A stretch of 64,000 nucleotides of DNA from Armillaria gallica (taxonomy: Eukaryota; Basidiomycota; Agaricomycetes; Agaricales; Physalacriaceae): positions 2,542,001 through 2,606,000 of the forward strand of contig JBANDB010000009.1 in the NCBI GenBank assembly GCA_037576215.1, read 5' to 3'. The notes beneath the pieces were generated by a model. It was not told the origin of the DNA and made no database searches. It worked only from the letters and a program-made list of their open reading frames with translations. Shown here piece by piece: positions 1-64,000 of this stretch. Each line of letters begins with the position of its first letter. Position 1 is the first letter of the stretch. The position numbers and the translations under genes were made by a program.

Positions 1-45
1 GAATGGTGACGTGACAGTCACGTTAGCGTTACTGTCTAATCTACT

Positions 46-2378
46 CTATCGACCAAATTTCTTCAAAGGATCCGACTTTCTTTTCCCGCCTCGTCCACCG
101 CTGCCACCACGTCCGCGACCACGGCCTCGGTGTCGCGAACTATCTCGGTTGTTCTTCTTGAAACCCACAAAACCAACAGACTTTTCGGTTGACGTCGCTC
201 CTTCCATTGCTCCATTCACCGGAGCAACGCGTGGAAGGAGATATTTTGGCACATGCTTCATGTGAGGCTGAATTCGAGTTGGATGTAAAACTTTGTCGTG
301 TCGCAGATATTCCAGGTCAAGAGGATTATCTTCAAAGTGTGCCTGCGATTGAAGACAGTGAGCTTGCAAGAGACAAAGGGGGCGACAACGTACTTTCAGC
401 TTATCCGAATTCAGTATTTCAGTCTTCAATTCCTTCATCCTAGCTTCTCGGATCGCCGTCCTTGTGACTGAACGAAGAGCATCTTCCATTCTATATCTGA
501 ACGCCTCGACCTGTTTCATGTCAAAAACATAGTCTTTGATCTTGCTGCCTCTCGCCGCTTGCTCCTGCTCAATTCTTTCAAATACCACAGCATCTCGCTT
601 AGCACTAGGCAGGCATCCCACGACCTTGTTTTTCCCCCACTGGTCTTGTGGAACCACGAATGACAATGACATGCCGGTCCGTCCGGCGCGAGCAGTGCGT
701 CCTATGCGATGGGTGTATGATCGTGAACTGCCAGGTAGGTCGAAATTCAGGACACAGGCAACGTCGACAAAGTCGATTCCGCGGGTTACTCCATATTCCC
801 TATCAACTCCGTCTTTTCGGGTCTTTCGTTTCCTTGACTTCTGCGCAGGCTCCGGGGGAGAAGAACGTTTGCGTTTGCGCGTGAGCTTGGGGAACCAGTG
901 GCTATTGACGGTTCTTCAGATACAGGCTCCAATTCGCGCTGAGTGGATGTAACTGGAACGTGATGAGTAAATCGTTACAACGCTGAAAAAAAAAATATAC
1001 ATTGCTGCTCAGGTTCTTCATTCTCGTCATTGATTTTCTTCTTCTTCCACTTCCTCCTCCTCGTCTTCGGAGTCTTGGTCTGCTCCATGGGTTCCACTTT
1101 CATCAGTGGCGATAATGTAGTCATAGACGCCTTTGTTGAATTCCTGCACCGTATGGTATCTGATCATCTAGTCAAATCGGACATCCAGTCTACTGAAACC
1201 ATCTACTCACCTCGAATTCAGCGGAAGCTCCGAGTTGAGAACACAGCTTTTGATGGAAAACTGCTCAAGGAAGAGTTTGAGCCGATAACTCCGGTCTACA
1301 TCGTTGACAAATAAGATGCATTTTCCTTTGATGAGTCTGAGTTTAAGGATGACATATGTAAGAAGGAATTTGTCCACTTCTGAACATCTGAAAACCGATT
1401 AAGATTCGAGAACTTGGACACGAAAGATTTATCGCACTTGACGGAGTACTGTGTCAGATTGGCAGCTTCATCTTCACCCTGCTCTAATCTCAGTATGGCC
1501 TACGGAGAAGGTGAGATATAGGCTAGATGTTGATAAACGTATGAACGGACTGGATTGCGCAGTGTTAATCCTTTGAGGAGTTCGACGTCCTCTGTCATGG
1601 TGGCGCTCATAAGGAATGATTGAAATACTTTTGGCAGATACATTCCGCTGAATATTTGCCGAACGGTTTCGTCGTGGCCATAAGAAAGAATAAGATCTGC
1701 CTCGTCAATGACCAGCGACTCTAGAGCTGTCAAAAACAGCGTCTGAAACTCTTCAGTATCACGTAGAAGGTATTAGATGAGGCGTACCTTGGACTGAAGG
1801 AGCGCCAATGCCCGGGTTGGTGTAGCAACAACGATGTCAGGCTTGTCCGAAAGAAGAGTCCTATGATGCTCAAGGTTATTTGTTGTCCTAGAACCCAAAA
1901 GTTGGCAAGATTCACCGTTGTAAATGCGAGGTTGTTCCAGCGGAAACGTTTATACACCCAATCTCCGTCTCACAATATTTTAATATTTCCTTCAATGAGG
2001 TAGTAACCTGTTGAGCCAATTCTCTGGTTGGAACCAATATCAACGCGCGAGTCGCCTGGTACAAGGCATCCTCTCTGTCCAGAGACTGTGTTCAATATTA
2101 ACGACACTTCCTGCATAATGGCATTGAAGTTCACCCACAGTTTTTGCATTGAGTATCTTTTGTGCGATGGGTATGCAGTATGCAGCAGTCTTTCCACTTC
2201 CAGTCTGAGCACGGGCCAAGATGTCTTTGCTCTCGAGGGCCAGTGGAATTGCTTTTGCTTGTACTAGGGTGGGGCGGGCGAAGCCCATATCTGCCAGAGC
2301 ACGAAGAAGACGCGCATCAAGAAGGTGCGAAAATGCAGAAAATGTGGCCTTTGCATCGACCAGGCGTGATTCGACCAT
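46..2378 (-). CDS. DBP9: ATP-dependent RNA helicase, DBP9/DDX56 type (60S ribosome biogenesis)
   Basis: Spliced gene read from the complement. The start at 2378 opens an N-terminal Q-motif segment ([22 protein letters not shown]) followed by Walker A AQTGSGKT. Later exons give motif Ia PTRELAQQ (about 2040), motif Ib [10 protein letters not shown] (about 1830), the DEAD box [15 protein letters not shown] (about 1700), SAT in LMSATMTED (about 1600), then RGIDFVDVA (about 760) and [12 protein letters not shown] (about 700). The last exon (46-672) carries the C-terminal extension with [15 protein letters not shown] and ends in a basic RG-rich tail, as in Dbp9/DDX56. The family acts in the nucleolus on pre-60S rRNA; that role is inferred from family. 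TPTR in place of TPGR in motif Ib is a variant spelling. Exon borders in 880-1490 were not fully resolved. The gene is divergent from the CK2-beta gene. Confidence 0.9.
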
Positions 2379-2503
2379 TGAGGTAAAAGTGCAAAAAGTT
2401 AAGAGCGTGACGTGACGATAACGTTACTTTACCTCCTACTTCCTGCAAGTGTTGTTCTTCGCAAGTTCGTGTCTGCCTAGCACCGTCGTCAACACTGACT
2501 ACC
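2379..2503. promoter_or_regulatory. divergent promoter region between DBP9 and CK2-beta genes
   Basis: Only 125 bp separate the two start codons, so both genes must share this interval for their core promoters and 5' UTRs. No convincing TATA box is visible. It holds the paired motif gtgacgtgacgataacgtta, a CRE/ATF-like TGACGT context, which is an inference only. Confidence 0.45.
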
Positions 2504-3600
2504 ATGCTTCATCGTGCAGTGGAGGAGATCTCGACAGGATCAGATTCAGATTACTCCAGGTATGCTTTCTTGCACTACCAAGTACCCTTGTCTTAACAGC
2601 CTTCAGCTCGGCACGTCCTCATTGTATCCTAATTTCTCCAATGACATTAAGCCTCTGCACAGTGGATATCTTGGTTCTTATCCTCCAAGGGCAACGAGTA
2701 CTTTTGCGAAGTGGACGAAGACTTCATTCTGGACCGATTCAACTTGACTGGCCTGAACAACGAGATCGTCAACTACCCCCAGGCTTTGGACCTTATCACC
2801 GACAATCTTGGTGAGTCTCTCATCGTCATTTCTTGCTTAGGGAGCGGCGCTGAGGCCTCTTGCAGATGATGACATCCAAGACGACTTCCGCGCCTCACTC
2901 GACGTTCAAGCCAGACTTTTGTACGGCCTCATACATGCCAGATGGATCGTCACGACACGGGGCCTAGCCAAGATGGTTAGTCCGCTTGTGTCATCCTTTC
3001 TTCTCCTTAAAAATAACGAACTTTTTCTGCAGCTCGAAAAGTATAAACGCATCGAATTCGGACGGTGTCCACGTGTTCTCTGCCAACAGCAGCCTCTCCT
3101 CCCCGTAGGTCTAACCGACGTTCCCTACGAAAAGTCGGTCAAACTGTACTGTGGACGCTGCGAAGACATATACTCGCCCAAGTCGTCCCGACATGGATCC
3201 ATCGATGGCGCCTACTTTGGAACGACATTTCCTCACCTACTTTCTTAGTATACCCCACATTAATTCCTCCCAAGACCGGCCCTCCGACAGAAGGTGCTAC
3301 AAGTTCCCGTGAAGGTGTCGATTCGTCCGGGAGACGAAGAAGGGGGGTTCGGGAAGAGGTGCAAGAAGTCGTTGCGAGCGACGGGGGAGAAGGCATTAGC
3401 ACTGCCAGTGTCGCGCTCAAAGCCGACAGGTACAGACCAAGAATCTATGGATTCCAAGTAAACGAGATTGCCAAATTACAGAGATGGCAGGAAGCAGTTA
3501 GAGATCGGTATGTTCCTTGTATTACTTGTGTTTTCATGACCTCACGAAATGTAGACAAGTGGCGCGGCTAGAGGCTCTCGAAGCCAGGAATGAGGTATAA
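2504..3600 (+). CDS. CKB1: casein kinase 2 regulatory (beta) subunit, with an apparent 1-nt frameshift
   Basis: Non-catalytic subunit that dimerises through a zinc finger and assembles with CK2 alpha. The start at 2504 gives an acidic N-terminus ([17 protein letters not shown]). After an intron come [20 protein letters not shown] and the FNLTGLN block. Further introns are seen at 2811-2865, 2976-3032 and 3508-3554. The diagnostic zinc-binding cysteines are in CPRVLCQQQ and [16 protein letters not shown], followed by [12 protein letters not shown]. Around 3232-3246 the frame breaks: the conserved continuation [11 protein letters not shown] is one base out of phase and the first frame meets TAG at 3246-3248. 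Either a base is missing in the assembly, the copy is damaged, or an unusual 54-bp intron (3249-3302) is used. The last exon ends with a stop at 3598-3600. The first intron boundary is uncertain (donor 2560 or 2582). Confidence 0.87.
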
Positions 3601-3742
3601 CTTATGTTCTGGGTCCTCTACACTGTCGTTCCTTCCACAATATTCCCAGGGCGTAGAAACACCTCTCCCTGGGTGTATATACTTCACAATACATCCACGT
3701 CTTCACAAATCAGACAGAAATAAATAAATAGTAATAAAGATC

Positions 3743-6698
3743 TCAACCCCTCGAGCCCTTCCGCCTTCTTACTCGAGTCTGACCTTTAGAAGTGGTATTT
3801 GACTGTTCTTGGATACTTCCGCCGCTCAGTAGATTCAAGAGCTTCCGTTTCTCCTCACGTTGCGCAGGGTCTTCGTACATCACCCGCATACTCTCCAGTG
3901 CGTCGCCCTTCGTCGTGCCTCCTACCACATCGCTCTCCAACCCTTCACCGCCAAGCTCGTCAAACGTTTCATCAAAGCCAGCCACCCTGTCAGTCACTGC
4001 AGCCACCTCGTCAGCCATATCCTCCTGCCTCGACCGAGGTTTTGACCTCAAGCGGGGACGCAATCGCTTCTCCACTACCCTGCTAGGACCCTCTTCCGAT
4101 TTCCGCTTTCCAAGAAGGTTCGGAGAAACTGGTTGCTGTTCCTGCGCAGAAACCTCGCTTCCAGATGTAGACAATGGAATGCTGGAAGCGGGCGTTTCCC
4201 CCGTTCCACTGGCTCCGGAGTATTAGAGTTCAGTAGTCCGCTTCGAGGTTTACCGAATGAAATTTCCGGTGGTGGTATGATGGGAGCGTTGTGCGGCTGT
4301 CGGAACGAAGATTGAGGACATGCTTCCAAGGCTCGTTGAAGTCCTGATGGCTCAAGGTCGGAGCACACCTTTTGTCCCTTCGTTGAAGACTGCGAAGCTA
4401 GCTTCATGCCTGACACAGAGTATGAATGCCAGGTAATAAGCTTTGAGTAGGAGCTCACCATTGGTAATATCAAACATTGCAGAATCATCGTCAGCTTTTC
4501 CCTTGCCCTTTCTATCGATATTCATCGACGCGACGAGGAAAGCAGGCACATCTGGGACACTCCCCATACGCACAGCCTCCGTCAGCCATCCCATATGTAC
4601 AACGGGTACGCCCCATTCGCGAGCTTTGTTAAATTTCGCACCCGTAGCGGAAGGACATAGAAGGTGAGTCGCTTGGCGAGAAAATACAGGTGCGAGAGTC
4701 ATGCCAAGAGCTCGCACAAGACGACGGGTGAAATAGGCTTCCGATTCATCTAAGCCAGAGAAACTGATAAGTACTTTTTCGGCATCTAAATGCGTATATT
4801 GTCAATGGACCTATACGGAACATTGGACCAGTGAACTCACTGGGTAGAGGGACTTCGATTCCGAGAGGCGTGAATGATACATGGGCTTCAGGGTCACAAT
4901 GTTTCTCCTCGAATATAGACCTCTCAAGCCAGCATTCGGTGCGATACTTCTTTCTCTGCTCCTGATCCATCTCCGAGCGAAAGAATTTACTGCCGCTACA
5001 ATTACGATGAGACACTGACATCAAAAAAGTGACAAGCGTTTACCTGACGAGGCGTACGAGTATATAGTCCGCATCGTCCTCTTCTGAAGTGAGGCTGCCG
5101 CCAGACCGTTCGATCGCGTCTTTAACAGATGCCGACTTGGCTTCGCCAAGAGCGCAGAACTTGATGCCTGCGAATAACGTTGAAGTAGCGGCAGCCGAAG
5201 AAGGACCGGGTACAGGCTCAGAATGACTCCGGGCGAAAGGAATCTCGCCGGTAGCCTGTTTCGGAGGCGCAAAGGAGTTGACTCGACGAAATTTGGTAAT
5301 GATACTTTCGCCCGTCGGTGAGGGCGGTCGATCCTCGAGAGGTTGTTTAGTAGGCCGGGGTTTCGTTGGACTTCGGACAAGACGGCCTTGACTGGAGACC
5401 TCATATCCTCTGTGTTGAAGAAGGCTCTGCCATACCTTGATAGTCACGGCAGGGATACGGTTAATTGACGCTAGCTCTTCCTCTTCGTCGGCGTTATTGG
5501 GCAAAGACATTGTGGACTCCGGTTCTGTTGCCGGTGAGGAGGAAGGAGGAGCTGAAGGAGAAAAGCAGGTGAAATGATGTTTAGAAAAGGTAGCTAAAAT
5601 ACGAACGTTCAATGATGGACTTGCGCTCTGGTCGTGGTCGCCGGACTTGATACTTTTCTTCGTCGAATCGTCCTGCAATGGTTATCAGAGCTACGAATCT
5701 TTGCACAAGCAGATACTCACCACCGAACTCCAGTGAATCCCAAAACCATTCTTCCCACACGAGATGTATATTGGCTTCCTTACGTTGATTGAATTTTTCG
5801 GCGTATTTCATTTTATCTGTCTCATCATCACCAGAACACAGTAAATGTGTTACCTTGACTGGTCGTTCGAGTTCCTTGGCATAGACACCCTTTTGCTGAA
5901 TTAATAATCGGTTGATTTGGGTCCGCCTTTCCACGTCCGTTATGCCTGATATTGACAGAATGACGCCTGAGAAAACTGGTAGAGATATTTTTCCAGGCTC
6001 TACGAGGTGCGTTGAGAATGGGTGGGCAATGTTTATGAGCATTCACGCACCTCTTGTACGTCAATGTCATCTCCTCGCAGCCAGACCTCATAGGATTCAA
6101 TTATCCACTCTGGTTGCAGTATGGGTATCTTGAGCTGCAAGGCACACTAGACGGTGTAAACGAAGGCTGACAAAGAAAGGTGTGTAGGACATACATTGTA
6201 TTTTGCTCCGCCGTGATCTTTGGCCACAAGGTGGGTGACGCGATCCGTGAATGCTTGAGCAGTCTGGGCACCGAGTTCTACGGCTTTCCTGAACAGGGTT
6301 GGCTGGTGGCGATGTTAATATAGGAAATCATATAGCTGAACACGACGCGCCTTGTCCTGGATTCCCGTTGCACATATGACCATTCCTAAAAATGGCCTCG
6401 GACATTGGTCCATATAGCTCGTGTCCTCGCTTCCTAGTTGGGTCTCCTCCGCCCATAACTTCTCCTCGGCTTCCTTTCGCTTTGACGAGGATGATTTGGG
6501 TTGCGCAGGTCGTAATTTGACATTAGGAACCTAGGGCGACAATTCAATATTGAAATGACAGATAGTGAGAGGAAACGACGCGCCTTTTTGGACTTGTTTC
6601 CTCGTCGGTGCATAGCAAAGGGTCAGGGACTGGGACAAAAGGGAGGCAGACGGTTGCAATAGTTGAACGGTCCGTGTCACAACGTTTGCCAGCGCCAT
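3743..6698 (-). CDS. four-BRCT replication/checkpoint scaffold, Dpb11/Rad4(Cut5)/TopBP1 type
   Basis: Spliced gene on the complement with four BRCT repeats. BRCT1 (about 6410-6060) contains FLGMVICATGIQD, VTHLVAKDHGGAKY and PILQPEWIIESY. BRCT2 (about 6020-5710) has GVILSISGITDVER, VTHLLC and HLVWEEWFWDSL. BRCT3 (about 5190-4850) has LFAGIKFCALGEAKSA and ADYILVRLV. BRCT4 (about 4770-4540) has LISFSGLDESEAY, ATHLLCPSATGAKF and VVHMGWLTEAV. Between BRCT2 and BRCT3 lies a Ser/Pro-rich linker. The C-terminal exon (3743-4174) is basic and ends with the family-like VMYEDPAQREEKRKLL segment and an RRRKGSRG tail. The arrangement matches the scaffold that bridges CDK-phosphorylated Sld3/Sld2 and activates checkpoint kinase; this role is inferred from family. 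The first exon is not resolved: candidate ATGs lie at 6698 and near 6612, and neither splices cleanly into the VPNVKLRPAQPK exon. Confidence 0.85.
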
Positions 6699-6909
6699 GG
6701 TCACGTGACCTATTCAGGGCCGGGTTTGGCGTGTTTCGACTTGACCGCTTCTTGTCAACTTTCGTTCAATGCATTCGTTTATTTCGCAACGCCCCGCCTC
6801 TCTCTTTTTATTTCTTCCATGTTTCATCTGGCTTGCTTTTTGGCGGCAATCCACAAGCAGTACTTCAATCAATGTGCCTTCTCATTCTCAATACGCCGTC
6901 CATCTTAAT
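6699..6909. promoter_or_regulatory. divergent intergenic region, BRCT gene / glycosyltransferase gene
   Basis: About 210 bp between divergent genes. It contains a palindromic GGTCACGTGACC core (6699-6710, E-box/bHLH-type CACGTG) directly beside the BRCT gene start. A pyrimidine-rich stretch (tctctctttttatttcttcc) precedes the + strand start, as is common at fungal transcription starts. Function is inferred. Confidence 0.4.
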
Positions 6910-9119
6910 ATGTCTCGAATCATCGAACCGCGCTCGCTGACAGCCGTTTTACCTCTTCTACCTTCTTCAACCCCAACTCTCACCGACCTGCTTCTGCCTT
7001 TCTTATCCGCCTCGCGTCTAAGTGAAGTTGTTCTTGTCACACCAGAATCCAACATCGCGGCCACTCAGTCTGTAATACGCGATTTCGTTTCGTCACTGGA
7101 CGATGTAGATCACCCGAATTTTTCCCTTCGCATATGGCCGCGAGACGTGCATGGCTCGATGGCTGCTCTCAGAGTCGTGTCACAAGTTGTCACCGATTGG
7201 GTTTTGCTCCTCGACGACACTGCGCTCTCTACCATCAGTGCGGAGATTCGGACCGTACTTCTCAACCCGCCCTACTCTTCTGTACCTGTAGGGCCCAGAG
7301 GCTTTCGCATATCATGTGTTATTCCTTCCCAAACACCTCAATCAGCTTCGTACTTGGTGCCGCCTTTCGTGATGCCCAGGTCTCTAGTCCACTCCACCAG
7401 CCACGTTTCCGATTCTCACTTTTGGCGTGACTTTGGAACTCACATCGCATCTGTGGATAACCGTGAACACGGCGGAGTTGTGCTACCATTTTCTTCAGAG
7501 GAAGGTTCCGCTTGGTGTAAGCTCAAACGAGATTTCGGCACCTTGGATAGTCTCCTTACCGACTCATTTATCACCAGAAATGATAGCATTGATGCATCGT
7601 CTCGTTGCTCTGCTATCATGGACCACCAACCTCAACCAGTGTTTGTCATTCTATTTCCAACTTTGGGCGACCTGCAGGCATTCGCACCCGTTCCTTGTCA
7701 GCTTCAGGGAAAGGGATTCCTGGTATATGCTGCGGTGTATTCTTTGGCAATCACGTCGCCCTCCCCGAAACAGTCGATCCATCATGGGTCGTGCGTCATC
7801 CAATACAGCATTCTGTCTGAACCCCAGGACTACTCCTTACAGGTCTATCGCAGCTTTGGTCGTCGCTCGGATATCGTATTATCTTTGAGTGAGCTTGAAC
7901 TTTCCGCCACGTCTGCTACGAGAGTGCGTTTATCCCAGCGGGACCTGCCGTATTGCGCATGGATGGGGACGCTCTCAATTTCTGAATGGCGAAGTACGTT
8001 CTCTCATCCGCCCAAAACAAAATCTCAATACTCGACTAGATTGGAACATTCCACAAGTCGATGTTAGTATCATCACTAAAGACAGACCGCATTCCTTGGC
8101 TCGATTATTGAGTTCCTTATCCAATGGGAGATTCTATGGCGACCGACTGGATTTGAGAATCAATTTAGAACAATCATCTGATGAGGCGACTATGCACCTG
8201 ACTCGCAATTTTCAATGGACGCACGGCAGCGTGTTCGTGCATCATCGAGTTATTCATGGAGGACTGCTGCCTGCAGTGGTTGAATCTTGGTATCCGAATT
8301 CCAATCACAGCTACGGTCTTTTGCTGGAGGATGACGTAGAACTGTCGCCGTTGTTCTATGCATGGATTCAAGATGACCATCCTTCGCTATCGGTGGGTAA
8401 CACTTTCCTCGATGATGGATCCAATTAACGCATGGATTAGCTACGGAGAAGAATGCAACGTGTCACCGCAACTGTTTGGTGTTAGCCTGTATCAGCAAAA
8501 GCATATCGAACTTCACCCCGACGGCCGGAGACAATTTGATGCGCGCGCCCTTTTCGAAAGCCTGAAATTGCCGGTATCATCACCATATCTTTCACAGATC
8601 CCCTGCAGCTGGGGCGCGGTATACTTCCCGGAACACTGGCGCGAATTCCATGATTATCTGTCTGTTCGATTCTCCGAAATATCTCTCGAAATTGACGCTA
8701 CCGTCGTTCCTGAGGTGCGCTCTAACCAATGGCGAAAATCGTGGAAGAAGTACTTCATCGAGCTGGTATATCTTCGCGGATACGTCATGCTTTATCCCAA
8801 CTTTGCTGATTTCGTCTCACTGTCTACGAACCACCTTGAGGTTGGCTCCCATGTGAAGGTCCGATCAAAGGAGAAACAGGATTTGTTCCTCCTCCCGTTG
8901 ATGCAGGGCGGTACCGACTCTTTTGCCTTGCTGGACTTGCCAGAGAAGACGTTGCCGGAATGGCGCTCGCTTCCTGTTTTGAATCTCACAGGATCGATTG
9001 CTTCGCTTGAATCAGTGGTCGCCGTGGGGCGCGCAGCTCGGTCCGAGATATTGACGAGTTGTGCAGGGGAGCCATCCCATTATAGTGCTCAGCAGCTTAT
9101 GTGTGTAGAATTGAAGTAG
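6910..9119 (+). CDS. GT-A-like glycosyltransferase, fungal family of unknown acceptor; apparent frameshift
   Basis: The start at 6910 (MSRIIEPRSLTAVLP) fits the domain start; an upstream in-frame ATG at 6769 lies in pyrimidine-rich leader. The N-terminal half resembles a nucleotide-sugar-binding fold (EVVLVTPES, then WVLLLDD). The second half, after an intron at 7994-8039, has VDVSIITKDRPHSLARLLSS, INLEQSSDEAT, and LLEDDVELSPLFYAW, where EDD supplies the DxD-like metal site. A further intron (about 8390-8441) joins ILRYR to YGEECNVSPQLFGVSLYQQ. Between FYAWI (about 8366) and KMTILRYR the frame shifts by one nucleotide (an extra base near 8367-8370), so no intact reading exists as printed. The protein ends at 9119 without a clear GPI or membrane signal. 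I infer a Golgi or secretory glycosyltransferase; donor and acceptor are unknown. Confidence 0.7.
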
Positions 9120-9217
9120 AATGACTTGCTCTCAGTAGACTGAATAAGGAAATAAGCACGCACGTGGAAGCTCACGGACAATTTTGGCAAGTTACCCTTT
9201 CCCTGCATCCCTCCATC

Positions 9218-10724
9218 ATGGCTGAACGAACGAACAGCAACATGCTCTTTGCAAATTTCAATCAGGATTTCTCGTGAGTTTCTGAATGTTCGAGTCGAAT
9301 GTACTTGCAAAAACGCTTAGAATCTGTTAGATGCGTGTCCGTCGGCACCCGGAGGGGCTACAGCATCACCAACTGCGAACCATTCGGGAGGGTCTACACG
9401 ATGAGTGCGTCGCTGAGCGCCGTGGTCGTCTGTTACTGACCTTGCTGTACAGATGATGGTGCTCGTGGCATAGTGGAAATGCTGTTCTGCACATCACTGA
9501 TAGCTCTAGTCGGGGCGGCAGACCAACCGCATTCAAGTCCAAGGAAGCTGCAGATAGTGAACACAAAGGTGCTTTCTACCGGCCCTTCTCTTCGTCGTCG
9601 TCACTCAACTCAGCGCAGAGGCAATCCATGATATGCGAGCTACTCTTCCCGTCGTCAATTCTCGCCGTCAAGCTGAACAGAAAAACGCTTGTCATCGTGC
9701 TGGAAACCGAGATTTACATATACGATATTTCAAACATGCGGTTGTTACACGTCATTGAGACGACAGCAAATCCTGAAGGTGCGTTCCAGCGTGTTTTCAT
9801 GGGAAGCGTGTACTGATGGTCCCAGCCATTTGTGCCCTTTCTCCGTCGGCCGACAGTTCGTATTTAGCGTACCCATCGCCTGTACCTTCACCAACATCAC
9901 CGCTCGCTGCGCCACCGCCAGTCGCTTCGTCTTCGCAGCCGCAGACTCAGTCTGGCGACGTTCTGCTGTTTTCTACCCGCTCTCTCACCGTCGCGAATGT
10001 CATTCAAGCTCACAAATCGCCCATATCCTTTCTGTCCATTAATTCCTCCGGCTCTCTTTTAGCCACCGCTTCAGACAAGGGCACTGTTATTCGTGTCTGG
10101 AGCATCCCCGGTGCTGAAAAACTTTATCAATTTCGCCGGGGGACGCGCGAAGCACGAATCTATTCGATCAATTTCAATTTAGTTTCGTCGCTACTGGCGG
10201 TGAGCTCAGCGCATGATACAGTCCACATCTTTCGACTAGGTGGCGGAAACACGCAGAGGAAGGATGGGATGGCGAGTCCAGCGGAGTCTGTCGACAGCAG
10301 GGAGACGACACAACTCGATGGAGGGTACGAGGCGTTCATCGAGAAGAAGAAGGGCAGTGGAGTGTCGTCCAGTTTGAGGAGAAAGTCGTTACAGGTCACC
10401 AAGAGCCTATCACATTCGATGGGCGGGTATCTTCCCAATACCATAACGGAGATGTGGGAGCCGTCCAGAGACTTTGCTTTCTTGCGGTTGCCGACGAGCG
10501 GTGCACGATGTGTGGTTGCGCTGAGTGGGACGATGCCACAGGTGATGGTGATTTCCTCTGAGGGCTACTTTTACTCGTATAACATTGACCTGGAAAATGG
10601 TGGCGAGTGCTCTCTGATGAAGCAATTCAGGTGCGCTCCTTTGGTCTTTGGTTTTCTAATGCTGATACATGTCGATAGCTTGCTGGATTCTGGTGAAGAT
10701 TCAACCAAGGATGTTACAGACTAA
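9218..10724 (+). CDS. ATG18: PROPPIN autophagy protein Atg18 (WIPI family)
   Basis: Seven-bladed beta-propeller that binds PI3P/PI(3,5)P2 at the phagophore and vacuole. The start at 9218 gives [19 protein letters not shown], the classic PROPPIN opening. Short introns lie at 9274-9330, 9405-9452, 9569-9613 and about 9779-9826, with one more near 10630-10678. Diagnostic blocks are [30 protein letters not shown], the loop with [12 protein letters not shown] and [17 protein letters not shown], and the phosphoinositide-binding FRRG in [14 protein letters not shown]. The long Ser/Thr-rich insertion (about 10240-10440) is the variable blade-6 loop implicated in membrane insertion. The propeller closes with AFLRLP and [14 protein letters not shown]. 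It stands in tandem with the glycosyltransferase gene, 98 bp apart, and converges on NDUFS5. Confidence 0.92.
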
Positions 10725-10856
10725 GGGATGAAAGTATTGTATCGTTATTTTTACCCTGTGCCTTTCGGCTGGACTTGTAATATTTCTTGGAAGTTGTGTG
10801 TATAGTGATTCGTAGTTTGATTTCAAAGGGATTCCGAGTGACATGGTTTGCACAAA

Positions 10857-11212
10857 CTAAGAACGTTGTATGAGGCCAACACCAACGGGCAAGCCCTCCT
10901 CCTTTGCCGCCTCTTGCACCTTTGCAGCGCCCTGTCGAGTAGCTTCGGCAGCGATTGTAGCAGTACGGGCGGCCTAGTCGATGTTAGTCAGGTGGCAGAG
11001 GCAACAGACGAAGCTCACCTCTTTGTCTCCATGTAGGCACTCGAGGTAATCAGCGGACTGAGCTGCGCATTGCTGGGGAACATCTGCTTGGGAGTAGCAT
11101 TTGGAAAACTCTTGCCAATAGACAAAGCAGCGAGGTCGAGCTAAACGGGGGTGAGCAGCAGAAACAACGAGCAGAGGACGGGCTCACATCCTGTCCAGCT
11201 GAATCCAGACAT
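10857..11212 (-). CDS. NDUFS5: NADH dehydrogenase (complex I) NDUFS5-type twin-Cys subunit
   Basis: Short three-exon gene. Read on the complement, exon 1 (11212 downward) gives MSGFSWTG. After an intron opening GTGAGC the second exon gives RPRCFVYWQEFSKCYSQ and QQCAAQSADYLECLHGDKE, with the CX-n-C pattern of the 15-kDa complex I subunit (CHCH fold). A third exon after a 45-50 bp intron supplies an Ala/Glu-rich tail ending VGVGLIQRS and stop TAG at 10857-10859. The protein is about 80 residues, close to the family size. NDUFS5 is an intermembrane-space-facing subunit oxidised by Mia40/Erv1. The gene is divergent from the Erv1 gene, with 53 bp between starts. Assignment rests on the CFVYWQEFSKCY and DYLECLH motifs. 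Confidence 0.85.
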
Positions 11213-11265
11213 CGTGGTCACGGTCAGAGCCGAATTGCACAGCCACGCCTTTTTATCTTACCAAC
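11213..11265. promoter_or_regulatory. 53-bp bidirectional promoter, NDUFS5 / ERV1
   Basis: The two ATGs are separated by only 53 bp. The interval contains cgtggtcacggtcagagccg toward the NDUFS5 side and a short tttttatctt stretch just upstream of the ERV1 ATG. Both 5' UTRs must be very short or overlap. Shared regulation of a complex I subunit and the enzyme chain that oxidises it is an inference from layout. Confidence 0.5.
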
Positions 11266-11781
11266 ATGGGATCGCCTTCCAAGCAAGATGGGTCCCTTCC
11301 CCCAGGCATGGTAATAGGTCCAGATGGCAAGCCCTGCAGAGTCTGTAGCAGCGGCGCCGCGTTTCGAGCCTGGAGACCGCCCACCGCAGCGACAAAAACC
11401 ACGACAGCGACGGCGACGGCGTCAGTGCCAATAACACCACCACCAGCTGACTGTCCTCCCGACGTTGAGCAACTCGGTCGCGCGACGTGGACGTTCCTCC
11501 ATGTCACAGCCGCCTACTATCCCGACCGCCCGACGCCCAACCAGCGTGCCAATATGCTCACACTACTCAGAGCACTCCCAATTCTGTACCCGTGCTTCTA
11601 CTGCGCCGATGATTTTGGGAAGGACATACAGGTGCATCCGCCAGATGTTAGCAGCAGGGCAGGATTGAGTCGGTGGTTGTGTGAGAGACACAATGAGGTC
11701 AACTTGAAGCTCGGAAAGCCAAAGTTTGATTGTTCACTAGAAAAGACGGACGAAAGATGGAAGGACGGAGCCTGCAACTAG
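11266..11781 (+). CDS. ERV1: FAD-dependent sulfhydryl oxidase Erv1/ALR
   Basis: Intronless 171-residue protein. The N-terminus holds a CRVC shuttle-type disulfide (residues about 24-27), followed by a low-complexity Thr/Ala/Pro linker. The Erv/ALR core begins with PPDVEQLGRATWTFLHVTAA and YYPDRPT, then the redox-active CxxC in LYPCFYCADDFGKDI, and WLCERHNEVNLKLGKPKFDC with the HNxVN FAD-binding signature and the structural cysteine. In the mitochondrial intermembrane space the family reoxidises Mia40 and passes electrons to cytochrome c. Length, shuttle cysteines and core order all match Erv1 rather than Erv2 (no signal anchor). The 3' end lies 49 bp from the end of the convergent makorin gene, so transcripts probably overlap. 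Confidence 0.95.
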   Translation: MGSPSKQDGSLPPGMVIGPDGKPCRVCSSGAAFRAWRPPTAATKTTTATATASVPITPPPADCPPDVEQLGRATWTFLHVTAAYYPDRPTPNQRANMLTLLRALPILYPCFYCADDFGKDIQVHPPDVSSRAGLSRWLCERHNEVNLKLGKPKFDCSLEKTDERWKDGACN

Positions 11782-11830
11782 AACGTCTCTTTACCTTACA
11801 AATACATATCTACAATATTCCGACACGAAT

Positions 11831-13534
11831 TTACGAGAATAAAAACCGACCAAAGAATGATCGTGACCGAGAATTGTCTTGCTCCTCCTCACTCGCCCCA
11901 ATTACTCGTCCTCTTCCATCCGTGACAAATGGCGGTCGCCCATTTTCCGTGCTAGACTGTCCCTCATCCGGTGTCGAATCCAACGAATCTTCTGTGCTGT
12001 TGGGAGTCTCGTCGTCGACATCGATACCCAAGTCCGTGTCTCCGCCAGCTGTCCAAGCAACAGGCGGTTCGAGAGTGTCAAAGATAAACCTAGAAGCCGG
12101 AACAGGACGTGGTTCATCATCATCATCATCATCATCATCAGTTGTGCTCCAATCACTGTCAGAGTAGCTGTCAGTCTCATCAACGTCCTCTAGTGGAGGC
12201 ATGGAGTCGTCGCTATCATGCGTGTCTCTTCTTCCCCCTTCTCTTGCGCGATTTCCATGGGATGAATGTGAAATGATTGGTTCAAGGTTCGGCATAGTCT
12301 CTTCCTGTCCATATCAGTGATTTAGCTGGTATTCATTTATGCCAACAGTAACTGCTTACCGAAACGGGCGGTCGTCGCGGCCCAACAGGACGAAGTAAAT
12401 CACCAATGTAACGCGACACGGCCGCTGCTGGGGGAAGACCGATTGGCGCATCGTCACTATCAAATCCCAATCGCCGTAACTCTGTTCGCATAGCATCAAG
12501 GGTGCCTTCAAACGTTCCCATGTCACTAAAGTGGTTGTCCATGGTGTCCATGAACAACCCAATCATTTCAACAGGGTCTGGATAGCGGCCGGGGAACGGA
12601 AACCCGCTCGCAGGTCTTGCCCGACGCCGTGCATAAGTCTGTAACTTGCTGAGTGTTTGGTCAGGCGAGCGAATGATGAGACGTACCCTCATACACGCTT
12701 CGACACCCTGAATGAAAACGTGAGGAGTTCCATCGTCGTTCAAGTGCTGGTAAAAGCAATCCTTGCCAAAGGGACAAAATGGGTTGGTAGCATCTTCCCT
12801 CTTGGATGTCTGAAAATAGCTGGATAAAAGCTGATAAGCCGAGATCGATGAGATACCACGGCGGTACGCACCGGCATGGTACCCTGGCCATGCTCTCCTT
12901 GTACGAAATTATAGTCTTCTCCTTTCTGGGATCTTCATTCTTGTAGAAGACGGAGGACGGAGTGATGTATGCGGAAGGAGCACGGCACATTGGGCATTGC
13001 TTGGTGACTTTGGATGGGCCCGGATCTCTATTCTGCTTGGATGAATCTCGCCATTGCTTGATGCACTGCAAGGAAGGGTCAGTATTCGGTGGAAAAGATG
13101 GAGGGGTCGACGCACCGACATACAAAAGACGTGACTGCAACCCACTAGCATGGGGTCAGCAATGGATAAGCGGGAGAAAACACGACGACGGACTGAGAAG
13201 GCCGTACGTAACGGGCTGTTCGAAACAAATGGAACAAGGCTCATCCTCGTCCTCTACGCCAGGACTGGGCGGTCGCGGTGTGTGCTTGAACCAACATTTG
13301 TCTCCTCTCTTGCAATAACCTACTACATAGATCAGAAAGATGAACGTAGATATATAGTGATAATGGCGCACCCTGAGCATAGAAACGACAAGTCTTTGCT
13401 TGGTCGTAGGGGGTCAGGCCTCGACTATTTGGCTCATCATGGAGAAACTTGCACTTGCTTCCGGCAAAGCAGCCTCGAGGTTCCTTGTAGTACTTGCAGA
13501 TTCCGCGAGACTTTGACGTTACCGGGCGATCCAT
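11831..13534 (-). CDS. makorin-type E3 ubiquitin ligase (CCCH-RING-CCCH)
   Basis: Spliced gene on the complement. The start at 13534 gives MDRPVTSKSRGICKYYKEP. The first CCCH finger is CKYYKEPRGCFAGSKCKFLH. The second spans an intron (CRFYAQG / YCKRGDKCWFKH). A RING follows with CSICFEQPV, CSHVFCMSC, IKQWRD and CPMCRAPSAY. A third CCCH finger is formed across the intron near 12810-12870 (RVPCRYF then NPFCPFGKDCFYQHLN), a hallmark of makorins. The C-terminal part is acidic with nine Asp in a row encoded by the ATC repeat at 12115, and ends in SRSFFGRFLFS. Makorins ubiquitinate RNA-associated proteins; substrates here are unknown. Confidence 0.88.
12115..12140. repeat. in-frame CAT/ATG microsatellite encoding poly-Asp
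   Basis: Eight consecutive CAT units on the + strand read as GAT/GAC Asp codons on the minus strand inside the acidic tail of the makorin gene. Such arrays commonly vary in length between strains; that variability is inferred. Confidence 0.85.
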
Positions 13535-13608
13535 CGAGGCGTCAAAGCCAAGTTCATTGCGTTACTGGGTCACATCACGTTAACAAAGTGCAGGAGTTTC
13601 GTGCCGGC

Positions 13609-13837
13609 TACTGTACCATTTCGATCGATTCGTCAAGCCGTGTGACCTGTGACCGTGTTGACGAATTTTTGGTTTCGTCAATTGCCTAATACAGGCAGGT
13701 TTGGCGCCGCAGGCACCGAAGATTTGACCATAAATTACCTATTTAAGCCAGATGTAGACAACCTACAGGCCCTGTGACCTGTGACGTCAAGGGGTCCTCG
13801 GACGCGTGACCGACGAATCGATCGAAATGGTACAGTA
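13609..13837. mobile_element. MITE 1 with 24-bp TIR and TA target duplication
   Basis: The left arm ctgtaccatttcgatcgatt (from 13611) is repeated inverted at the right (ending 13835), with TA on both outer sides. The perfect inverted match including TA is 26 bp. The interior carries GTGACCTGTGAC-type repeats. It has no coding capacity at 225 bp. The TA duplication suggests mobilisation by a Tc1/mariner-class transposase; that class is an inference. Confidence 0.8.
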
Positions 13838-13886
13838 CTTGTTACAGCCCGGCGCCTACAGCCCCGTACCTTACTATTCTAGACCA

Positions 13887-13938
13887 TGTTAAGATAATAA
13901 CAGCTCAGTCAGTCACACGTAGTCATAGTGAACAGCTG
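13887..13938 (+). repeat. deleted copy of the Copia LTR
   Basis: The first 19 bases (tgttaagataataacagct) equal the outer end of the LTR at 14327, then the sequence jumps to cagtcagtcacacgtagtca, an internal LTR block, omitting about 60 bp. It ends where MITE 2 begins. Confidence 0.7.
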
Positions 13939-13941
13939 TAT

Positions 13942-14315
13942 TACTGTCCTATTTCAATCAATTCGAATGGCCTGTGACATGTGACATTCTGGGACCAGTT
14001 CGAATGACCGAATACCTCTTCCGGGATAGTGACATTTGGACAAAATCTGAATAGGTGTCAGTGTGGTTTAATATTTTCGTACAAATCCTAGTGGTCTGCA
14101 CCACAGAAATTAGCTGTAAATGCATGTGAAGAAGAAAATTTTGTCATTCAAAAGTCATTTTAGCCAAAAAGTATTAAAAATCAGACATTCTAGTCTTTGT
14201 GACCCCCAAACCTTCTCGAATAGGCTTTATGGGACCTGTGATGAGGGGTTATTTTCTGAATACAAATGACCCCTCCAAGACATGTGACATTCAAATTGAT
14301 TTAAATAGGACAGTA
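13942..14315. mobile_element. MITE 2, same family as MITE 1, TA-flanked
   Basis: Outer ends ctgtcctatttcaatcaatt (from 13944) and its imperfect inverse (ending 14313) are flanked by TA. The arm aligns with MITE 1 (ctgt-cc-attt-atc-attcg) and both continue into a GTGACnTGTGAC block, so the two are diverged members of one family. Length is about 370 bp with no ORF. Confidence 0.75.
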
Positions 14316-14326
14316 GATACACTACC

Positions 14327-14561
14327 TGTTAAGATAATAACAGCTATAGGATGTAGTATAAGAAATGAGTAAGTATGGATAATAGAAACAATATACACAC
14401 CTCAGTCAGTCACACGTAGTCATAGTGAACAGCTGAGGTGCAAAGAGGAGTGAAACAAAAGGTATATGGAACAGTACTAGAGGTGATGTTCTAAATATAG
14501 TAAGTAAGATTGAAGGAAAGTCAAGGACAAGTACCAGTCAGGATAGGCTGAATCCTCAACA
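14327..14561 (-). mobile_element. 3' LTR of the Ty1/Copia element
   Basis: A 235-bp TG...CA repeat (tgttaagataataac ... aatcctcaaca on the + strand) is nearly identical to 47630-47864. Next to it, 14562-14575 read in the element's sense as a purine-rich GGCTTCAGGGGAG polypurine tract, which fixes this as the 3' LTR of a minus-strand element. Confidence 0.85.
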
Positions 14562-15210
14562 CTCCCCTGAAGCCTACACCCATAGGTCTCTACATTCCAG
14601 TCATCCCCATTCTCTTCAACAGCTCGTCAACTCATGGCTTGGAAAGGCTTTTGGTGAAGATATCAGCCAGGTTGTCTTCAGACATGATATATTGAATGTC
14701 AAGCTTGCCTAATTGGACACTATCCCAGATCCAATGATAATCCATAGCGAAATGCATTGATTTCCATGTCCTTGGTGCTTTGGGTGAGGTTGATAGCTAA
14801 ATTGTTGTCGCAGTTCAAGCAGTACAGGCAATCTTTTGACAACTCGATTTCATCCAAAAATGAACCCATCCAAAGTGACTGCCAGCCTCCATGCACTGTG
14901 GTGACATATTCTGCTTCAGAAGTCAATAACACGACACGTTTCTGGGATCTTGAACTCCATGCAACAGGACCCCCAGCCATGGTGAAGACATAACCCAGAG
15001 TTGACTTTCCAGATGTCCTATTGTTACCATGGGACGAATCCACATACCCAACTGGAGTGAGGCTGTCATTGTTAGTGTTTCCTCTTTGGTAAGTAATCCA
15101 GTATTCCATGGTTCCCTTCAGATATGCATGGCTCAACTCCAATGGATGGGATGAGTGTCTGACACATATTGTTGGAGGTAATTGGTGGCAAAAGCTATAT
15201 CAGGCCATGT
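14562..15210 (-). pseudogene. Copia RNase H domain and end of pol
   Basis: The complement encodes WPDIAFATNYLQQYVSD (15205-15155) and, in a shifted frame, LKGTMEYWITY, GYVDSSHGNN, TSGKSTLGYVFTMAG, AVSWSS-like AWSSRSQKRVVLLTSEAEY. The GYVDSD and TSEAEY motifs are those of the Ty1/Copia RNase H. Frameshifts and stops show it is dead. The RT half lies beyond the inserted 1.8 kb repeat. Confidence 0.85.
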
Positions 15211-17026
15211 TGATGAGCCTAGACTTCCATGGCAATGGCAATACCCAAAACTCGGAGAGAGCTTAGGCAATTAATATAGCAACACAGCAATCAAGGCAAT
15301 GTGTGTGTGAGTGGTTTGGTACACCTCTGTGTGGTCAATTCCTCTATAACACAAGATACACTGCAACTTTTCAGTCAGCAAAGTAGTACTCTTGGTCAAT
15401 GAGTACTAGTAGACATTGGCTATAAGCTAGGAGGGATCTCAATAAACAAGATGGGACAGAATCTGGTATGACTTGAATACCAAGAAACTGTGATAGAAAC
15501 TGCAAAAACGGTCTAGAAATTGTGGGGATGGACTGTAAAACATGGGGATGGACTAGAAATTGTAGCAATGTGCTAGAAATTGTGGGGTGGACTAGAAATT
15601 GTGGCAATGGACTAGAAGATGTCAAAATAGCCTAGTGAATGTGGCTTGGGGGTGTACCTAATATAGTGAGTTGAAACAATAGCAATAAACATATGGAGAC
15701 TGCAAGAAACTGGGAGAAATCATGGTAACTGAGGTGCTGAGTGGGGTGCTGCAGCAATAAATGCATGGCAACTTGGAACAATGGTAAAGACGAGGGTGAT
15801 CCTATGGAGAACAATGCTGAACTGGGCTTACACAGAGGTAATACTGAACTGGGCAATAAAAACGATGGTGATGTAGAAGGTGAAAGTGATCAAACAATCC
15901 TATGTGGTGAAAGTGAGTGATGTTGTGGTGTTAAAAAACAAAAATAAGTTATTGATGCAAGATTTTGTGTATTGGTGCAACCAACAATGTTTAAAAGTAA
16001 AGCAAGTGGTGAGGGATAACTTGAAGTAACCATAGCTGATTGGAAATGCTGTAGTCTGGTCAACTGGGTAAGAACTAGCTCTAAAAATGCAGTTTCTACC
16101 TAGTTTTTATACTACAAGTACAATTTTATAAATAGAATATTCATCAAAGCCTTAGTAAGGCTGTAAGTCCTTGGCTTTTGTAATAGCCATAGTAAACATA
16201 TGGAATCTGTGGTTCTAAAGTAACAGCAAGTCCTCAATGTTGCCATGTATGGATGGGAACCATATGGTTTTATTGAGCAATGAGCAGATCATGAGATACT
16301 GTTTAGCTGCAGATTATTGAGCTGCAGTTGCCATGCTGAGGTGTACACTTGTGTCAATGGTAATTCAAGGTCTTGGCACTGTAACAGCCTTAGTAAACAC
16401 AGTCTGTAGCTGCTGTGGCTGTAATTATTGTAGCTGGACTGATATATTAACCTCTGTTTCTTGATTTGGCTGGGAATTTATGGCTGGCACTTAATACTTT
16501 GATACTTGGCTGGGAATTATGGGAGGTACACCTACAAGAATATTCCAGCTCAGAATAAACCTTCGGAAGAAGAGTAAATTAACCCCCAAATTTAGTGTTC
16601 CATATAAAATATTAACACCCATTAAGCTAACGAATATTTAAACAACTAACACATGCAAAGGGTACTCACATCAATCATGTCATTTCATTAAATGATTGAT
16701 GGGCACATCAACTAGGTGCTTCTGAGTGATGTAGCAACTCCATTTTAGGATGATTGTCAATCAAAGGTGCTTTGCTGTGATGGGATACGGTAATTGTGAT
16801 GCAAGGTGAGCTGGGAAGGATAACAGAGTGTTGAAGGAGTATAGATGTCATAGTTTTAGGATTGTATCTGGGTGTTTGTGGCTTATACTGTGAAAATCTG
16901 TGGTATTATTGAGAGTTGGCAGTGTTATGGAGTACGTGAGGATTATAATGGAGTTGTTTTGAAGGTATTGGGTGATGAATGGATAAATCCATGAATTCTG
17001 AGCATACAGAGCCTAGAGGTTCATCA
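15211..17026. mobile_element. 1.8-kb TG...CA repeat, copy 1 (solo-LTR-like), inserted in Copia RT
   Basis: It begins tgatgagcctagacttcc and ends gaggttcatca, with short inverted termini typical of LTRs. The sequence recurs at 31709-33478. Outside it the Copia RT/RNase H frame resumes on each side (IARFLNL at about 17045; WPDIAF at about 15205). Flanks atgt/gtgt are a 3-of-4 match to a short target duplication. No ORF of substance is present. Compared with copy 2, most CpG positions are TpG or CpA here. Confidence 0.75.
15470..15640. repeat. short tandem motif array inside the 1.8-kb repeat (copy 1)
   Basis: Variants of ctagaaattgtggcaatgga and ctagaaattgtggggatgga recur about seven to eight times with a period near 20 bp. 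The equivalent array in copy 2 is longer (see 31990-32320). Confidence 0.65.
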
Positions 17027-18170
17027 GTGTTCTGTTGGCAATATGATTAAGAGATTCAAGAACCTTGCGATAGTCTTTGTCCCCATGAATTCTTTGTCTG
17101 CTTTTGGAATTGGTTGGGGTTGCATGTCAAGATTCATCAGGCTTCCTATTGGAAGCGGCATCGCTTTTGGTTTACAATCCATCATTCCAAAGTTCTCTAG
17201 GGTCTTCAGTATCAGGTTCTTCTGATATAAGGAAATGGCACTGGTTTTATCATCAAATTCCATGGTCATCCCAAGGATGCTGTTATGTTTTCATAAGTCC
17301 TTGATCTAGTATACACTCCCTATTTCTTTTCAAACATGCTAACCTTTCTCCTTGGACATGGATGCACCCAAGACATCATCTGTATAGGTGCAAGTGTATG
17401 TCCATTCCAATCTGTTCTTCAGAAGTTGAACACATGGGTCTGCTCAAGACTGTTTATGACCTTGCACAGTTAGAGTGTTGTTGAGTTCATGGAACCACGC
17501 GTTACCAGCATCTATCATTCCATACATTGCCCTCAACATCTGCAATATGTACTCGACCTTTGGGTAATCCCTTGTCACAACATCTTTATATCCTTGAGGC
17601 AATGAGATATAGTTCTTGTCTTGCAGCTCTGCATTCAGGTATGCACCAACAAAATCTATTAGCTAGAAGTCTAACCCATGAGCAGCAACAACTGCAAAGA
17701 ACATTTGTAGAGATTCATATCAGATGACAGTGGTGAAGGAGTCATAGTAATAAAGACCTTTGATTTGAGTAAATCCCTTGACTACAAGTCTCGCATGTCA
17801 TTTGAGGAGTTCTGCTGTATCGCCATTTAGTTTCTTGTCAAATATCCAGCAAGTATCAATCACCTGCATCCATGGCTCTCTTGGTACAACCCTCCATACA
17901 TTTAATCTTGGCATTTATAGCTGGCTTTCAAATCCTCACTTTGGTCATGGCTTCATAGTAATCATCAAGTACCCATATGTCATGCCTATCGACAATGTTG
18001 CTAATTTTAGATGCCTTAAGAGCTATGATATCTTCTATGTCATCTTCTTCAGTGAGTAGTGAGACAGTATTTTCATTTGCCCAGTTCTCTCCATGTTATT
18101 TGGCTACTTCTTCATATTGGCTGTACTCTTTTGATTCTGTTAATGCTCTAGTGGGTTTTGAAATGTGAGA
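17027..18170 (-). pseudogene. Copia reverse transcriptase remnant
   Basis: The complement of 17040-17270 encodes MTMEFDDKTSAISLYQKNLI, then LKTLENFGMMDCKPKAMPLP, the conserved end of the Copia RT (the ...QxxYIxxLLxxFxM..C.p..tPl. region). Upstream (17270-18170) only scattered RT-like pieces remain between stops. CpG is almost absent. Confidence 0.75.
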
Positions 18171-18173
18171 TGG

Positions 18174-18990
18174 TCATCTGGAAGGGACAAGTGGGATTAC
18201 ATGATATTGGATCGGAGGTGCTTGGATAGGTGCAGTTGGTAATTGCATTGGTTGATCGTGATTAGGGCTTGGGGGATTGATCAGTGGCTGTGGATGATTT
18301 TTGATCATTTCTGTGAGTGGTTCAATAATATCCTCATATGAAATCTCCTCCTCATGAGGAGAAACAGTATGAGTTGGACTCAGCTCCTTGAATATGACAT
18401 CACAAGATATGATAATTTTGTTACTAGATATGTCATCCAAGAGGATTCTGTAAGAACAATGCCCTGCCAAGCTGATAAATCACCCTTTCTGACCATGTGG
18501 AGATAATTTGCTATGACCTTTTGCCGCAGGTATCTTTGTGTAGCATGTTGATTCCCACACCCTCAGGTGACTGACAGTTTGTTGTTTACCTGACCACTCC
18601 TCCTCTGGGACTTTCTCTGGATGTCTTGATGATGGTAGCAAGTTTCCTGTATTGATAGCATAGTCACAAGCCTCAGCCTACCAGCTATCAGTCATTTTTG
18701 CCTTGAGCAATAGTATTCTGACGTTGCCAAAGACAATTCCAAGAGTTCATTCAGCCATCCTATTGGCTGCAGAGGAATAGGGTGCTGTAAACTCAATGAT
18801 TACTCTCTTTTGTATACCTCACTCTTTCCATAACTCACTATGAAACTCATTGTCACATCGGATTTTCTTTAGCTTCTTTCCAGTTTGACATTCTGCCATT
18901 GCTGTGAATTGGCTTAGAGTTTCGATGGTAGTTTCAGCCCTTTGGTCTGAGATATAGTATGGGGTTCTCTGAGATGTTGGATCATATGCA
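18174..18990 (-). pseudogene. Copia integrase C-terminal region remnant
   Basis: The complement of 18470-18174 reads HCSYRILLDDISSNKIIIS, DVIFKELSPTHTVSP, then a Pro-rich linker. The kiLldd..kkviisrDVvF.E pattern is the GKGY-type C-terminal domain that follows Copia integrase. The core between 18480 and 18990 (about RMTAEC-like and VIEFTAPYSS-like pieces) is broken by several stops. Confidence 0.7.
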
Positions 18991-18999
18991 AGCTGGTCC

Positions 19000-19393
19000 T
19001 CAAATATCCAACATCACCTGTGCTAAAGCCATTGTCTCTGGGGCTATGTCAGCGTCAAATGGTTGTCTTTTCAGATTTCCCAGTATGCAGGGCTCACATC
19101 TCTCACTAGCATATTCAGTCTTTGCTATGTTCAGCCTATCTACCATTGTCTTTTTCTGTAGCTCAGTGATGTGGTCAGTTTCTAGGTGTGCGAATCTCAT
19201 ATGCCAAGTCTCCATGGGCACTGCTGCCTCCAGAGATCCTGCTGTGAGTGCAGTATACTCCTCGCTTCGTAACAATGTCCCATTTATTGTATATAAGTTG
19301 TTCACCATGGTTGTTGTGAATTGTGAGACATGTTTTGGTCTGTGAAGGTTGCTTTACTTCCTTCAAAGGTAATGAACCATCCTTCTTTGTCAA
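19000..19393 (-). pseudogene. Copia GAG-pre-integrase / integrase zinc-binding region
   Basis: The complement encodes ETWHMRFAHLETDHITELQK followed by SERCEPCILGNLKRQPFD. The WHxRxxH....L and CxxC pair are the HHCC zinc finger of Copia integrase. One frame is open for about 100 residues, although flanking frames are broken. Confidence 0.85.
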
Positions 19394-19426
19394 GTCTGCT
19401 GATTGATATCAGGTTCGCTGATATGT

Positions 19427-19786
19427 CTAGACAATGGAGGGCTTTGCTGAGGGTGAATACATTTTGACACTGGACATGGACGACTTCAAGGCTATGGTTC
19501 TGATACCTTGAATATTTAGAGTGGCACCAGCCTTTGATGATGTACCAGTCATTTCACCCAACGGCAAATAGTGGAAGAAGCAATCTTTGTTCTGGATGAA
19601 GTGGGTGGATGCTCCTGAGTCTCCATACAATAGAGAGATGTCTATATTTCCTTGGCTAGCATTATTGACCATTAGAGCTGACTCTTCTTCCAGGATTCTT
19701 TCGATGGGGTTCAGAATATCTATGTTGATATAGGTGCTCAATGCAATGACATTTGTATAGACAGAACTTGCTTCAGATGATGACAT
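19427..19786 (-). pseudogene. Copia aspartic protease region
   Basis: The complement encodes LLYGDSGASTHFIQNKDCF, the DSGAST catalytic motif of Copia protease, then LGEMTGTSSKAGATLNIQGI. The segment is open for about 119 residues. Further upstream, gag and its zinc knuckle follow at 19844-20587. Confidence 0.85.
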
Positions 19787-19843
19787 GCTAGCTGTAGCAA
19801 GGTTTGTGGAACTGAGAACCAGTGTGTCCCGCTTTCCTTTCCA

Positions 19844-20587
19844 TCAAGGGGGATACTGACCCTGTTTCCCTCCTCCTACTTTCCAGCATTCTTTGAGGGT
19901 ATGCCCTACACCTTTGCAGTAATTGTTGGCCATGTGGGATCTATTAGACCTAGGCACTATGTTCTTCCTTGATGATAGGGTTTGGATTTGTAGAGTTAAT
20001 GCTTGAATCGAGGCTTGGAGTGCTTGTACTGTAGACTCCTGAGTAGAAGAGAGGCCATTCACGGTGTTCTGTCTGACCACTTATTCACTATGGGCAATAA
20101 GACATGCAATGATGACTGTGAGGTTCTTATCAGCATACAGCATGCTGATGACAGAGTCTCAGGTTTTGAGGAAGGAGTTTAGTAGAGTCATCTTGAAGCT
20201 GGCATCGTTAATGTCTGCACCTGCATCATTTGCCTCCTTTGAAGCTTCCACATCTTCTCAATATAACCCCTATCACTACTGACTTTCTCCCCTTCTTGGT
20301 ACTTCACCACTTTTAATATCTTCTCCCTGTGATTGTGAACTAAGTCTGAGTAAGCACCATATTGAGTCTTGAGTATGTCTCATGCCATATAGGATAGCTT
20401 GTGAGGATCGATCCCAACACCAAATATGTCCTTGATATTGCAGATTATTGATGTGAGTGCAACACTCTCACGTTGAGTGTATTCAAGTAGGTTTGGGGAT
20501 AGACTGTTGATTGGAATGGATGATAACAGTGCAAGTGTAGCTTTGGGGACAGTGATCTTGTTCTCCCAGTAGTTGACAAGTCAGCCT
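19844..20587 (-). pseudogene. Copia gag (central and C-terminal part with zinc knuckle)
   Basis: The complement near 19900 encodes NNYCKGVGHTLKECWKVGG, a degenerate CCHC knuckle. Nearer 20400-20580 it encodes NYWENKITVPKATLALLSSI, SLSPNLLEYTQRESVAL and DIFGVGIDPHKLSYMA, a UBN2-type Copia gag. The N-terminal part is not next to it but at 47389-47560, across the foldback insertion. Confidence 0.8.
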
Positions 20588-21952
20588 TAGCAGCCAATAT
20601 TCTATATTAATCACTGTCAATTGACAGGCCAGCTGATAAATCCAGACTATCAATTGATTGGTCATCTAAATAAAGCATTTTTGTCACTGTCACTAAAGCA
20701 GGACATCATCACAGCCTCCCCTTTGATGGCTGTTGCACTGCCACCCTCCTCTCTGCTCATTGTCAGGGTCCCCCATCCTCTCTTCTACTGTTGCACACTT
20801 TTTTCTTTTTAGAAAAGTTGCTTTCAATGCTTCCAGAATGCTTGTGGGCTTTATTTCTGCCCTCCTGCTTGCTGTTTTGAGCAGAGATTTAAAATCTGAA
20901 GTCTTCTAAAAATATATTATAGATTAGTAAGCTAACCCTGCCTCTCCTGAGCCCCTAGAGGCTGGATTCAGCCACAGGAGACTGGATGTAGTGTGGCAGT
21001 GCAGCCAATTGATGAGATCAGCTATCAATATCAGGCCATTTTCAGACAAATCTGGGATTGGGGCAGTTTCTGGGTACTGGATGGGCTAGGGGATGGTACT
21101 AGTATATGCACATATGTAAATAACATAAAAGTGAACCCTCTGGTGAGGTATGAGGGCCCTGGGGAGGAGGTAAAAAGGGTAAAATAGTAAAAAATAGTGG
21201 AAAATCGCACAGAATTCGCATTTTGGTAGGGCTACATGCATCGGATTGCTTTGAAAACTTGACCAATGAATTTCCTGGTCTTGAAAACCCCTAAGCAACC
21301 TCTCTACAGTATATATGGCACATTTTATGGCTAGAGATAATTGGCAAAATTAGCTTTTTATAGTGCTGTATACATTGGATTGCTCCGGGGATGTTACCAA
21401 TCAATTTCTACACTATGAAAATTCTAAAATACATCTTCATATGCTATATATGACCACTGTAATGAGATGAAAAATAGAGAATTAGAGGAAAATATGGTTT
21501 ATTTTGTTTTCTAGCCATCGTGATGGTCTGGGGACATCACCAATTGATTTCTTGATCTTTAAAACCCTCAAACGACTCTTGGTTTCATTTGTGGGGTCTC
21601 AGTATCGATCATCATAATGATATACAAGTTTAGGAGGAGCACATATGGAAACTCATATTTCTGAGCTTTGGAAAACTTCAGAGTTGTTGCTAATAAATTC
21701 CTTAACCTTGAAAGCTCCCAGAACACCCCAAGAACATAATACAGACCTTCAGAATATATAGAGAAAAGTATAATAGTGAAAATCTGTGAAATACCATATA
21801 GCTCGCATTTCTGAATGTTGGGGAAGGTAATTCTAGTATGCAATACATGATATATATTGTATAATAGTGTGTACAAAAGACTAGGATGATCTGAAATGTA
21901 TTGGCAGAGATATAAGGAGATCTTTCTAAAAATGAGAAGGAGCACCCTCCAG
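20588..21952. repeat. left arm of foldback element (1365-bp inverted repeat)
   Basis: It reads tagcagccaatattctatat at the outer end, then aatcactgtcaattgacagg, and continues to ctttctaaaaatgagaagga. The whole arm matches the complement of 46024-47388 at a high level over an equal length of 1365 bp. It interrupts the Copia gag. The few open frames in it have no recognisable product. Confidence 0.85.
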
Positions 21953-22052
21953 ATTTCAATGTTCTGATCATCCCATGCTCTGGGGACTATCAGATTCAGA
22001 TTCCTGAACTCAAAAAACATTAGACTCATATATTATCCCTAGAGGTAATTTT
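21953..22052. other. left half of foldback centre plus left LINE target duplication
   Basis: After the arms diverge at 21952, about 85 bp of unique centre remain (atttcaatgttctgatcatc ...). These are followed by ccctagaggtaattt at 22037-22051, which recurs in expanded form at 45940-45965. A T-rich run follows, as expected for the A-tail of a minus-strand LINE. Confidence 0.6.
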
Positions 22053-22399
22053 TTATTTATTTAGTGGAGCTTATAAGATTCTCACAGCTAACAATGTTAG
22101 TCTAAGAACCCAGCTAAATATGAGGAGTTTCATCTTTTATGTTTGAGCCACCCTGGGAAAATGCTTTATGCACTTCGTATAGGACTTCTATTATTTTTTA
22201 GATATGGTATACCCATTAAAACCCCAGGCTGCCTGATCCAATCATCTGGCAGCTTCTCTTCTTCATATAAACAGCTGCTCCATGTGTGGAGTACTAGTTT
22301 AAGATTTAAGTTCTCCTTTTTGTTTTTGTAGGTTCTTGCAATTTGGCAGTCAAGTATTAGTCTTTGGTTAATACTGGAGACCTATCAATTATGAATTTC

Positions 22400-23560
22400 T
22401 GGTTTTGAGTGCCATTTTATCTCATCATCTTGCTTGGCAATTCATTGTTCACAGCGTAGTTTCTATATTAGAAAAGCTGATTCTGATATTGAGATGCGGT
22501 ATAGTCTATTTTTGCTATATAATAGTTGATTGTTTTTATTGTGAAATTGTGCAAGACCACATATAAGATTTTTTCCATATGTGATCTGTGGCCATTGATT
22601 TCCAGTGTTTTCCCATAGCTGTTCATAGAGTTTACATATAATATTTTGAGCAGATATCTGTCTGCAGTCTATTAATATATGTTCTAATGATTTTTCTGTC
22701 CCACATTTCAGACATATTGCTCAGTGTGAGTAATTTGGTATATTATCCCAGTATCTTCCACATTTATATGCATTATATAGCATCATCCATAGGAAGTTTC
22801 TTATTGTTCTTGTTATATCTTTGCTTTTTATTGATAGCCATATCTGTGAATCTGTTAGTATATGTCTGCTTAGATCCTTTGCAGCATATTGGGTTATGTC
22901 CAGATTGATCATAGTTGATTTATTATTCTCTGTATTATTTATGTGATTGTCTACATATACAAAGAGGGTATTTGATTCTCTTTGTCTTAACCATGCAACT
23001 GTTCTTTTGATTTCATAGGCATTTTTTACTCCAATCCATCCTTTATCTTCATAGTAAGGAAGTGAGCTAGTTATTGCATTTATCATATACTTAGATTTTG
23101 ATTCAATTTTTAGTTGGATGTCTTTGGGTATTTTGCAGACAATGTATTCTGCAGCATATAATTCACCTGTTTTAGTGTTTTGGTACAGTCCTAGGATTCT
23201 GCATGTTTTATTTATAATATTATCTTTGTTGATCCATATTTCACTTCCTGCTTAGGCATTTATGTCTCCATTCATTTTACATACTCCATTTGTATATACT
23301 GTTATGATATTATTTCTTGTTTTTCTTAATATAGATATATCCTTAAGATTATCTTCTATAGTTGTGAATATTTGTAGTGCATTATAAATTTTGTTTGATG
23401 TTAGTAGTTTGTACTCAAAGGTTTTTATAGGATTATCACTGCTTTCTTGTGATTCCTTGTCTAAAGTTTCTTCACTTTCATATCCATCATCATTCTGTGG
23501 TCTCCAGTGTGTGGGCAGCTCATTTAGCAGTTTTTTCACTATTAGTAGACATTTTGCAGG
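22400..23560 (-). pseudogene. LINE ORF2 C-terminus: RNase H and terminal Cys/His region
   Basis: The complement encodes ITVYTNGVCKMNGDINA (the first Asp/Asn strand, with YTNG for the usual YTDGS), GELYAAEYIVCKIPKD (catalytic Glu in the AE position), then WLRQRESNTLFVYVDNHINN (third acidic site). After it, AICLKCGTEKSLEHILIDC is the CxxC..HxxxxC zinc-like tail of LINEs. YTNG means the first catalytic Asp is Asn, a G-to-A type change. Confidence 0.75.
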
Positions 23561-23889
23561 GTTTGTGCAGCCTTTGCATCTTTCTGCTTTACACTTATTA
23601 CATTTGCATTTTTTACCTGATATCTTATAGTTATTTGGTTGGTTTGCTGTTATGTTTATTGCATCTCCTACAATGTATATTTTATGGTTCTCTCAGAGAC
23701 ATTTGCCTTGTTTTGAATTTGTTATCCTGTTGGTTTTTGCTAATGATACATTATGATATCATAGTGGCATTTTGCCTTTTTCTTTATTTGTGAGAGTTTG
23801 TGCATCAATTTTAAGATTGTATTCTTTAGCTTGTTTTACTATTTGTATAAGGTCTTGTAATAAACTAGTATTTTGTTTTGTTGTGACAT

Positions 23890-25700
23890 TCTATGATTGA
23901 AGAAACATATTCATTTTTGTATTATTATCTATTTTTTTATGTTTATATGATACATTCATTGCATATAGTGCATGTGCAGTATTTTGCCATGTAGCTTGGT
24001 TGAAGTTATTGCATAATGGTGACTTAAGAGTAATTAACATGATTGCTTTGTTTTTGATTGAAGGTCTAGTAGATTCTTCCCACCTTGATTTTTTTGATGC
24101 ATAAAGTGTTTTTAGACTTACTGGTGATGATTTAGTGTTATTCCATATGAAGTTGCAGATTTTTTTGATTAAGATAGTTTCAATATGGTTTGGCATGCCT
24201 TGGACTTTAGTTAGAAATTGTGTTCCATTTCCTACAACCAGTTGTATTATATAGCTATGTCCTTCTAATGTTGGATGACTTTTATTCCATTGTGCTAGTG
24301 ATTTGTTAATTTTTTCTATTATTGGTGTCCAAGGTGTTGTATTATCTATGTTGTTTCCAATCCAGCAGCCAAGAGAGCATATTGTTTCACCTTCTTGGAC
24401 AATGTGGATGTTGTGTGGTATTTTGTTATCATATTCATTTAATTGTCTTGATTTGTAAACTGTTTCTTTATATTTTTTTTATACCTATTAGTATACATTT
24501 TGTCTTTTCAATATTGAATTTTGCTCTTGAGGCCAGACACCATTCTGTAAGAGTTTTTTGTAGTTCATTTAAGGAGTTATTTTCGATAAATAGACTGTTG
24601 TGTCATCTGCAAAGAGTTTTGTTATAAGATTGTCTATTGATCCTAGTATATGTAGACCTTGGATATTTGAGTCATGTAGCATACATGCTAGTGGCTAAAT
24701 TGCAATATTAAACAGGAGACATGATAGGAGGTCACCCTGTCTTACCTCTCTAGTTATTGTATATGGTTGACTTAATTCTCCATTGATGATTACAATTGTT
24801 TTTACTTGATTATATAAGGATTTGACAATGTTGATAAAGCGGTTGTGAATATTACATGCTGCCATTGTTTCTCATAGGTAGTCATGTGCTATTTTATTGT
24901 ATGCTTTTTCTTGATCTAAGGCAATAATTACACTGTTCTGCTCTGATGCTTCTGCATATTGGATTGTTAGCTTTGATAACATTGTTTGGTCAAATATATT
25001 GTGGCCTTTAATAAATCCTATTTGGTCTTCATATATTATATCTGGTGCTATGTTTGCAAGTTTTATTGCTAGTGTTTTGGTAAAGATTTTGTAGTCACTG
25101 TTTAGGAGAGTTATTGGTTGATAGTTTACAATATCATTGTGGTTTTTTTTTTTTGTAAATTGGGCACATCCATCCTGTGTTAAAATCTGTGCTTTCTATT
25201 ATACTATATTTTTCAATATCATTAAAGACTTTTATTAAGACTTTAACTATGTTGAAGGTGGGTTTTCTGCTAGCTTATCTTCTCTATAGTGAATGACAAG
25301 TGTTTTTGGTAGTTCATTTGGAAGGCCATCAATTCCAGCTGCTACATCATTTGCTGATATAGCGATTGCTTCCTGGACTTGGATCTATCATATATTTTTT
25401 CCAAGCTTTTGTTTTTGGACTTCTGAAATTTTGTTTTCAAGTTTCTGTATAACTTTTGTTATTATTTCATTGCAATTTGCTTCTTCTATTATGGGTATAT
25501 CTGTTGATTGTATATCATTATGATAGTTTCCAGCAATTTCTACTATTTCTGATGTTTTTGTTTTGTATGTTGGATTTTTAGCAGATGAGTTTGGTTCTTT
25601 TAGCTCATATATTGTATCTCTTGGTCTTCTAGATTTATTAAGATTAATTCAGTATTTACTTATTATTTCACCATGTAGATGATTTTGTACTCTAGATTTT
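23890..25700 (-). pseudogene. LINE ORF2 reverse transcriptase domain
   Basis: On the complement near 24780-24590 the RT core reads TREVRQGDLLSCLLFNIAI, then a stop, PLACMLHDSNIQGLHI and TKLFADDTTV, where FADD is the catalytic motif. Thumb and downstream segments (KICNFIWNNTKSSPVSLKTL at about 24150) follow. Several stops and frameshifts make it non-functional. Confidence 0.8.
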
Positions 25701-25899
25701 GCGTTTTTTGTATTGTATCTTTGTTTCTAAAGTTCAATGATGTGTTCTTGGAGAAGTGCAGCTGATAGTGTCTTTTCTTCATAATTGATATTGTTATTAT
25801 TCAAGGTGCAATCTAGCTGCCCTTCTAGTTGCTAATTTTTTGTATCATCTGATTTTTAAATTTTTATAAAGTGTTTGCACATTTCTAATTTCTGTACAT

Positions 25900-26871
25900 T
25901 CATTAAATTCTGATTTTTCTATTTGTGATTCAGTTCCAAGCCAAGGTCTCGGATTTCTTTCATTAACTTTTTATTTTTTAGTAAATATAGTGGCATTGTC
26001 CATCTTCCACAGCCAATGTATGGAGCTTTAAGGTTTATGAGTTCTACAGTGACTAGTTTATAGTCTGTTGGAATATAGGTGGCTTTTATGCCCCAGTTGC
26101 AGTATAAGGATGTGAGTTCATTTGCAGTATATATATGATCTATTTTTGACTGAGATCCAGTAGATAGTTGCATAAATGTAAATGCTATTGATGTTGGGTT
26201 TGTTTTTCACCATCCATCTTTTAATTGGAGAAGACTTTTTAATTCTGAAAGTGCTTGTGTTGCACCTGTGTTGTCTCTGTGACATGGTAGTCTATCAATC
26301 ATGTCTTCTACAATGTTTGTGTCTCCCAGCATAAAGTCTGAGATTGGAAGATTCTTCTCATTTCAGATTTGTAGTAGGCTCTCCCAGAATTGTTTGTTCT
26401 CAGTTGGATCATTTGGTGCATATATGGTTAATATTGAAATCGTGAGTGTATGATGCTATGGAAGCCTTATCATTATTGCTCTTCCTGGAATGATTTCATA
26501 ATAGTCAATATTTTGGGTATTTGTTATTTCTTTGTTCAGTACAATTGCAACTCCTTTTGCATTTGGTTGTTGTGGGTCAGCAGAATAGTATATATGCATG
26601 TGTTTACTATAGATGTTGTGGATATCTTTCACATGCTCATTTGTTAAGTGTGTTTCTTGAAGTGCTAGTACTCTGATTTTCTCATTTCAGAGAATTTCAT
26701 TTACTTGTTTCTATTTGTTTTTTTCATGTCATATATTGTTATGCCCTCTTCCTTTAATGTTTAGTGAGGCAATTTTAATACTAGCATGAGTATTCTTTTT
26801 TATTTTATCTGTTATATTCTTTATAGCTATTTTGGAGTTGTATTGTGATTGTTGGTTTCCTTGACTTTATA
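25900..26871 (-). pseudogene. LINE ORF2 endonuclease (EEP/APE-type), 3' portion
   Basis: On the complement: ASLNIKGRGHNN, VLALQETHL (catalytic Glu), ADPQQPNAKGVAIVLNKEI, DFMLGDTNIVED (GDxN site), SKIDHIYTANELTS, and TDYKLVTVEL where the family has SDHxxV. Three stops fall at Trp-like positions in the N-terminal part, consistent with G-to-A damage. The His-to-Tyr change in the last motif would abolish catalysis. The coding region continues 5' of the Ty3 insertion at 40119. Confidence 0.8.
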
Positions 26872-26876
26872 TATTG
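26872..26876. repeat. Ty3 target-site duplication, left copy (TATTG)
   Basis: TATTG immediately precedes the LTR at 26877 and recurs at 40114-40118 right after the other LTR. This is the 5-bp duplication expected of LTR-element integrases. Confidence 0.9.
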
Positions 26877-27250
26877 TGTTATGACTGGACTCGGGAATAA
26901 CGGACTTGGCATCCAATGAGTTCTGTCTCTCACTTTGGACAGCTCGATGGACCCGTAGAGTCTATTACAGCGAAGCGGCACAGCACGTTAACTCTTGGCA
27001 AGCAATAAGAGTAAGTCCGGGGTGGTATTAAACTTAGCTCAAAGCTAGGGTACATGGCTGAGAGCTGTGCTACTTATATACTGCTGTGAAGGCTAAATTT
27101 AGTCGATGGGTAGCGGCTTTGATAGAAGTCGTGAGGCAACTCGTGGGATCGTTGGGGTAACACGTGGTGCTACTGGGCTGAAGGTGATAAGATAAGATAG
27201 GATCGTCAGGCCGGTAGTGATAAGATAAGTGAAAAAATAAGATCGTAACA
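26877..27250 (-). mobile_element. Ty3 3' LTR (374 bp)
   Basis: tgttatgactggactcggga ... taagatcgtaaca. It has the same length as 39740-40113 with about 19 differences by eye, most at CpG sites. The adjacent 27251-27263 (tcaccccccctgcc-like, purine-rich GGCAGGGGGGTGA on the sense strand) is the polypurine tract, so this is the 3' LTR. Confidence 0.92.
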
Positions 27251-27263
27251 TCACCCCCCTGCC

Positions 27264-28660
27264 AAGGCAGGCGTCCCGACTGCCTGTATGGCATTGTGTC
27301 AGTTTTCGTAGTCAGCAATAGCCTCTTGTGCATGTTCCATATCATCTTCTCTGACCCAGGAGTTATGTTCCCGAGTCCAGCCTTTCCGTGATGGATCACT
27401 TTTCATTTGATGAAGTAATCCATCATGGTTCTGGATTTTCATCCTCACCAACCACATACCAGTCATGGTCAGGCATCAAGTACTTCCTCAACTTCATATT
27501 CCTCATCATTTTCAATAAGGTCTGGTGGCGGTGGTGGTGGCAATTCTTGGTTGGGAAATGCCAGTGGTGTATACGGTGTTAGGAGTTTTTCATTGAATCG
27601 TGGGTGAACCTTCCAGTGAGGTGGTAATTTGAGCTTGTATGTGCTGGTGCCCACCTTTTTGAGGATCAGGAAGGGGCCAACGCGCTTGTCGTCCAACTTT
27701 TTCTTTGGTTGAGGGAGGTGAAGGTTTGTGGCATCAAGCCATATGCAGTCTCAATTTGGTAAGGATGAGGCAAGCACTTTTTCTTATCGTATTGCACTTT
27801 CATCTTTCCAGCGGCTTCCTCAAGTGCCTTCTGTGTTTCAGCGTGGACCTTAGTCATGTTTTTGATGAAGTCTTCGGCAGCGGGATTTGAGAAAGGTGTC
27901 AATCATGGGGAGTCGGGGATGATTCGGGGATTTCGGCCATACAGTACCATGAAAGGACTTTTGCCTGTCGTGCTGTGGATGCGGTTGTTGTGTGCGAACT
28001 CAGCAAGGGGGAGCCAATCACTCCAGTCGGTCTGTCTATGATTTACGAAGATTCAAAGGTACTTTTCGATCTCTTGATTAACTCGTTTGGTCTGCCTGTC
28101 AGTCTGAGGGTGGAATGCAGTGGATGCGTTGGGCGTGATGTCAAGCATTCGGTATAATTCCTTCATAAATTTGGAGACAAATTGCGGACCACAATCCGAT
28201 ATCACTACTTGGGACATCCCATAGCATGCGTAGACGTGATCTCGTAGGATTCGAGCCCATCCTTTGGCTGACAGCTCAGTGTTACAGGCGACGGGGATGA
28301 TGGCTTTCGAGAATCAATCGACGATCATGAGGATCGCATCATGCCCGTTTGATTCGGGAAGTCCAGTGACCATGTTGATGGAAATATGGGTCCACGGTCT
28401 GACGGGTACAGTGTTTGGATAGAGCGGGGCCACCTTGGCCGCAGTGCTCGACTTGGTTCATTGACAGGTTTCACAGCCTTTGATGTAGGCCTCGACGTCC
28501 TTCTTCATCTTCGGCCACCAATAGTCTCGGAGTACTAACTCCTTCGTCTTCTTGATCCCTGGGTGACCAGCCATGATGTGATCGTGGTATTGGGAAATGA
28601 TTTCGCCCTGTAGCATCTTCTTGCGGGGTACGTAGATTCTGTTGTCATAATACAACATCC
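27264..28660 (-). pseudogene. Ty3 integrase with C-terminal chromodomain
   Basis: On the complement, zinc-binding H2C2 reads YHDHIMAGHPGIKKTKELVL, then KGCETCQ (28458-28658). The catalytic core follows with the first Asp in DAILMIVD, the second in VVISDCGPQFVSKF (SDCG for the usual SDRG), and the Glu in RVNQEIEKYLR. The GPF/Y module is RVGPFLILKKVGTSTYKLKL and HPRFNEKLLTPY, then a Pro run and EYEVEEVLDA, the start of a chromodomain, which would target heterochromatin. SDCG is an Arg-to-Cys change at a CpG. In-frame stops occur. Confidence 0.88.
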
Positions 28661-28748
28661 CTTCCTTTCAGGATATCCCTCGTTCATGGTGGAGGGATGT
28701 GGCAATGCCCTTGTCCCACAATTCTTCTTGTCAGGTGGCTTCTTTAAT

Positions 28749-29366
28749 TCACTGATGTACCTCCACGGCTGTTGGCATGATGAGAGCACGAAAGTGGGTG
28801 GGTTGAAGGATGACGATGTCGTTGTTGTCTCTCGAGCCTTGATCGTGGTCGGCGTGCCAGAATAGCAGGTCAGCTTTCACGTTCTGGGTGCCAGGCTTAT
28901 GAAAGAGCTTGAAGTGGTATTCTGCGAGTTCCATAACCCAACATGCTTGTTGTTGATTCAGCTTTTGTGGTAGCCGGAAGTATTGGAGGTTCTGGTGATC
29001 CATCCAGATTTCTATATCGTGCTTAGCACCCATAAGGTAATGCTGCCATTCTGATAGGGCGAGCATGATTGTGAGTAGCTCCTTGTTGTAGATTTCGTAG
29101 TTCCTTTCTGTGACGCTGAGTGACTTTGACATGAAGGCCATGGGGTGCCAGACCCTGTTCTGCTGTTGACTGAGGACAGCGCCGACTGCTCCCTTGCTGG
29201 AGTCAGCTTCTACTTGGAAGGGTTCGTCATCGTTCGGTATGGTGAGAATGACATCCTCAGCCATGCGCCTCTTCAGCTCCTGGAATGCTTTGTCCTGCGC
29301 TTCCGCCCATCTCCATTCCGTGTTGCCAGTGAGCTGCGTGAGGGGTCGGACAACCTTTGAGTACAT
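28749..29366 (-). pseudogene. Ty3 RNase H domain
   Basis: About 205 open residues on the complement: WRWAEAQDKAFQELKRRMAE, PFQVEADSSKGAVGAVLSQQ, NYEIYNKELLTIMLALSEW, HDIEIWMDHQNLQYFRLPQK and QARWVMEL-like QQACWVMELAEYHF. This is the classical Ty3 tether and RNase H order (EADSS, NKELL, DHQNL). It continues in frame with the end of RT across a small frameshift. Confidence 0.9.
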
Positions 29367-30150
29367 TTTGATGAATTTTCAGTAAAAGTTCATGAAGCCA
29401 AGGAACGATTGAAGTTCCTTCTTCTTTTGGGGCATCGGCCATTCTGCGATGCCGGCGATCTTGACTGGGTCCATTCGGATGGAATCCTGGCTGATGATCA
29501 CGCCGAGGTATTCCGTTTCGAGTACTTTGAATTCGCACTTTTCTGCCTTAAGGAAAAGCTTGTTTTCGCGAAGTTGTTGAAGAACACGCTTCACAATCCA
29601 TCGGTGCTCCCCCAGGTCTTTGGAGAAGATCAGGATGTCATCCAGATAAATGGTGACCTTGCCTTCGGCAATCAGGTCCTTGAAGATGTCGTTCATCATC
29701 CATTGGAATGTCGCAGGCAAATTTGTGAGCCCGAAGAACATGACGGTGGGTTCAAAAAGCCCTCGGTTCGTACGGAAGGCAGCTTTTTCCTTGTCTCCTT
29801 CCCTGATTCGGACGTTGTTATACCCCAATAAACGTCGAGCTTGGTGAAAAACTTGGTGCCACGCAGCTTGTCAATGAGTTCGGAGATGAGTGGCAATGGA
29901 TATCGGTTTTTGATGGTCATCTCATTGAGCTTGCAGTAGTCCTGTACTGGCCGCAATGTGCCATCCTTTTTCTTCACAAAGAAGAATGGGGAGGCAAAGG
30001 GTGACTTGGATGGGCGGATATGACCGGACTCCAAGTTTTCATCAAGGAACTTGTCGAGCTGCTCCTGTTTGTTTCAGTTCAAGGGATAGACCTTACAGTC
30101 CAAGGTCGACTTCGCATTCAGGACGAGCTCAATGGCATGGTCCCATGGCT
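29257..30150 (-). pseudogene. Ty3 reverse transcriptase domain
   Basis: On the complement: [86 protein letters not shown], and the catalytic IYLDDILIFSKD (YLDD), then CEFKVLETEYLGVIIS. Motif order and spacing are typical. The frame changes near 29830 (two overlapping open segments), marking an indel. Confidence 0.92.
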
Positions 30151-30151
30151 T

Positions 30152-31190
30152 TCACTCAGGTAATTCGTCAAAGTTATCTTTCGAGAACAAGTCACGGAAA
30201 GAGTGATAGTGCTCGGGCACTAGTTCTTCGAAGGTTCTCCTGGGTTTGTCAGCATTAGCATTGGCTGCAAGGTCATTCGCATGGTGCATCGAGTGAATGA
30301 CCAGCTCTTCCTCCATTCGTACCACCAGGATGGTGTCCCCTTCCTTGAGTTCTTCATCCCAGCAGTCATCGGGGTCAGGGTTGGGGAGTTCAATGTGGTT
30401 TCCAACGCATTGACAGTGTCCAAAAACGACGCTGCCCGTCTTCCAGTTTATGACGGGGTTATGACGCCGAAGCCAATCGTGTCCGAGATATACATCCCAC
30501 TTTCCTAGGTCCATGACTGCGAGGTTGATTCGTTCACAATGCTCTCCGATTGTGAGACAAAGTTCTATGAACTCGGTTACATCGCTGCCCTTGTTTCAGG
30601 TTCCGTCTGCATTATATACCAGAATGGGTATTAATACCTTCCTAGTGTCAAGGTTATGTTCTTCAACATAGGCGTGGTTAATGGCACTTCCAGTGCATCC
30701 ACTATCAAGGAGTGCCTTCGTGGATAAAACTTTTCGCCCCGTACAGGGCTCCAGGACAACGGGGATCATCAAATTGCTGGTTCCCCCATGGATGTACCAA
30801 ATTGGCTCTCATAACTTGTACAGTCATTCTCAGGCCAACTCCCAGTCACCGGTACGAAGTTGGTCAAGGATTGGGTCGGTGAGCTCTTGAATTTGTTCTG
30901 GTGTACCCAGGAACAAAGTCAGGATCGAGCTCCGGTGTTGGTGAGGGCCCCTCGCACGTATCGTAGGGTCCAATCCACCTCGAATGGTTTTAACCATCCC
31001 GAGGGTCCTTTATCCTGGTGGCGGGTCATCGGTTCTTTGGCGTCATTCTCTTGTCTTCGGAGGGAGGGCAAAGAAGTGGCAGGGAGGCCAATTGGGCTCC
31101 CTTTCGCCTTCCATTGCCGATAAGAGGTGTCATCCTCCTCGTCTGGTACTTCTACCAGGGTTACTGAGTGCCCCCTCTTTACCACCTGGG
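30152..31190 (-). pseudogene. Ty3 aspartic protease and upstream gag-pol linker
   Basis: On the complement near 30760-30640: STKALLDSGCTGSAINHAYV, where DSGCTG is the catalytic loop, then NLAVMDLGKWDVYLGHDWLR and NPVINWKTGSVVF. These are the retropepsin hallmarks of Ty3 (DSG, hDWL). A stop sits in the flap region (about 30600). Upstream 30919-31185 (VTLVEVPDEEDDTSYRQW ...) is linker of no recognised function. Confidence 0.85.
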
Positions 31191-31192
31191 CA

Positions 31193-31418
31193 CTAGGCTT
31201 CCCCCTGTTTGTCAGCCGTGTGGTGTTCCTTCAGATGATATTCCAGGGAGTCGCGTCTTGAGGTTCCTTGTGTGGCGAGGTGGGAGAACTGCTCCCCAGG
31301 GGTGGTGTTATGGTCTTGGCCACTAATACGTGCAGAAACTCCAGGCTCGATTTGTGCCAATGAGTTGGTCTTATCGGTCGAGCCCGCTATCCCCAGTCCA
31401 TCTGGGTGTTCATAGCCC
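31193..31418 (-). pseudogene. Ty3 gag-pol linker, 5' flank of the hAT-like insertion
   Basis: The complement reads GYEHPDGLGIAGSTDKTNSL and continues open for about 75 residues. Its upstream continuation (VPK) is found at 36288-36300, beyond the 4.87-kb insert. This is how the insert's ends were located. Confidence 0.7.
31411..31418. repeat. 8-bp target duplication, left copy (CATAGCCC)
   Basis: CATAGCCC precedes aatcatggttattt at 31419 and recurs at 36288-36295. Collapsing the two restores a continuous reading (VPKGYEHPDG) across the site. Confidence 0.8.
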
Positions 31419-31708
31419 AATCATGGTTATTTACCATGCTCCCGCTAGGGGAGAAAATTTACTAGCACAGCTTGGTTTTGGCTTGGTTTGGGCCCTATTT
31501 TGCATCCATAATGAGCAGAATTGCCATCCATATTTTATTTATACCTCAACCTTGCAAACTGGGACTATAAAATCATAGATTTAGCCCTTTCTAGCTTTTT
31601 TGAATCAGCCAGGCAAATAAATTTCGCCAGCGCATGGATGAGCTAATGTAATGCTCCCATGACACTGCCACAGCCCAAATGGTCTATGGGTGGGACTGTA
31701 TTTCCCGC

Positions 31709-33478
31709 TGATGGGCCTAGACTTCCGTGGCAACGGCAACACCCAAAACTCGGTGAGAGCTTAGGCAATTAACGTAGCAACACAGCAATCAAGGCAATGT
31801 GTTTGCGAGTGGTTCGGTGCACCTCCATGCGGTCAATTCCTCAATAACACAAGATACACTGCGACTTTTCAGTCAGCGAAGTAGTACTCTTGGTCAAGGA
31901 GTACTAATAGATGTTGGCTGTAAGCCGGGAAGGATCTCGATAAACGAGATGGGACGGAATCTGGTATGACTTGAATACCAAGAAACCGCAATAGAAACTG
32001 CGAAAATGATCTAGAGACCACGAAAATGGGTCTAGAAATCGTGGCAATGCTCTGGAAATCGTAGCAATGCGCTAGAAATTGTAGCAACGGTCAAAGAAAC
32101 GTGGGGATGGACTGGAAAATGTGGGGAGGGACTAGAAAATGTTGCGATGCTCTAGTAATCGTGGGGGAGGGTGAGTAATCGTGTGGAAGGACTGGTAATC
32201 GTAGCAATGCTCTAGAAATCGTAGCAACACACTGGAAATCGTTGCGATGCTCTAGAAATCGTGGGGAAGGACTGTAAAACGTGGGGGAGGACTAGAAATC
32301 GTGGCAATGGACTAGAAGACATCGAAATAGCCTAGTAAACATGGCTTGGGGTGTACCTAATATTGTGAGTCGAAACAATAGCAATAAATGTATGGGGACT
32401 GCAAGAAACTGGTAGAAATCGTAGCAACTGAGGTGCTGAGTGGGGTGTTGCGGCAATAGATGCACGGCAACTCCGAACAATGATAAAGACGAGGGTGATC
32501 CTATAGAGCTGAACTGGGCCTACACAGAGGCAATACTGAACTGGGTGATGAAAACGATGGCGATGTAGAAGGTGAAAGCGATGAAACAATCCTATGTGGT
32601 GAAAGTGAAGCGAGGTTGTGGCATTAAAAGACAAAAGCAAGTTATTAATGCAAGATTTCATGTATTGGTGCAACCAACAATGTTTAAAGAGTAAAGCAAG
32701 CGGTGGGGAATAACTTGGAGTAACCGTAGCTGACTGGTAATGCCATAGCCTCATCAACTGGGTAAGAACTAGCTCTAAAAATGTGGTATCTACCTAGTTT
32801 TTATACTACAAGTACAATTTTATAAATAGAATATTCTTTGGAGCCTTAGTAAGGCTTTAAGTCCTTGGCTTTTGTAATAGCCATAGTAAACATATGGAAT
32901 CTGTGGTTCTAAAGTAACAGCAAGTCCTCGACGTTGCCGTGTATAGATGCGAACCGTGTGGTTTTATTGAGCGATGAGTGGATCATAAGGTGCTGTGTAG
33001 CTGCGGATTATTGAGCTGCAGTTGCCGTGCTGAGGTGTATGCATGGGGCAACGATAATTCGAAGTCTTGGCACTGTAACAGCCTTAGTAAACGCGGTCTA
33101 TAGTTGCCGTAGCTGTAATTATCGTAGCTGGGAGGGTACTCGTGTCAATCACATCATTTCATTAAATGATTGATGGGCACATCAACTAGTGCTTCTGAGT
33201 GATATAGCAACCCCATTTTAGGATGATTGTCGATCAAAGGTGCCTTGCTGTGATGTGAGGCGAGCTGGGAAGGATAACGGAGTGCATGAGGAGTGGATGT
33301 CACGGTTTTAGGACTGGATCTGAATGTTTGTGGCTTATACTGTGAAAATCTGTGGTATTATCAAGTGTTGGCAGTGTTATGGAGTGTGTGAGGATTATAA
33401 TGGCGTCGTTTCGAAGGTATTGGGTGATGGATGGGTAAATCCACGAATTCTGAGCGTACAGAGCCTGGAGGCTCATCA
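31709..33478. mobile_element. 1.8-kb TG...CA repeat, copy 2, with CCGC(T) target duplication
   Basis: tgatgggcctagacttccgt ... ggaggctcatca, flanked by ccgc on both sides (31705-31708 and 33479-33482). Both copies have the same ends and no internal retroelement domain, so they behave as solo LTRs of an unseen family. CpG sites are preserved here where copy 1 shows TpG or CpA. Confidence 0.8.
31990..32320. repeat. tandem array of about 20-24 bp units in the 1.8-kb repeat (copy 2)
   Basis: Variants of ctagaaatcgtagcaatgct, ctggaaatcgt... and actagaaaatgt... recur more than ten times. The array is about twice as long as in copy 1, showing expansion or contraction since the copies separated. Confidence 0.65.
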
Positions 33479-33489
33479 CCGCTCTTCCA

Positions 33490-34440
33490 CTCAATGTTTG
33501 GGTGCGAAAAAAGTTGCACGAGCAGGAAAAATATATTTGATTGCATATACGCCCTCTCCCTGCATGCGCACTGCTTATTTTAGCTGGATGCATCAGGGTG
33601 GGTCAGGATGTATACACCGTGGGAGTATCTCATTCCCAATCTGGCAGCTGGGCAATTTTTGAAAGTGTATACATGGAATTCATTATATATCTACATGTAA
33701 TTGGGTCCTGTAGAAGAAAAATAATTATATTATAGTTATACTGATACTTTACAAACTCATCCAGTGTTGTGGATCTCCAATTTAACAAGAGAAACATGAT
33801 TTTCGATGTTTTTTGGACTTCGCTGGTGACCTGGGAATTCAGACCGATGCCAATTTCACGAAACAAAAGGCTTCAGTTTGGGTCGACTACATATTCTGAA
33901 GCACAAGAAAGTATCTAGTACTTTCAAAGGATGTGAGATTACTGTAGCCTACAGTAGAGTATCAATGGCAGAATAGTCATTTTGAATTTAAATCATATTA
34001 AAGTTAGCATACAACGTGAATCAGTAACTACTAATGAAAGCAAGTTGTATGCCTTCGAAAACTCGTACACTCCATATGTGCATGTAACAGAAAATCGGGG
34101 TGGATCGGATGATGTATTCCTATAGTACCATATATAACATTGAATGTATGACAATTATTCTACGGCTTGAGACAATACACAGATGTGCAAAGAGAGTATA
34201 CTATTGAAATAGCCCCAAAATACAGGGAAATCACCATTAAATAGTGATTATTGATTGCCCATGGCATTTATATCCTCAGATATATACATATATATACTAT
34301 ACATACTCACATGTGAATATCCCGAACACTCATGGGCACTCAGAGCGAGTAATTCGAGCAGCGGATGAATCCTGAGCATTCATTTCGCACACTCAATCAT
34401 TGCGGTCCGACCAACTGAGCAACAATCGAGTGGCTGTGCT
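33490..34440. other. AT-rich interior of the hAT-like element, no gene seen
   Basis: About 950 bp without a credible coding frame on either strand. It contains a run of tatatacatatatatactat near 34282-34300. Nothing else was recognised. Confidence 0.5.
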
Positions 34441-34479
34441 ACTTCTTTTCTGACCTTTGACCACCATCTCCCACAGCCG

Positions 34480-35670
34480 CCATGTCCTTCCGCTCTCTCA
34501 ACAGCCCTCTAATGGGCAGAAAAAGCTATGTCCTTATTTTTTTATAATACTTACTAGTCTTTTAGATACTTTTTTCGCATCCGGTGGCCCCAAGAGCCCT
34601 GGAGAGTGATTATTCCTCTCCCACCAACTGTGTGTAAGCCCTCCAACGAGGCAGGACTATCCGTAGCCCCATACGACAAACGAGACTCTCAGCTTCATTG
34701 ACGACAATGACTGCGACACCCCGATGGTGTCTCCGCTGCCGCAAATACCACCCCATCCCCATTCTGACTGACCCAGCCTACCCCGCATTGACATCGAGGA
34801 CAATCGCCATCCATCACTCGATTCATATGGCTTTATGACCTTGAATACACCCAGGGATACTCTATCGGCCACCATCTGAGACTACAAGGCGAAATCTCTG
34901 CAGAACAACCAGAATGAGGACGATGCATGCGATGATGACAGCGACGACGACCAGGGGCAGGGTTGGTTATACTCTGCTGCTGTACCATGGCAGGGTGTAG
35001 GGCAAGGCTCCCAAGAGTAGGAGGAGGCACAGGAGGGCTGCAGGAGGGTGGGAGGGTTCGAGCAGGAGGGCAGGGGAGAGATCGGGACATCGACGGATGA
35101 CGATGATGATGACGAGAGCATGCTTGGAGGTATGAATGGATGACTTGGGTGCACATTGAACGTGCCCAAACCCTAGGCTCTGCGACCACCACCGCTCTCA
35201 CCGCTGCCCACCCCATCCCTGACCAACATCGGACTGCCCAGTGCCACCCAACTCGCCTACAAACCCACACGTTCATGCATCTCCCATTCTTTGAGTGGGG
35301 AATTACAAATCTGTGGTTGCGCTCCTTTTCCGAGGCCATGGTCGCCATACGCCTGCCCACCATCCCGACATCTGCCTTTTCTGGCCTGTATCTCCCGCAA
35401 TAGGATCGCCATGCTCTCGACGACCTTGCCACCCCCGTTACTGACTACAGCGAACCCAATGGTGACCCACATTGTCCCATCTGACCCCATAATCGCCGAC
35501 GAATGGCCATCGACCCCCACCCGCCACCTTTATTGCCTCCCACCAGCACAATTCATCTTTCATCCACTCCACGACCACATGGTTAGGCAGCCACAGCTCT
35601 ATGCTTGCAGAAGACACCATGCTCACAGCCGCCCGCACCCTCAATGCCCCGCCGCATGCTGTACAACGAC
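34480..35670 (+). pseudogene. GC-rich, gene-like sequence within the hAT-like element (captured fragment?)
   Basis: Composition switches from AT-rich to GC-rich and codon-like. A + frame opens MSFRSLNSPLMGRKS at 34482, then pieces such as NETLSFIDDNDCDTPMVSPL, PSLPRIDIEDNRHPSLDSYG, FMTLNTPRDTLSATI and DEDDACDDDSDDDQGQG appear, separated by stops and small shifts. The long open frame on the opposite strand (34833-35432) looks like a shadow. I do not recognise a family. It reads like a decayed acidic, Ser/Pro-rich host protein. Confidence 0.35.
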
Positions 35671-35744
35671 AGGGTTTTTTTTTTATTGATATTTCTCATG
35701 TATTTAAGTAGATACATATATTATAATTTACACAGTAACTATGA

Positions 35745-35812
35745 TCTGTTGGTGCAGTGGCTTAAGTGTTTCATTGCTCCATGAGAGCCTCTGTTCGAAC
35801 CTTTGAGTGTGT
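35745..35812 (+). ncRNA. tRNA-like Pol III promoter segment (SINE head or tRNA relic)
   Basis: ttggtgcagtggcttaagtg fits an A box (TGGTGCAGTGG) and ctgttcgaacctttgag fits a B box (GTTCGAACC) about 35 bp further on. A possible anticodon stem ttcat/atgag lies between. Acceptor arms do not pair well, so it is not a working tRNA. Its position in a DNA element suggests a SINE head or relic. Confidence 0.5.
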
Positions 35813-36287
35813 AAATCATTTTTCCTTCACCTTTTTGTAATGGAAATGATGGTCATCCATTGTTGATGCATCACATCCATCTTATGTCGCCTGCGTCCAG
35901 TCGGGGTTGGATCGGTACATCCTTGAGGCCTTTTTCTTGTCCTCAAATCCCGGTCTGCACACCAGTACATTGAGCTGAAGGGTGGGAATTTGATTATTTT
36001 AGGATCCTTGCAATAAGAGGGCAGTGTTGCTGGATTATTGTAGTGCAGCTGCCTTTTTTGTACGCTGTAGCACAATATTAATTGCTTCGGATGAATAAAA
36101 GCTCACTGTGAGAGAAATAACCATGATTATCTGGTTATTTAATACTGCCTGCCATTTTGGGAGCATCATTTAGGGCAGAGATGGCTTGGGTTTGTGCCCA
36201 ATTGAAAGGTGGTTAATAACCACAGATTTGGCAAAGTGATGGATGGTTATAACCATGTACTTTGACCTAAGGCTGCAACCAAGGGTG

Positions 36288-37000
36288 CATAGCCCTTCGG
36301 CACCTCTCGTCCTGTGAAAATTCCGGGCATACGCCCTGCACAGCCTACCCCTGGGGAAGGAGGCGGTGAGACGTTGCCTGCTCTGCCCTGGTTTCCATCC
36401 CAGGGGTTCACTTCACCCAGGGTTGGGTTGCCTCGTCAGAGGACAGGGGGGCCCCATCCTCCACCCCATCCAATTGAGAGGCATTCCGAGCGTTGGAATG
36501 CTGCCAAACTCTCATTGTTATGATGGGTGTAGTCATGATGGATGACTTGTCGTTTGATCCATTCGCTTGTAATGAGTTACTTGGCAAACATTTAGCTGGT
36601 TGCACAGTCCTGGGGTCGGTGGCCCTGATACCTAAGTCAGAGTTGTTAGAAAAGTCCCGAAGGGCATTGTAAAAATTGGTTGATTCTGTAACTGGGCACA
36701 GGGGAGAAGTCGGTAAAGTTTGGTGCATAAGCCATATATTGTTTGTATCGGTGGAAGTTGTAGTTATGTTAGCTGGCCATACATTTGGGGCTCGGGGTAT
36801 ATCCGAATGCTCGATAGTAAAAGTGTCTGTAGGTAAACAAAGAGAGTACAACTGCTGAGTGGTAGAAGGGACAGGCACACCAGGGGGTTTTCTAGTCGTC
36901 GTGGGCGAATCAGAACCCAGATGACTTACTCTTTTACTTTCTTTATCTCGGTCATCTCTTGGAGAGTGGCTCCGGTGCCACTTTGAGGGCGTGCACCTCT
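36288..37000 (-). pseudogene. Ty3 region between gag knuckle and the insertion site
   Basis: The complement of 36878-36408 is open (VPSTTQQLYSLCLPTDTF ... TDTNNIWLMHQTLPTSPLCP). It is a hydrophilic linker after the zinc knuckle and carries no recognised domain. It resumes at 31418 across the inserted DNA element. Confidence 0.6.
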
Positions 37001-38760
37001 GTTTCTCTCCCTTGCATGGGCAATCTTTACTCAGATGCCCCTTCTTGTCGCACCAGAAACATCATCCTTCCATCCACTGCTTTGCCTTCTTGGCATCAAT
37101 TTCCATTGGAATCCCCTCCCCGAGGTGCGTTTTCTGCGCGATGGGTACCCACTTGCCCCCGGTATCATGGGGCTTTTCGTTCCTGGTTGTTTTGGGAGCG
37201 GGGGAACCCGTCGTGTTTCCCCCAGGCTTGGGGTTCGAGGCGGGGGCACTATGTTTCGACATTGCGCTCAGTCGCTTTTCCGGGTATCGCTCAATCCCTT
37301 GGGTCTGTTCAAAGACCCTCTGTTTCTGCCACTCTTCATACATCTGTAGGATGCGCTGCTTCCATTCGTGATAAGTTCGAGGGATTCCGAATCCGATGTT
37401 GGCAATGGCGGTACCATATAATGGAGGAATTCCCTCCTGACCGCCTGCACCAATAGTCCCTGCTCGGTCTGATCAGCTAGTCGATTGGCGAGTTTTGCCT
37501 CCTGCTCGAGTTTTCAGAAGAAGACATGGGCAGGGTCGCTCCCCATCTTTGTTTCTCCCATTCGTTTTTCATAGATAAGCTCGATGGCAGGGTCACGGAA
37601 TTGCTCTCGAAACATTGCTATGAAGGTATCCCAATCAGGATATCGGTATGGGGTCCCACCTTGTAGTCATCTTCTTCTTCCTGGGTAGCGTTGACTTCTG
37701 GTGGTGGTGGGATATACCAGTAGTTGTCCTGAAGATGGACCCACCAGTCTTGTGTGTTGCCTTCAAGGAGAGACATGGTAAATCCCACCATCAGAGATGG
37801 CATTCCCTGGTAGTATTGTTGGAACGTTTCGAAATACTGCGTGCAGTCCCCAAGGAACCACTCGATGTCATCGTGTTTTCCTTCAAACGGCACTGGTAAC
37901 TTCATTAATATTGGTTTTACCATTGCCATCTTGGGGGGGCGGTCAGTGTTCCAGGCGCCCACTGGGCCGTGAGGAGGAGGCCCACCAAAGTCAGGGGGCC
38001 ATGGAACTGAGAATAGTTGGGGGTTTGGCCCGGTTCAGAGTGGTCATCCCCTGTCGGCAGGCTTCTTTCTGGCTGCAGCGAGATCCTCCTGCAAGTGATT
38101 ATTGTTTTCACGCATCTGGGCAATTTGAGCTTCAAGGCACACAATTCGTTGGGTGTCCGTCTCTTCTGTTTCTTCGTTTTCGACGTCAATGGGTTCATCG
38201 TGGTCTCCCCCTGTGAATAGTCTGCTAGTCCCTTCGTCATGATACTCCCCTCTCCTCCTCCAATCCTTCTTCATTTGGGGCAGGGGTGAGTCAGGAAGGG
38301 GTCCTGGGTTCATCCATGGGGCCCCAGGGAAGGAGAAAGGGGGATAGTCATAGGATCTGCTGGTCCAGGGGATTGGGAAGCCCATCCAAGTCGGGGCGGT
38401 CCCCCTGTAGCCTGGCCAGGGGAAGGAGGGCGCGCTCCAAGGCAGCCTGCTCCCACTCAGTTCGGTGCCGTATGTGGAGTACATGGTTGCCTGCAGATGG
38501 GGGGTATTCTGTTCGGTTGCAGTTGGCGAAGATCCAGGTGTCAATCGTCTGGGCTTGTCTGTATCGAGGAAGTGGATCCCCTCTATTAACAGCAAGGTAG
38601 ATGTCCATACTTTCTTGGATCAGTGCTCTAAACCCCGCTCGGTGTTCGAGGTCCTGCCACCGTAGCTCCCAGGCCTCACTCCTAGCGGGTCCCAAGATCT
38701 GATGTTGATGGGTGAAAGAGCAGGCCACTTGTAATCTCTGCCATGGGGGTTAAGTGGGTC
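36950..38760 (-). pseudogene. Ty3 gag (capsid-like region and CCHC zinc knuckle)
   Basis: Sense order on the complement: SEAWELRWQDLEHRAGFRAL and RQAQTIDTWIFANCNRTEYP (38728-38460); a coiled-coil segment IVCLEAQIAQMRENNNHLQE (38150); the capsid-like FEGKHDDIEWFLGDCTQYFE and LLEGNTQDWWVHLQDNYWY (37880-37720); FREQFRDP and KLEQEAKLANRLADQTEQG (about 37600-37480); and the knuckle CFWCDKKGHLSKDC (CX2CX4HX4C, about 37070-37030). At least three frame changes break it. The knuckle would bind the RNA genome. Confidence 0.85.
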
Positions 38761-38767
38761 GTCATCG

Positions 38768-39441
38768 TTTTAGGGCGGTGGTGATCCTGCATGGACGGGT
38801 TCAGGAGTGACAGGTCTGGGAACATCGGGGGCGTGTGGAACTCCTCGCTCGTCCATGATGACAAGGGGGATACTATCATCTGAGTCGCTGTCGATCTCGA
38901 TTGGCCATCAAGGGTTTCCTCGAGGTTCCTGGACCCTGATTGGTCGATTTCCAGGTCCCGCGAGGCGCGCTCGACCTCCTCTTCCTCTTCCTTGGGGAGT
39001 GGAGTAGGGTGGAGGGTCGGGGTCGGGGTCCTCAATCTGTATGACACGGGTCTCCTCCGTCGCAGGAGTTGCATCCCTGGTGGGCGGGGCAACCTTCCTA
39101 TTCTCGAAGAATTCCTGATTGGATTCGAAGTAGACGGTTGCCGTCTCTCTCCGTCAGTTTCGGGCCAGGGTTCGTTCAGCTTGGAGCCCCGGTCTGATGA
39201 CCACAGGGTCGAGGCAGGGTAGTTCGACATAGTGAGGGGGCACCGGGGGTGGTGGTGGTACAATCAGGACCCCCCGGCAGTAGAGGAAGTTTTGGATTTG
39301 TTCTTGATACATGAGTACGAGGGCAGCAGTGCACAGACACAAAAAGGTGGATATGACAATTGCCGTGCTGAGTGCGATGGTCTGAGCTTTATTAAGGTCC
39401 AGGGTCATCAATATCGGTGCAGCCATTCGATATCCCGCCAA
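38768..39441 (-). pseudogene. upstream Ty3 ORF: single-pass membrane protein with Pro-rich/acidic tail
   Basis: The frame opens MAAPILMTLDLNKAQ with a hydrophobic helix TIALSTAIVISTFLCLCTAA directly after, then YQEQIQNFLYCRG and a Pro run (VPPPPPVPPHYVELP). After a TGA near 39150 the same frame continues (ETATVYFESNQEFFENRK, IEDPDPDPPPYSTPQGRGRG), meets a second TGA near 38912, and ends IEIDSDSDDSIPLVIMDERG ... GSPPP with a stop near 38770. Two isolated stops in an otherwise open 220-codon frame suggest recent inactivation. It lies before gag, where chromoviruses normally have no gene. Function is unknown. Confidence 0.6.
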
Positions 39442-39443
39442 AC

Positions 39444-39520
39444 CTGGGAAAGTTGGTAGAGGAGAATTTTCGAGGAAAAAGGCAACAATGTTTAGGAAAA
39501 GGAGGGTTAGTTGAGCTCAC
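39444..39520 (-). other. predicted 77-bp intron in the Ty3 leader
   Basis: On the sense strand GTGAGCTCAAC (donor, 39520 downward) and a pyrimidine-rich CTACCAACTTTCCCAG acceptor (39444), with CTAAC branch-like sequence inside, match host intron style. Splicing would place the membrane-protein ORF close to the 5' end of the mRNA. Confidence 0.5.
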
Positions 39521-39725
39521 CTTTCCTTAGTCGATGTTGCAGGCGTAGTCGTTGTACCTGCAGTAGTCATAGGAGAAGTTGTCGTAGTCGTCGTCGTGGG
39601 GAGGGCAATTCTGTCACTTGGGGTTTTTATGCCCTTTGTGAGCTTTGGAGGATTTAGGTTGTGTTCGCTTTTGTGCATGTGGGGGTTGTTGAGTGTTGGT
39701 AGTATGCGAGGATACTGGAGAAGAA

Positions 39726-39738
39726 AGCTTCGAGCTAA
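39726..39738 (-). promoter_or_regulatory. Ty3 self-primer binding site
   Basis: TTAGCTCGAAGCT (sense strand) lies one base inside the 5' LTR. Its exact complement AGCTTCGAGCTAA is at 39909-39897 in the LTR, at the predicted start of the transcript. This is the arrangement of Tf1/sushi elements, where the RNA 5' end folds back to prime reverse transcription instead of a tRNA. Confidence 0.8.
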
Positions 39739-39739
39739 C

Positions 39740-40113
39740 TGTTATGACTGGACTCGGGAATAACGGACTCGGCATCCAATGAGTTCTGTCTCTCGCTTTG
39801 GACAGCTTGATGGACCCGTAGAGTCTGTTACAGCGAAGTGGCACAGCGCGTTAACTCTCAGCAAGCGATAAGAGTAAGTCCAGGGTGGTATTAAACTTAG
39901 CTCGAAGCTAGGGTACATGGCTGAGAGCTGTGCTACTTATATACTGCTGTGAAGGCTAAATTTAGTCAATGAGTAGCAGCTTCGATAGAAGTCGTGGGGC
40001 AACTCATGGGATCGTTGGGGTAACACATGGTGCTACTGGGCTGAAGGTGATAAGATAAGATAGGATCGTCAGGCCGGTAGTGATAAGATAAGTGAAAAAA
40101 TAAGATCGTAACA
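39740..40113 (-). mobile_element. Ty3 5' LTR with TATA box and predicted transcription start
   Basis: 374 bp, TG...CA. On the sense strand TATATAAG (39943-39936) is followed about 27-34 bases later by AGCTTCGAGCTAAG (39909 downward), the predicted RNA 5' end. The spacing is normal for a TATA-driven start, and this segment is complementary to the primer site at 39726-39738. The right flank TATTG (40114-40118) is the target duplication. Confidence 0.88.
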
Positions 40114-40118
40114 TATTG

Positions 40119-41000
40119 TTTCCAGTGTTTGGCTGTTCTGTATGCTGGTTTGAACTTATTATTTGTGAGGTTGAATTGTTTGTCTGATGATATGATTGAT
40201 TGTTGTTAAGATGTAGCTCCTCTATTGTAGGACACAAAAGTTTCCCATTTCTACTTGTGTCAATGTTTCCATTGTTATTTTGTAGATTATTCTTAGAGCA
40301 TAATAGCTCTACTGGAGAGTACAGTGACATCTTTGGTGAGTTATACATTCTAGCATTACCACTATTCTGTATTTGCTCAGTTTTATCTTAGGTATAATTC
40401 TCAGGATCTATTGCACTTTTATATATCTTGCGATATATTGTCAGCTCAATTTCTTCTGAGATATATAATTTAGATAGGGTTTGCCTGTCACCTATCTCTC
40501 CTGTTCCTTCATTAGAATTAGAACAGACAGGAATATTCTCAGTCTCTTAGGAATGGAAAAGGTGTATTCTATGACCAGTTTGTTGCACTGTTTGCGATAA
40601 GAGTTTAAAAGTAGTAATATTTGTAGTAGTATTTGTAATTGGCATTTACAGGTCTAGCATCACAACTAGCAACTTTAGCTGGACTGCAGCTCGGTATATC
40701 TCAGACTAAATAGTCTACCATTTGTTTCTATTTCATTCCAATATCCAGTAGTTAGGTGTTGGAATTTATTTTCTACTCTTATTGAAATAGATATAAGATA
40801 GAGGATTTGTTCTGTATTATATTGTTCTGCCTTTTAAAGTTATTTCTTATGACCTGATGCTTTGGTTTAATTTATTGAGTATATTTTCAGATTTCTGTAT
40901 ATCGCATTTATTTTATTGTTTTTTGTATTTTCTAGTTGAGTGTCTGTTTGTTGTTTCATATAATACTAGTTTATTTTGACAGTGTAATACTAGGTTTTCT
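40119..41000 (-). pseudogene. LINE ORF2 5' portion / linker, resumed beyond the Ty3 insertion
   Basis: The complement of 40348-40119 is an Asn/Ser/Gln-rich open stretch (SPVELLCSKNNLQNNNGNID, LHLNNNQSYHQTNNSTSQII) that runs up to the Ty3 target site. Beyond 40350 stops are dense. It precedes the endonuclease in sense order and is probably the ORF2 N-terminal leader. Confidence 0.5.
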
Positions 41001-41059
41001 TTATAGTTTACTTTTGCAATTGCAGGTTGAATTTATCTAGTTATGGTTATTTATCATTT

Positions 41060-42930
41060 ATGTGTCATATTAGGGGTTCTTATAGAGGTCACATGTGGGC
41101 TATGTGTTGCGGTATGGGATGCGTTACTAGGTGCTGTTTATGTTTTCTATTTAGCTCGCTGATTTGTCATTGTTATATGGTTGTCAAGGGATTTACATAA
41201 GTCTATTGTATTCAACATGTTGTAATGTAAGGGTCTATTATGAGAGTGCTAGTCAGTTTCTCCCTCCTTTTCTCTATTTATATGTGTGTATTATTTATTT
41301 GTTTCTTTTCTTTTCTTTTCTTTTGGTAATTGTTGCTAAAGGATCTATACAGATTGAGTTTCAGGCTGTGTGTTGTAATGTATATTATATCATCAGATGG
41401 TCTTTGGTTCTCTTCTTTGCTCACCATTTTATTTTAGCCAATAGTGCTAAGATGTTTATGGAGGTTGATTCATAGTTCATGTGTTGCAGTGGAGATTCTG
41501 TCGTTAGGCACTGTTGGGTTCTCTTCTTTGATTGTTGTTTAGTCATTGATAGGTAGTGCTGAGATTGACCAGGATCCAGTTCCAGGCTCCATGCTATGAT
41601 CCAGATTGTGTCTAGGGCTTCGTGCCATACTGTATATGGTATACAGTTGTATAGAGGATGGCCATCAACTGTCTGAGTTTTAGCTTCAACAGAATGGTGA
41701 TGGCAATGGCTGTTTATACTGTAGGGTGCCTGATGGTTACCAATTTGTCCATTTTTTGGTCCCTACATTAGTGTTTCAATGACATGACTTAGTGTGACTT
41801 TATATGACTTTGGCTTCAATGGCTTTACCGAGTCATAATTTTTGCCAGCTTTGAAGCCAAGTTGCCATCACACCAAAGCCAGCTGTTGAAGCCATGACTT
41901 CATATATTTCCTTCAGATGATAAGTCATTCATTGTTTAGGCAACATGATCTTTAAGAACTTATCAGAGAATTAGCGGGGGGTATCAGGCTGGGTTAAGAT
42001 TGATCTAGAATAGTATTTCAGTATTTATTATTATTATTATTTTTATTTTTATTTTTAAAATCAAGTCAAGGCTTGAGCAACTTCAGGTCCTATCAAGCCC
42101 CACTGGGCTGATACTGAAGTGTGACTTTGCCGAAGTCACTCAGCAATAGCAGTGTGACTTAGTTCAGCTTGACTGGCATGGCGTGTGGCTTTAAGCTGAG
42201 TTATTAAAACACTATCCTGTATAAGACCCATATAGTCCAAATTGGACCTGATGGCATGGATATGATACCTGTATGACAGCATCTGTACAACCGTATTATA
42301 CAGTGATAGTGTGGAGCTCTAATTGCATCACCAGATAGTCTTGGATTTCCTTCTTTGATCACCTTTTTTTATTTTTTATTTTTGGTTATGCCAAGAAGTT
42401 TACAGGGTTAAGTCGCAGGCCATGTGCTGTAGTGTAGGTGTGTCATCTATCATTATTCAGTTTTCTTCTTTAGTCATCCCTTATCATGAGTAGGTTAGTG
42501 TAGAGATTTACAGGGGTCAGGTTCCAGATTGGCATGTTGTGATGTAGAATGTGTCACCAGCTGGTTTTGGATTCTCTTTTTTGATCACCATTTTGTTTTT
42601 ATTTTTGGTTATGCCAAGAAGTTTACAGGGTTAAGTCGCAGGCCATGTGCTGTGGTATCAGTGTGTCACCCATCATTATTCAGTTTTCTTCTTTAGTCAT
42701 CCCTTATCATGAGTGAGTTGATGCCAGGATTTATGAGAGACTGGGGTCAGATTTCAGATTGGTGTGTTATGATATAGATTGCATCATTAGATGGTTTTGG
42801 GTTCTCTTTTTTGATCGCCATTTTATTTTATCAATGGTGCCAAGGGATTTATGGAGGTTGTGTCCCTGCTCACATGTTGTGGCGTAAATTCTGTCACCAG
42901 GTGCTGCTAGATTTTCTTCTCTGGGTCCAA
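41060..42930. repeat. diverged tandem repeats, including a 222-bp direct duplication
   Basis: The blocks tcaccagatggttttgg...ctcttttttgatcaccatttta and ttaagtcgcaggccatgtgctgt recur between 41390 and 42900. The clearest pair shares ttggttatgccaagaagttt (42382 and 42604) and cagttttcttctttagtcat (42461 and 42682), a period of about 222 bp. No gene is supported. Confidence 0.7.
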
Positions 42931-42955
42931 CAGACATGATTGTTTTATTGGTTTC

Positions 42956-43776
42956 TTGCTTATGAGAATGTTTCTGAGTGTTAGTGTTATATTTTTATTT
43001 ATTATTAAAGTGGTCATTATGTATTGGTTTTTGGCCCTGCATTGTATTGGCCTTTATAAGTGCAATGGCATGGCCTTTCTTCATTACATTGTTCAGCTTC
43101 TGCCTATTCTTTGCCTCAGTTGTCTTATTTCATTCTTGTCATTGATTGATTTCATGACTATACCTGCCAGTACCCTTTGGATTATGCAGGTCTGGGGGTT
43201 ATTCCTCATGGTGCGTCATTTGCTTGTGGTGGTGTTTATAACGATACTTATCTTGGTTTTGTATTATTAGATTTGGTATACTACATTCTTGTATATGCTT
43301 TCTCCAGAGTCTGCTGCTACATCACTTGATTCTGATCCTGCCACCATTATTCCTCTGGTATCTGATCTGTCCCCTTCTCCTACTCCTATCTCTATTATCA
43401 CCAGAGATGCCTATCTTTCTCGTTCAGACAGGTTTCATAAGGAGGATAGGGTCATCTTGGTGTCTAGGCTAAGGCGTCCAGCTCAGACAATTAGGTTGGG
43501 GAGTGTGTGAGGAGTGACACAATTTCTGGTATTGAGCATGTTATTCGTTTGGGCTGCATCTACAGGAAGTATATTTTCCTGGACGTTTCATTTTTGAAGC
43601 TTTCAGATAATTCAGTTGTGGTTCTGTGTGCTCACCTTTGTGATGTTGATTTATCATTCTATCAATGTTTGGAGGCTTTCTTGAGAATGCACTTAGGAGG
43701 GCAAGTTCATTATGTGCCTGCTTGGATAGTTAATAGGGATGGGCTTCTCTTTCATTCTGAAGGTGTTACAGTATAG
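42956..43776 (+). pseudogene. unrecognised + strand coding-like segment inside the LINE interval
   Basis: Two abutting frames, 43289-43510 (SLDSDPATIIPLVSDLSPSP, ITRDAYLSRSDRFHKEDRVI) and 43507-43776 (SDTISGIEHVIRLGCIYRKY, LAFLRMHLGGQVHYVPAWIV-like), differ by one frame and read like one protein with a -1 break at 43507. A hydrophobic segment precedes at 42956-43270. No known family is recognised. It sits opposite to the LINE, in a region too long for a standard ORF1-ORF2 gap, so it may belong to another inserted element. Confidence 0.3.
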
Positions 43777-43789
43777 TGCTTCTACATTT

Positions 43790-44147
43790 GTTACATTCTT
43801 TTTCCTTTCATTATTTACTTCATTGTTTTCCTCACTTCATAAGTCACATAACATGGTATTATGATTAATACCTGCACAGATCTACTAGCCATTTTGGTTA
43901 CATGTGATTTTATGTAAATAAGGAGGGAGAGATATTTCGTCAGCTGATATGTAAAGCGTTCACCATGTCATATAGTACATTAGTTCTGCATTCTAGTATA
44001 GTCCATAGTTGAGTCCACGCCCTCCCCTCTATCCTCTTGACTCTTGGTATCCTCTTCCACCACCCCACATCCCTCATCCTCAGTCTGGTCTTGTCTCATG
44101 AGCTGGGGTGTGGTGGATGTCAAAGACTTAAAGTGCATCAAAGTCTA
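43790..44147. other. no feature recognised
   Basis: AT-rich spacer with many stops on both strands and pyrimidine-rich patches. Nothing supported. Confidence 0.5.
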
Positions 44148-45520
44148 TCATGGGTGCTGCATTCTTGTGTCCTGCTGCATGAGGTACTGGTCCACGCCAC
44201 CCAGTAGTGAGGGGGTTGGGTGGTTGATACTATAGCAGAGGGTGCAGTAGAGTTCTTTGGGGTAGTGGATTCCTTTGCCATGGGTGGCCAGGTCAGCATC
44301 AAAGGAGAGGGTTCTGATAAGGTTGTGCCAGATCAGATAAGTATTGAATATTTTGGTTGGAGACATTGCATAGATAGCCCAGGTTCTTTCTTTATGCCCT
44401 CCTGTGACTATCAGATCCATCTTTCTCACTGTTACCAAGTTAACTATCATTGCAACAGCTTGTTCTGGGAATAGGAAAGATGAGATAGCATCATGGTTCG
44501 CAGTGATAAAGGCCATGGCTTCTGAGGAGTTCTATATGGCCATTTTGATAACTCCACTCACTCCCCTAGCACCAGCTTCAGTGTCTGGGTGGGTGAGTTT
44601 GTGAATGGTGGTGAGGTATGTCAGCAGGAGAAGAAAGTAATGATGTTGGTTGACCAGCATTGCTGGGAGACAAGGCAGTCTTTTTGTCCTGTCGTGATGT
44701 TGGATAAGCAGAACAAGAAGGGTTTGATGCCAGGCTGGATTTTGTGTTCGCTTTTGGCAGGACTATAGGTTAAGACTGGTGGCGATAGGCATATATTTTT
44801 ATTCCCAGTGATGCCTTGGATGGCGCTGGTCAAGGAGTCAGTTATTTGGGTGATTTGATTGCCAGAGAAGGAGGGGTTCACAGCATAGAGGAGGCATTTA
44901 GGGTGACTCAGGTTGTCTCAACTGCGCTCGACATAGTTGGATAGGTTGATGGCTGTGCCCGACTTTGTCCATTCTTGAATCCGTCGGAGGACATGGGAGA
45001 AGTGGCTGGGGCATGGATGAGTTGGACACGAGGATGGCGTGGATGGTGTTTTTGTTGTTTGAGTCTATGGTGCCTTCTATATTGAGGTAATCATATTAAA
45101 TGATTAGCTTGCTTTGCATGGTTAAGTTAGGATCTTACCTGGTTGGAAGAGAGGTCCACAGTGGAGTCTCAGGTCGATGTTGGTGTGTACGTTTTTGCTG
45201 TTCAGGCAGCCATGCATAGGAGAAGCTAAGTTTTGAGATAGTGAGAGTGGTAGTTGCACAGCTGTGAGGGGGATTCATACTGTTGTTGGCACTCTTACGT
45301 TGTGGCAGTCAGCAGGGAGGCTATGAGTGAGGCCATTGCACTTATTTTGGTTTCTGAGGAGGACAGGTGGGCAGTGTGATGCAGTGGTGTTGAAATGGAG
45401 CCCTTGGAGGAGGGACGCAGGTTTATTCTGGTAGCCGTAGTAGGCTATTTGGTGTGGTGTCAAGTTTTGAAAGAGCCATGTTTGAGAATCAATGTCTTGT
45501 CTAGATGTAGTTGGGTTCAT
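44148..45520 (-). pseudogene. LINE ORF1 (gag-like) protein with zinc-knuckle, mushroom type
   Basis: On the complement three open stretches follow in sense order: TWLFQNLTPHQIAYYGYQNK (45480-45400); ITDSLTSAIQGITGNKNICL, PFLFCLSNITTGQKDCLVSQ and QCWSTNIITFFSC (44840-44625); then ERTWAIYAMSPTKIFNTYLI, WHNLIRTLSFDADLATHGKG and ELYCTLCYSINHPTPS (44400-44190). The WST..ITFF and CxxC....HPT pattern resembles ORF1 proteins I associate with Agaricomycete LINEs. The final knuckle Cys is lost by a frame shift. Recognition is from memory of the pattern, hence moderate confidence. Confidence 0.5.
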
Positions 45521-46023
45521 TTACTTCATTGTTGGTCCATGCAGTGACTTGGGGCAGCTGTACAGTTGTTAGTCATTGCGGTGTCTGGGGTCGCATACTC
45601 TGTATGCAGTGTGTTGGTTTTGTGACTGCATTTTTTCTATTAGTACTCAGTAGTGTTGGGGCTTTGAAGCTTGACGACTTTGCTCTCTTAATAGAGATCG
45701 GATACGTGATAGTGTGCCTTCACATGATAGTGATTTGTTTAGCGTGATGGCTATCTATGTGCATATACTGATGGGATTTCAAATATGCACTGGTTTATTT
45801 TGCTGCAATGATAATGCTCACAAGGGAGGAAATGATTAGTTTCCAGTATAATGGTGCATTATCTTAGAGCTTGACCATCTCTTGTCTGCATAATGAAATG
45901 CAAATACTCGACCACATGGTGGTACAAGATCAAGGGTCTCCCTAGAGGGGGGGGGTAAATTTTAATAGTGCAATATCTATGCACAGAAGATATCTTTATG
46001 CATAACTGAGTGCACATTCATTA
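45521..46023. other. LINE 5' end, right LINE target duplication and right half of foldback centre
   Basis: LINE 5' sequence runs to about 45939. At 45940 ccctagagg extends into a run of nine to ten G and then taaatttt, the expanded partner of 22037-22051. About 58 bp of unique centre (aatagtgcaatatctatgca ...) lead to the right arm at 46024. Confidence 0.6.
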
Positions 46024-47388
46024 CTGGAGGGTGCTTCTTCTCATTTTTAGAAAGATCTTCTTATATCTCTGCCAATACATTTCAGATCATCCTAGTCTTT
46101 TGTACACACTATTATACAATATATATCATGTATTGCATACTAGAATTACCTTCCCCAACATTCAGAAATGTGAGCTATATGGTATTTCACAGATTTTCAC
46201 TATTACACTTTTCTCTATGTATTCTGAAGGTCTGTATTATGTTCTTGGGGTGTTCTGGGAGCTTTCAAGGTCAAGGAATTTATTAGCAACAACTCTGAAG
46301 TTTTCCAAAGCTCAGAAATGTGAGTTTCCATGTGTGCTCCTCCTAAACTGTTATATCATTATAATGATCAATACTGAGACCCCACAAATGAAACCAAGAG
46401 TTGTTTGGGGTTTTAAAGGTCAAGAAATCAATTGGTGATGTCCCCAGACCACCACGATAGCTAGAAAACAAAATAAACTATATTTTCCCCCCAATCCTCT
46501 ATTTTTCATCTCATTACAGTAGTCATATATAGCATATGAAGATGTATTCTAGAATTTTCATAGTGTAAAAATTGATTAGTAACATCCCCAGGGCAATCCA
46601 ATGTATGCAGCATCATAAAAAGCCAATTTTGCTGATTATCCCTAGCCATAAAATGTGCCATATGTACTGTAGAGGGGTTGCTTAGGGGTTTTCAAGGCCA
46701 GGGAATTCATTGGTCAAGTTTTCAAAGCAATCCAATGCATGTAGCCCTGCCAAAATGCGAATTCTGTGTGATTTTCTGCTATTTTTTACTATTTTACTCT
46801 TTTTACCCCCTCCCCAGGGCCCTCATATCTCACCAGAAGGTTCACTTTTATGTTATTTACATATGTGTATATACTAGTACCATCCCCTAGCCTATTCAGT
46901 ACCCAGAAACTGCCTCAATCCCAGATTTGTCTAAAAATGGCCTGATATTGATAGCTGATCTCATCAATTAGCTGCACTGCCACACTACATCCAGTCTCCT
47001 GTGGCTGAATCCAGCCTCTAGGGGCTCAGGAGGGGCAGGGTTAGCTTACTAATCTATAATATATTTTTAGAAGACTTCAAATTTTAAATCTCAGCCCAAA
47101 ACAGCAAGCAGGAGGGCAGGAATAAGGCCCACAAGCATTCTGAAAGCATTGAAAGCAACTTTCCTAAAAAGGAAAAAGTGTGCAATAGTAGGAGGGATGA
47201 TGAGAGACCCTGACAATGAGCAGAGGGGAGGGTGGCAGTGCAACAGCCATCAAAGGGGAGGCTGTAACAATGTCCTGCTCTAGTGACAGTGACAAAAATG
47301 CTTTATTTAAGTGGCCAGTCAATTGACAGTCTGGATTTATCAGCTGGCCTGTCAATTGACAGTGATTGATATATGAAAGTGGCTGCTA
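46024..47388. repeat. right arm of foldback element (1365-bp inverted repeat)
   Basis: The inverse of 20588-21952: starts ctggagggtgcttcttctca and ends ctgtcaattgacagtgattg then ggctgcta. Differences between arms are mainly transitions. The Copia gag N-terminus begins immediately outside. Confidence 0.85.
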
Positions 47389-47629
47389 CAGGTGGATGAG
47401 TTCACGGGTATTTCCTTTGGTTATCATAATCATTTCAAAAGTTGTTCAGTTTTCACCATTGAATTTCTTATTGTCCTCCAGTTTAATTGGTAGGACTTGA
47501 TGAGTAGTAGTCATTATAATAGGGGGTTTTGACGATGTTCAGATTGCACAGTCTGTGCAGTTTATTGAATTGTTCAATTAGTATGTGTGTGTTATTGACC
47601 AGGAGGGATGAGCATGGGAGCCCAGAACC
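47389..47629 (-). pseudogene. Copia gag N-terminus and 5' leader
   Basis: On the complement MTTTHQVLPIKLEDNKKFNG then EN, a TGA where Trp is expected, TTFEMIMITKGNTRELIHL. This is the start of the same gag whose remainder is at 20587 and below. The leader ggttctgggctcccatgctc sits between gag and the LTR. Confidence 0.75.
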
Positions 47630-47864
47630 TATTAAGATAATAACAGCTATAGGATGTAGCGTAAGAAACAAGTAAGTATGGATAATAGAAATGATATATG
47701 CACCTCAGTCAGTCACATGTAGTTGTAGTGAACAGCTGAGGTGCAAAGAGGGGTGAAATGAAAAGTATATGAAACAGTACTAAGGGTAACATTCTAAATA
47801 TAGTAAGTAAGATCGAAGGAAAGTCAAGGACAAGTACCAGTCGGGATAGGCTAAATCCTCAACA
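47630..47864 (-). mobile_element. 5' LTR of the Ty1/Copia element
   Basis: tattaagataataacagcta ... ctaaatcctcaaca, 235 bp, same orientation as and highly similar to 14327-14561. The inner terminus is TA instead of TG, another transition. Together the LTRs bracket a Copia of about 4.9 kb once the foldback nest and the 1.8-kb repeat are subtracted. No matching target duplication was found outside. Confidence 0.8.
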
Positions 47865-49832
47865 GATCACTTCATTTAACATACCTACAGCACATTGTGC
47901 TATATAACCTGTTTTCTTTTGTACTTTTAGTTTTTTCCTCAGTTCTACCAATACAGTCTCTATCCCTGTCACTTGGTCTGAGCTCGTCGTGTGAGGTTTT
48001 GTGACCTTCATCACCACTTCCTCACATATTTTTGACAGCCCATTGACTGTAATTCTCTCTACTTAACTTCTAAACTCATCTAAACTCACTTTTCTCTCTT
48101 ATCTCTCTCTTTTGTTGTCCTTTGAAACTGCCCAGCTTGATCACCTGGACCTACTCCAACCTTGATGAAAGTGATCAAAATATTGTCACACTGCTACAAC
48201 CTCTACAGTCATTGTATAACTGTGGGACCTGCTATGTGTGTATTGTCAACTAGTCTGTTGATGCCTTTAGGTGCATCACCCCTCCTATCTCCTCCTGCTC
48301 ATCAGGTTCCTCCACCAGCTTTGCTCTCTGGAAACTCTCAGCCCTCTGATGAGGAGTCTGACATGCAGGCCTTTGAGGCTGTAAGCCATAGTGAGAGCCA
48401 TTATTGTCATCATCACTCTGCTGTGACTGATAGGCCTCACAGCATCTCTTCTCATGAGGAGGCACTTTCTGATCTTGCTGCTGATCTCATTGCTCAGGAG
48501 GAGAACACCATGGACATTGATGAGTTCATTACTTATACCCAGAATTTTATATCTACATATAATAGTATATATTCTGGTACCTTGTACATCTCTTCATATG
48601 ATGAGACATTGTCTGTGGTTGAGGATGAGAATGATAAAGAGATAGTCCCTCAACCTCATAGGGCATTCCTTTGCTGAAGCAAGAGCTTCAACTCTCTAAG
48701 GCACCATTTCAATATAATGGCAAGCAGGAAATTGACTGATGAATAAGTTCAGACAGTTCAGATTGTAGAAAATAATATGACCGCAAAAGAGAAAGAAGTC
48801 TTCTCCTGGAGAAAGGAGACTTCAGACACAGCAGAATAGGGTTTGAGACTGTTCTGTATCCCCTGTTCTTGGGCTATAATACTTGGCAAAGGGGAAATTC
48901 ATTGACTGTAATCAAAAGATCAATAATGCTAAGCTTGACATCAAAGCTCAGAAAACTGCATTCAAGACTTAGAATGCAGTCTGGGATGCTCAGATGGATG
49001 CACTACCTTCCAGATCTACTATAGCAGACCAAGGATCTGATGTTGAAGATGATTTCACAGTTGTTCCTGATTAGAAACATAAGTCTAAGCCTAGCATAAG
49101 ATATGCTAAGAGCAGGAAATCTCGCTTGAGCAACAGGTATGAACAGCTTAAGATAGAGGAGACTTCAGATAAGGACTCCACTGAAGAAACAGAGTCTGTC
49201 AGGCATCAGAAAATCCCAAAGAGAAAGTCTTCCAAGAAGAAGGCAAAGAAAGCAGTTAGCAGACCATTGGCCAATGCTTTGAGTTACTGTATGGAGAAGC
49301 TGATTTGTGGTGAGTCCAGGGAATCTACTAATCAACATCATTGTACTAGCCATCAAGAATCTACTTGCCCTCTTGATCAGATTCCTCTGCAATGCTTCCT
49401 TGGAAATGCATTAAACCTGAAGAAGGATAAAACTAGCCATTGAAAGGCTCAGTTGAAAACCAAAAAGAGGAAGAAAAAGTACCCATCTGATTCATTCTCT
49501 TCTTCATCTTCTAGCTCTTCAGATGAAGGCTCAGATATGGAGTCGACTACCTTGTCTTCATCTTCAGACTCTGAATCATCATCCTTGAATTCAGGTTATA
49601 CATATTCTACTTCTGATCTGTCCTCACCAGGGTCATCCTCAGAGTCAGATGATTCTAGCTCTGAATCAAGCAGTTCTTTAGGAGGTTGTCATCACAGACA
49701 CAAGAGCAATTGTTTCTGATGCAAGTCTAAACAGAAATCTAATGTTAAAAAAACATGCACATAGAAAACTTTAGCACAAAGGCATTAAACAGTTGATAAA
49801 GCCTATTCCACCAACACCATATGATGGTACTC
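47865..49832 (+). pseudogene. remnant of a second LTR retroelement, gag part
   Basis: The + strand has an acidic frame at 48162-48677 (SDEESDMQAFEAVSHSESHY, HEEALSDLAADLIAQEENTM), a basic one at 49126-49443 (RHQKIPKRKSSKKKAKKAVS) and a Ser-rich one at 49453-49719 (poly-Ser/Asp/Glu), ending near 49800 with LIKPIPPTPYDGT. A Ser/Asp-rich spacer before a KP.PP..YDG motif is typical of Ty3 gag in mushrooms. It is cut off at 49833 by an LTR. CpG-poor with several stops. Confidence 0.55.
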
Positions 49833-50165
49833 TGTGACAGAGGCAAGGTGAATAACAAGTCTCAAGCCACACAAGATAAGAGATAAGATAAGACTTTCAA
49901 GATAAGCTTAGATTTTCAGCAATAGACAAGGTATTAGTGTATGATTCAAAACTAAGGTATCTACATGCATTATGAGCTGCCTATATACTGTAGGTAAAAT
50001 ATCACATGTAAATAGCCAAGAATAAAGGAGTATAACTGAATAGAACAAAAGTAGTATGAGTTAGACAGGGAGCCATGGTATAATAAAGGAGTGTAATAGG
50101 CTTGGAAAAAGGTATGTCAAAAAGGAAGAAATGACTAAGTTAGATAAGTGTGACAAACTGTTACA
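49833..50165 (-). mobile_element. LTR-like repeat, 333 bp, truncating the gag remnant
   Basis: Begins tgtgacagaggc and ends gtgacaaactgttaca, so it has TGTrACAG inverted ends. Next to it, 50166-50178 reads TCTAGAGGGTGAA on the complement, a polypurine-tract-like stretch. This suggests the 3' LTR of a minus-strand element whose body is mostly missing. No target duplication was seen. Confidence 0.55.
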
Positions 50166-50200
50166 TTCACCCTCTAGAAAAGCCCCCAAGTTCTCTCTGA

Positions 50201-50385
50201 TCACTGCACTGCTGCAGCAGAAGAATCTCCCTTGATCTCATCAACCATCTCTTTGTCCTCAACCACAGTGGCCTCTTTTTCAGCCTCAGCAGTGGTAACC
50301 TTTTGTACAAGAGTCATGTTCTTCCAACCCTTCAGCCTAGGCTTGGCCAGACACATAAAAGCCCTATCAAAACCCTTGATGCTGA
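50201..50385 (-). pseudogene. C-terminal tail of a retroelement-like ORF
   Basis: The complement is open with KGWKNMTLVQKVTTAEAEKE and MVDEIKGDSSAAAVQ before a stop at 50201, 36 bp from the LTR-like repeat. An Ala/Glu-rich pol tail is plausible. No domain was recognised. Confidence 0.35.
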
Positions 50386-50389
50386 GCAT

Positions 50390-50790
50390 CACTGCTGCGG
50401 TGCATTGGTAATTTAGGGGGGTCAAATACTTTGAAGGATTTGGTGCCGGATTTAGTGAGTAAATCCCCGGCACCAAAACCGGCACCAAAAACCGGTCGGT
50501 TTTGAATCTGTATTTGATGTCGGTTTTGGTACTGGATTTGGATCTTAAATAGGAATACAAAAACACATGGTATTTTCATGTGGATTTGGTCATGCAGATT
50601 TGTACTGCAAAAACATGCAGATTTGACTCAGGGATTTGGGTCCTAAATCCAGATGGGTAAATCTGCTCCAAAAAACGAGCAGATTTCAAATGGTATTTTT
50701 AGAACAAATCCTACTGTAAATACCGAACCAAAAACGGAAACAAATACAAAGGGGATTTGTTTCAGGATTTGGGTACCAAATCCTGGGTGA
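50390..50790. repeat. palindrome-rich repeat with TTTGGTGCCGG / CCGGCACCAAA stem
   Basis: tttggtgccgg (about 50439) and ccggcaccaaa (about 50466) form an 11-bp stem with a short loop. Related words (ggttttggtactggatttgg, gatttgggtaccaaatcc) recur through the stretch. Possibly a miniature element; no ends were defined. Confidence 0.5.
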
Positions 50791-50826
50791 CCCACCAGCG
50801 ACGCATCAGGCACCTGCCAGCGAGAC

Positions 50827-50912
50827 GCCAAGCACCCGCCACTGACGTGCCAAGCATCCGCCAGTGATATGCCAAGCATCCGCCAGTGATATGCCAAGCA
50901 CTCGCCAGTGGC
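50827..50912. repeat. 22-bp tandem repeat, four units
   Basis: Unit gccaagcatccgccagtgat-at repeats at 50827, 50849, 50871 and 50893 with a few substitutions. The units encode repeating HWRMLGISLADAW-like words on the complement, but no larger gene is supported. Confidence 0.8.
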
Positions 50913-51787
50913 TGCTAGCAATGCAATTAGAGAGCTGGTGACTCCACGGGAGCTCGCCAGTAACCATCAGACTCGACGCTACTCTAACTCGACCCCTAGC
51001 CATCGACGGCCTCACTTTTTATTGGCACCTCTCCAGTTCTTTGACACGCTGCCTCTCTCCAGCGTCAATGCTAGCTGCCAACGGCTCATGCTTCCTCCTG
51101 GCATCGACTTTTTCTAGTTAAATTGCAGCTCACCAGCCGCTCCAGCTTTCACCTACTCTAGAGTCACCATCTCGCCCTTGGGAGGTTGTCTTCGGTCTTT
51201 GACACCATCGTCGTCTGCCCGTTCTGTATTTTTATCACGGTGTTATTCTGACTTAGGCTTGTGCGATCTAGTACTGCAAAACGGTAAATCGTATCCCTTG
51301 AATGGGGGAAATTACTGTATCACTAGCCACTGTGTGCCTGAGCGTCCATCTACATAGTCATAGATGGCGGTGAAGAGTATGAGCGACACAACAGAAATGG
51401 GATACCCCAAAACATATGCAGAGAATGGGATGTTAATTCACGTACTCAGGAGCGACTGAAGTTGTTGGCTATATCAGTGATACTGGCATTGGATCAGGAA
51501 GTACCAAAAGCTGATAATGATGTCACAGGTAAGAGAAGTATAAGAGTGGAGGGATACAATCTAGAAGAGTATCACATTAGTGAAACGAGCGAAGGCGACA
51601 GAAGTAAATAATGGCTCAAGGTCACAATGTAGAGATCGTCAGGATTCGGTGTGGATAAAATGATGTTGAACCCAGCTATGAATGAAACATTGTTAGCATC
51701 GGTTGAATTGTTATTGCCTCACTTAGCTTCCGCATGACTAAGGCCTTCTTCATAGATGCATCCAGGAGGGATCTGATAGTGCTAGCG
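50913..51787. other. no gene recognised
   Basis: CpG-normal sequence. A + frame at 50908-51117 looks open by chance. Short AG-rich stretches at 51360-51660 could be untranslated or intronic. Nothing supported. Confidence 0.45.
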
Positions 51788-52250
51788 TCAGAAATCTGGG
51801 TTTGAAGATACACAGAGTGCCTTACAGTTGGGACCACATGCATCATTGGCAAACGCAGACCAGAGGACGATCGTATGCCAGATCCTGATCCATCTTTCCC
51901 CCATAATTAGCCGATAAACAAGAAAATCAAGTGATGAGGATGTACAATTTTCGCAGACTCTCAAGATAATATCAAGAAACGCTGGTAAGTAGTTAATAAG
52001 CCTAAAATGACAGTCAGTTATTGATTCTGCTCGGATATTCAAAAGGACTCACCACCCTTGCATAGTTATTGGCGTCGAAGGTCTCCTTCGATTGATTCAC
52101 CCTATAGACCCATGCCTCACTGTCTACCATTCTATTAGCCAACTCCACCGTAAAAACCATATTTCCTGCTGGGTCGAACCCTCTGATTGTATAATGGTTG
52201 ATTTTGTTGAGGTTTTGCAATGAATGCCATCCCGCGCTGATGAGCCTCAA
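51788..52250 (-). pseudogene. gene fragment of unknown family
   Basis: The complement gives an open exon-like stretch (SLQNLNKINHYTIRGFDPAG, NMVFTVELANRMVDSEAWVY, ETFDANNYARV), then a GTGAGT donor near 52056 and a TTTTAG acceptor near 52006. It resumes as YLPAFLDIILRVCENCTSSS and RWIRIWHTIVLWSAFANDAC ending SSNPDF. The splice does not keep frame as printed. I do not recognise the family. Codon-like composition suggests a decayed or mis-assembled gene. Confidence 0.35.
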
Positions 52251-52259
52251 GGCTCTGTG

Positions 52260-53569
52260 CGCTCTGAAATCGTGAACACCACTTACAATTTATCGCCTAT
52301 CTCCCTTACGCGGCCTTTCACTAAACCAAACGTTGCAAGTCCGGCACAGGTCGAATCATATTAAATTTCCCACTCCACGCAAACTTTCACTCCGATATCT
52401 ATGAGTCATTGTGCCTCAAGGCACATTGATTGCCAATCCTTCCGCAGTAAATTAGACACGCATCATTATTCTGGGCCTTTGCACGTGGACAGAGCCATAC
52501 GATCACGCGGTTTAACTACGCGTAGGCTATGCATAGCTACGGATTCTCAAGAGGCCATATGGATACGCCTTTACAGCTTAGAAATATAGTAGAGATTAGT
52601 GAGCCATTAACTGCGGCTGAGTAAGTAGTAAGTAAATTAGTAAACCTTCCATAGCTTTATTAGGCTACGCGAACTTTTAATAAGTATGCACAGTAGAGTA
52701 GCACACGGTATAGTGAACTACGGTTACAAATAGTTCGCTATGCTCACAAATCATGTACTGCGGTTATCAAGCCAAGGCAAAAGTTCGCTTACTTAGCAAG
52801 TACAGTTCTGTAGTATAAAAGATAACGGCCTGTAGATAGAAAAGGACAGTTCTCCATAGAGGATACATACACCACACATACCACCCAATACACGCGAATT
52901 AAAGTTAATATCTCTACGTTCTTAAGAGATATAACACTTTGCGAAGTTTCTCCAAAACTTGCTAGCTACCCAGTGTTAAATAACTTGATTCACGTCCTCT
53001 CGTCCAAAACACAAGCAAGGGTATCATATAAAGACTACCTTGTTTGTCATCCTCCTGTCATAAATTCGCATACTTGAAGACTTCAAAGGGTAATCCGTAG
53101 CTAGGATTCCGAACTTTAGTCTCTAACACCAACAGCATACTGTTCCTATAAGTTAGGAACGATACTAATTCGAGTTTCTCTAGATAAGCCAGCTCCATCT
53201 CTGCGTTTCTCTAAAGAAAGTATGCGAGCATAGGAAAATAGATTCTACCGGAACCGTAGCCAGGATTCCGACACCACATAGTTCGCGCCGCATCTAGGTC
53301 GCCCCCGCTCAGCATACATCCACGTTTACGTATCTTTTCCCTTCCAGGAAAGTTCGCGTACATACTTTGAGCCTCTGAACAGCCTTCAGAGAATCATAAC
53401 AAAGGGTAGCAATACTTTGCTACACCACCAGGAAGCTACAGTCATCGCACAGAGGTGCAAGACTAGACTCGCTAGAACCTGCCTTCAGATTCTGTGCTTG
53501 ACTACACTCGCTGTTACAGGTCTTGTGTTTTCTGCCCGCAGGAGTCAATAGGTTCATCAGCGCTGCCAA
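52260..53569. other. no ORF; possible LTR or leader-like sequence
   Basis: About 1.3 kb without coding potential. It contains a TATA-like tagtataaaagat near 52810 followed by cataccacacatacc-type sequence, palindrome gttcctataagttaggaac (53143-53161), and two copies of gtagc-aggattccga (53096 and 53261). These suggest an untranslated retroelement part, but no ends or partner copy were found. Confidence 0.35.
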
Positions 53570-54557
53570 ATGTTAAGATGGGATGGTAAAATGTTAGCGA
53601 CTTACGATATTGTGAGCATGCATGCTCCTGACCACCAGACATCAACGCCGAAGCGGCGAAGTGCTTCGTCGAGTATCGCTTTACTGCGCTTTCCCCGAAG
53701 CTTTTGCTTCATCTTGTCCCCTTCGAAGAACGGCTGCCTACCGATCCACTTGCCTACGTAGAATACCGGCTTTGGGACGAAGATATCTACAGTACAAAGA
53801 TAAGAGACCCAAGATGTACAATGAAACATGCACTAATGACCGCAGAAAGCGCAAGTTTCATGACTGACTTCATGCCCTGAAGAACGACACAACTTGAACC
53901 CCGAAAATGCACAGATACCACTCTGCTCACCTTTGCAGAAATCCAGGATGCCATTAACTCAGAGGAAAGTAAAGCAGCGACGAGATGAGGAAGGTTAGAG
54001 ACTAGAGAGAGGAAGCGAGCGTGACAAGCAAGGAACAACATGAGAAAGAGCTTAAATATGACTTGAAGCTGACATCGACCACAAATGGGAGCACACATTG
54101 AAATATATTCCACGACACTGTAGTTTTAGAGATCGATAGACATTTTCAGACACGCAACAGGCCGAGAGGATTTGACATGACATGTCCAGTCGAGGACGGT
54201 AGTCTCAAAGGTAGTAGGCTCCTGGCTGGTGGAGACATGATCCACTGAATCTCATCTAAACTTTGAGTATGAGTTCAGAAACAGTATGCAGGCGGAGGTA
54301 TATTCCATCTCCATGAGTGCCAGAGACACAGAAACGGATGAATCTATCGGACGCCAGTCAGTAGATGGTATTGAGAAGGTAGATCGGGAGAAAGATACCA
54401 CAATGTTGTCATCGTTCTCAGTGTCTGACCTCCGTTTTCCCTCTTTTTTGCAGAATAGGAATATTTACTCGTGCCAGTTCGGGGGTCCCGCACTGCCCTT
54501 CCTGTGGTACAATGTGCAATGGCGCAGAGCCTCCATTAGATTGATTGATGTCGCGTC

Positions 54558-54878
54558 ATGGGTCCTCCACAGTGCACAATACTATTGGATCCAGAAAAAG
54601 TGCAACAGCTTGTACATTCGCCGGAATACTATACACATTTTGCTAATTTGCATGGTATCCAGGTCCATATAATATACCACACATTACCACAGATGAGCAA
54701 TCAGTCACCAAATTTATCAGAGGTGACCAATCGAGATGAGCCTCCGCACAGCTGTCGGAGTAGACACGTTAACTGCAATGTCACCCAAAGACATTGTTCT
54801 ACTGCCTTACCTCTTGTAGAGCGACCTCTGAAGAGTGGAGTTGTCCATTCAAAGACTCCAGTATCTCTGGCAAGATGA
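54558..54878 (+). other. coding-like stretch of unknown family
   Basis: 106 codons open: PPQCTILLDPEKVQQLVHSP, EYYTHFANLHGIQVHIIYHT and a hydrophilic tail. It lies between shorter open pieces (54286-54672 in another frame). No domain recognised and no clear splice partners. It may be an exon of a decayed gene. Confidence 0.25.
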
Positions 54879-55184
54879 AGGGATCTCCATCTCCAGCACA
54901 ACCGAAGCTGGTCACTTTCACAGCCAACAGGAAATAGTACATGGAAGAATCTCGAGCCAGTACGTTCTCCTCAGTCACTGACTTTGCGATGGGGGCAATT
55001 GCAGACGCGATTCTTGTCATCGGACCCTAGTAGTCTTTCAACATTGGAAGCTATCATCAAGAAGCTGAGAGCCTATGCCTAGAAGTGTTGGCGATGGCTT
55101 ACCTATTCAATAGATATAGCCGGCCAAGGCACGTTTCTGGGCACCGTCGAAGAAAAGACACCTTCTAGACAAAGGACCATACAT

Positions 55185-55460
55185 GTGTTACCCACTCGGA
55201 CCAGAAATAAGGGCCCAGAATCAAATTGGATCATCATCCTGTGGGGGAGAAGTCATGAGGGGAAAGATGTACTAGTAGAGTATATGGAAGAGCCTTACAT
55301 CCATGAGTATGGGACCATTCTTCTACAATTGTACACAGTTGATGGCTCCATCGTCCTGAAGCATCAGAATAATGAGATATTCACGACGACTTTGACGCCA
55401 AATCTACATGGTGAGCTCACATTAGTTGCCTTACCTTGGACCGATAGCTCGGGTGCATAG
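55185..55460 (+). other. coding-like stretch of unknown family
   Basis: Open frame with ESNWIIILWGRSHEGKDVLV, EYMEEPYIHEYGTILLQLYT and VDGSIVLKHQNNEIFTTTLT, followed by a GTGAGC donor-like site near 55410. The text is protein-like and CpG-normal, but there is no start context or partner exon I could confirm. Confidence 0.3.
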
Positions 55461-55540
55461 GCGAGTCGCGGGGCGAGTCCTCGACAACTTCCAAATCAGG
55501 ACGGTGAGGACCCTGGTTCGAATCCCAGTCTTGACGAAGA
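55441..55540 (+). repeat. tRNA-derived SINE-like segment, copy 1
   Basis: tagctcgggtgcataggcg (A-box-like) and ccctggttcgaatcccagtc (B box GGTTCGAATCC) flank gcgagtcctcgacaacttcc. The T-arm pairs only partly, so this is not a functional tRNA. The same core is present inverted at 61021-61084 and truncated at 62510-62575. Confidence 0.5.
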
Positions 55541-56626
55541 GTAAAAGGCTGTCTTTCGAAACACTAGAAATAACGGGTGATGACCTGCTGGATAAGAATT
55601 GGAATAAGTACGAGTAACATCAAGGGAAAATAGTAGACCAACATTCAGATTAAATCATCCATCATGAGGCCATCTCTGTCAGACGGATTGGAACTGGACA
55701 TGGATGTATCCCGGGGTAACCTTCATCGAGGATAACCACGCATGCACTGGGATGTATTCCTGTTGGCATATCTGAGTCTGAGTCGCCCAGCAAAAGAAGA
55801 AGGCATACGTCGAAAAAATATATGTACACTCACAAGGACCGTGCGATGGAAACATCAAGGATAGCGGACGCGATGACAACATGCGGCTACAGTCGAGGAG
55901 AACGACATTAGGACTACAAATACAACGGACTGATGAGCCTATTGTACGATTTCTGGACAAGTAAGAGCGACGCACAAATCAGGCTTCGCCAATTCTGTGA
56001 GTATCGACTCGACGGACGAGGACCTTCACAGTGCAACCAAGACGAAGACAAATGAGGGGACACCTAAAATATTAAATATTATCAGAACAACCATTCATCT
56101 ATCCAGGACATAGAAACGCACCATGCCTCTTGGTCCTACTATCCATCCCCGTCCTTGTATACCCCAATATTCACAAATTCACAAATTCACTGCAATTTTG
56201 TTGATATGAGCAAGAGCCTACGAAGAGGATAAGGAAGCGACCACTCGCCAGCATCAAATCCAGCGTCTCGACCCTGTGAGTCGATTCTCCACAAGAAAAC
56301 TTGACATGATTACCATCCCAGACAAGAGCAGCTGAAGCGAGTGCCCTAACGCTGAATTTCGATGGGTGCCGGTGACAAGAGAAGAAGACCATGGGAATGT
56401 TATCTCTTGGCTACATTTGATGCCCAAAATCATTAACTCCCCTAAATCCGCGGCTTGGGGAGATAAGGAATTTGATGCCATATCTGATCCCGCCATCACT
56501 TTCTCACGCCTTCCCCCTTGCCTGATCACCGTGACCCTCAAGCATGGGTAGCCTCAGCAGTAAGTACGCCTTCAAACTTACATTCAGATATTGTCATTTT
56601 ACGATCCACTTAGATACTTGACATCA
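55458..56626. repeat. duplicated segment, copy A (partner 62508-63648)
   Basis: Near-identical direct repeat of 62508-63648. The core 55711-55980 has only a few substitutions against 62733-63002. Similarity ends at gtcattttacgatccactta. A diverged third piece lies at about 59935-60340. CpG is intact, so the duplication escaped the decay seen in the transposon nest. Confidence 0.8.
55662..55990 (-). CDS. hypothetical protein, terminal exons in duplicated segment A (partial)
   Basis: On the complement, RNRTIGSSVRCICSPNVVLL and DCSRMLSSRPLSLMFPSHGP lead to a GTGAGT donor (about 55834) and ACTCAG acceptor. Splicing in phase gives YSDMPTGIHPSACVVILDEG and YPGIHPCPVPIRLTEMAS with a stop at 55662-55664. 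The paralogous segment keeps the same frame, intron and length with amino-acid changes and a different stop codon (TAA), which supports real coding. Upstream exons (about 56180-56390, LASAALVWDGNHVKFSCGES) are likely but unresolved. Function unknown. Confidence 0.4.
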
Positions 56627-57331
56627 CGTCCGCACTACATTTTCCTAGTTGGGGGCAGAACGGCCTACTGCGACTGACCTTGGCGTTCATGCCTAAATCG
56701 GGCTGGTCCATTCGCTGAACACAAATCAATGTTGTACTCGCAGTCCCTCGAGAGGCAAGCTGCCTTCTGTCGGAAAATCAACCCTACCGAACAATGAACC
56801 GAAGAAGATCGCGTACTCTTTCGCAGTCTTAGCTATGTAAATCACAGCTGCCCAAGTTCTTTAGACTTTGATGCTCACGAGAAGATTATAGGTACAACAA
56901 TATAATGTTCTTGGTGCAACTCAGTGAATTCCTGTCCTTATCAGCAACCAATTCCTCGATCATCTACCGAGTCTACAGATCGCCTTGACATGTCTCTTTC
57001 GCTCCAGATGCCAGATGGGTTAGCAGAAGGTCTACGACCCTCTCACGCATTCTCAACACCATGTCTCAGAGCCACCTGATGTGGTGTTGAATTTTCTTTC
57101 CCTCGTTCCTAGATATTGTCGTTGTCTCTGTCTACGCTCTCTCTATCCCTTGTTTCTCACACTCATTCTCCTCATTCTCCATCCGGGCTTTCAAGCGACC
57201 TTTGCCTTGTTCTTCACGCTTGTCGATGCCCTGGGTGCTTACTGAGAGTAGAGTCCATCATACAGCTGGCGCTTTCCTCCATATTACGTTTCATCTTGCA
57301 TATTCATTGAGGCAGCACTGTAGCGGCGTAA

Positions 57332-57589
57332 ATGTCGACCCAGGTCCTCCATTCTGTCAAGTCATCGTCAATTGGCGCACGTCGCAGGGTACTAGCAAAC
57401 ATCTTCAAGCTCGCCGGCTTCTTCGGAAAGCTCTGCTCTGCATATGTGAGTCCGATCCTTCCGACTCTCAGCAAGTTGAAGGAGAGTCAATATGACAATG
57501 ATGCTGCTCTCTGCCCTCTTGTTCTTTTTGCAGGTCTCTTTTCACTTGCCAATTTATTGACAAACAGCCACTCTTTGGTGAAGGACTGA
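57332..57589 (+). CDS. small hypothetical protein, 85 aa
   Basis: Frame MSTQVLHSVKSSSIGARRRV, LANIFKLAGFFGKLCSAYVS, then LCPLVLFAGLFSLANLLTNS. The basic N-terminus and one hydrophobic segment at residues about 62-78 suggest a small membrane or secreted product. A GTGAGT site (57444) and a TTTTTGCAG site (57532) inside offer an alternative splice. No family recognised. A pyrimidine-rich leader (57116-57200) precedes it. Confidence 0.3.
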   Translation: MSTQVLHSVKSSSIGARRRVLANIFKLAGFFGKLCSAYVSPILPTLSKLKESQYDNDAALCPLVLFAGLFSLANLLTNSHSLVKD

Positions 57590-57599
57590 CCCAAACCCA

Positions 57600-59930
57600 A
57601 TGCACAAGTGGCCAAATTTCATTGTCGAAACAATCCCCCGTCTATATGCCTACCAGGTATGATCATCGGGCACTCATCCACTAGTGATATGGTACGATTT
57701 CTGCAATTTTGAGTGTGGATATTACTCTTTCGTAAGGTTGGATGGCAAAAGTCCAAGTCTGTCAGCGGGATAGAACTCTGCATGGAATGGGACTATCAAG
57801 GCCATTCAGGAAGTATAGCATTTCCGACCGAGACGAGCAGATGCATGGATGTACTTGTACTCAGTGAATAAGCGAAAGGCAACGTTCCAACCTGTTGAAT
57901 ATCGGTCATTGGTGAGCCAAACTCTTTCTTTCCTTTCGACACAGTACTAACTAATGTCCAGTTCCGTTAGGTCTATAGCTAACCTGATACTTTTTTGGGT
58001 CGCATCAACAAAGGTTGCAAAACAACATGCACACTGCTATTTCTATCCTTCAGTTTTATTCTATATACACAAATTTCAAAAAAGGAGAAAGCCGTGTGAT
58101 GTGGCATTCAACTACCGTTTTCCATTAAACATCAAAGTGTTCGATCAGAAGTCCTGGCTCTTTGCGATATAAACTCTGTATATGATGCTGGAATCTCACA
58201 GAACTCATCTGGCATCTCCTGTTTTGTCCCCACTCTAGGTATGTAAGTTCCTGGTTCATCGGTAACGACTCAAGAGATGACACTACCCCCAGTAGGATCG
58301 TCACTCTGATCTCAGACAAACCAAAACAGCATCCCGTCGCTTCTTGCCGCTGCGCCACTGTTAATTGAGTTCCATGATAGCAGTGGTCACATACCGGATG
58401 ATGATAGTGTCGCCTCTCCATTGTGGCGATGTTGAGGGTCACGAGTACAGATTACCACCATTAAGTCCACTGTTAATGAGTGTTGCTACTCACCTGAGTT
58501 GTCGTCTGTCAGCGACTCATCGACAATCAAACGATTTGGCCTGGCAAGGCATCCAGATTTCGGTACCCTTCGCCGAGAACATTCCAGGACCACTCACAAC
58601 TTCTTGGGCCGCAAATTACAGCTGAAATGTCATTGGGACCGGGTTAGGGTGGTGCATCATTGGGATCAGCCATTATAATAGAATCTGAGTAGATAAATAG
58701 TGGGAAAGATGAACATTATAAAAGGAAAGAGATGGGACACACGTCCACATGTTGCGGTAGCAGAATTTTAACGTGTAAGGCTTGTCGGGCGCTTCTTCTC
58801 TGGAAAGACTTCTAATGTGACAGCCTCCGAGAGAACAAGATCTACAAAGTCAACGATGTACGCCTCCAACTTTGTATACACACCAGTTACAGCTATGCAA
58901 GCCGTATAGTCCTTGCCATGAGTAACAGTTCATTGAGGTGAAGACACACATGCACCAGTCATTGAATGAACTGCATAGATTTGTCGACACAAGGAAACAT
59001 CATAACATGCGTTATCAATACTGTGCAAGGCCAGTACTTCCTGCCGCTTCCGGCGTGAAGAATGAGAAAACTAGATCTGATTCTTTCATGTGAATATGTA
59101 AACAAAATATCCCTTGCTACACTTAAAGCGTGAGTGAATGGTCGACACTCGACACGAACTTAACTTTAGGGCGAACTCATAGGCATAACTCGGTGCCAGA
59201 TCCGCTGGTAAATCGAGGTGATCCTCAGGGGATACTTTTTTCCATTGGTCTAAACGTGTTGCTTGGGTACCCCTGCGATCAGTATACATGCCAGGAGGCG
59301 TTGATGCCCAATGGTCTGTATTCATACCAGGAGGTGTTCGTTCCCGAGGGATGCTAAACATGTCCTGAAGTATAGATCTCTCGCGCTTCCACGTAGTTAC
59401 AAGGGATGCTATACACTGACGATCCAATGGAGCGCATCACAGGAGGCGTGCCCACAAGTGAGGAGACTGAACCTAGAAGATTTCCATAAATATGGTCCTG
59501 TTTTGCAGACGATGAAATACCGCGTAACGCCGAGGCAGGCTGGAAGAGTCATAAAAAATAGGTTAATTCTGCTAGCTCATCAGCCTTGCTTTCAAAGGTT
59601 ACAAAATATCTCCTACCTGGTGTCGATGCTCCATCCAGATTGAGGACATTAAAAAAAGCCAGCCAGTTAAAGGGAACTACCAAATTTGAGATCCCAGAAA
59701 CTGAAGAGAGCCAGATGGTGAGTGACGGCACGAGGTATATTTCCTCATAAATGAAGGTAACACATGTTTGTCGGCGAATTCAAAAAAATCGGTACAGGAT
59801 CCATCCATCCGTCATGCTCAGAACATCGCTGGCAGCATCCTTGAGTATCATTGATTTGACGACAGTCGACATCTGTGAAGTGCAAAAATCACCAGAAAGT
59901 CCGTCCAGGACACGGTAATGCACTGACAGT
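57600..59930. other. no gene recognised
   Basis: Short open frames on both strands without consistent splice partners. The complement of 59340-59220 contains a short repeated word (TPPGMNTDHWAS / TPPGMYTDRRG), a duplicated 39-bp unit. Otherwise nothing supported. Confidence 0.4.
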
Positions 59931-59934
59931 GGCA

Positions 59935-60340
59935 TGGCTCTTCATCATCCCTCTCTTATAGTCCATTCCTGTCCATACATTCACTATTCACTGAAATTTC
60001 CAAGTCAGTAGGAGCCTCAAGTCAGGCGCACAACCATTTGCCTTATACACGTCAAAACCAGCACATTATCCATGAGAATGACAAGAACAAATCAAGTTTA
60101 GCAAACAACTGAAGCGCAGAACTTCAGTGCTAATGAATGGAGAGGAAACCCGTGGAAATGTTATCTCTCAGCTACTTTCGGTGCCCAAAATCCTTAACTC
60201 CTACATCCGTGGCTCAGGAGATAACAAATTTAATACTCTATCTGGCTCTTGCCATCATTTCCTTACGCTTTTCCGCCTTGCTCGCTTGCTGCCAGTGAGC
60301 TTCAGCACCCAGCGCCAGCAGTAAGTACTACTTAGGGTGC
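59935..60340. repeat. diverged third copy of the 55.5/62.5-kb segment (partial)
   Basis: Words shared with the other copies in order: atgttatctct-agcta, tggtgcccaaaatc, ttaactcc, ggagataa-aatt-aat, ccatca-tt-ct-acgc, and cagcagtaagtac. Identity is clearly lower than between copies A and B, so this is an older duplicate. Confidence 0.6.
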
Positions 60341-61020
60341 CTTCAGACTTGCGCCATTTGTATGTCGCAGTCTATATCATTATTCTCGTTTGCACCTACC
60401 TTTTACGTGTGCTTGATGTTCTCCAAATGGTGGGCCCTCTTCGGTCAAGAACTCAAGTCAAACTTGTGGGCATGCAGGCTAAAATAATCCTCATTCTTAC
60501 CACATCATTCTCGACCAGCCGTCCCCTAGACAATAGTCTCTGGTCAGTTTTGTTGCTAATCGCAGGGACTCTACTCTTCACATTAGCCTTCCATCATTAG
60601 CGTCCGCCTCATGACATCCTACATTTTTACTGCTTTCTGGATCAGATCCTACCATAAACTTCATGCCACCATACTTAGTCAATCAGCAGTGCACTGTCTC
60701 CGCCCGTTCATGTGGACAGCACCCATATTGCTAGCCTTCATACCTCACTGATGTTCACATGTAGATGCCTCAGGTACTGCGATCGTTTGCACAAGCTGCC
60801 TTTCTTGAAGTCCTCTTCATTTTTCTCCGATATCTCTCTGGATATTGTTGCAGTTAAATGATGAGGGATCATACCTGTTTTGTGAATGCATAAGTACCGG
60901 GCTCGTTGCTTCTATGATCTGCTGCTCATTGTCCATTAGTTTATACCATCCAGTATGTATAACAAGTCTGCACCTATTTAATTGTGTACGTCTCTTCAGG
61001 AAGCGGTCATGACTCAAGTA

Positions 61021-61084
61021 CTCAAATTTGAACCAGAGTCCATCCAGATTTAGAAGTTGCTGAGGACTCACCCAGCGACTCTCT
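61021..61084 (-). repeat. tRNA-derived SINE-like segment, copy 2
   Basis: The complement reads gagagtcgctgggtgagtcc, tcagcaacttctaaatc and ctctggttcaaatt, aligning with the copy at 55441-55540. The B box has decayed (GGTTCAAAT for GGTTCGAAT). Confidence 0.45.
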
Positions 61085-61623
61085 TCTCCAGACGAATTCA
61101 CGCGCATTCAGAGTCTACGTGGTGTTGTGTTCATGGGTGGTCGCTGTTCGGAGACCGTACAGTTTGCAAAAGCGAGTCCACAGATCCAAAAGGCTGAATA
61201 TGATGTATGGAAGGGAGGTATTGTAGTGAATGCAATCAGAGGTAGAAATATCAGGAACTATCATAATGGATTAAGTGGAGCCTTCTCAGAATCATCTCCT
61301 GATCAGGCGACAAGCATGCAGAGAGGGACAGTCAACACGGTGTACTTATTGACAGTTGACTTTACATTGCTACAATATCATTCAAAGAAACTACAAGAGT
61401 GGGAGATATCCCTGATCTCCACACCTACGTTGGAGTTTCAGCCGAGACGTTGCAATATCTGAGTGTGGGAACCTACAGTGCATCATAGACAAAAAGGAAG
61501 TATGTTCCAGCAATCTCGAGCGCAGTTCACATGCTATTGAAATAAGCAATGAAACTCGCTCCACTGATTTGTATTGTGTTCAAAGTTCATGAGCTTGAGC
61601 AGGATAGCAGCAGAACTTGTTAC

Positions 61624-62125
61624 TTACATGACCACTCCAGCAACGCCACCCAAGATTATCGCCCATACCAGGGATACCATGAGATCACCTATGTCGCCAG
61701 AGAATGCAGCCCAATACATGTTGGTTTCTGTTTCATTCAAGTCGAGGGATGTGATGAAAGGAAGAATCTCCTCAAGGTATTCAAAGGGAATATATACATT
61801 CTTTCCCTCGTAACCTTCCAGAGTCATGGTGAGCCGTGTAATCCTTTCAAAACAAGAATCAATGTCGCTGCCCAGAATTTTGGTGCAGACCTGGAAGCAA
61901 CACCATAAATGATTTAAGGAGTGCGATACTGATGACCGGGCTCACCCTCTTTGGCAAAGCCAAGAGTCTATCGCCTCGTTTTACAACAATGTAGCCTTGA
62001 TCCGTCAGGCTACCATTCGAGGCATGGGCGACAACGGAATATCTAGGAGGTGCGTTAAACGAGTGGTCCATTTGATGCAGGGGATGGGGGTTAGTGGCGA
62101 TGAATGAGGGAAAAGTATAATACAT
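61624..62125 (-). CDS. hypothetical membrane protein, two recognised exons (partial)
   Basis: On the complement, exon 1 (62125 to about 61947) gives PPRYSVVAHASNGSLTDQGY and IVVKRGDRLLALPKR, followed by a GTGAGC donor. After a 50-55 bp intron with a CTTCCAG acceptor, exon 2 gives ILGSDIDSCFERITRLTMTL, EGYEGKNVYIPFEYLEEILP, LNETETNMYWAAFSGDIGDL and the hydrophobic MVSLVWAIILGGVAGVV. A GTAAGT donor follows at once, so more exons are expected to the left, which I could not place. Upstream, 62190 opens a signal-peptide-like MMLACYFLVFVCAFPFLC that could be an alternative first exon. No known family recognised. Confidence 0.45.
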
Positions 62126-62507
62126 CTGGCAGCTTTACATAAGAAAGGAAAGGCACAAACAAAGACCAGGAAATAACAAGCCAGCATCATTGTGTTACTG
62201 TTGCAGTAGAGATAGAAAAAGGGAATTGAAAGAGATACTAAGTAGTTTTTATTTTAATTAGGCGTGGAGGCTTCAAACACACAAGCCATCCAATTTCGGC
62301 TGAATCGAAATAGAAAGTATAGTAGAATTGTATGTCACAGTAAATGAGAAAAGGAATGAAACTCGTGCGGAAAATAAGCTAGATCATCTGTAGATGGAGA
62401 TACGAACTCAACAACACAAGGTATTTGGTAGACATTCACCGTTCACGACAAGAAATCGGCGTCAAGCACAGGGAAAACCTTTATGTGCGCAGAAGGGTGC
62501 AGACAAC

Positions 62508-63648
62508 AGAAGCAAGTCGTGGGGCAAGTCCTTGAGCAACTTCCGGGGAAAACCCTACCACCAGTAAAAGGCTGTCCTTCGAAGCGCTGTAAATAACAGG
62601 TGATAACCTGCTAGGTAAGAAGCGGAATCAGTACGAGTAACGTCAAGGGAAAATAGTAGACCAATGTTTAGATTAAATGATCCATTATGAGGTCATCTCC
62701 GTCAGACGAATCGTAACTGAACATGGACACATCCCGGGGTAACCTTCATCGAGGATAACCACGCATGCACTGGGATGTATTCCTGTTGGCATATCTGAGT
62801 CTGAGTCGCCCAGCAAAAGAAGAAGGCATACGTCGAAAAAATATATGTACACTCACAAGGACCGTGCGATGGAAACATCAAGGATAGCGGACGCGATGAC
62901 AACATGCGGCTACAGTCGAGGAGAACGACATTAGGACTACAAATACAACGGACTGATGAGCCTATTGTACGATTTCTGGACAAGTAAGAGCGACGCACAA
63001 ATCGGGCTTCGCCAATTCCGTGAGTATCAACTCGACGGACGAGGACCTTCACAGCGCGACCAAGATGAAGACAAATGAGGGGACACCTAAAATATTAAAT
63101 ATTATCAGAACAACCATTCGTCTATCCAGGATATAGAAACGCACCATGCCTCTTGGTCCTACTATCCATCTCCGTCCTCGTATACTCCGATATTCACAAA
63201 TTCACTGCAATGTTGTCGATATGAGCAAAAGCCTACGAGGAGGATAAGGAAGCGACCACTCGCCAGTATCAAATCCAGCATCTCAACCCTGTGAGTCGAT
63301 TCTCCACAAGAAAACTTGACATGATTACCATCCCAGACAAGAGCAGCTGAAGCGAGCGCCCTAGTGCTGAATTTCGATGGGTGCCGGTGACAAGAGAAGA
63401 AGACCATGGGAATGTTATCTCTCGGCTACATTTGGTGCCCAAAATCATTAACTCCCCTAAATCCGCGGCTCGGGGAGATAAGGAATTTGATGCCATATCT
63501 GATTCCCACCATCACTTTCTCATGCCTTCTCCCCTTGCCTCACCCACTGTGTCCGTTAAGTGTTGGATTGTTCCTTGTAGCCTCAGCAATGAGTACATCT
63601 TCAATTTTGCATTCAGTGTTGTCATTTTACGGCCCACTTAGATACTTA
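62508..63648. repeat. duplicated segment, copy B (partner 55458-56626)
   Basis: Direct repeat of copy A in the same orientation, 7.0-7.05 kb away. At its left end it includes a SINE-like piece lacking the B box (62510-62575), which copy A retains, so part was deleted here after duplication. Confidence 0.8.
62685..63012 (-). CDS. hypothetical protein, terminal exons in duplicated segment B (partial)
   Basis: Same spliced frame as 55662-55990: CSPNVVLLDCSRMLSSRPLS, intron, SDMPTGIHPSACVVILDEGY, then PGMCPCSVTIRLTEMTS and a TAA stop at 62685-62687. Substitutions are mostly conservative and the intron borders are unchanged. Function unknown. Confidence 0.4.
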
Positions 63649-64000
63649 GAGAGTTATGAAATTGAGCGTCGATTGCACGTCGTAAGGTCAGTTCGACTTG
63701 AGTTTGACCATTTGAATTTGTTGGACGGAAATCAATGATCGGTATACAATCAGAGTGCCAACTTATACTGCGGTAGTGTGGCTTGGCTAGCACAGATACA
63801 GTTGTACCTCTGCTTGCATCATTTTCGATGCTCGATGGCTAAAGTCCATTTCCCTACGTTACGTCCCTGACTATCGTACTCCATTAAGTGCTCCCACCTC
63901 GATGCTTCGGTGTGTGGCGTCACCGTGGGTCATTCCAAGCTTTGCTTTGTTGGTTATTTTTAGGAAACTCTTTCATGCAGAGTGTATAAATGTCTTAATG
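63649..64000. other. no feature recognised
   Basis: About 350 bp at the window end with no supported gene or repeat. Confidence 0.5.

Follow-up and report, generated by a model that had tools for sequence, protein, structure and literature searches.

The two inverted arms found in the window, the 64-kb stretch of DNA analysed here, probably belong to an old copy of a palindromic DNA transposon family that is mobilised by a KDZ transposase and whose arms recombine with each other after insertion, the arms of this particular copy having since drifted apart.

As the preliminary description had reported, the arms lie at 20588–21952 and 46024–47388; they are the top-scoring repeat pair within the window, and their alignment, 1,366 columns long and opened by 2 gaps, shows 93.85% identity. 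The inverted outer ends are real as well, although the true tips lie 6 bp farther out than first given, with CAGCCT from 20582 and CAGGTG up to 47394 (Table 1). The flanking heptamers, GACAAGT and GATGAGT, agree at 5/7 bases, and we infer that two CpG transitions separate the pair from an original GACGAGT. With this target-site duplication (TSD) outside both arms and CCCTAGAGG edging the interval between them, the proposal of a single foldback element whose arms arrived together, and which was later opened by a LINE, is borne out. The LINE domains (RVT_1 and Exo_endo_phos, with RNase_H under the cut-off) fall in one minus frame at 22036–26876 only, and no domain turned up in the right part of the insertion, 40115–45960, of which 5 of 6 frames were scanned. 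Nested within is a Ty3/Gypsy element with an RT_RNaseH match (Pfam), whose LTR pair shows 18 differences, every one a transition; without this element the inter-arm gap is at most ~10.7 kb. The ancestral palindrome stands, but not in the proposed form of 2.9 kb around a centre of ~85 + 60 bp: relative to copy L009, 114 bp are absent at the junction of spacer and right arm, which makes the window arm as reported shorter than the arms of the family, and the original centre would have measured about 90–160 bp. The left flank is a minus-strand Ty1/Copia remnant (RVT_2, gag_pre-integrase), in line with the suggested Copia insertion; the domain scan gave none in the right flank, so a location in ‘gag’ is read from position. 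A Pfam scan of one frame of the left arm returned no match.

Table 1. Features of the window copy and location of the two copies interrupted by LTR retrotransposons
Feature	Position	Strand	Basis or remark
TSD left copy, GACAAGT	20575..20581		partner GATGAGT
Outer tip, CAGCCT type	20582..20587	+	overlooked in the preliminary description
Left arm	20582..21952	+	repeat pair, genome matches, arm tree
Inner arm and spacer remnant, left of LINE	21953..22036	+	colinear with copy L009, by eye
LINE target duplication, left, CCCTAGAGG	22037..22045		sequence repeat at both interval edges
Spacer insertion: LINE with nested Ty3/Gypsy inside	22046..45939	-	Pfam domains
Nested Ty3/Gypsy LTR	26877..27250		TSD TATTG
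Nested Ty3/Gypsy partner LTR	39740..40113		pairs with 26877..27250
LINE target duplication, right, CCCTAGAGG	45940..45948		sequence repeat at both interval edges
Spacer remnant, right of LINE	45949..46023	+	114 bp absent at arm junction versus L009
Right arm	46024..47394	-	repeat pair, genome matches, arm tree
Outer tip, CACCTG type	47389..47394	-	tip comparison across copies
TSD right copy, GATGAGT	47395..47401		partner GACAAGT
L018/L019 copy	C10:2960458-2971578		
L049/L071 copy	C5:2467721-2483368		

The left arm of the window copy has at least 56 matches, which group into at least 26 loci among the best 40 of 204 candidates in the 86-Mb assembly, and such numbers argue against a chance repeat. 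Full palindromes without the LINE, whose search had been proposed, were found: 15 of the at least 26 loci listed carry uninterrupted palindromes of ~3.0–3.4 kb, and the 14 that were measured have arms of 1.43–1.64 kb around a spacer of 91–163 bp. Both features that define the foldback class are present, as long inverted arms form most of the 3.0–3.4-kb element in these 14 copies and the elements move as a unit, with a TSD outside both arms. Overall, 7-bp TSDs occur in 20/22 copies examined; flanks agree at 5/7 or more bases in 19/21 copies, compared with 11/420 control pairings, and L015, additional to this 21-copy set, has an exact TSD, whereas none is present at L018 (0/7 bases) or L028 (2/7). 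Lone arms with their own TSDs, which had been named as evidence against a single element, did not occur among the copies examined, the TSD check omitting L021 and L025. For the one-armed L011, L021 and L025, no partner arm was present among the best 40 candidates scored for each; L011 looks like a truncated palindrome, because spacer sequence persists beyond its arm. Six loci (L046, L058, L059, L061, L062 and L064) have little beyond the terminal 45–95 bp in common with the palindrome. Among them, L062 has an extra 51-bp arm piece 1.4 kb inward and may be an interrupted palindrome, and L046 may form with L020 a single interrupted copy with two CACCTG ends. Further copies (for example, C14:1656295, C7:1098596 and C10:2745337) lie outside the arm tree described below.

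In all 19 copies of the arm tree, the closest relative of an arm is the second arm of the same copy (support ≥0.994). The tree covers 19 of the at least 26 loci listed and omits L010, L011, L021, L025, L026, L027 and L034, which lack an arm or have one that is incomplete or of mixed type. Pooled over 18 copies, the two arms differ at 54/25,777 sites (outer 30 bp excluded), and the distance to the nearest other copy is 2.3–12.4%; the exception is the window copy, with arms 6.2% apart and a gap that is now 24 kb. Sister arms and low within-copy divergence would likewise be predicted if each transposition rebuilt a perfect palindrome, through hairpin or snap-back copying in excision or repair, and nothing changed after insertion. 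However, two copies carry a clock of their own, in the form of LTR retrotransposons that opened gaps of 8.4 kb (L018/L019, TSD CCTAT) and 12.8 kb (L049/L071, TSD GTTAT). The LTR pair differs at 17/433 sites (3.9%) in the former and 23/380 (6.1%) in the latter, compared with 1/1,333 (p = 5e-10) and 2/1,294 (p = 2e-13) for the arms, which indicates that homogenisation goes on after insertion and contradicts rebuilding at transposition in these dated copies, unless the LTRs differed initially. TSDs also decay more than arms, with 8/126 mismatches in TSD pairs (18 copies) versus 53/24,461 in arms (17 copies; p = 9e-10), L010, L026 and the short derivatives L044, L051 and L056 being counted for TSDs only. 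The excess persists in the 13 copies common to both sets (5/91 versus 40/18,769; p = 2e-6), but is weaker at non-CpG sites (2/114 versus 38/23,509; p = 0.016). We therefore consider rebuilding at transposition an unlikely explanation.

Palindromes are difficult to assemble, and the arms are known here from the assembly alone, so their identity might reflect an assembly or polishing artefact. This is very unlikely, as the flanks differ on the two sides and carry matching TSDs, unlike those of fold-back chimeric reads, and the same assembly retains differences of 6.2% between the window arms and 4–6% between LTR pairs.

Half of the arm differences (27/54) cluster at arm edges (p = 2e-6), more weakly once the innermost 30 spacer-bordering sites are removed (19/46; p = 0.002). 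In L049, the stretch adjoining the spacer differs at 10/128 sites, and the left outer end is absent. For the window copy, non-CpG divergence is higher between the arms (78/1,338) than between the nested LTRs (5/328), which places the onset of drift before the 24-kb gap. Distance alone is insufficient to explain this drift, because it began when the gap was at most ~10.7 kb, whereas L049 was homogenised across 12.8 kb. The evidence for post-insertion homogenisation consists of two positive cases and one exception.

The outermost bases of the family are asymmetric, CACCTG at one end and CAGCCT at the other, and differ in every copy with both tips known except L028, which has two like ends. Allowing up to 3 mismatches, the 29-bp ends occur 32 (CACCTG type) and 24 (CAGCCT type) times in the genome, and the reversed controls 0 times each. 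Both types bound two larger elements, which answer to the suggestion of a relative with the same ends and a transposase: one of 13.6 kb (C5:4469514-4483154; exact TSD TGAACTA), whose CACCTG end is L064, and one of 15.0 kb (C18:1272089-1287059; exact TSD AGTTTGG). KDZ matches (PF18758) lie inside both, with CxC2 (PF18803) adjoining. The earlier remark that no transposase is seen thus holds for the palindrome, L009 giving no Pfam match in six frames, but not for the genome. The outer 94–95 bp of the palindromes match the CAGCCT end of the C5 element at 81–90%; it matches this terminal part only, and no source was found for the arm past the first ~95 bp. The inverted ends of the larger elements measure 659 bp (C5) and 362 bp (C18) and are 83.6% identical in C5 versus 95.9% in C18 at 15 kb, so homogenisation over long range is uneven. 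A second KDZ element appears to be nested within the C5 element, which makes it uncertain that the KDZ match belongs to C5’s own ends. L061 and a CACCTG-type end nested in C5 (L065:3199) have a KDZ match near and no partner end in the stretches examined.

KDZ mobilisation is suggested by the end types in common, by the TSD length and by the KDZ gene of the larger relatives, and on sequence evidence we regard the foldback as most likely a non-autonomous element of Kyakuja-like (KDZ) rather than CACTA affinity. Pfam has one KDZ model, and a place for the transposase in the Kyakuja clade, rather than with Zisupton or Dileera, is the probable one. The palindromes have the 7-bp TSD and 5′-CA..TG-3′ termini of Kyakuja; a KDZ transposase is encoded not by palindrome L009 but by the C5 and C18 elements, which carry both its end types, and the absence of terminal inverted repeats (TIRs) noted for Laccaria families does not extend to the palindromes or to the C5 and C18 ends. 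Membership of the P superfamily, as a Galileo-like element, would account for long TIRs, 7-bp flanks and 98–100% within-copy TIR identity, all known from Galileo (PMC3573991, in the part available), but is most improbable given KDZ elements bounded by identical end types and TSD. The CACTA affinity first suggested is rejected: a CACTG motif does lie ~25–30 bp inward of the end, and CA..TG termini are present, but a CACTA/EnSpm-type foldback is scarcely credible with outermost bases CACCTG/CAGCCT instead of CACTA-type ones, a 7-bp TSD instead of 2–3 bp (the available part of PMC12730594 describes EnSpm families whose TSDs are 3 bp long), and KDZ matches in elements bounded by both these tips.

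With respect to the element ends, the spacer lies either way round, 11:9 in 20 copies assigned by hand, a count that omits L028, with its like ends, L027, whose ends are not identified, and L010, L021, L025 and L026, which have no recognisable spacer. Orientation changes 6 times on 18 tips, compared with 6.3 in shuffles. That an independent inverted duplication after insertion made every copy palindromic would account for sister arms, but has almost nothing to recommend it given the same spacer in many copies, in both orientations, and TSDs outside both arms.

The KDZ-mobilised palindrome family that we favour would thus comprise coding-free, non-autonomous, near-perfect foldbacks. A KDZ transposase, probably Kyakuja-like and supplied by larger elements with both end types, would recognise CACCTG.../CAGCCT... 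and insert the palindrome, making a 7-bp target duplication. The arms of an inserted copy would then recombine repeatedly: near-identical arms and flipped spacers are the observed pattern, for which gene conversion and crossovers between arms, respectively, are the putative processes, with enzymes likewise presumed, and the outermost 6–24 bp would escape conversion and remain unlike between one end and the other. A LINE would have opened the spacer of the window copy and the Gypsy element widened the gap to 24 kb, the arms diverging thereafter as ordinary neutral sequence. With somewhat less assurance, we lean towards a self-maintaining palindrome, in which host recombination copies a 1.5-kb arm onto its partner, holding divergence at ~0.2% over the time in which inserted LTRs diverge by 4–6%, across gaps of up to ~13 kb, and flipping the spacer freely, while the six end bases used by KDZ stay different.

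Kilobase near-perfect palindromes are expected to be unstable, and yet they persist uninterrupted at 15 of the at least 26 loci listed. Nested LTR elements serve as an internal clock that tells post-insertion homogenisation apart from mere youth, and, within one fungus, the copies allow conversion between arms to be measured, along with how it depends on gap length and how it affects transposon ends. If the model is true, they serve as natural reporters, scattered through the genome, of gene conversion within chromosomes, and the sparsely described KDZ superfamily gains a non-autonomous palindromic partner, of which we found no example in the literature searched, seen in part.

Arm-to-arm conversion and spacer inversion are familiar from the near-identical arms of sex-chromosome palindromes; those are unique chromosomal loci, whereas here a mobile repeat family is involved. 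Kyakuja elements are described with a 7-bp TSD, CA..TG termini and no TIRs, and two Laccaria families without TIRs encode a TET/JBP dioxygenase (PMC12730594, in the part available). The elements described here share the TSD, the termini and KDZ matches, but differ from those families in the long inverted ends of the larger elements, in the lack of a Tet_JBP match above the cut-off (three weak matches in the genome) and in having a coding-free palindromic derivative family. KDZ1–KDZ3 of Cryptococcus neoformans likewise have a KDZ transposase, with TIRs of 139–241 bp, TSDs of 8 bp (KDZ1) or 4–8 bp (KDZ2 and KDZ3) and lengths of ~9–11 kb; unlike here, the available part of that account (PMC12810828) describes no palindromic derivatives that we could find. 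Drosophila Galileo is likewise a foldback, whose long TIRs contain internal tandem units, as here (PMC3573991, available part). It has a P-superfamily transposase, however, whereas the palindromes described here are almost all arm, and their homogenisation is dated by nested LTRs.

The two inverted arms claimed in the preliminary description are real and align over the span reported for them, with true termini lying 6 bp farther out, beginning CACCTGTAGCAG... at one end and CAGCCTTAGCAG... at the other. The proposed LINE insertion inside the foldback is borne out by LINE domains and by duplications bounding the interval between the arms, in which a Ty3/Gypsy element is nested. The placement within Copia holds as regards the surrounding sequence, a Ty1/Copia remnant (RVT_2, gag_pre-integrase). 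At the junction of spacer and right arm, 114 bp are absent relative to L009, an uninterrupted copy. The flanking pair GACAAGT/GATGAGT would be the product expected from CpG decay of a GACGAGT target-site duplication (TSD) on both strands.

Features of the window (bare coordinates) and of other contigs (C2 to C18)
Feature	Location	Observation
Inverted arms	20588-21952, 46024-47388	93.85% identity over 1,366 alignment columns
LINE domains	22036-26876	RVT_1, endonuclease (both over cut-off); RNase_H (below it)
LINE target duplications	both sides of the whole inter-arm interval	CCCTAGAGG
Nested Ty3/Gypsy element	inter-arm interval	RT_RNaseH domain; TSD TATTG visible in flanks
LTR pair of nested Ty3/Gypsy	26877-27250, 39740-40113	18 differing sites, all transitions
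Right part of interval	40115-45960	no domain in five of six frames
Erv1-type frame	11203-11778	91% identity to Armillaria borealis protein; Guyanagaster next, 84%; host thus probably an Armillaria-like mushroom
Repeat pair	15211-17026, 31709-33478	83-86% alike; internal repetition around 32030-32320
Direct repeat pair	55540-56619, 62563-63647	1.1 kb, 91% alike
Larger element	C5:4469514-4483154	both end types; exact 7-bp duplication TGAACTA; KDZ and CxC2 matches inside
Larger element	C18:1272089-1287059	both end types; exact 7-bp duplication AGTTTGG; KDZ and CxC2 matches inside
KDZ/CxC2 matches near L009	C10:2656700-2658058	
KDZ/CxC2 matches near L026	C15:1726356-1727733	
KDZ/CxC2 matches near L013	C2:6251572-6251889	

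A left-arm search of the 86-Mb assembly (the window being C9:2542001-2606000) gave at least 56 matches, which we grouped into at least 26 loci; as these come from the best 40 of 204 candidates, the family is larger than that, and later searches added copies such as C14:1656295-1659518 and C7:1098596-1100750. Full palindromes without the LINE, envisaged in the earlier account, are present uninterrupted at 15 of the 26 loci (L009, L012-L014, L016, L017, L022-L024, L028-L033). The 14 that were measured span 3,017-3,363 bp, with arms of about 1.43-1.64 kb and a spacer of 91-163 bp. Some copies carry an additional tandem unit of about 165 bp in the arm, in L014 in one arm only, and five loci (L010, L026, L044, L051, L056) hold shorter derivatives of 1,150-2,067 bp. 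Six-frame translation of L009 gave no Pfam domain.

The two ends, here called CACCTG-type and CAGCCT-type, differ over the outer 24 bp or so (CACCTAAT... and CAGCCTGG... in the subfamily L029-L032), while the remaining arm hardly differs; in L016 the difference is confined to the outermost 6 bp. The asymmetric tips presumably have a role. Flanks match at five to seven of seven bases in 19 of 21 copies, against 11 of 420 mismatched control pairings reaching at least five; L015 has, in addition, an exact TSD (CGGCCCC). The copies without a TSD are L018 (0/7) and L028 (C5:371472-374818; 2/7), the latter with CACCTG-type ends on both sides of the palindrome and non-matching flanks. Recombination between two copies may have given rise to L028, which would then resemble the chimeric copies of Galileo whose 7-bp flanks are likewise mismatched (accessible part of PMC3573991).

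Pattern searches allowing up to three mismatches located 32 ends of the CACCTG type and 24 of the CAGCCT type; a reversed control gave none. In the assembly, the KDZ transposase model has at least 169 matches among the best 150 of 233 candidates scored, and the KDZ-associated CxC2 domain has 124. The search for a larger relative with the same ends and transposase matches succeeded: two elements, on C5 and C18, share both end types, and over their outer 94-95 bp the palindromes agree at 81-90% with the CAGCCT end of the C5 element. Within the C5 element another CACCTG-type end (L065:3199) directly adjoins one KDZ fragment, hinting at a second element nested there; no partner for that end turned up in the stretches examined, so the CxC2 match in this region could be that of the inner element. 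A third CAGCCT end (C11:2930824) has KDZ about 2.7 kb inside; its partner was not located. Short open frames directed at the CACCTG end (L058:397-630 and L064:361-696, 39% over 54 residues) are common to two different elements with these ends; that of L058 has no Pfam match. Three palindromes have KDZ/CxC2 matches no more than about 2.5 kb away (table), which is more than we would expect from random placement, an expectation that ignores general repeat clustering. We infer that KDZ mobilises the palindromes. Because Kyakuja elements have 7-bp TSDs and CA..TG termini, versus 8-bp TSDs in Zisupton (accessible part of PMC12730594), we regard these palindromes as a Kyakuja-like derivative of KDZ elements, an assignment by ends and TSD; Kyakuja is described there as lacking TIRs, a feature from which the palindromes depart.

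A tree built from the 38 arms of 19 copies pairs each arm with its partner as sister in all 19 (support at least 0.994). With the window copy and outer 30 bp left out, they differ at 54/25,777 sites (0.21%), whereas the nearest arm from another copy is 2.3-12.4% different. Given a common palindromic ancestor, divergence within copies should otherwise at least equal that between them; the arms are homogenised. With respect to the ends, the spacer points one way in 11 copies and the other way in nine (assigned by hand), and 18 of these in the tree require six orientation changes against a mean of 6.3 with shuffled labels, so orientation retains no detectable trace of descent. Gene conversion and crossover between arms would produce such a pattern. 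Half of the differences (27/54) fall within 150 sites of the outer or the inner edge of the arm, a zone making up 21% of positions (p=2e-6); omitting the innermost 30 sites at the spacer border weakens this to 19/46 (p=0.002) and slightly lowers our confidence in the overall explanation, a KDZ-moved palindrome family whose arms are homogenised after insertion by gene conversion, which we nonetheless consider probable.

Homogenisation continues after insertion, as two copies with older nested LTRs keep near-identical arms; both clocks presuppose LTRs identical at insertion. In L018/L019, split by an LTR element (TSD CCTAT) within the inner arm, the LTRs differ at 17/433 sites (13/417 outside CpG) and the arms, 8.4 kb apart, at 1/1,333 (p=5e-10). 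In L049/L071, whose left outer end is absent, the element (TSD GTTAT) lies within the spacer; LTRs differ at 23/380 and arms, about 12.8 kb apart, at 2/1,294 (p=2e-13), with a more divergent region beside the spacer (10/128). TSDs, which have no homology to the arms, differ at 8/126 positions in 18 copies versus 53/24,461 arm sites in 17 (p=9e-10); for the 13 copies that enter both sets the figures are 5/91 versus 40/18,769 (p=2e-6). This excess is mostly CpG (6/12 versus 15/952) and is smaller outside it (2/114 versus 38/23,509, p=0.016). That polishing created the near-identity is a residual possibility; against it, LTR pairs and the window arms still show differences of 4-6% in the same assembly.

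Those window arms differ at 84/1,354 sites (6.2%; 73 transitions), spread over their length and well beyond the level of the remaining 18 copies (p=3e-73), and are not distinguishable in divergence from their own nested LTR pair (18/374, p=0.39). A simple reading is that opening of the spacer halted conversion; the LINE insertion would then be the cause of the drift. Outside CpG, the arms exceed the LTRs (78/1,338 versus 5/328), so drift predates the arrival of Gypsy. Before that arrival the gap was at most about 10.7 kb, whereas L049 keeps its arms homogenised over a longer one of 12.8 kb, and gap length alone is thus not established as the cause. The inverted ends of the larger KDZ elements are mixed, being 83.6% alike in C5 and 95.9% in C18.

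In the part of the open literature searched on KDZ groups, Armillaria KDZ, basidiomycete or mushroom foldbacks and loop-inverting palindromes, we found no comparable description among titles and abstract openings, or in the accessible parts of PMC12730594 and PMC12810828. Similarity between arms is itself not new in foldbacks: Galileo, in the accessible part of PMC3573991, has TIRs 98-100% alike within a copy, together with internal tandem units.
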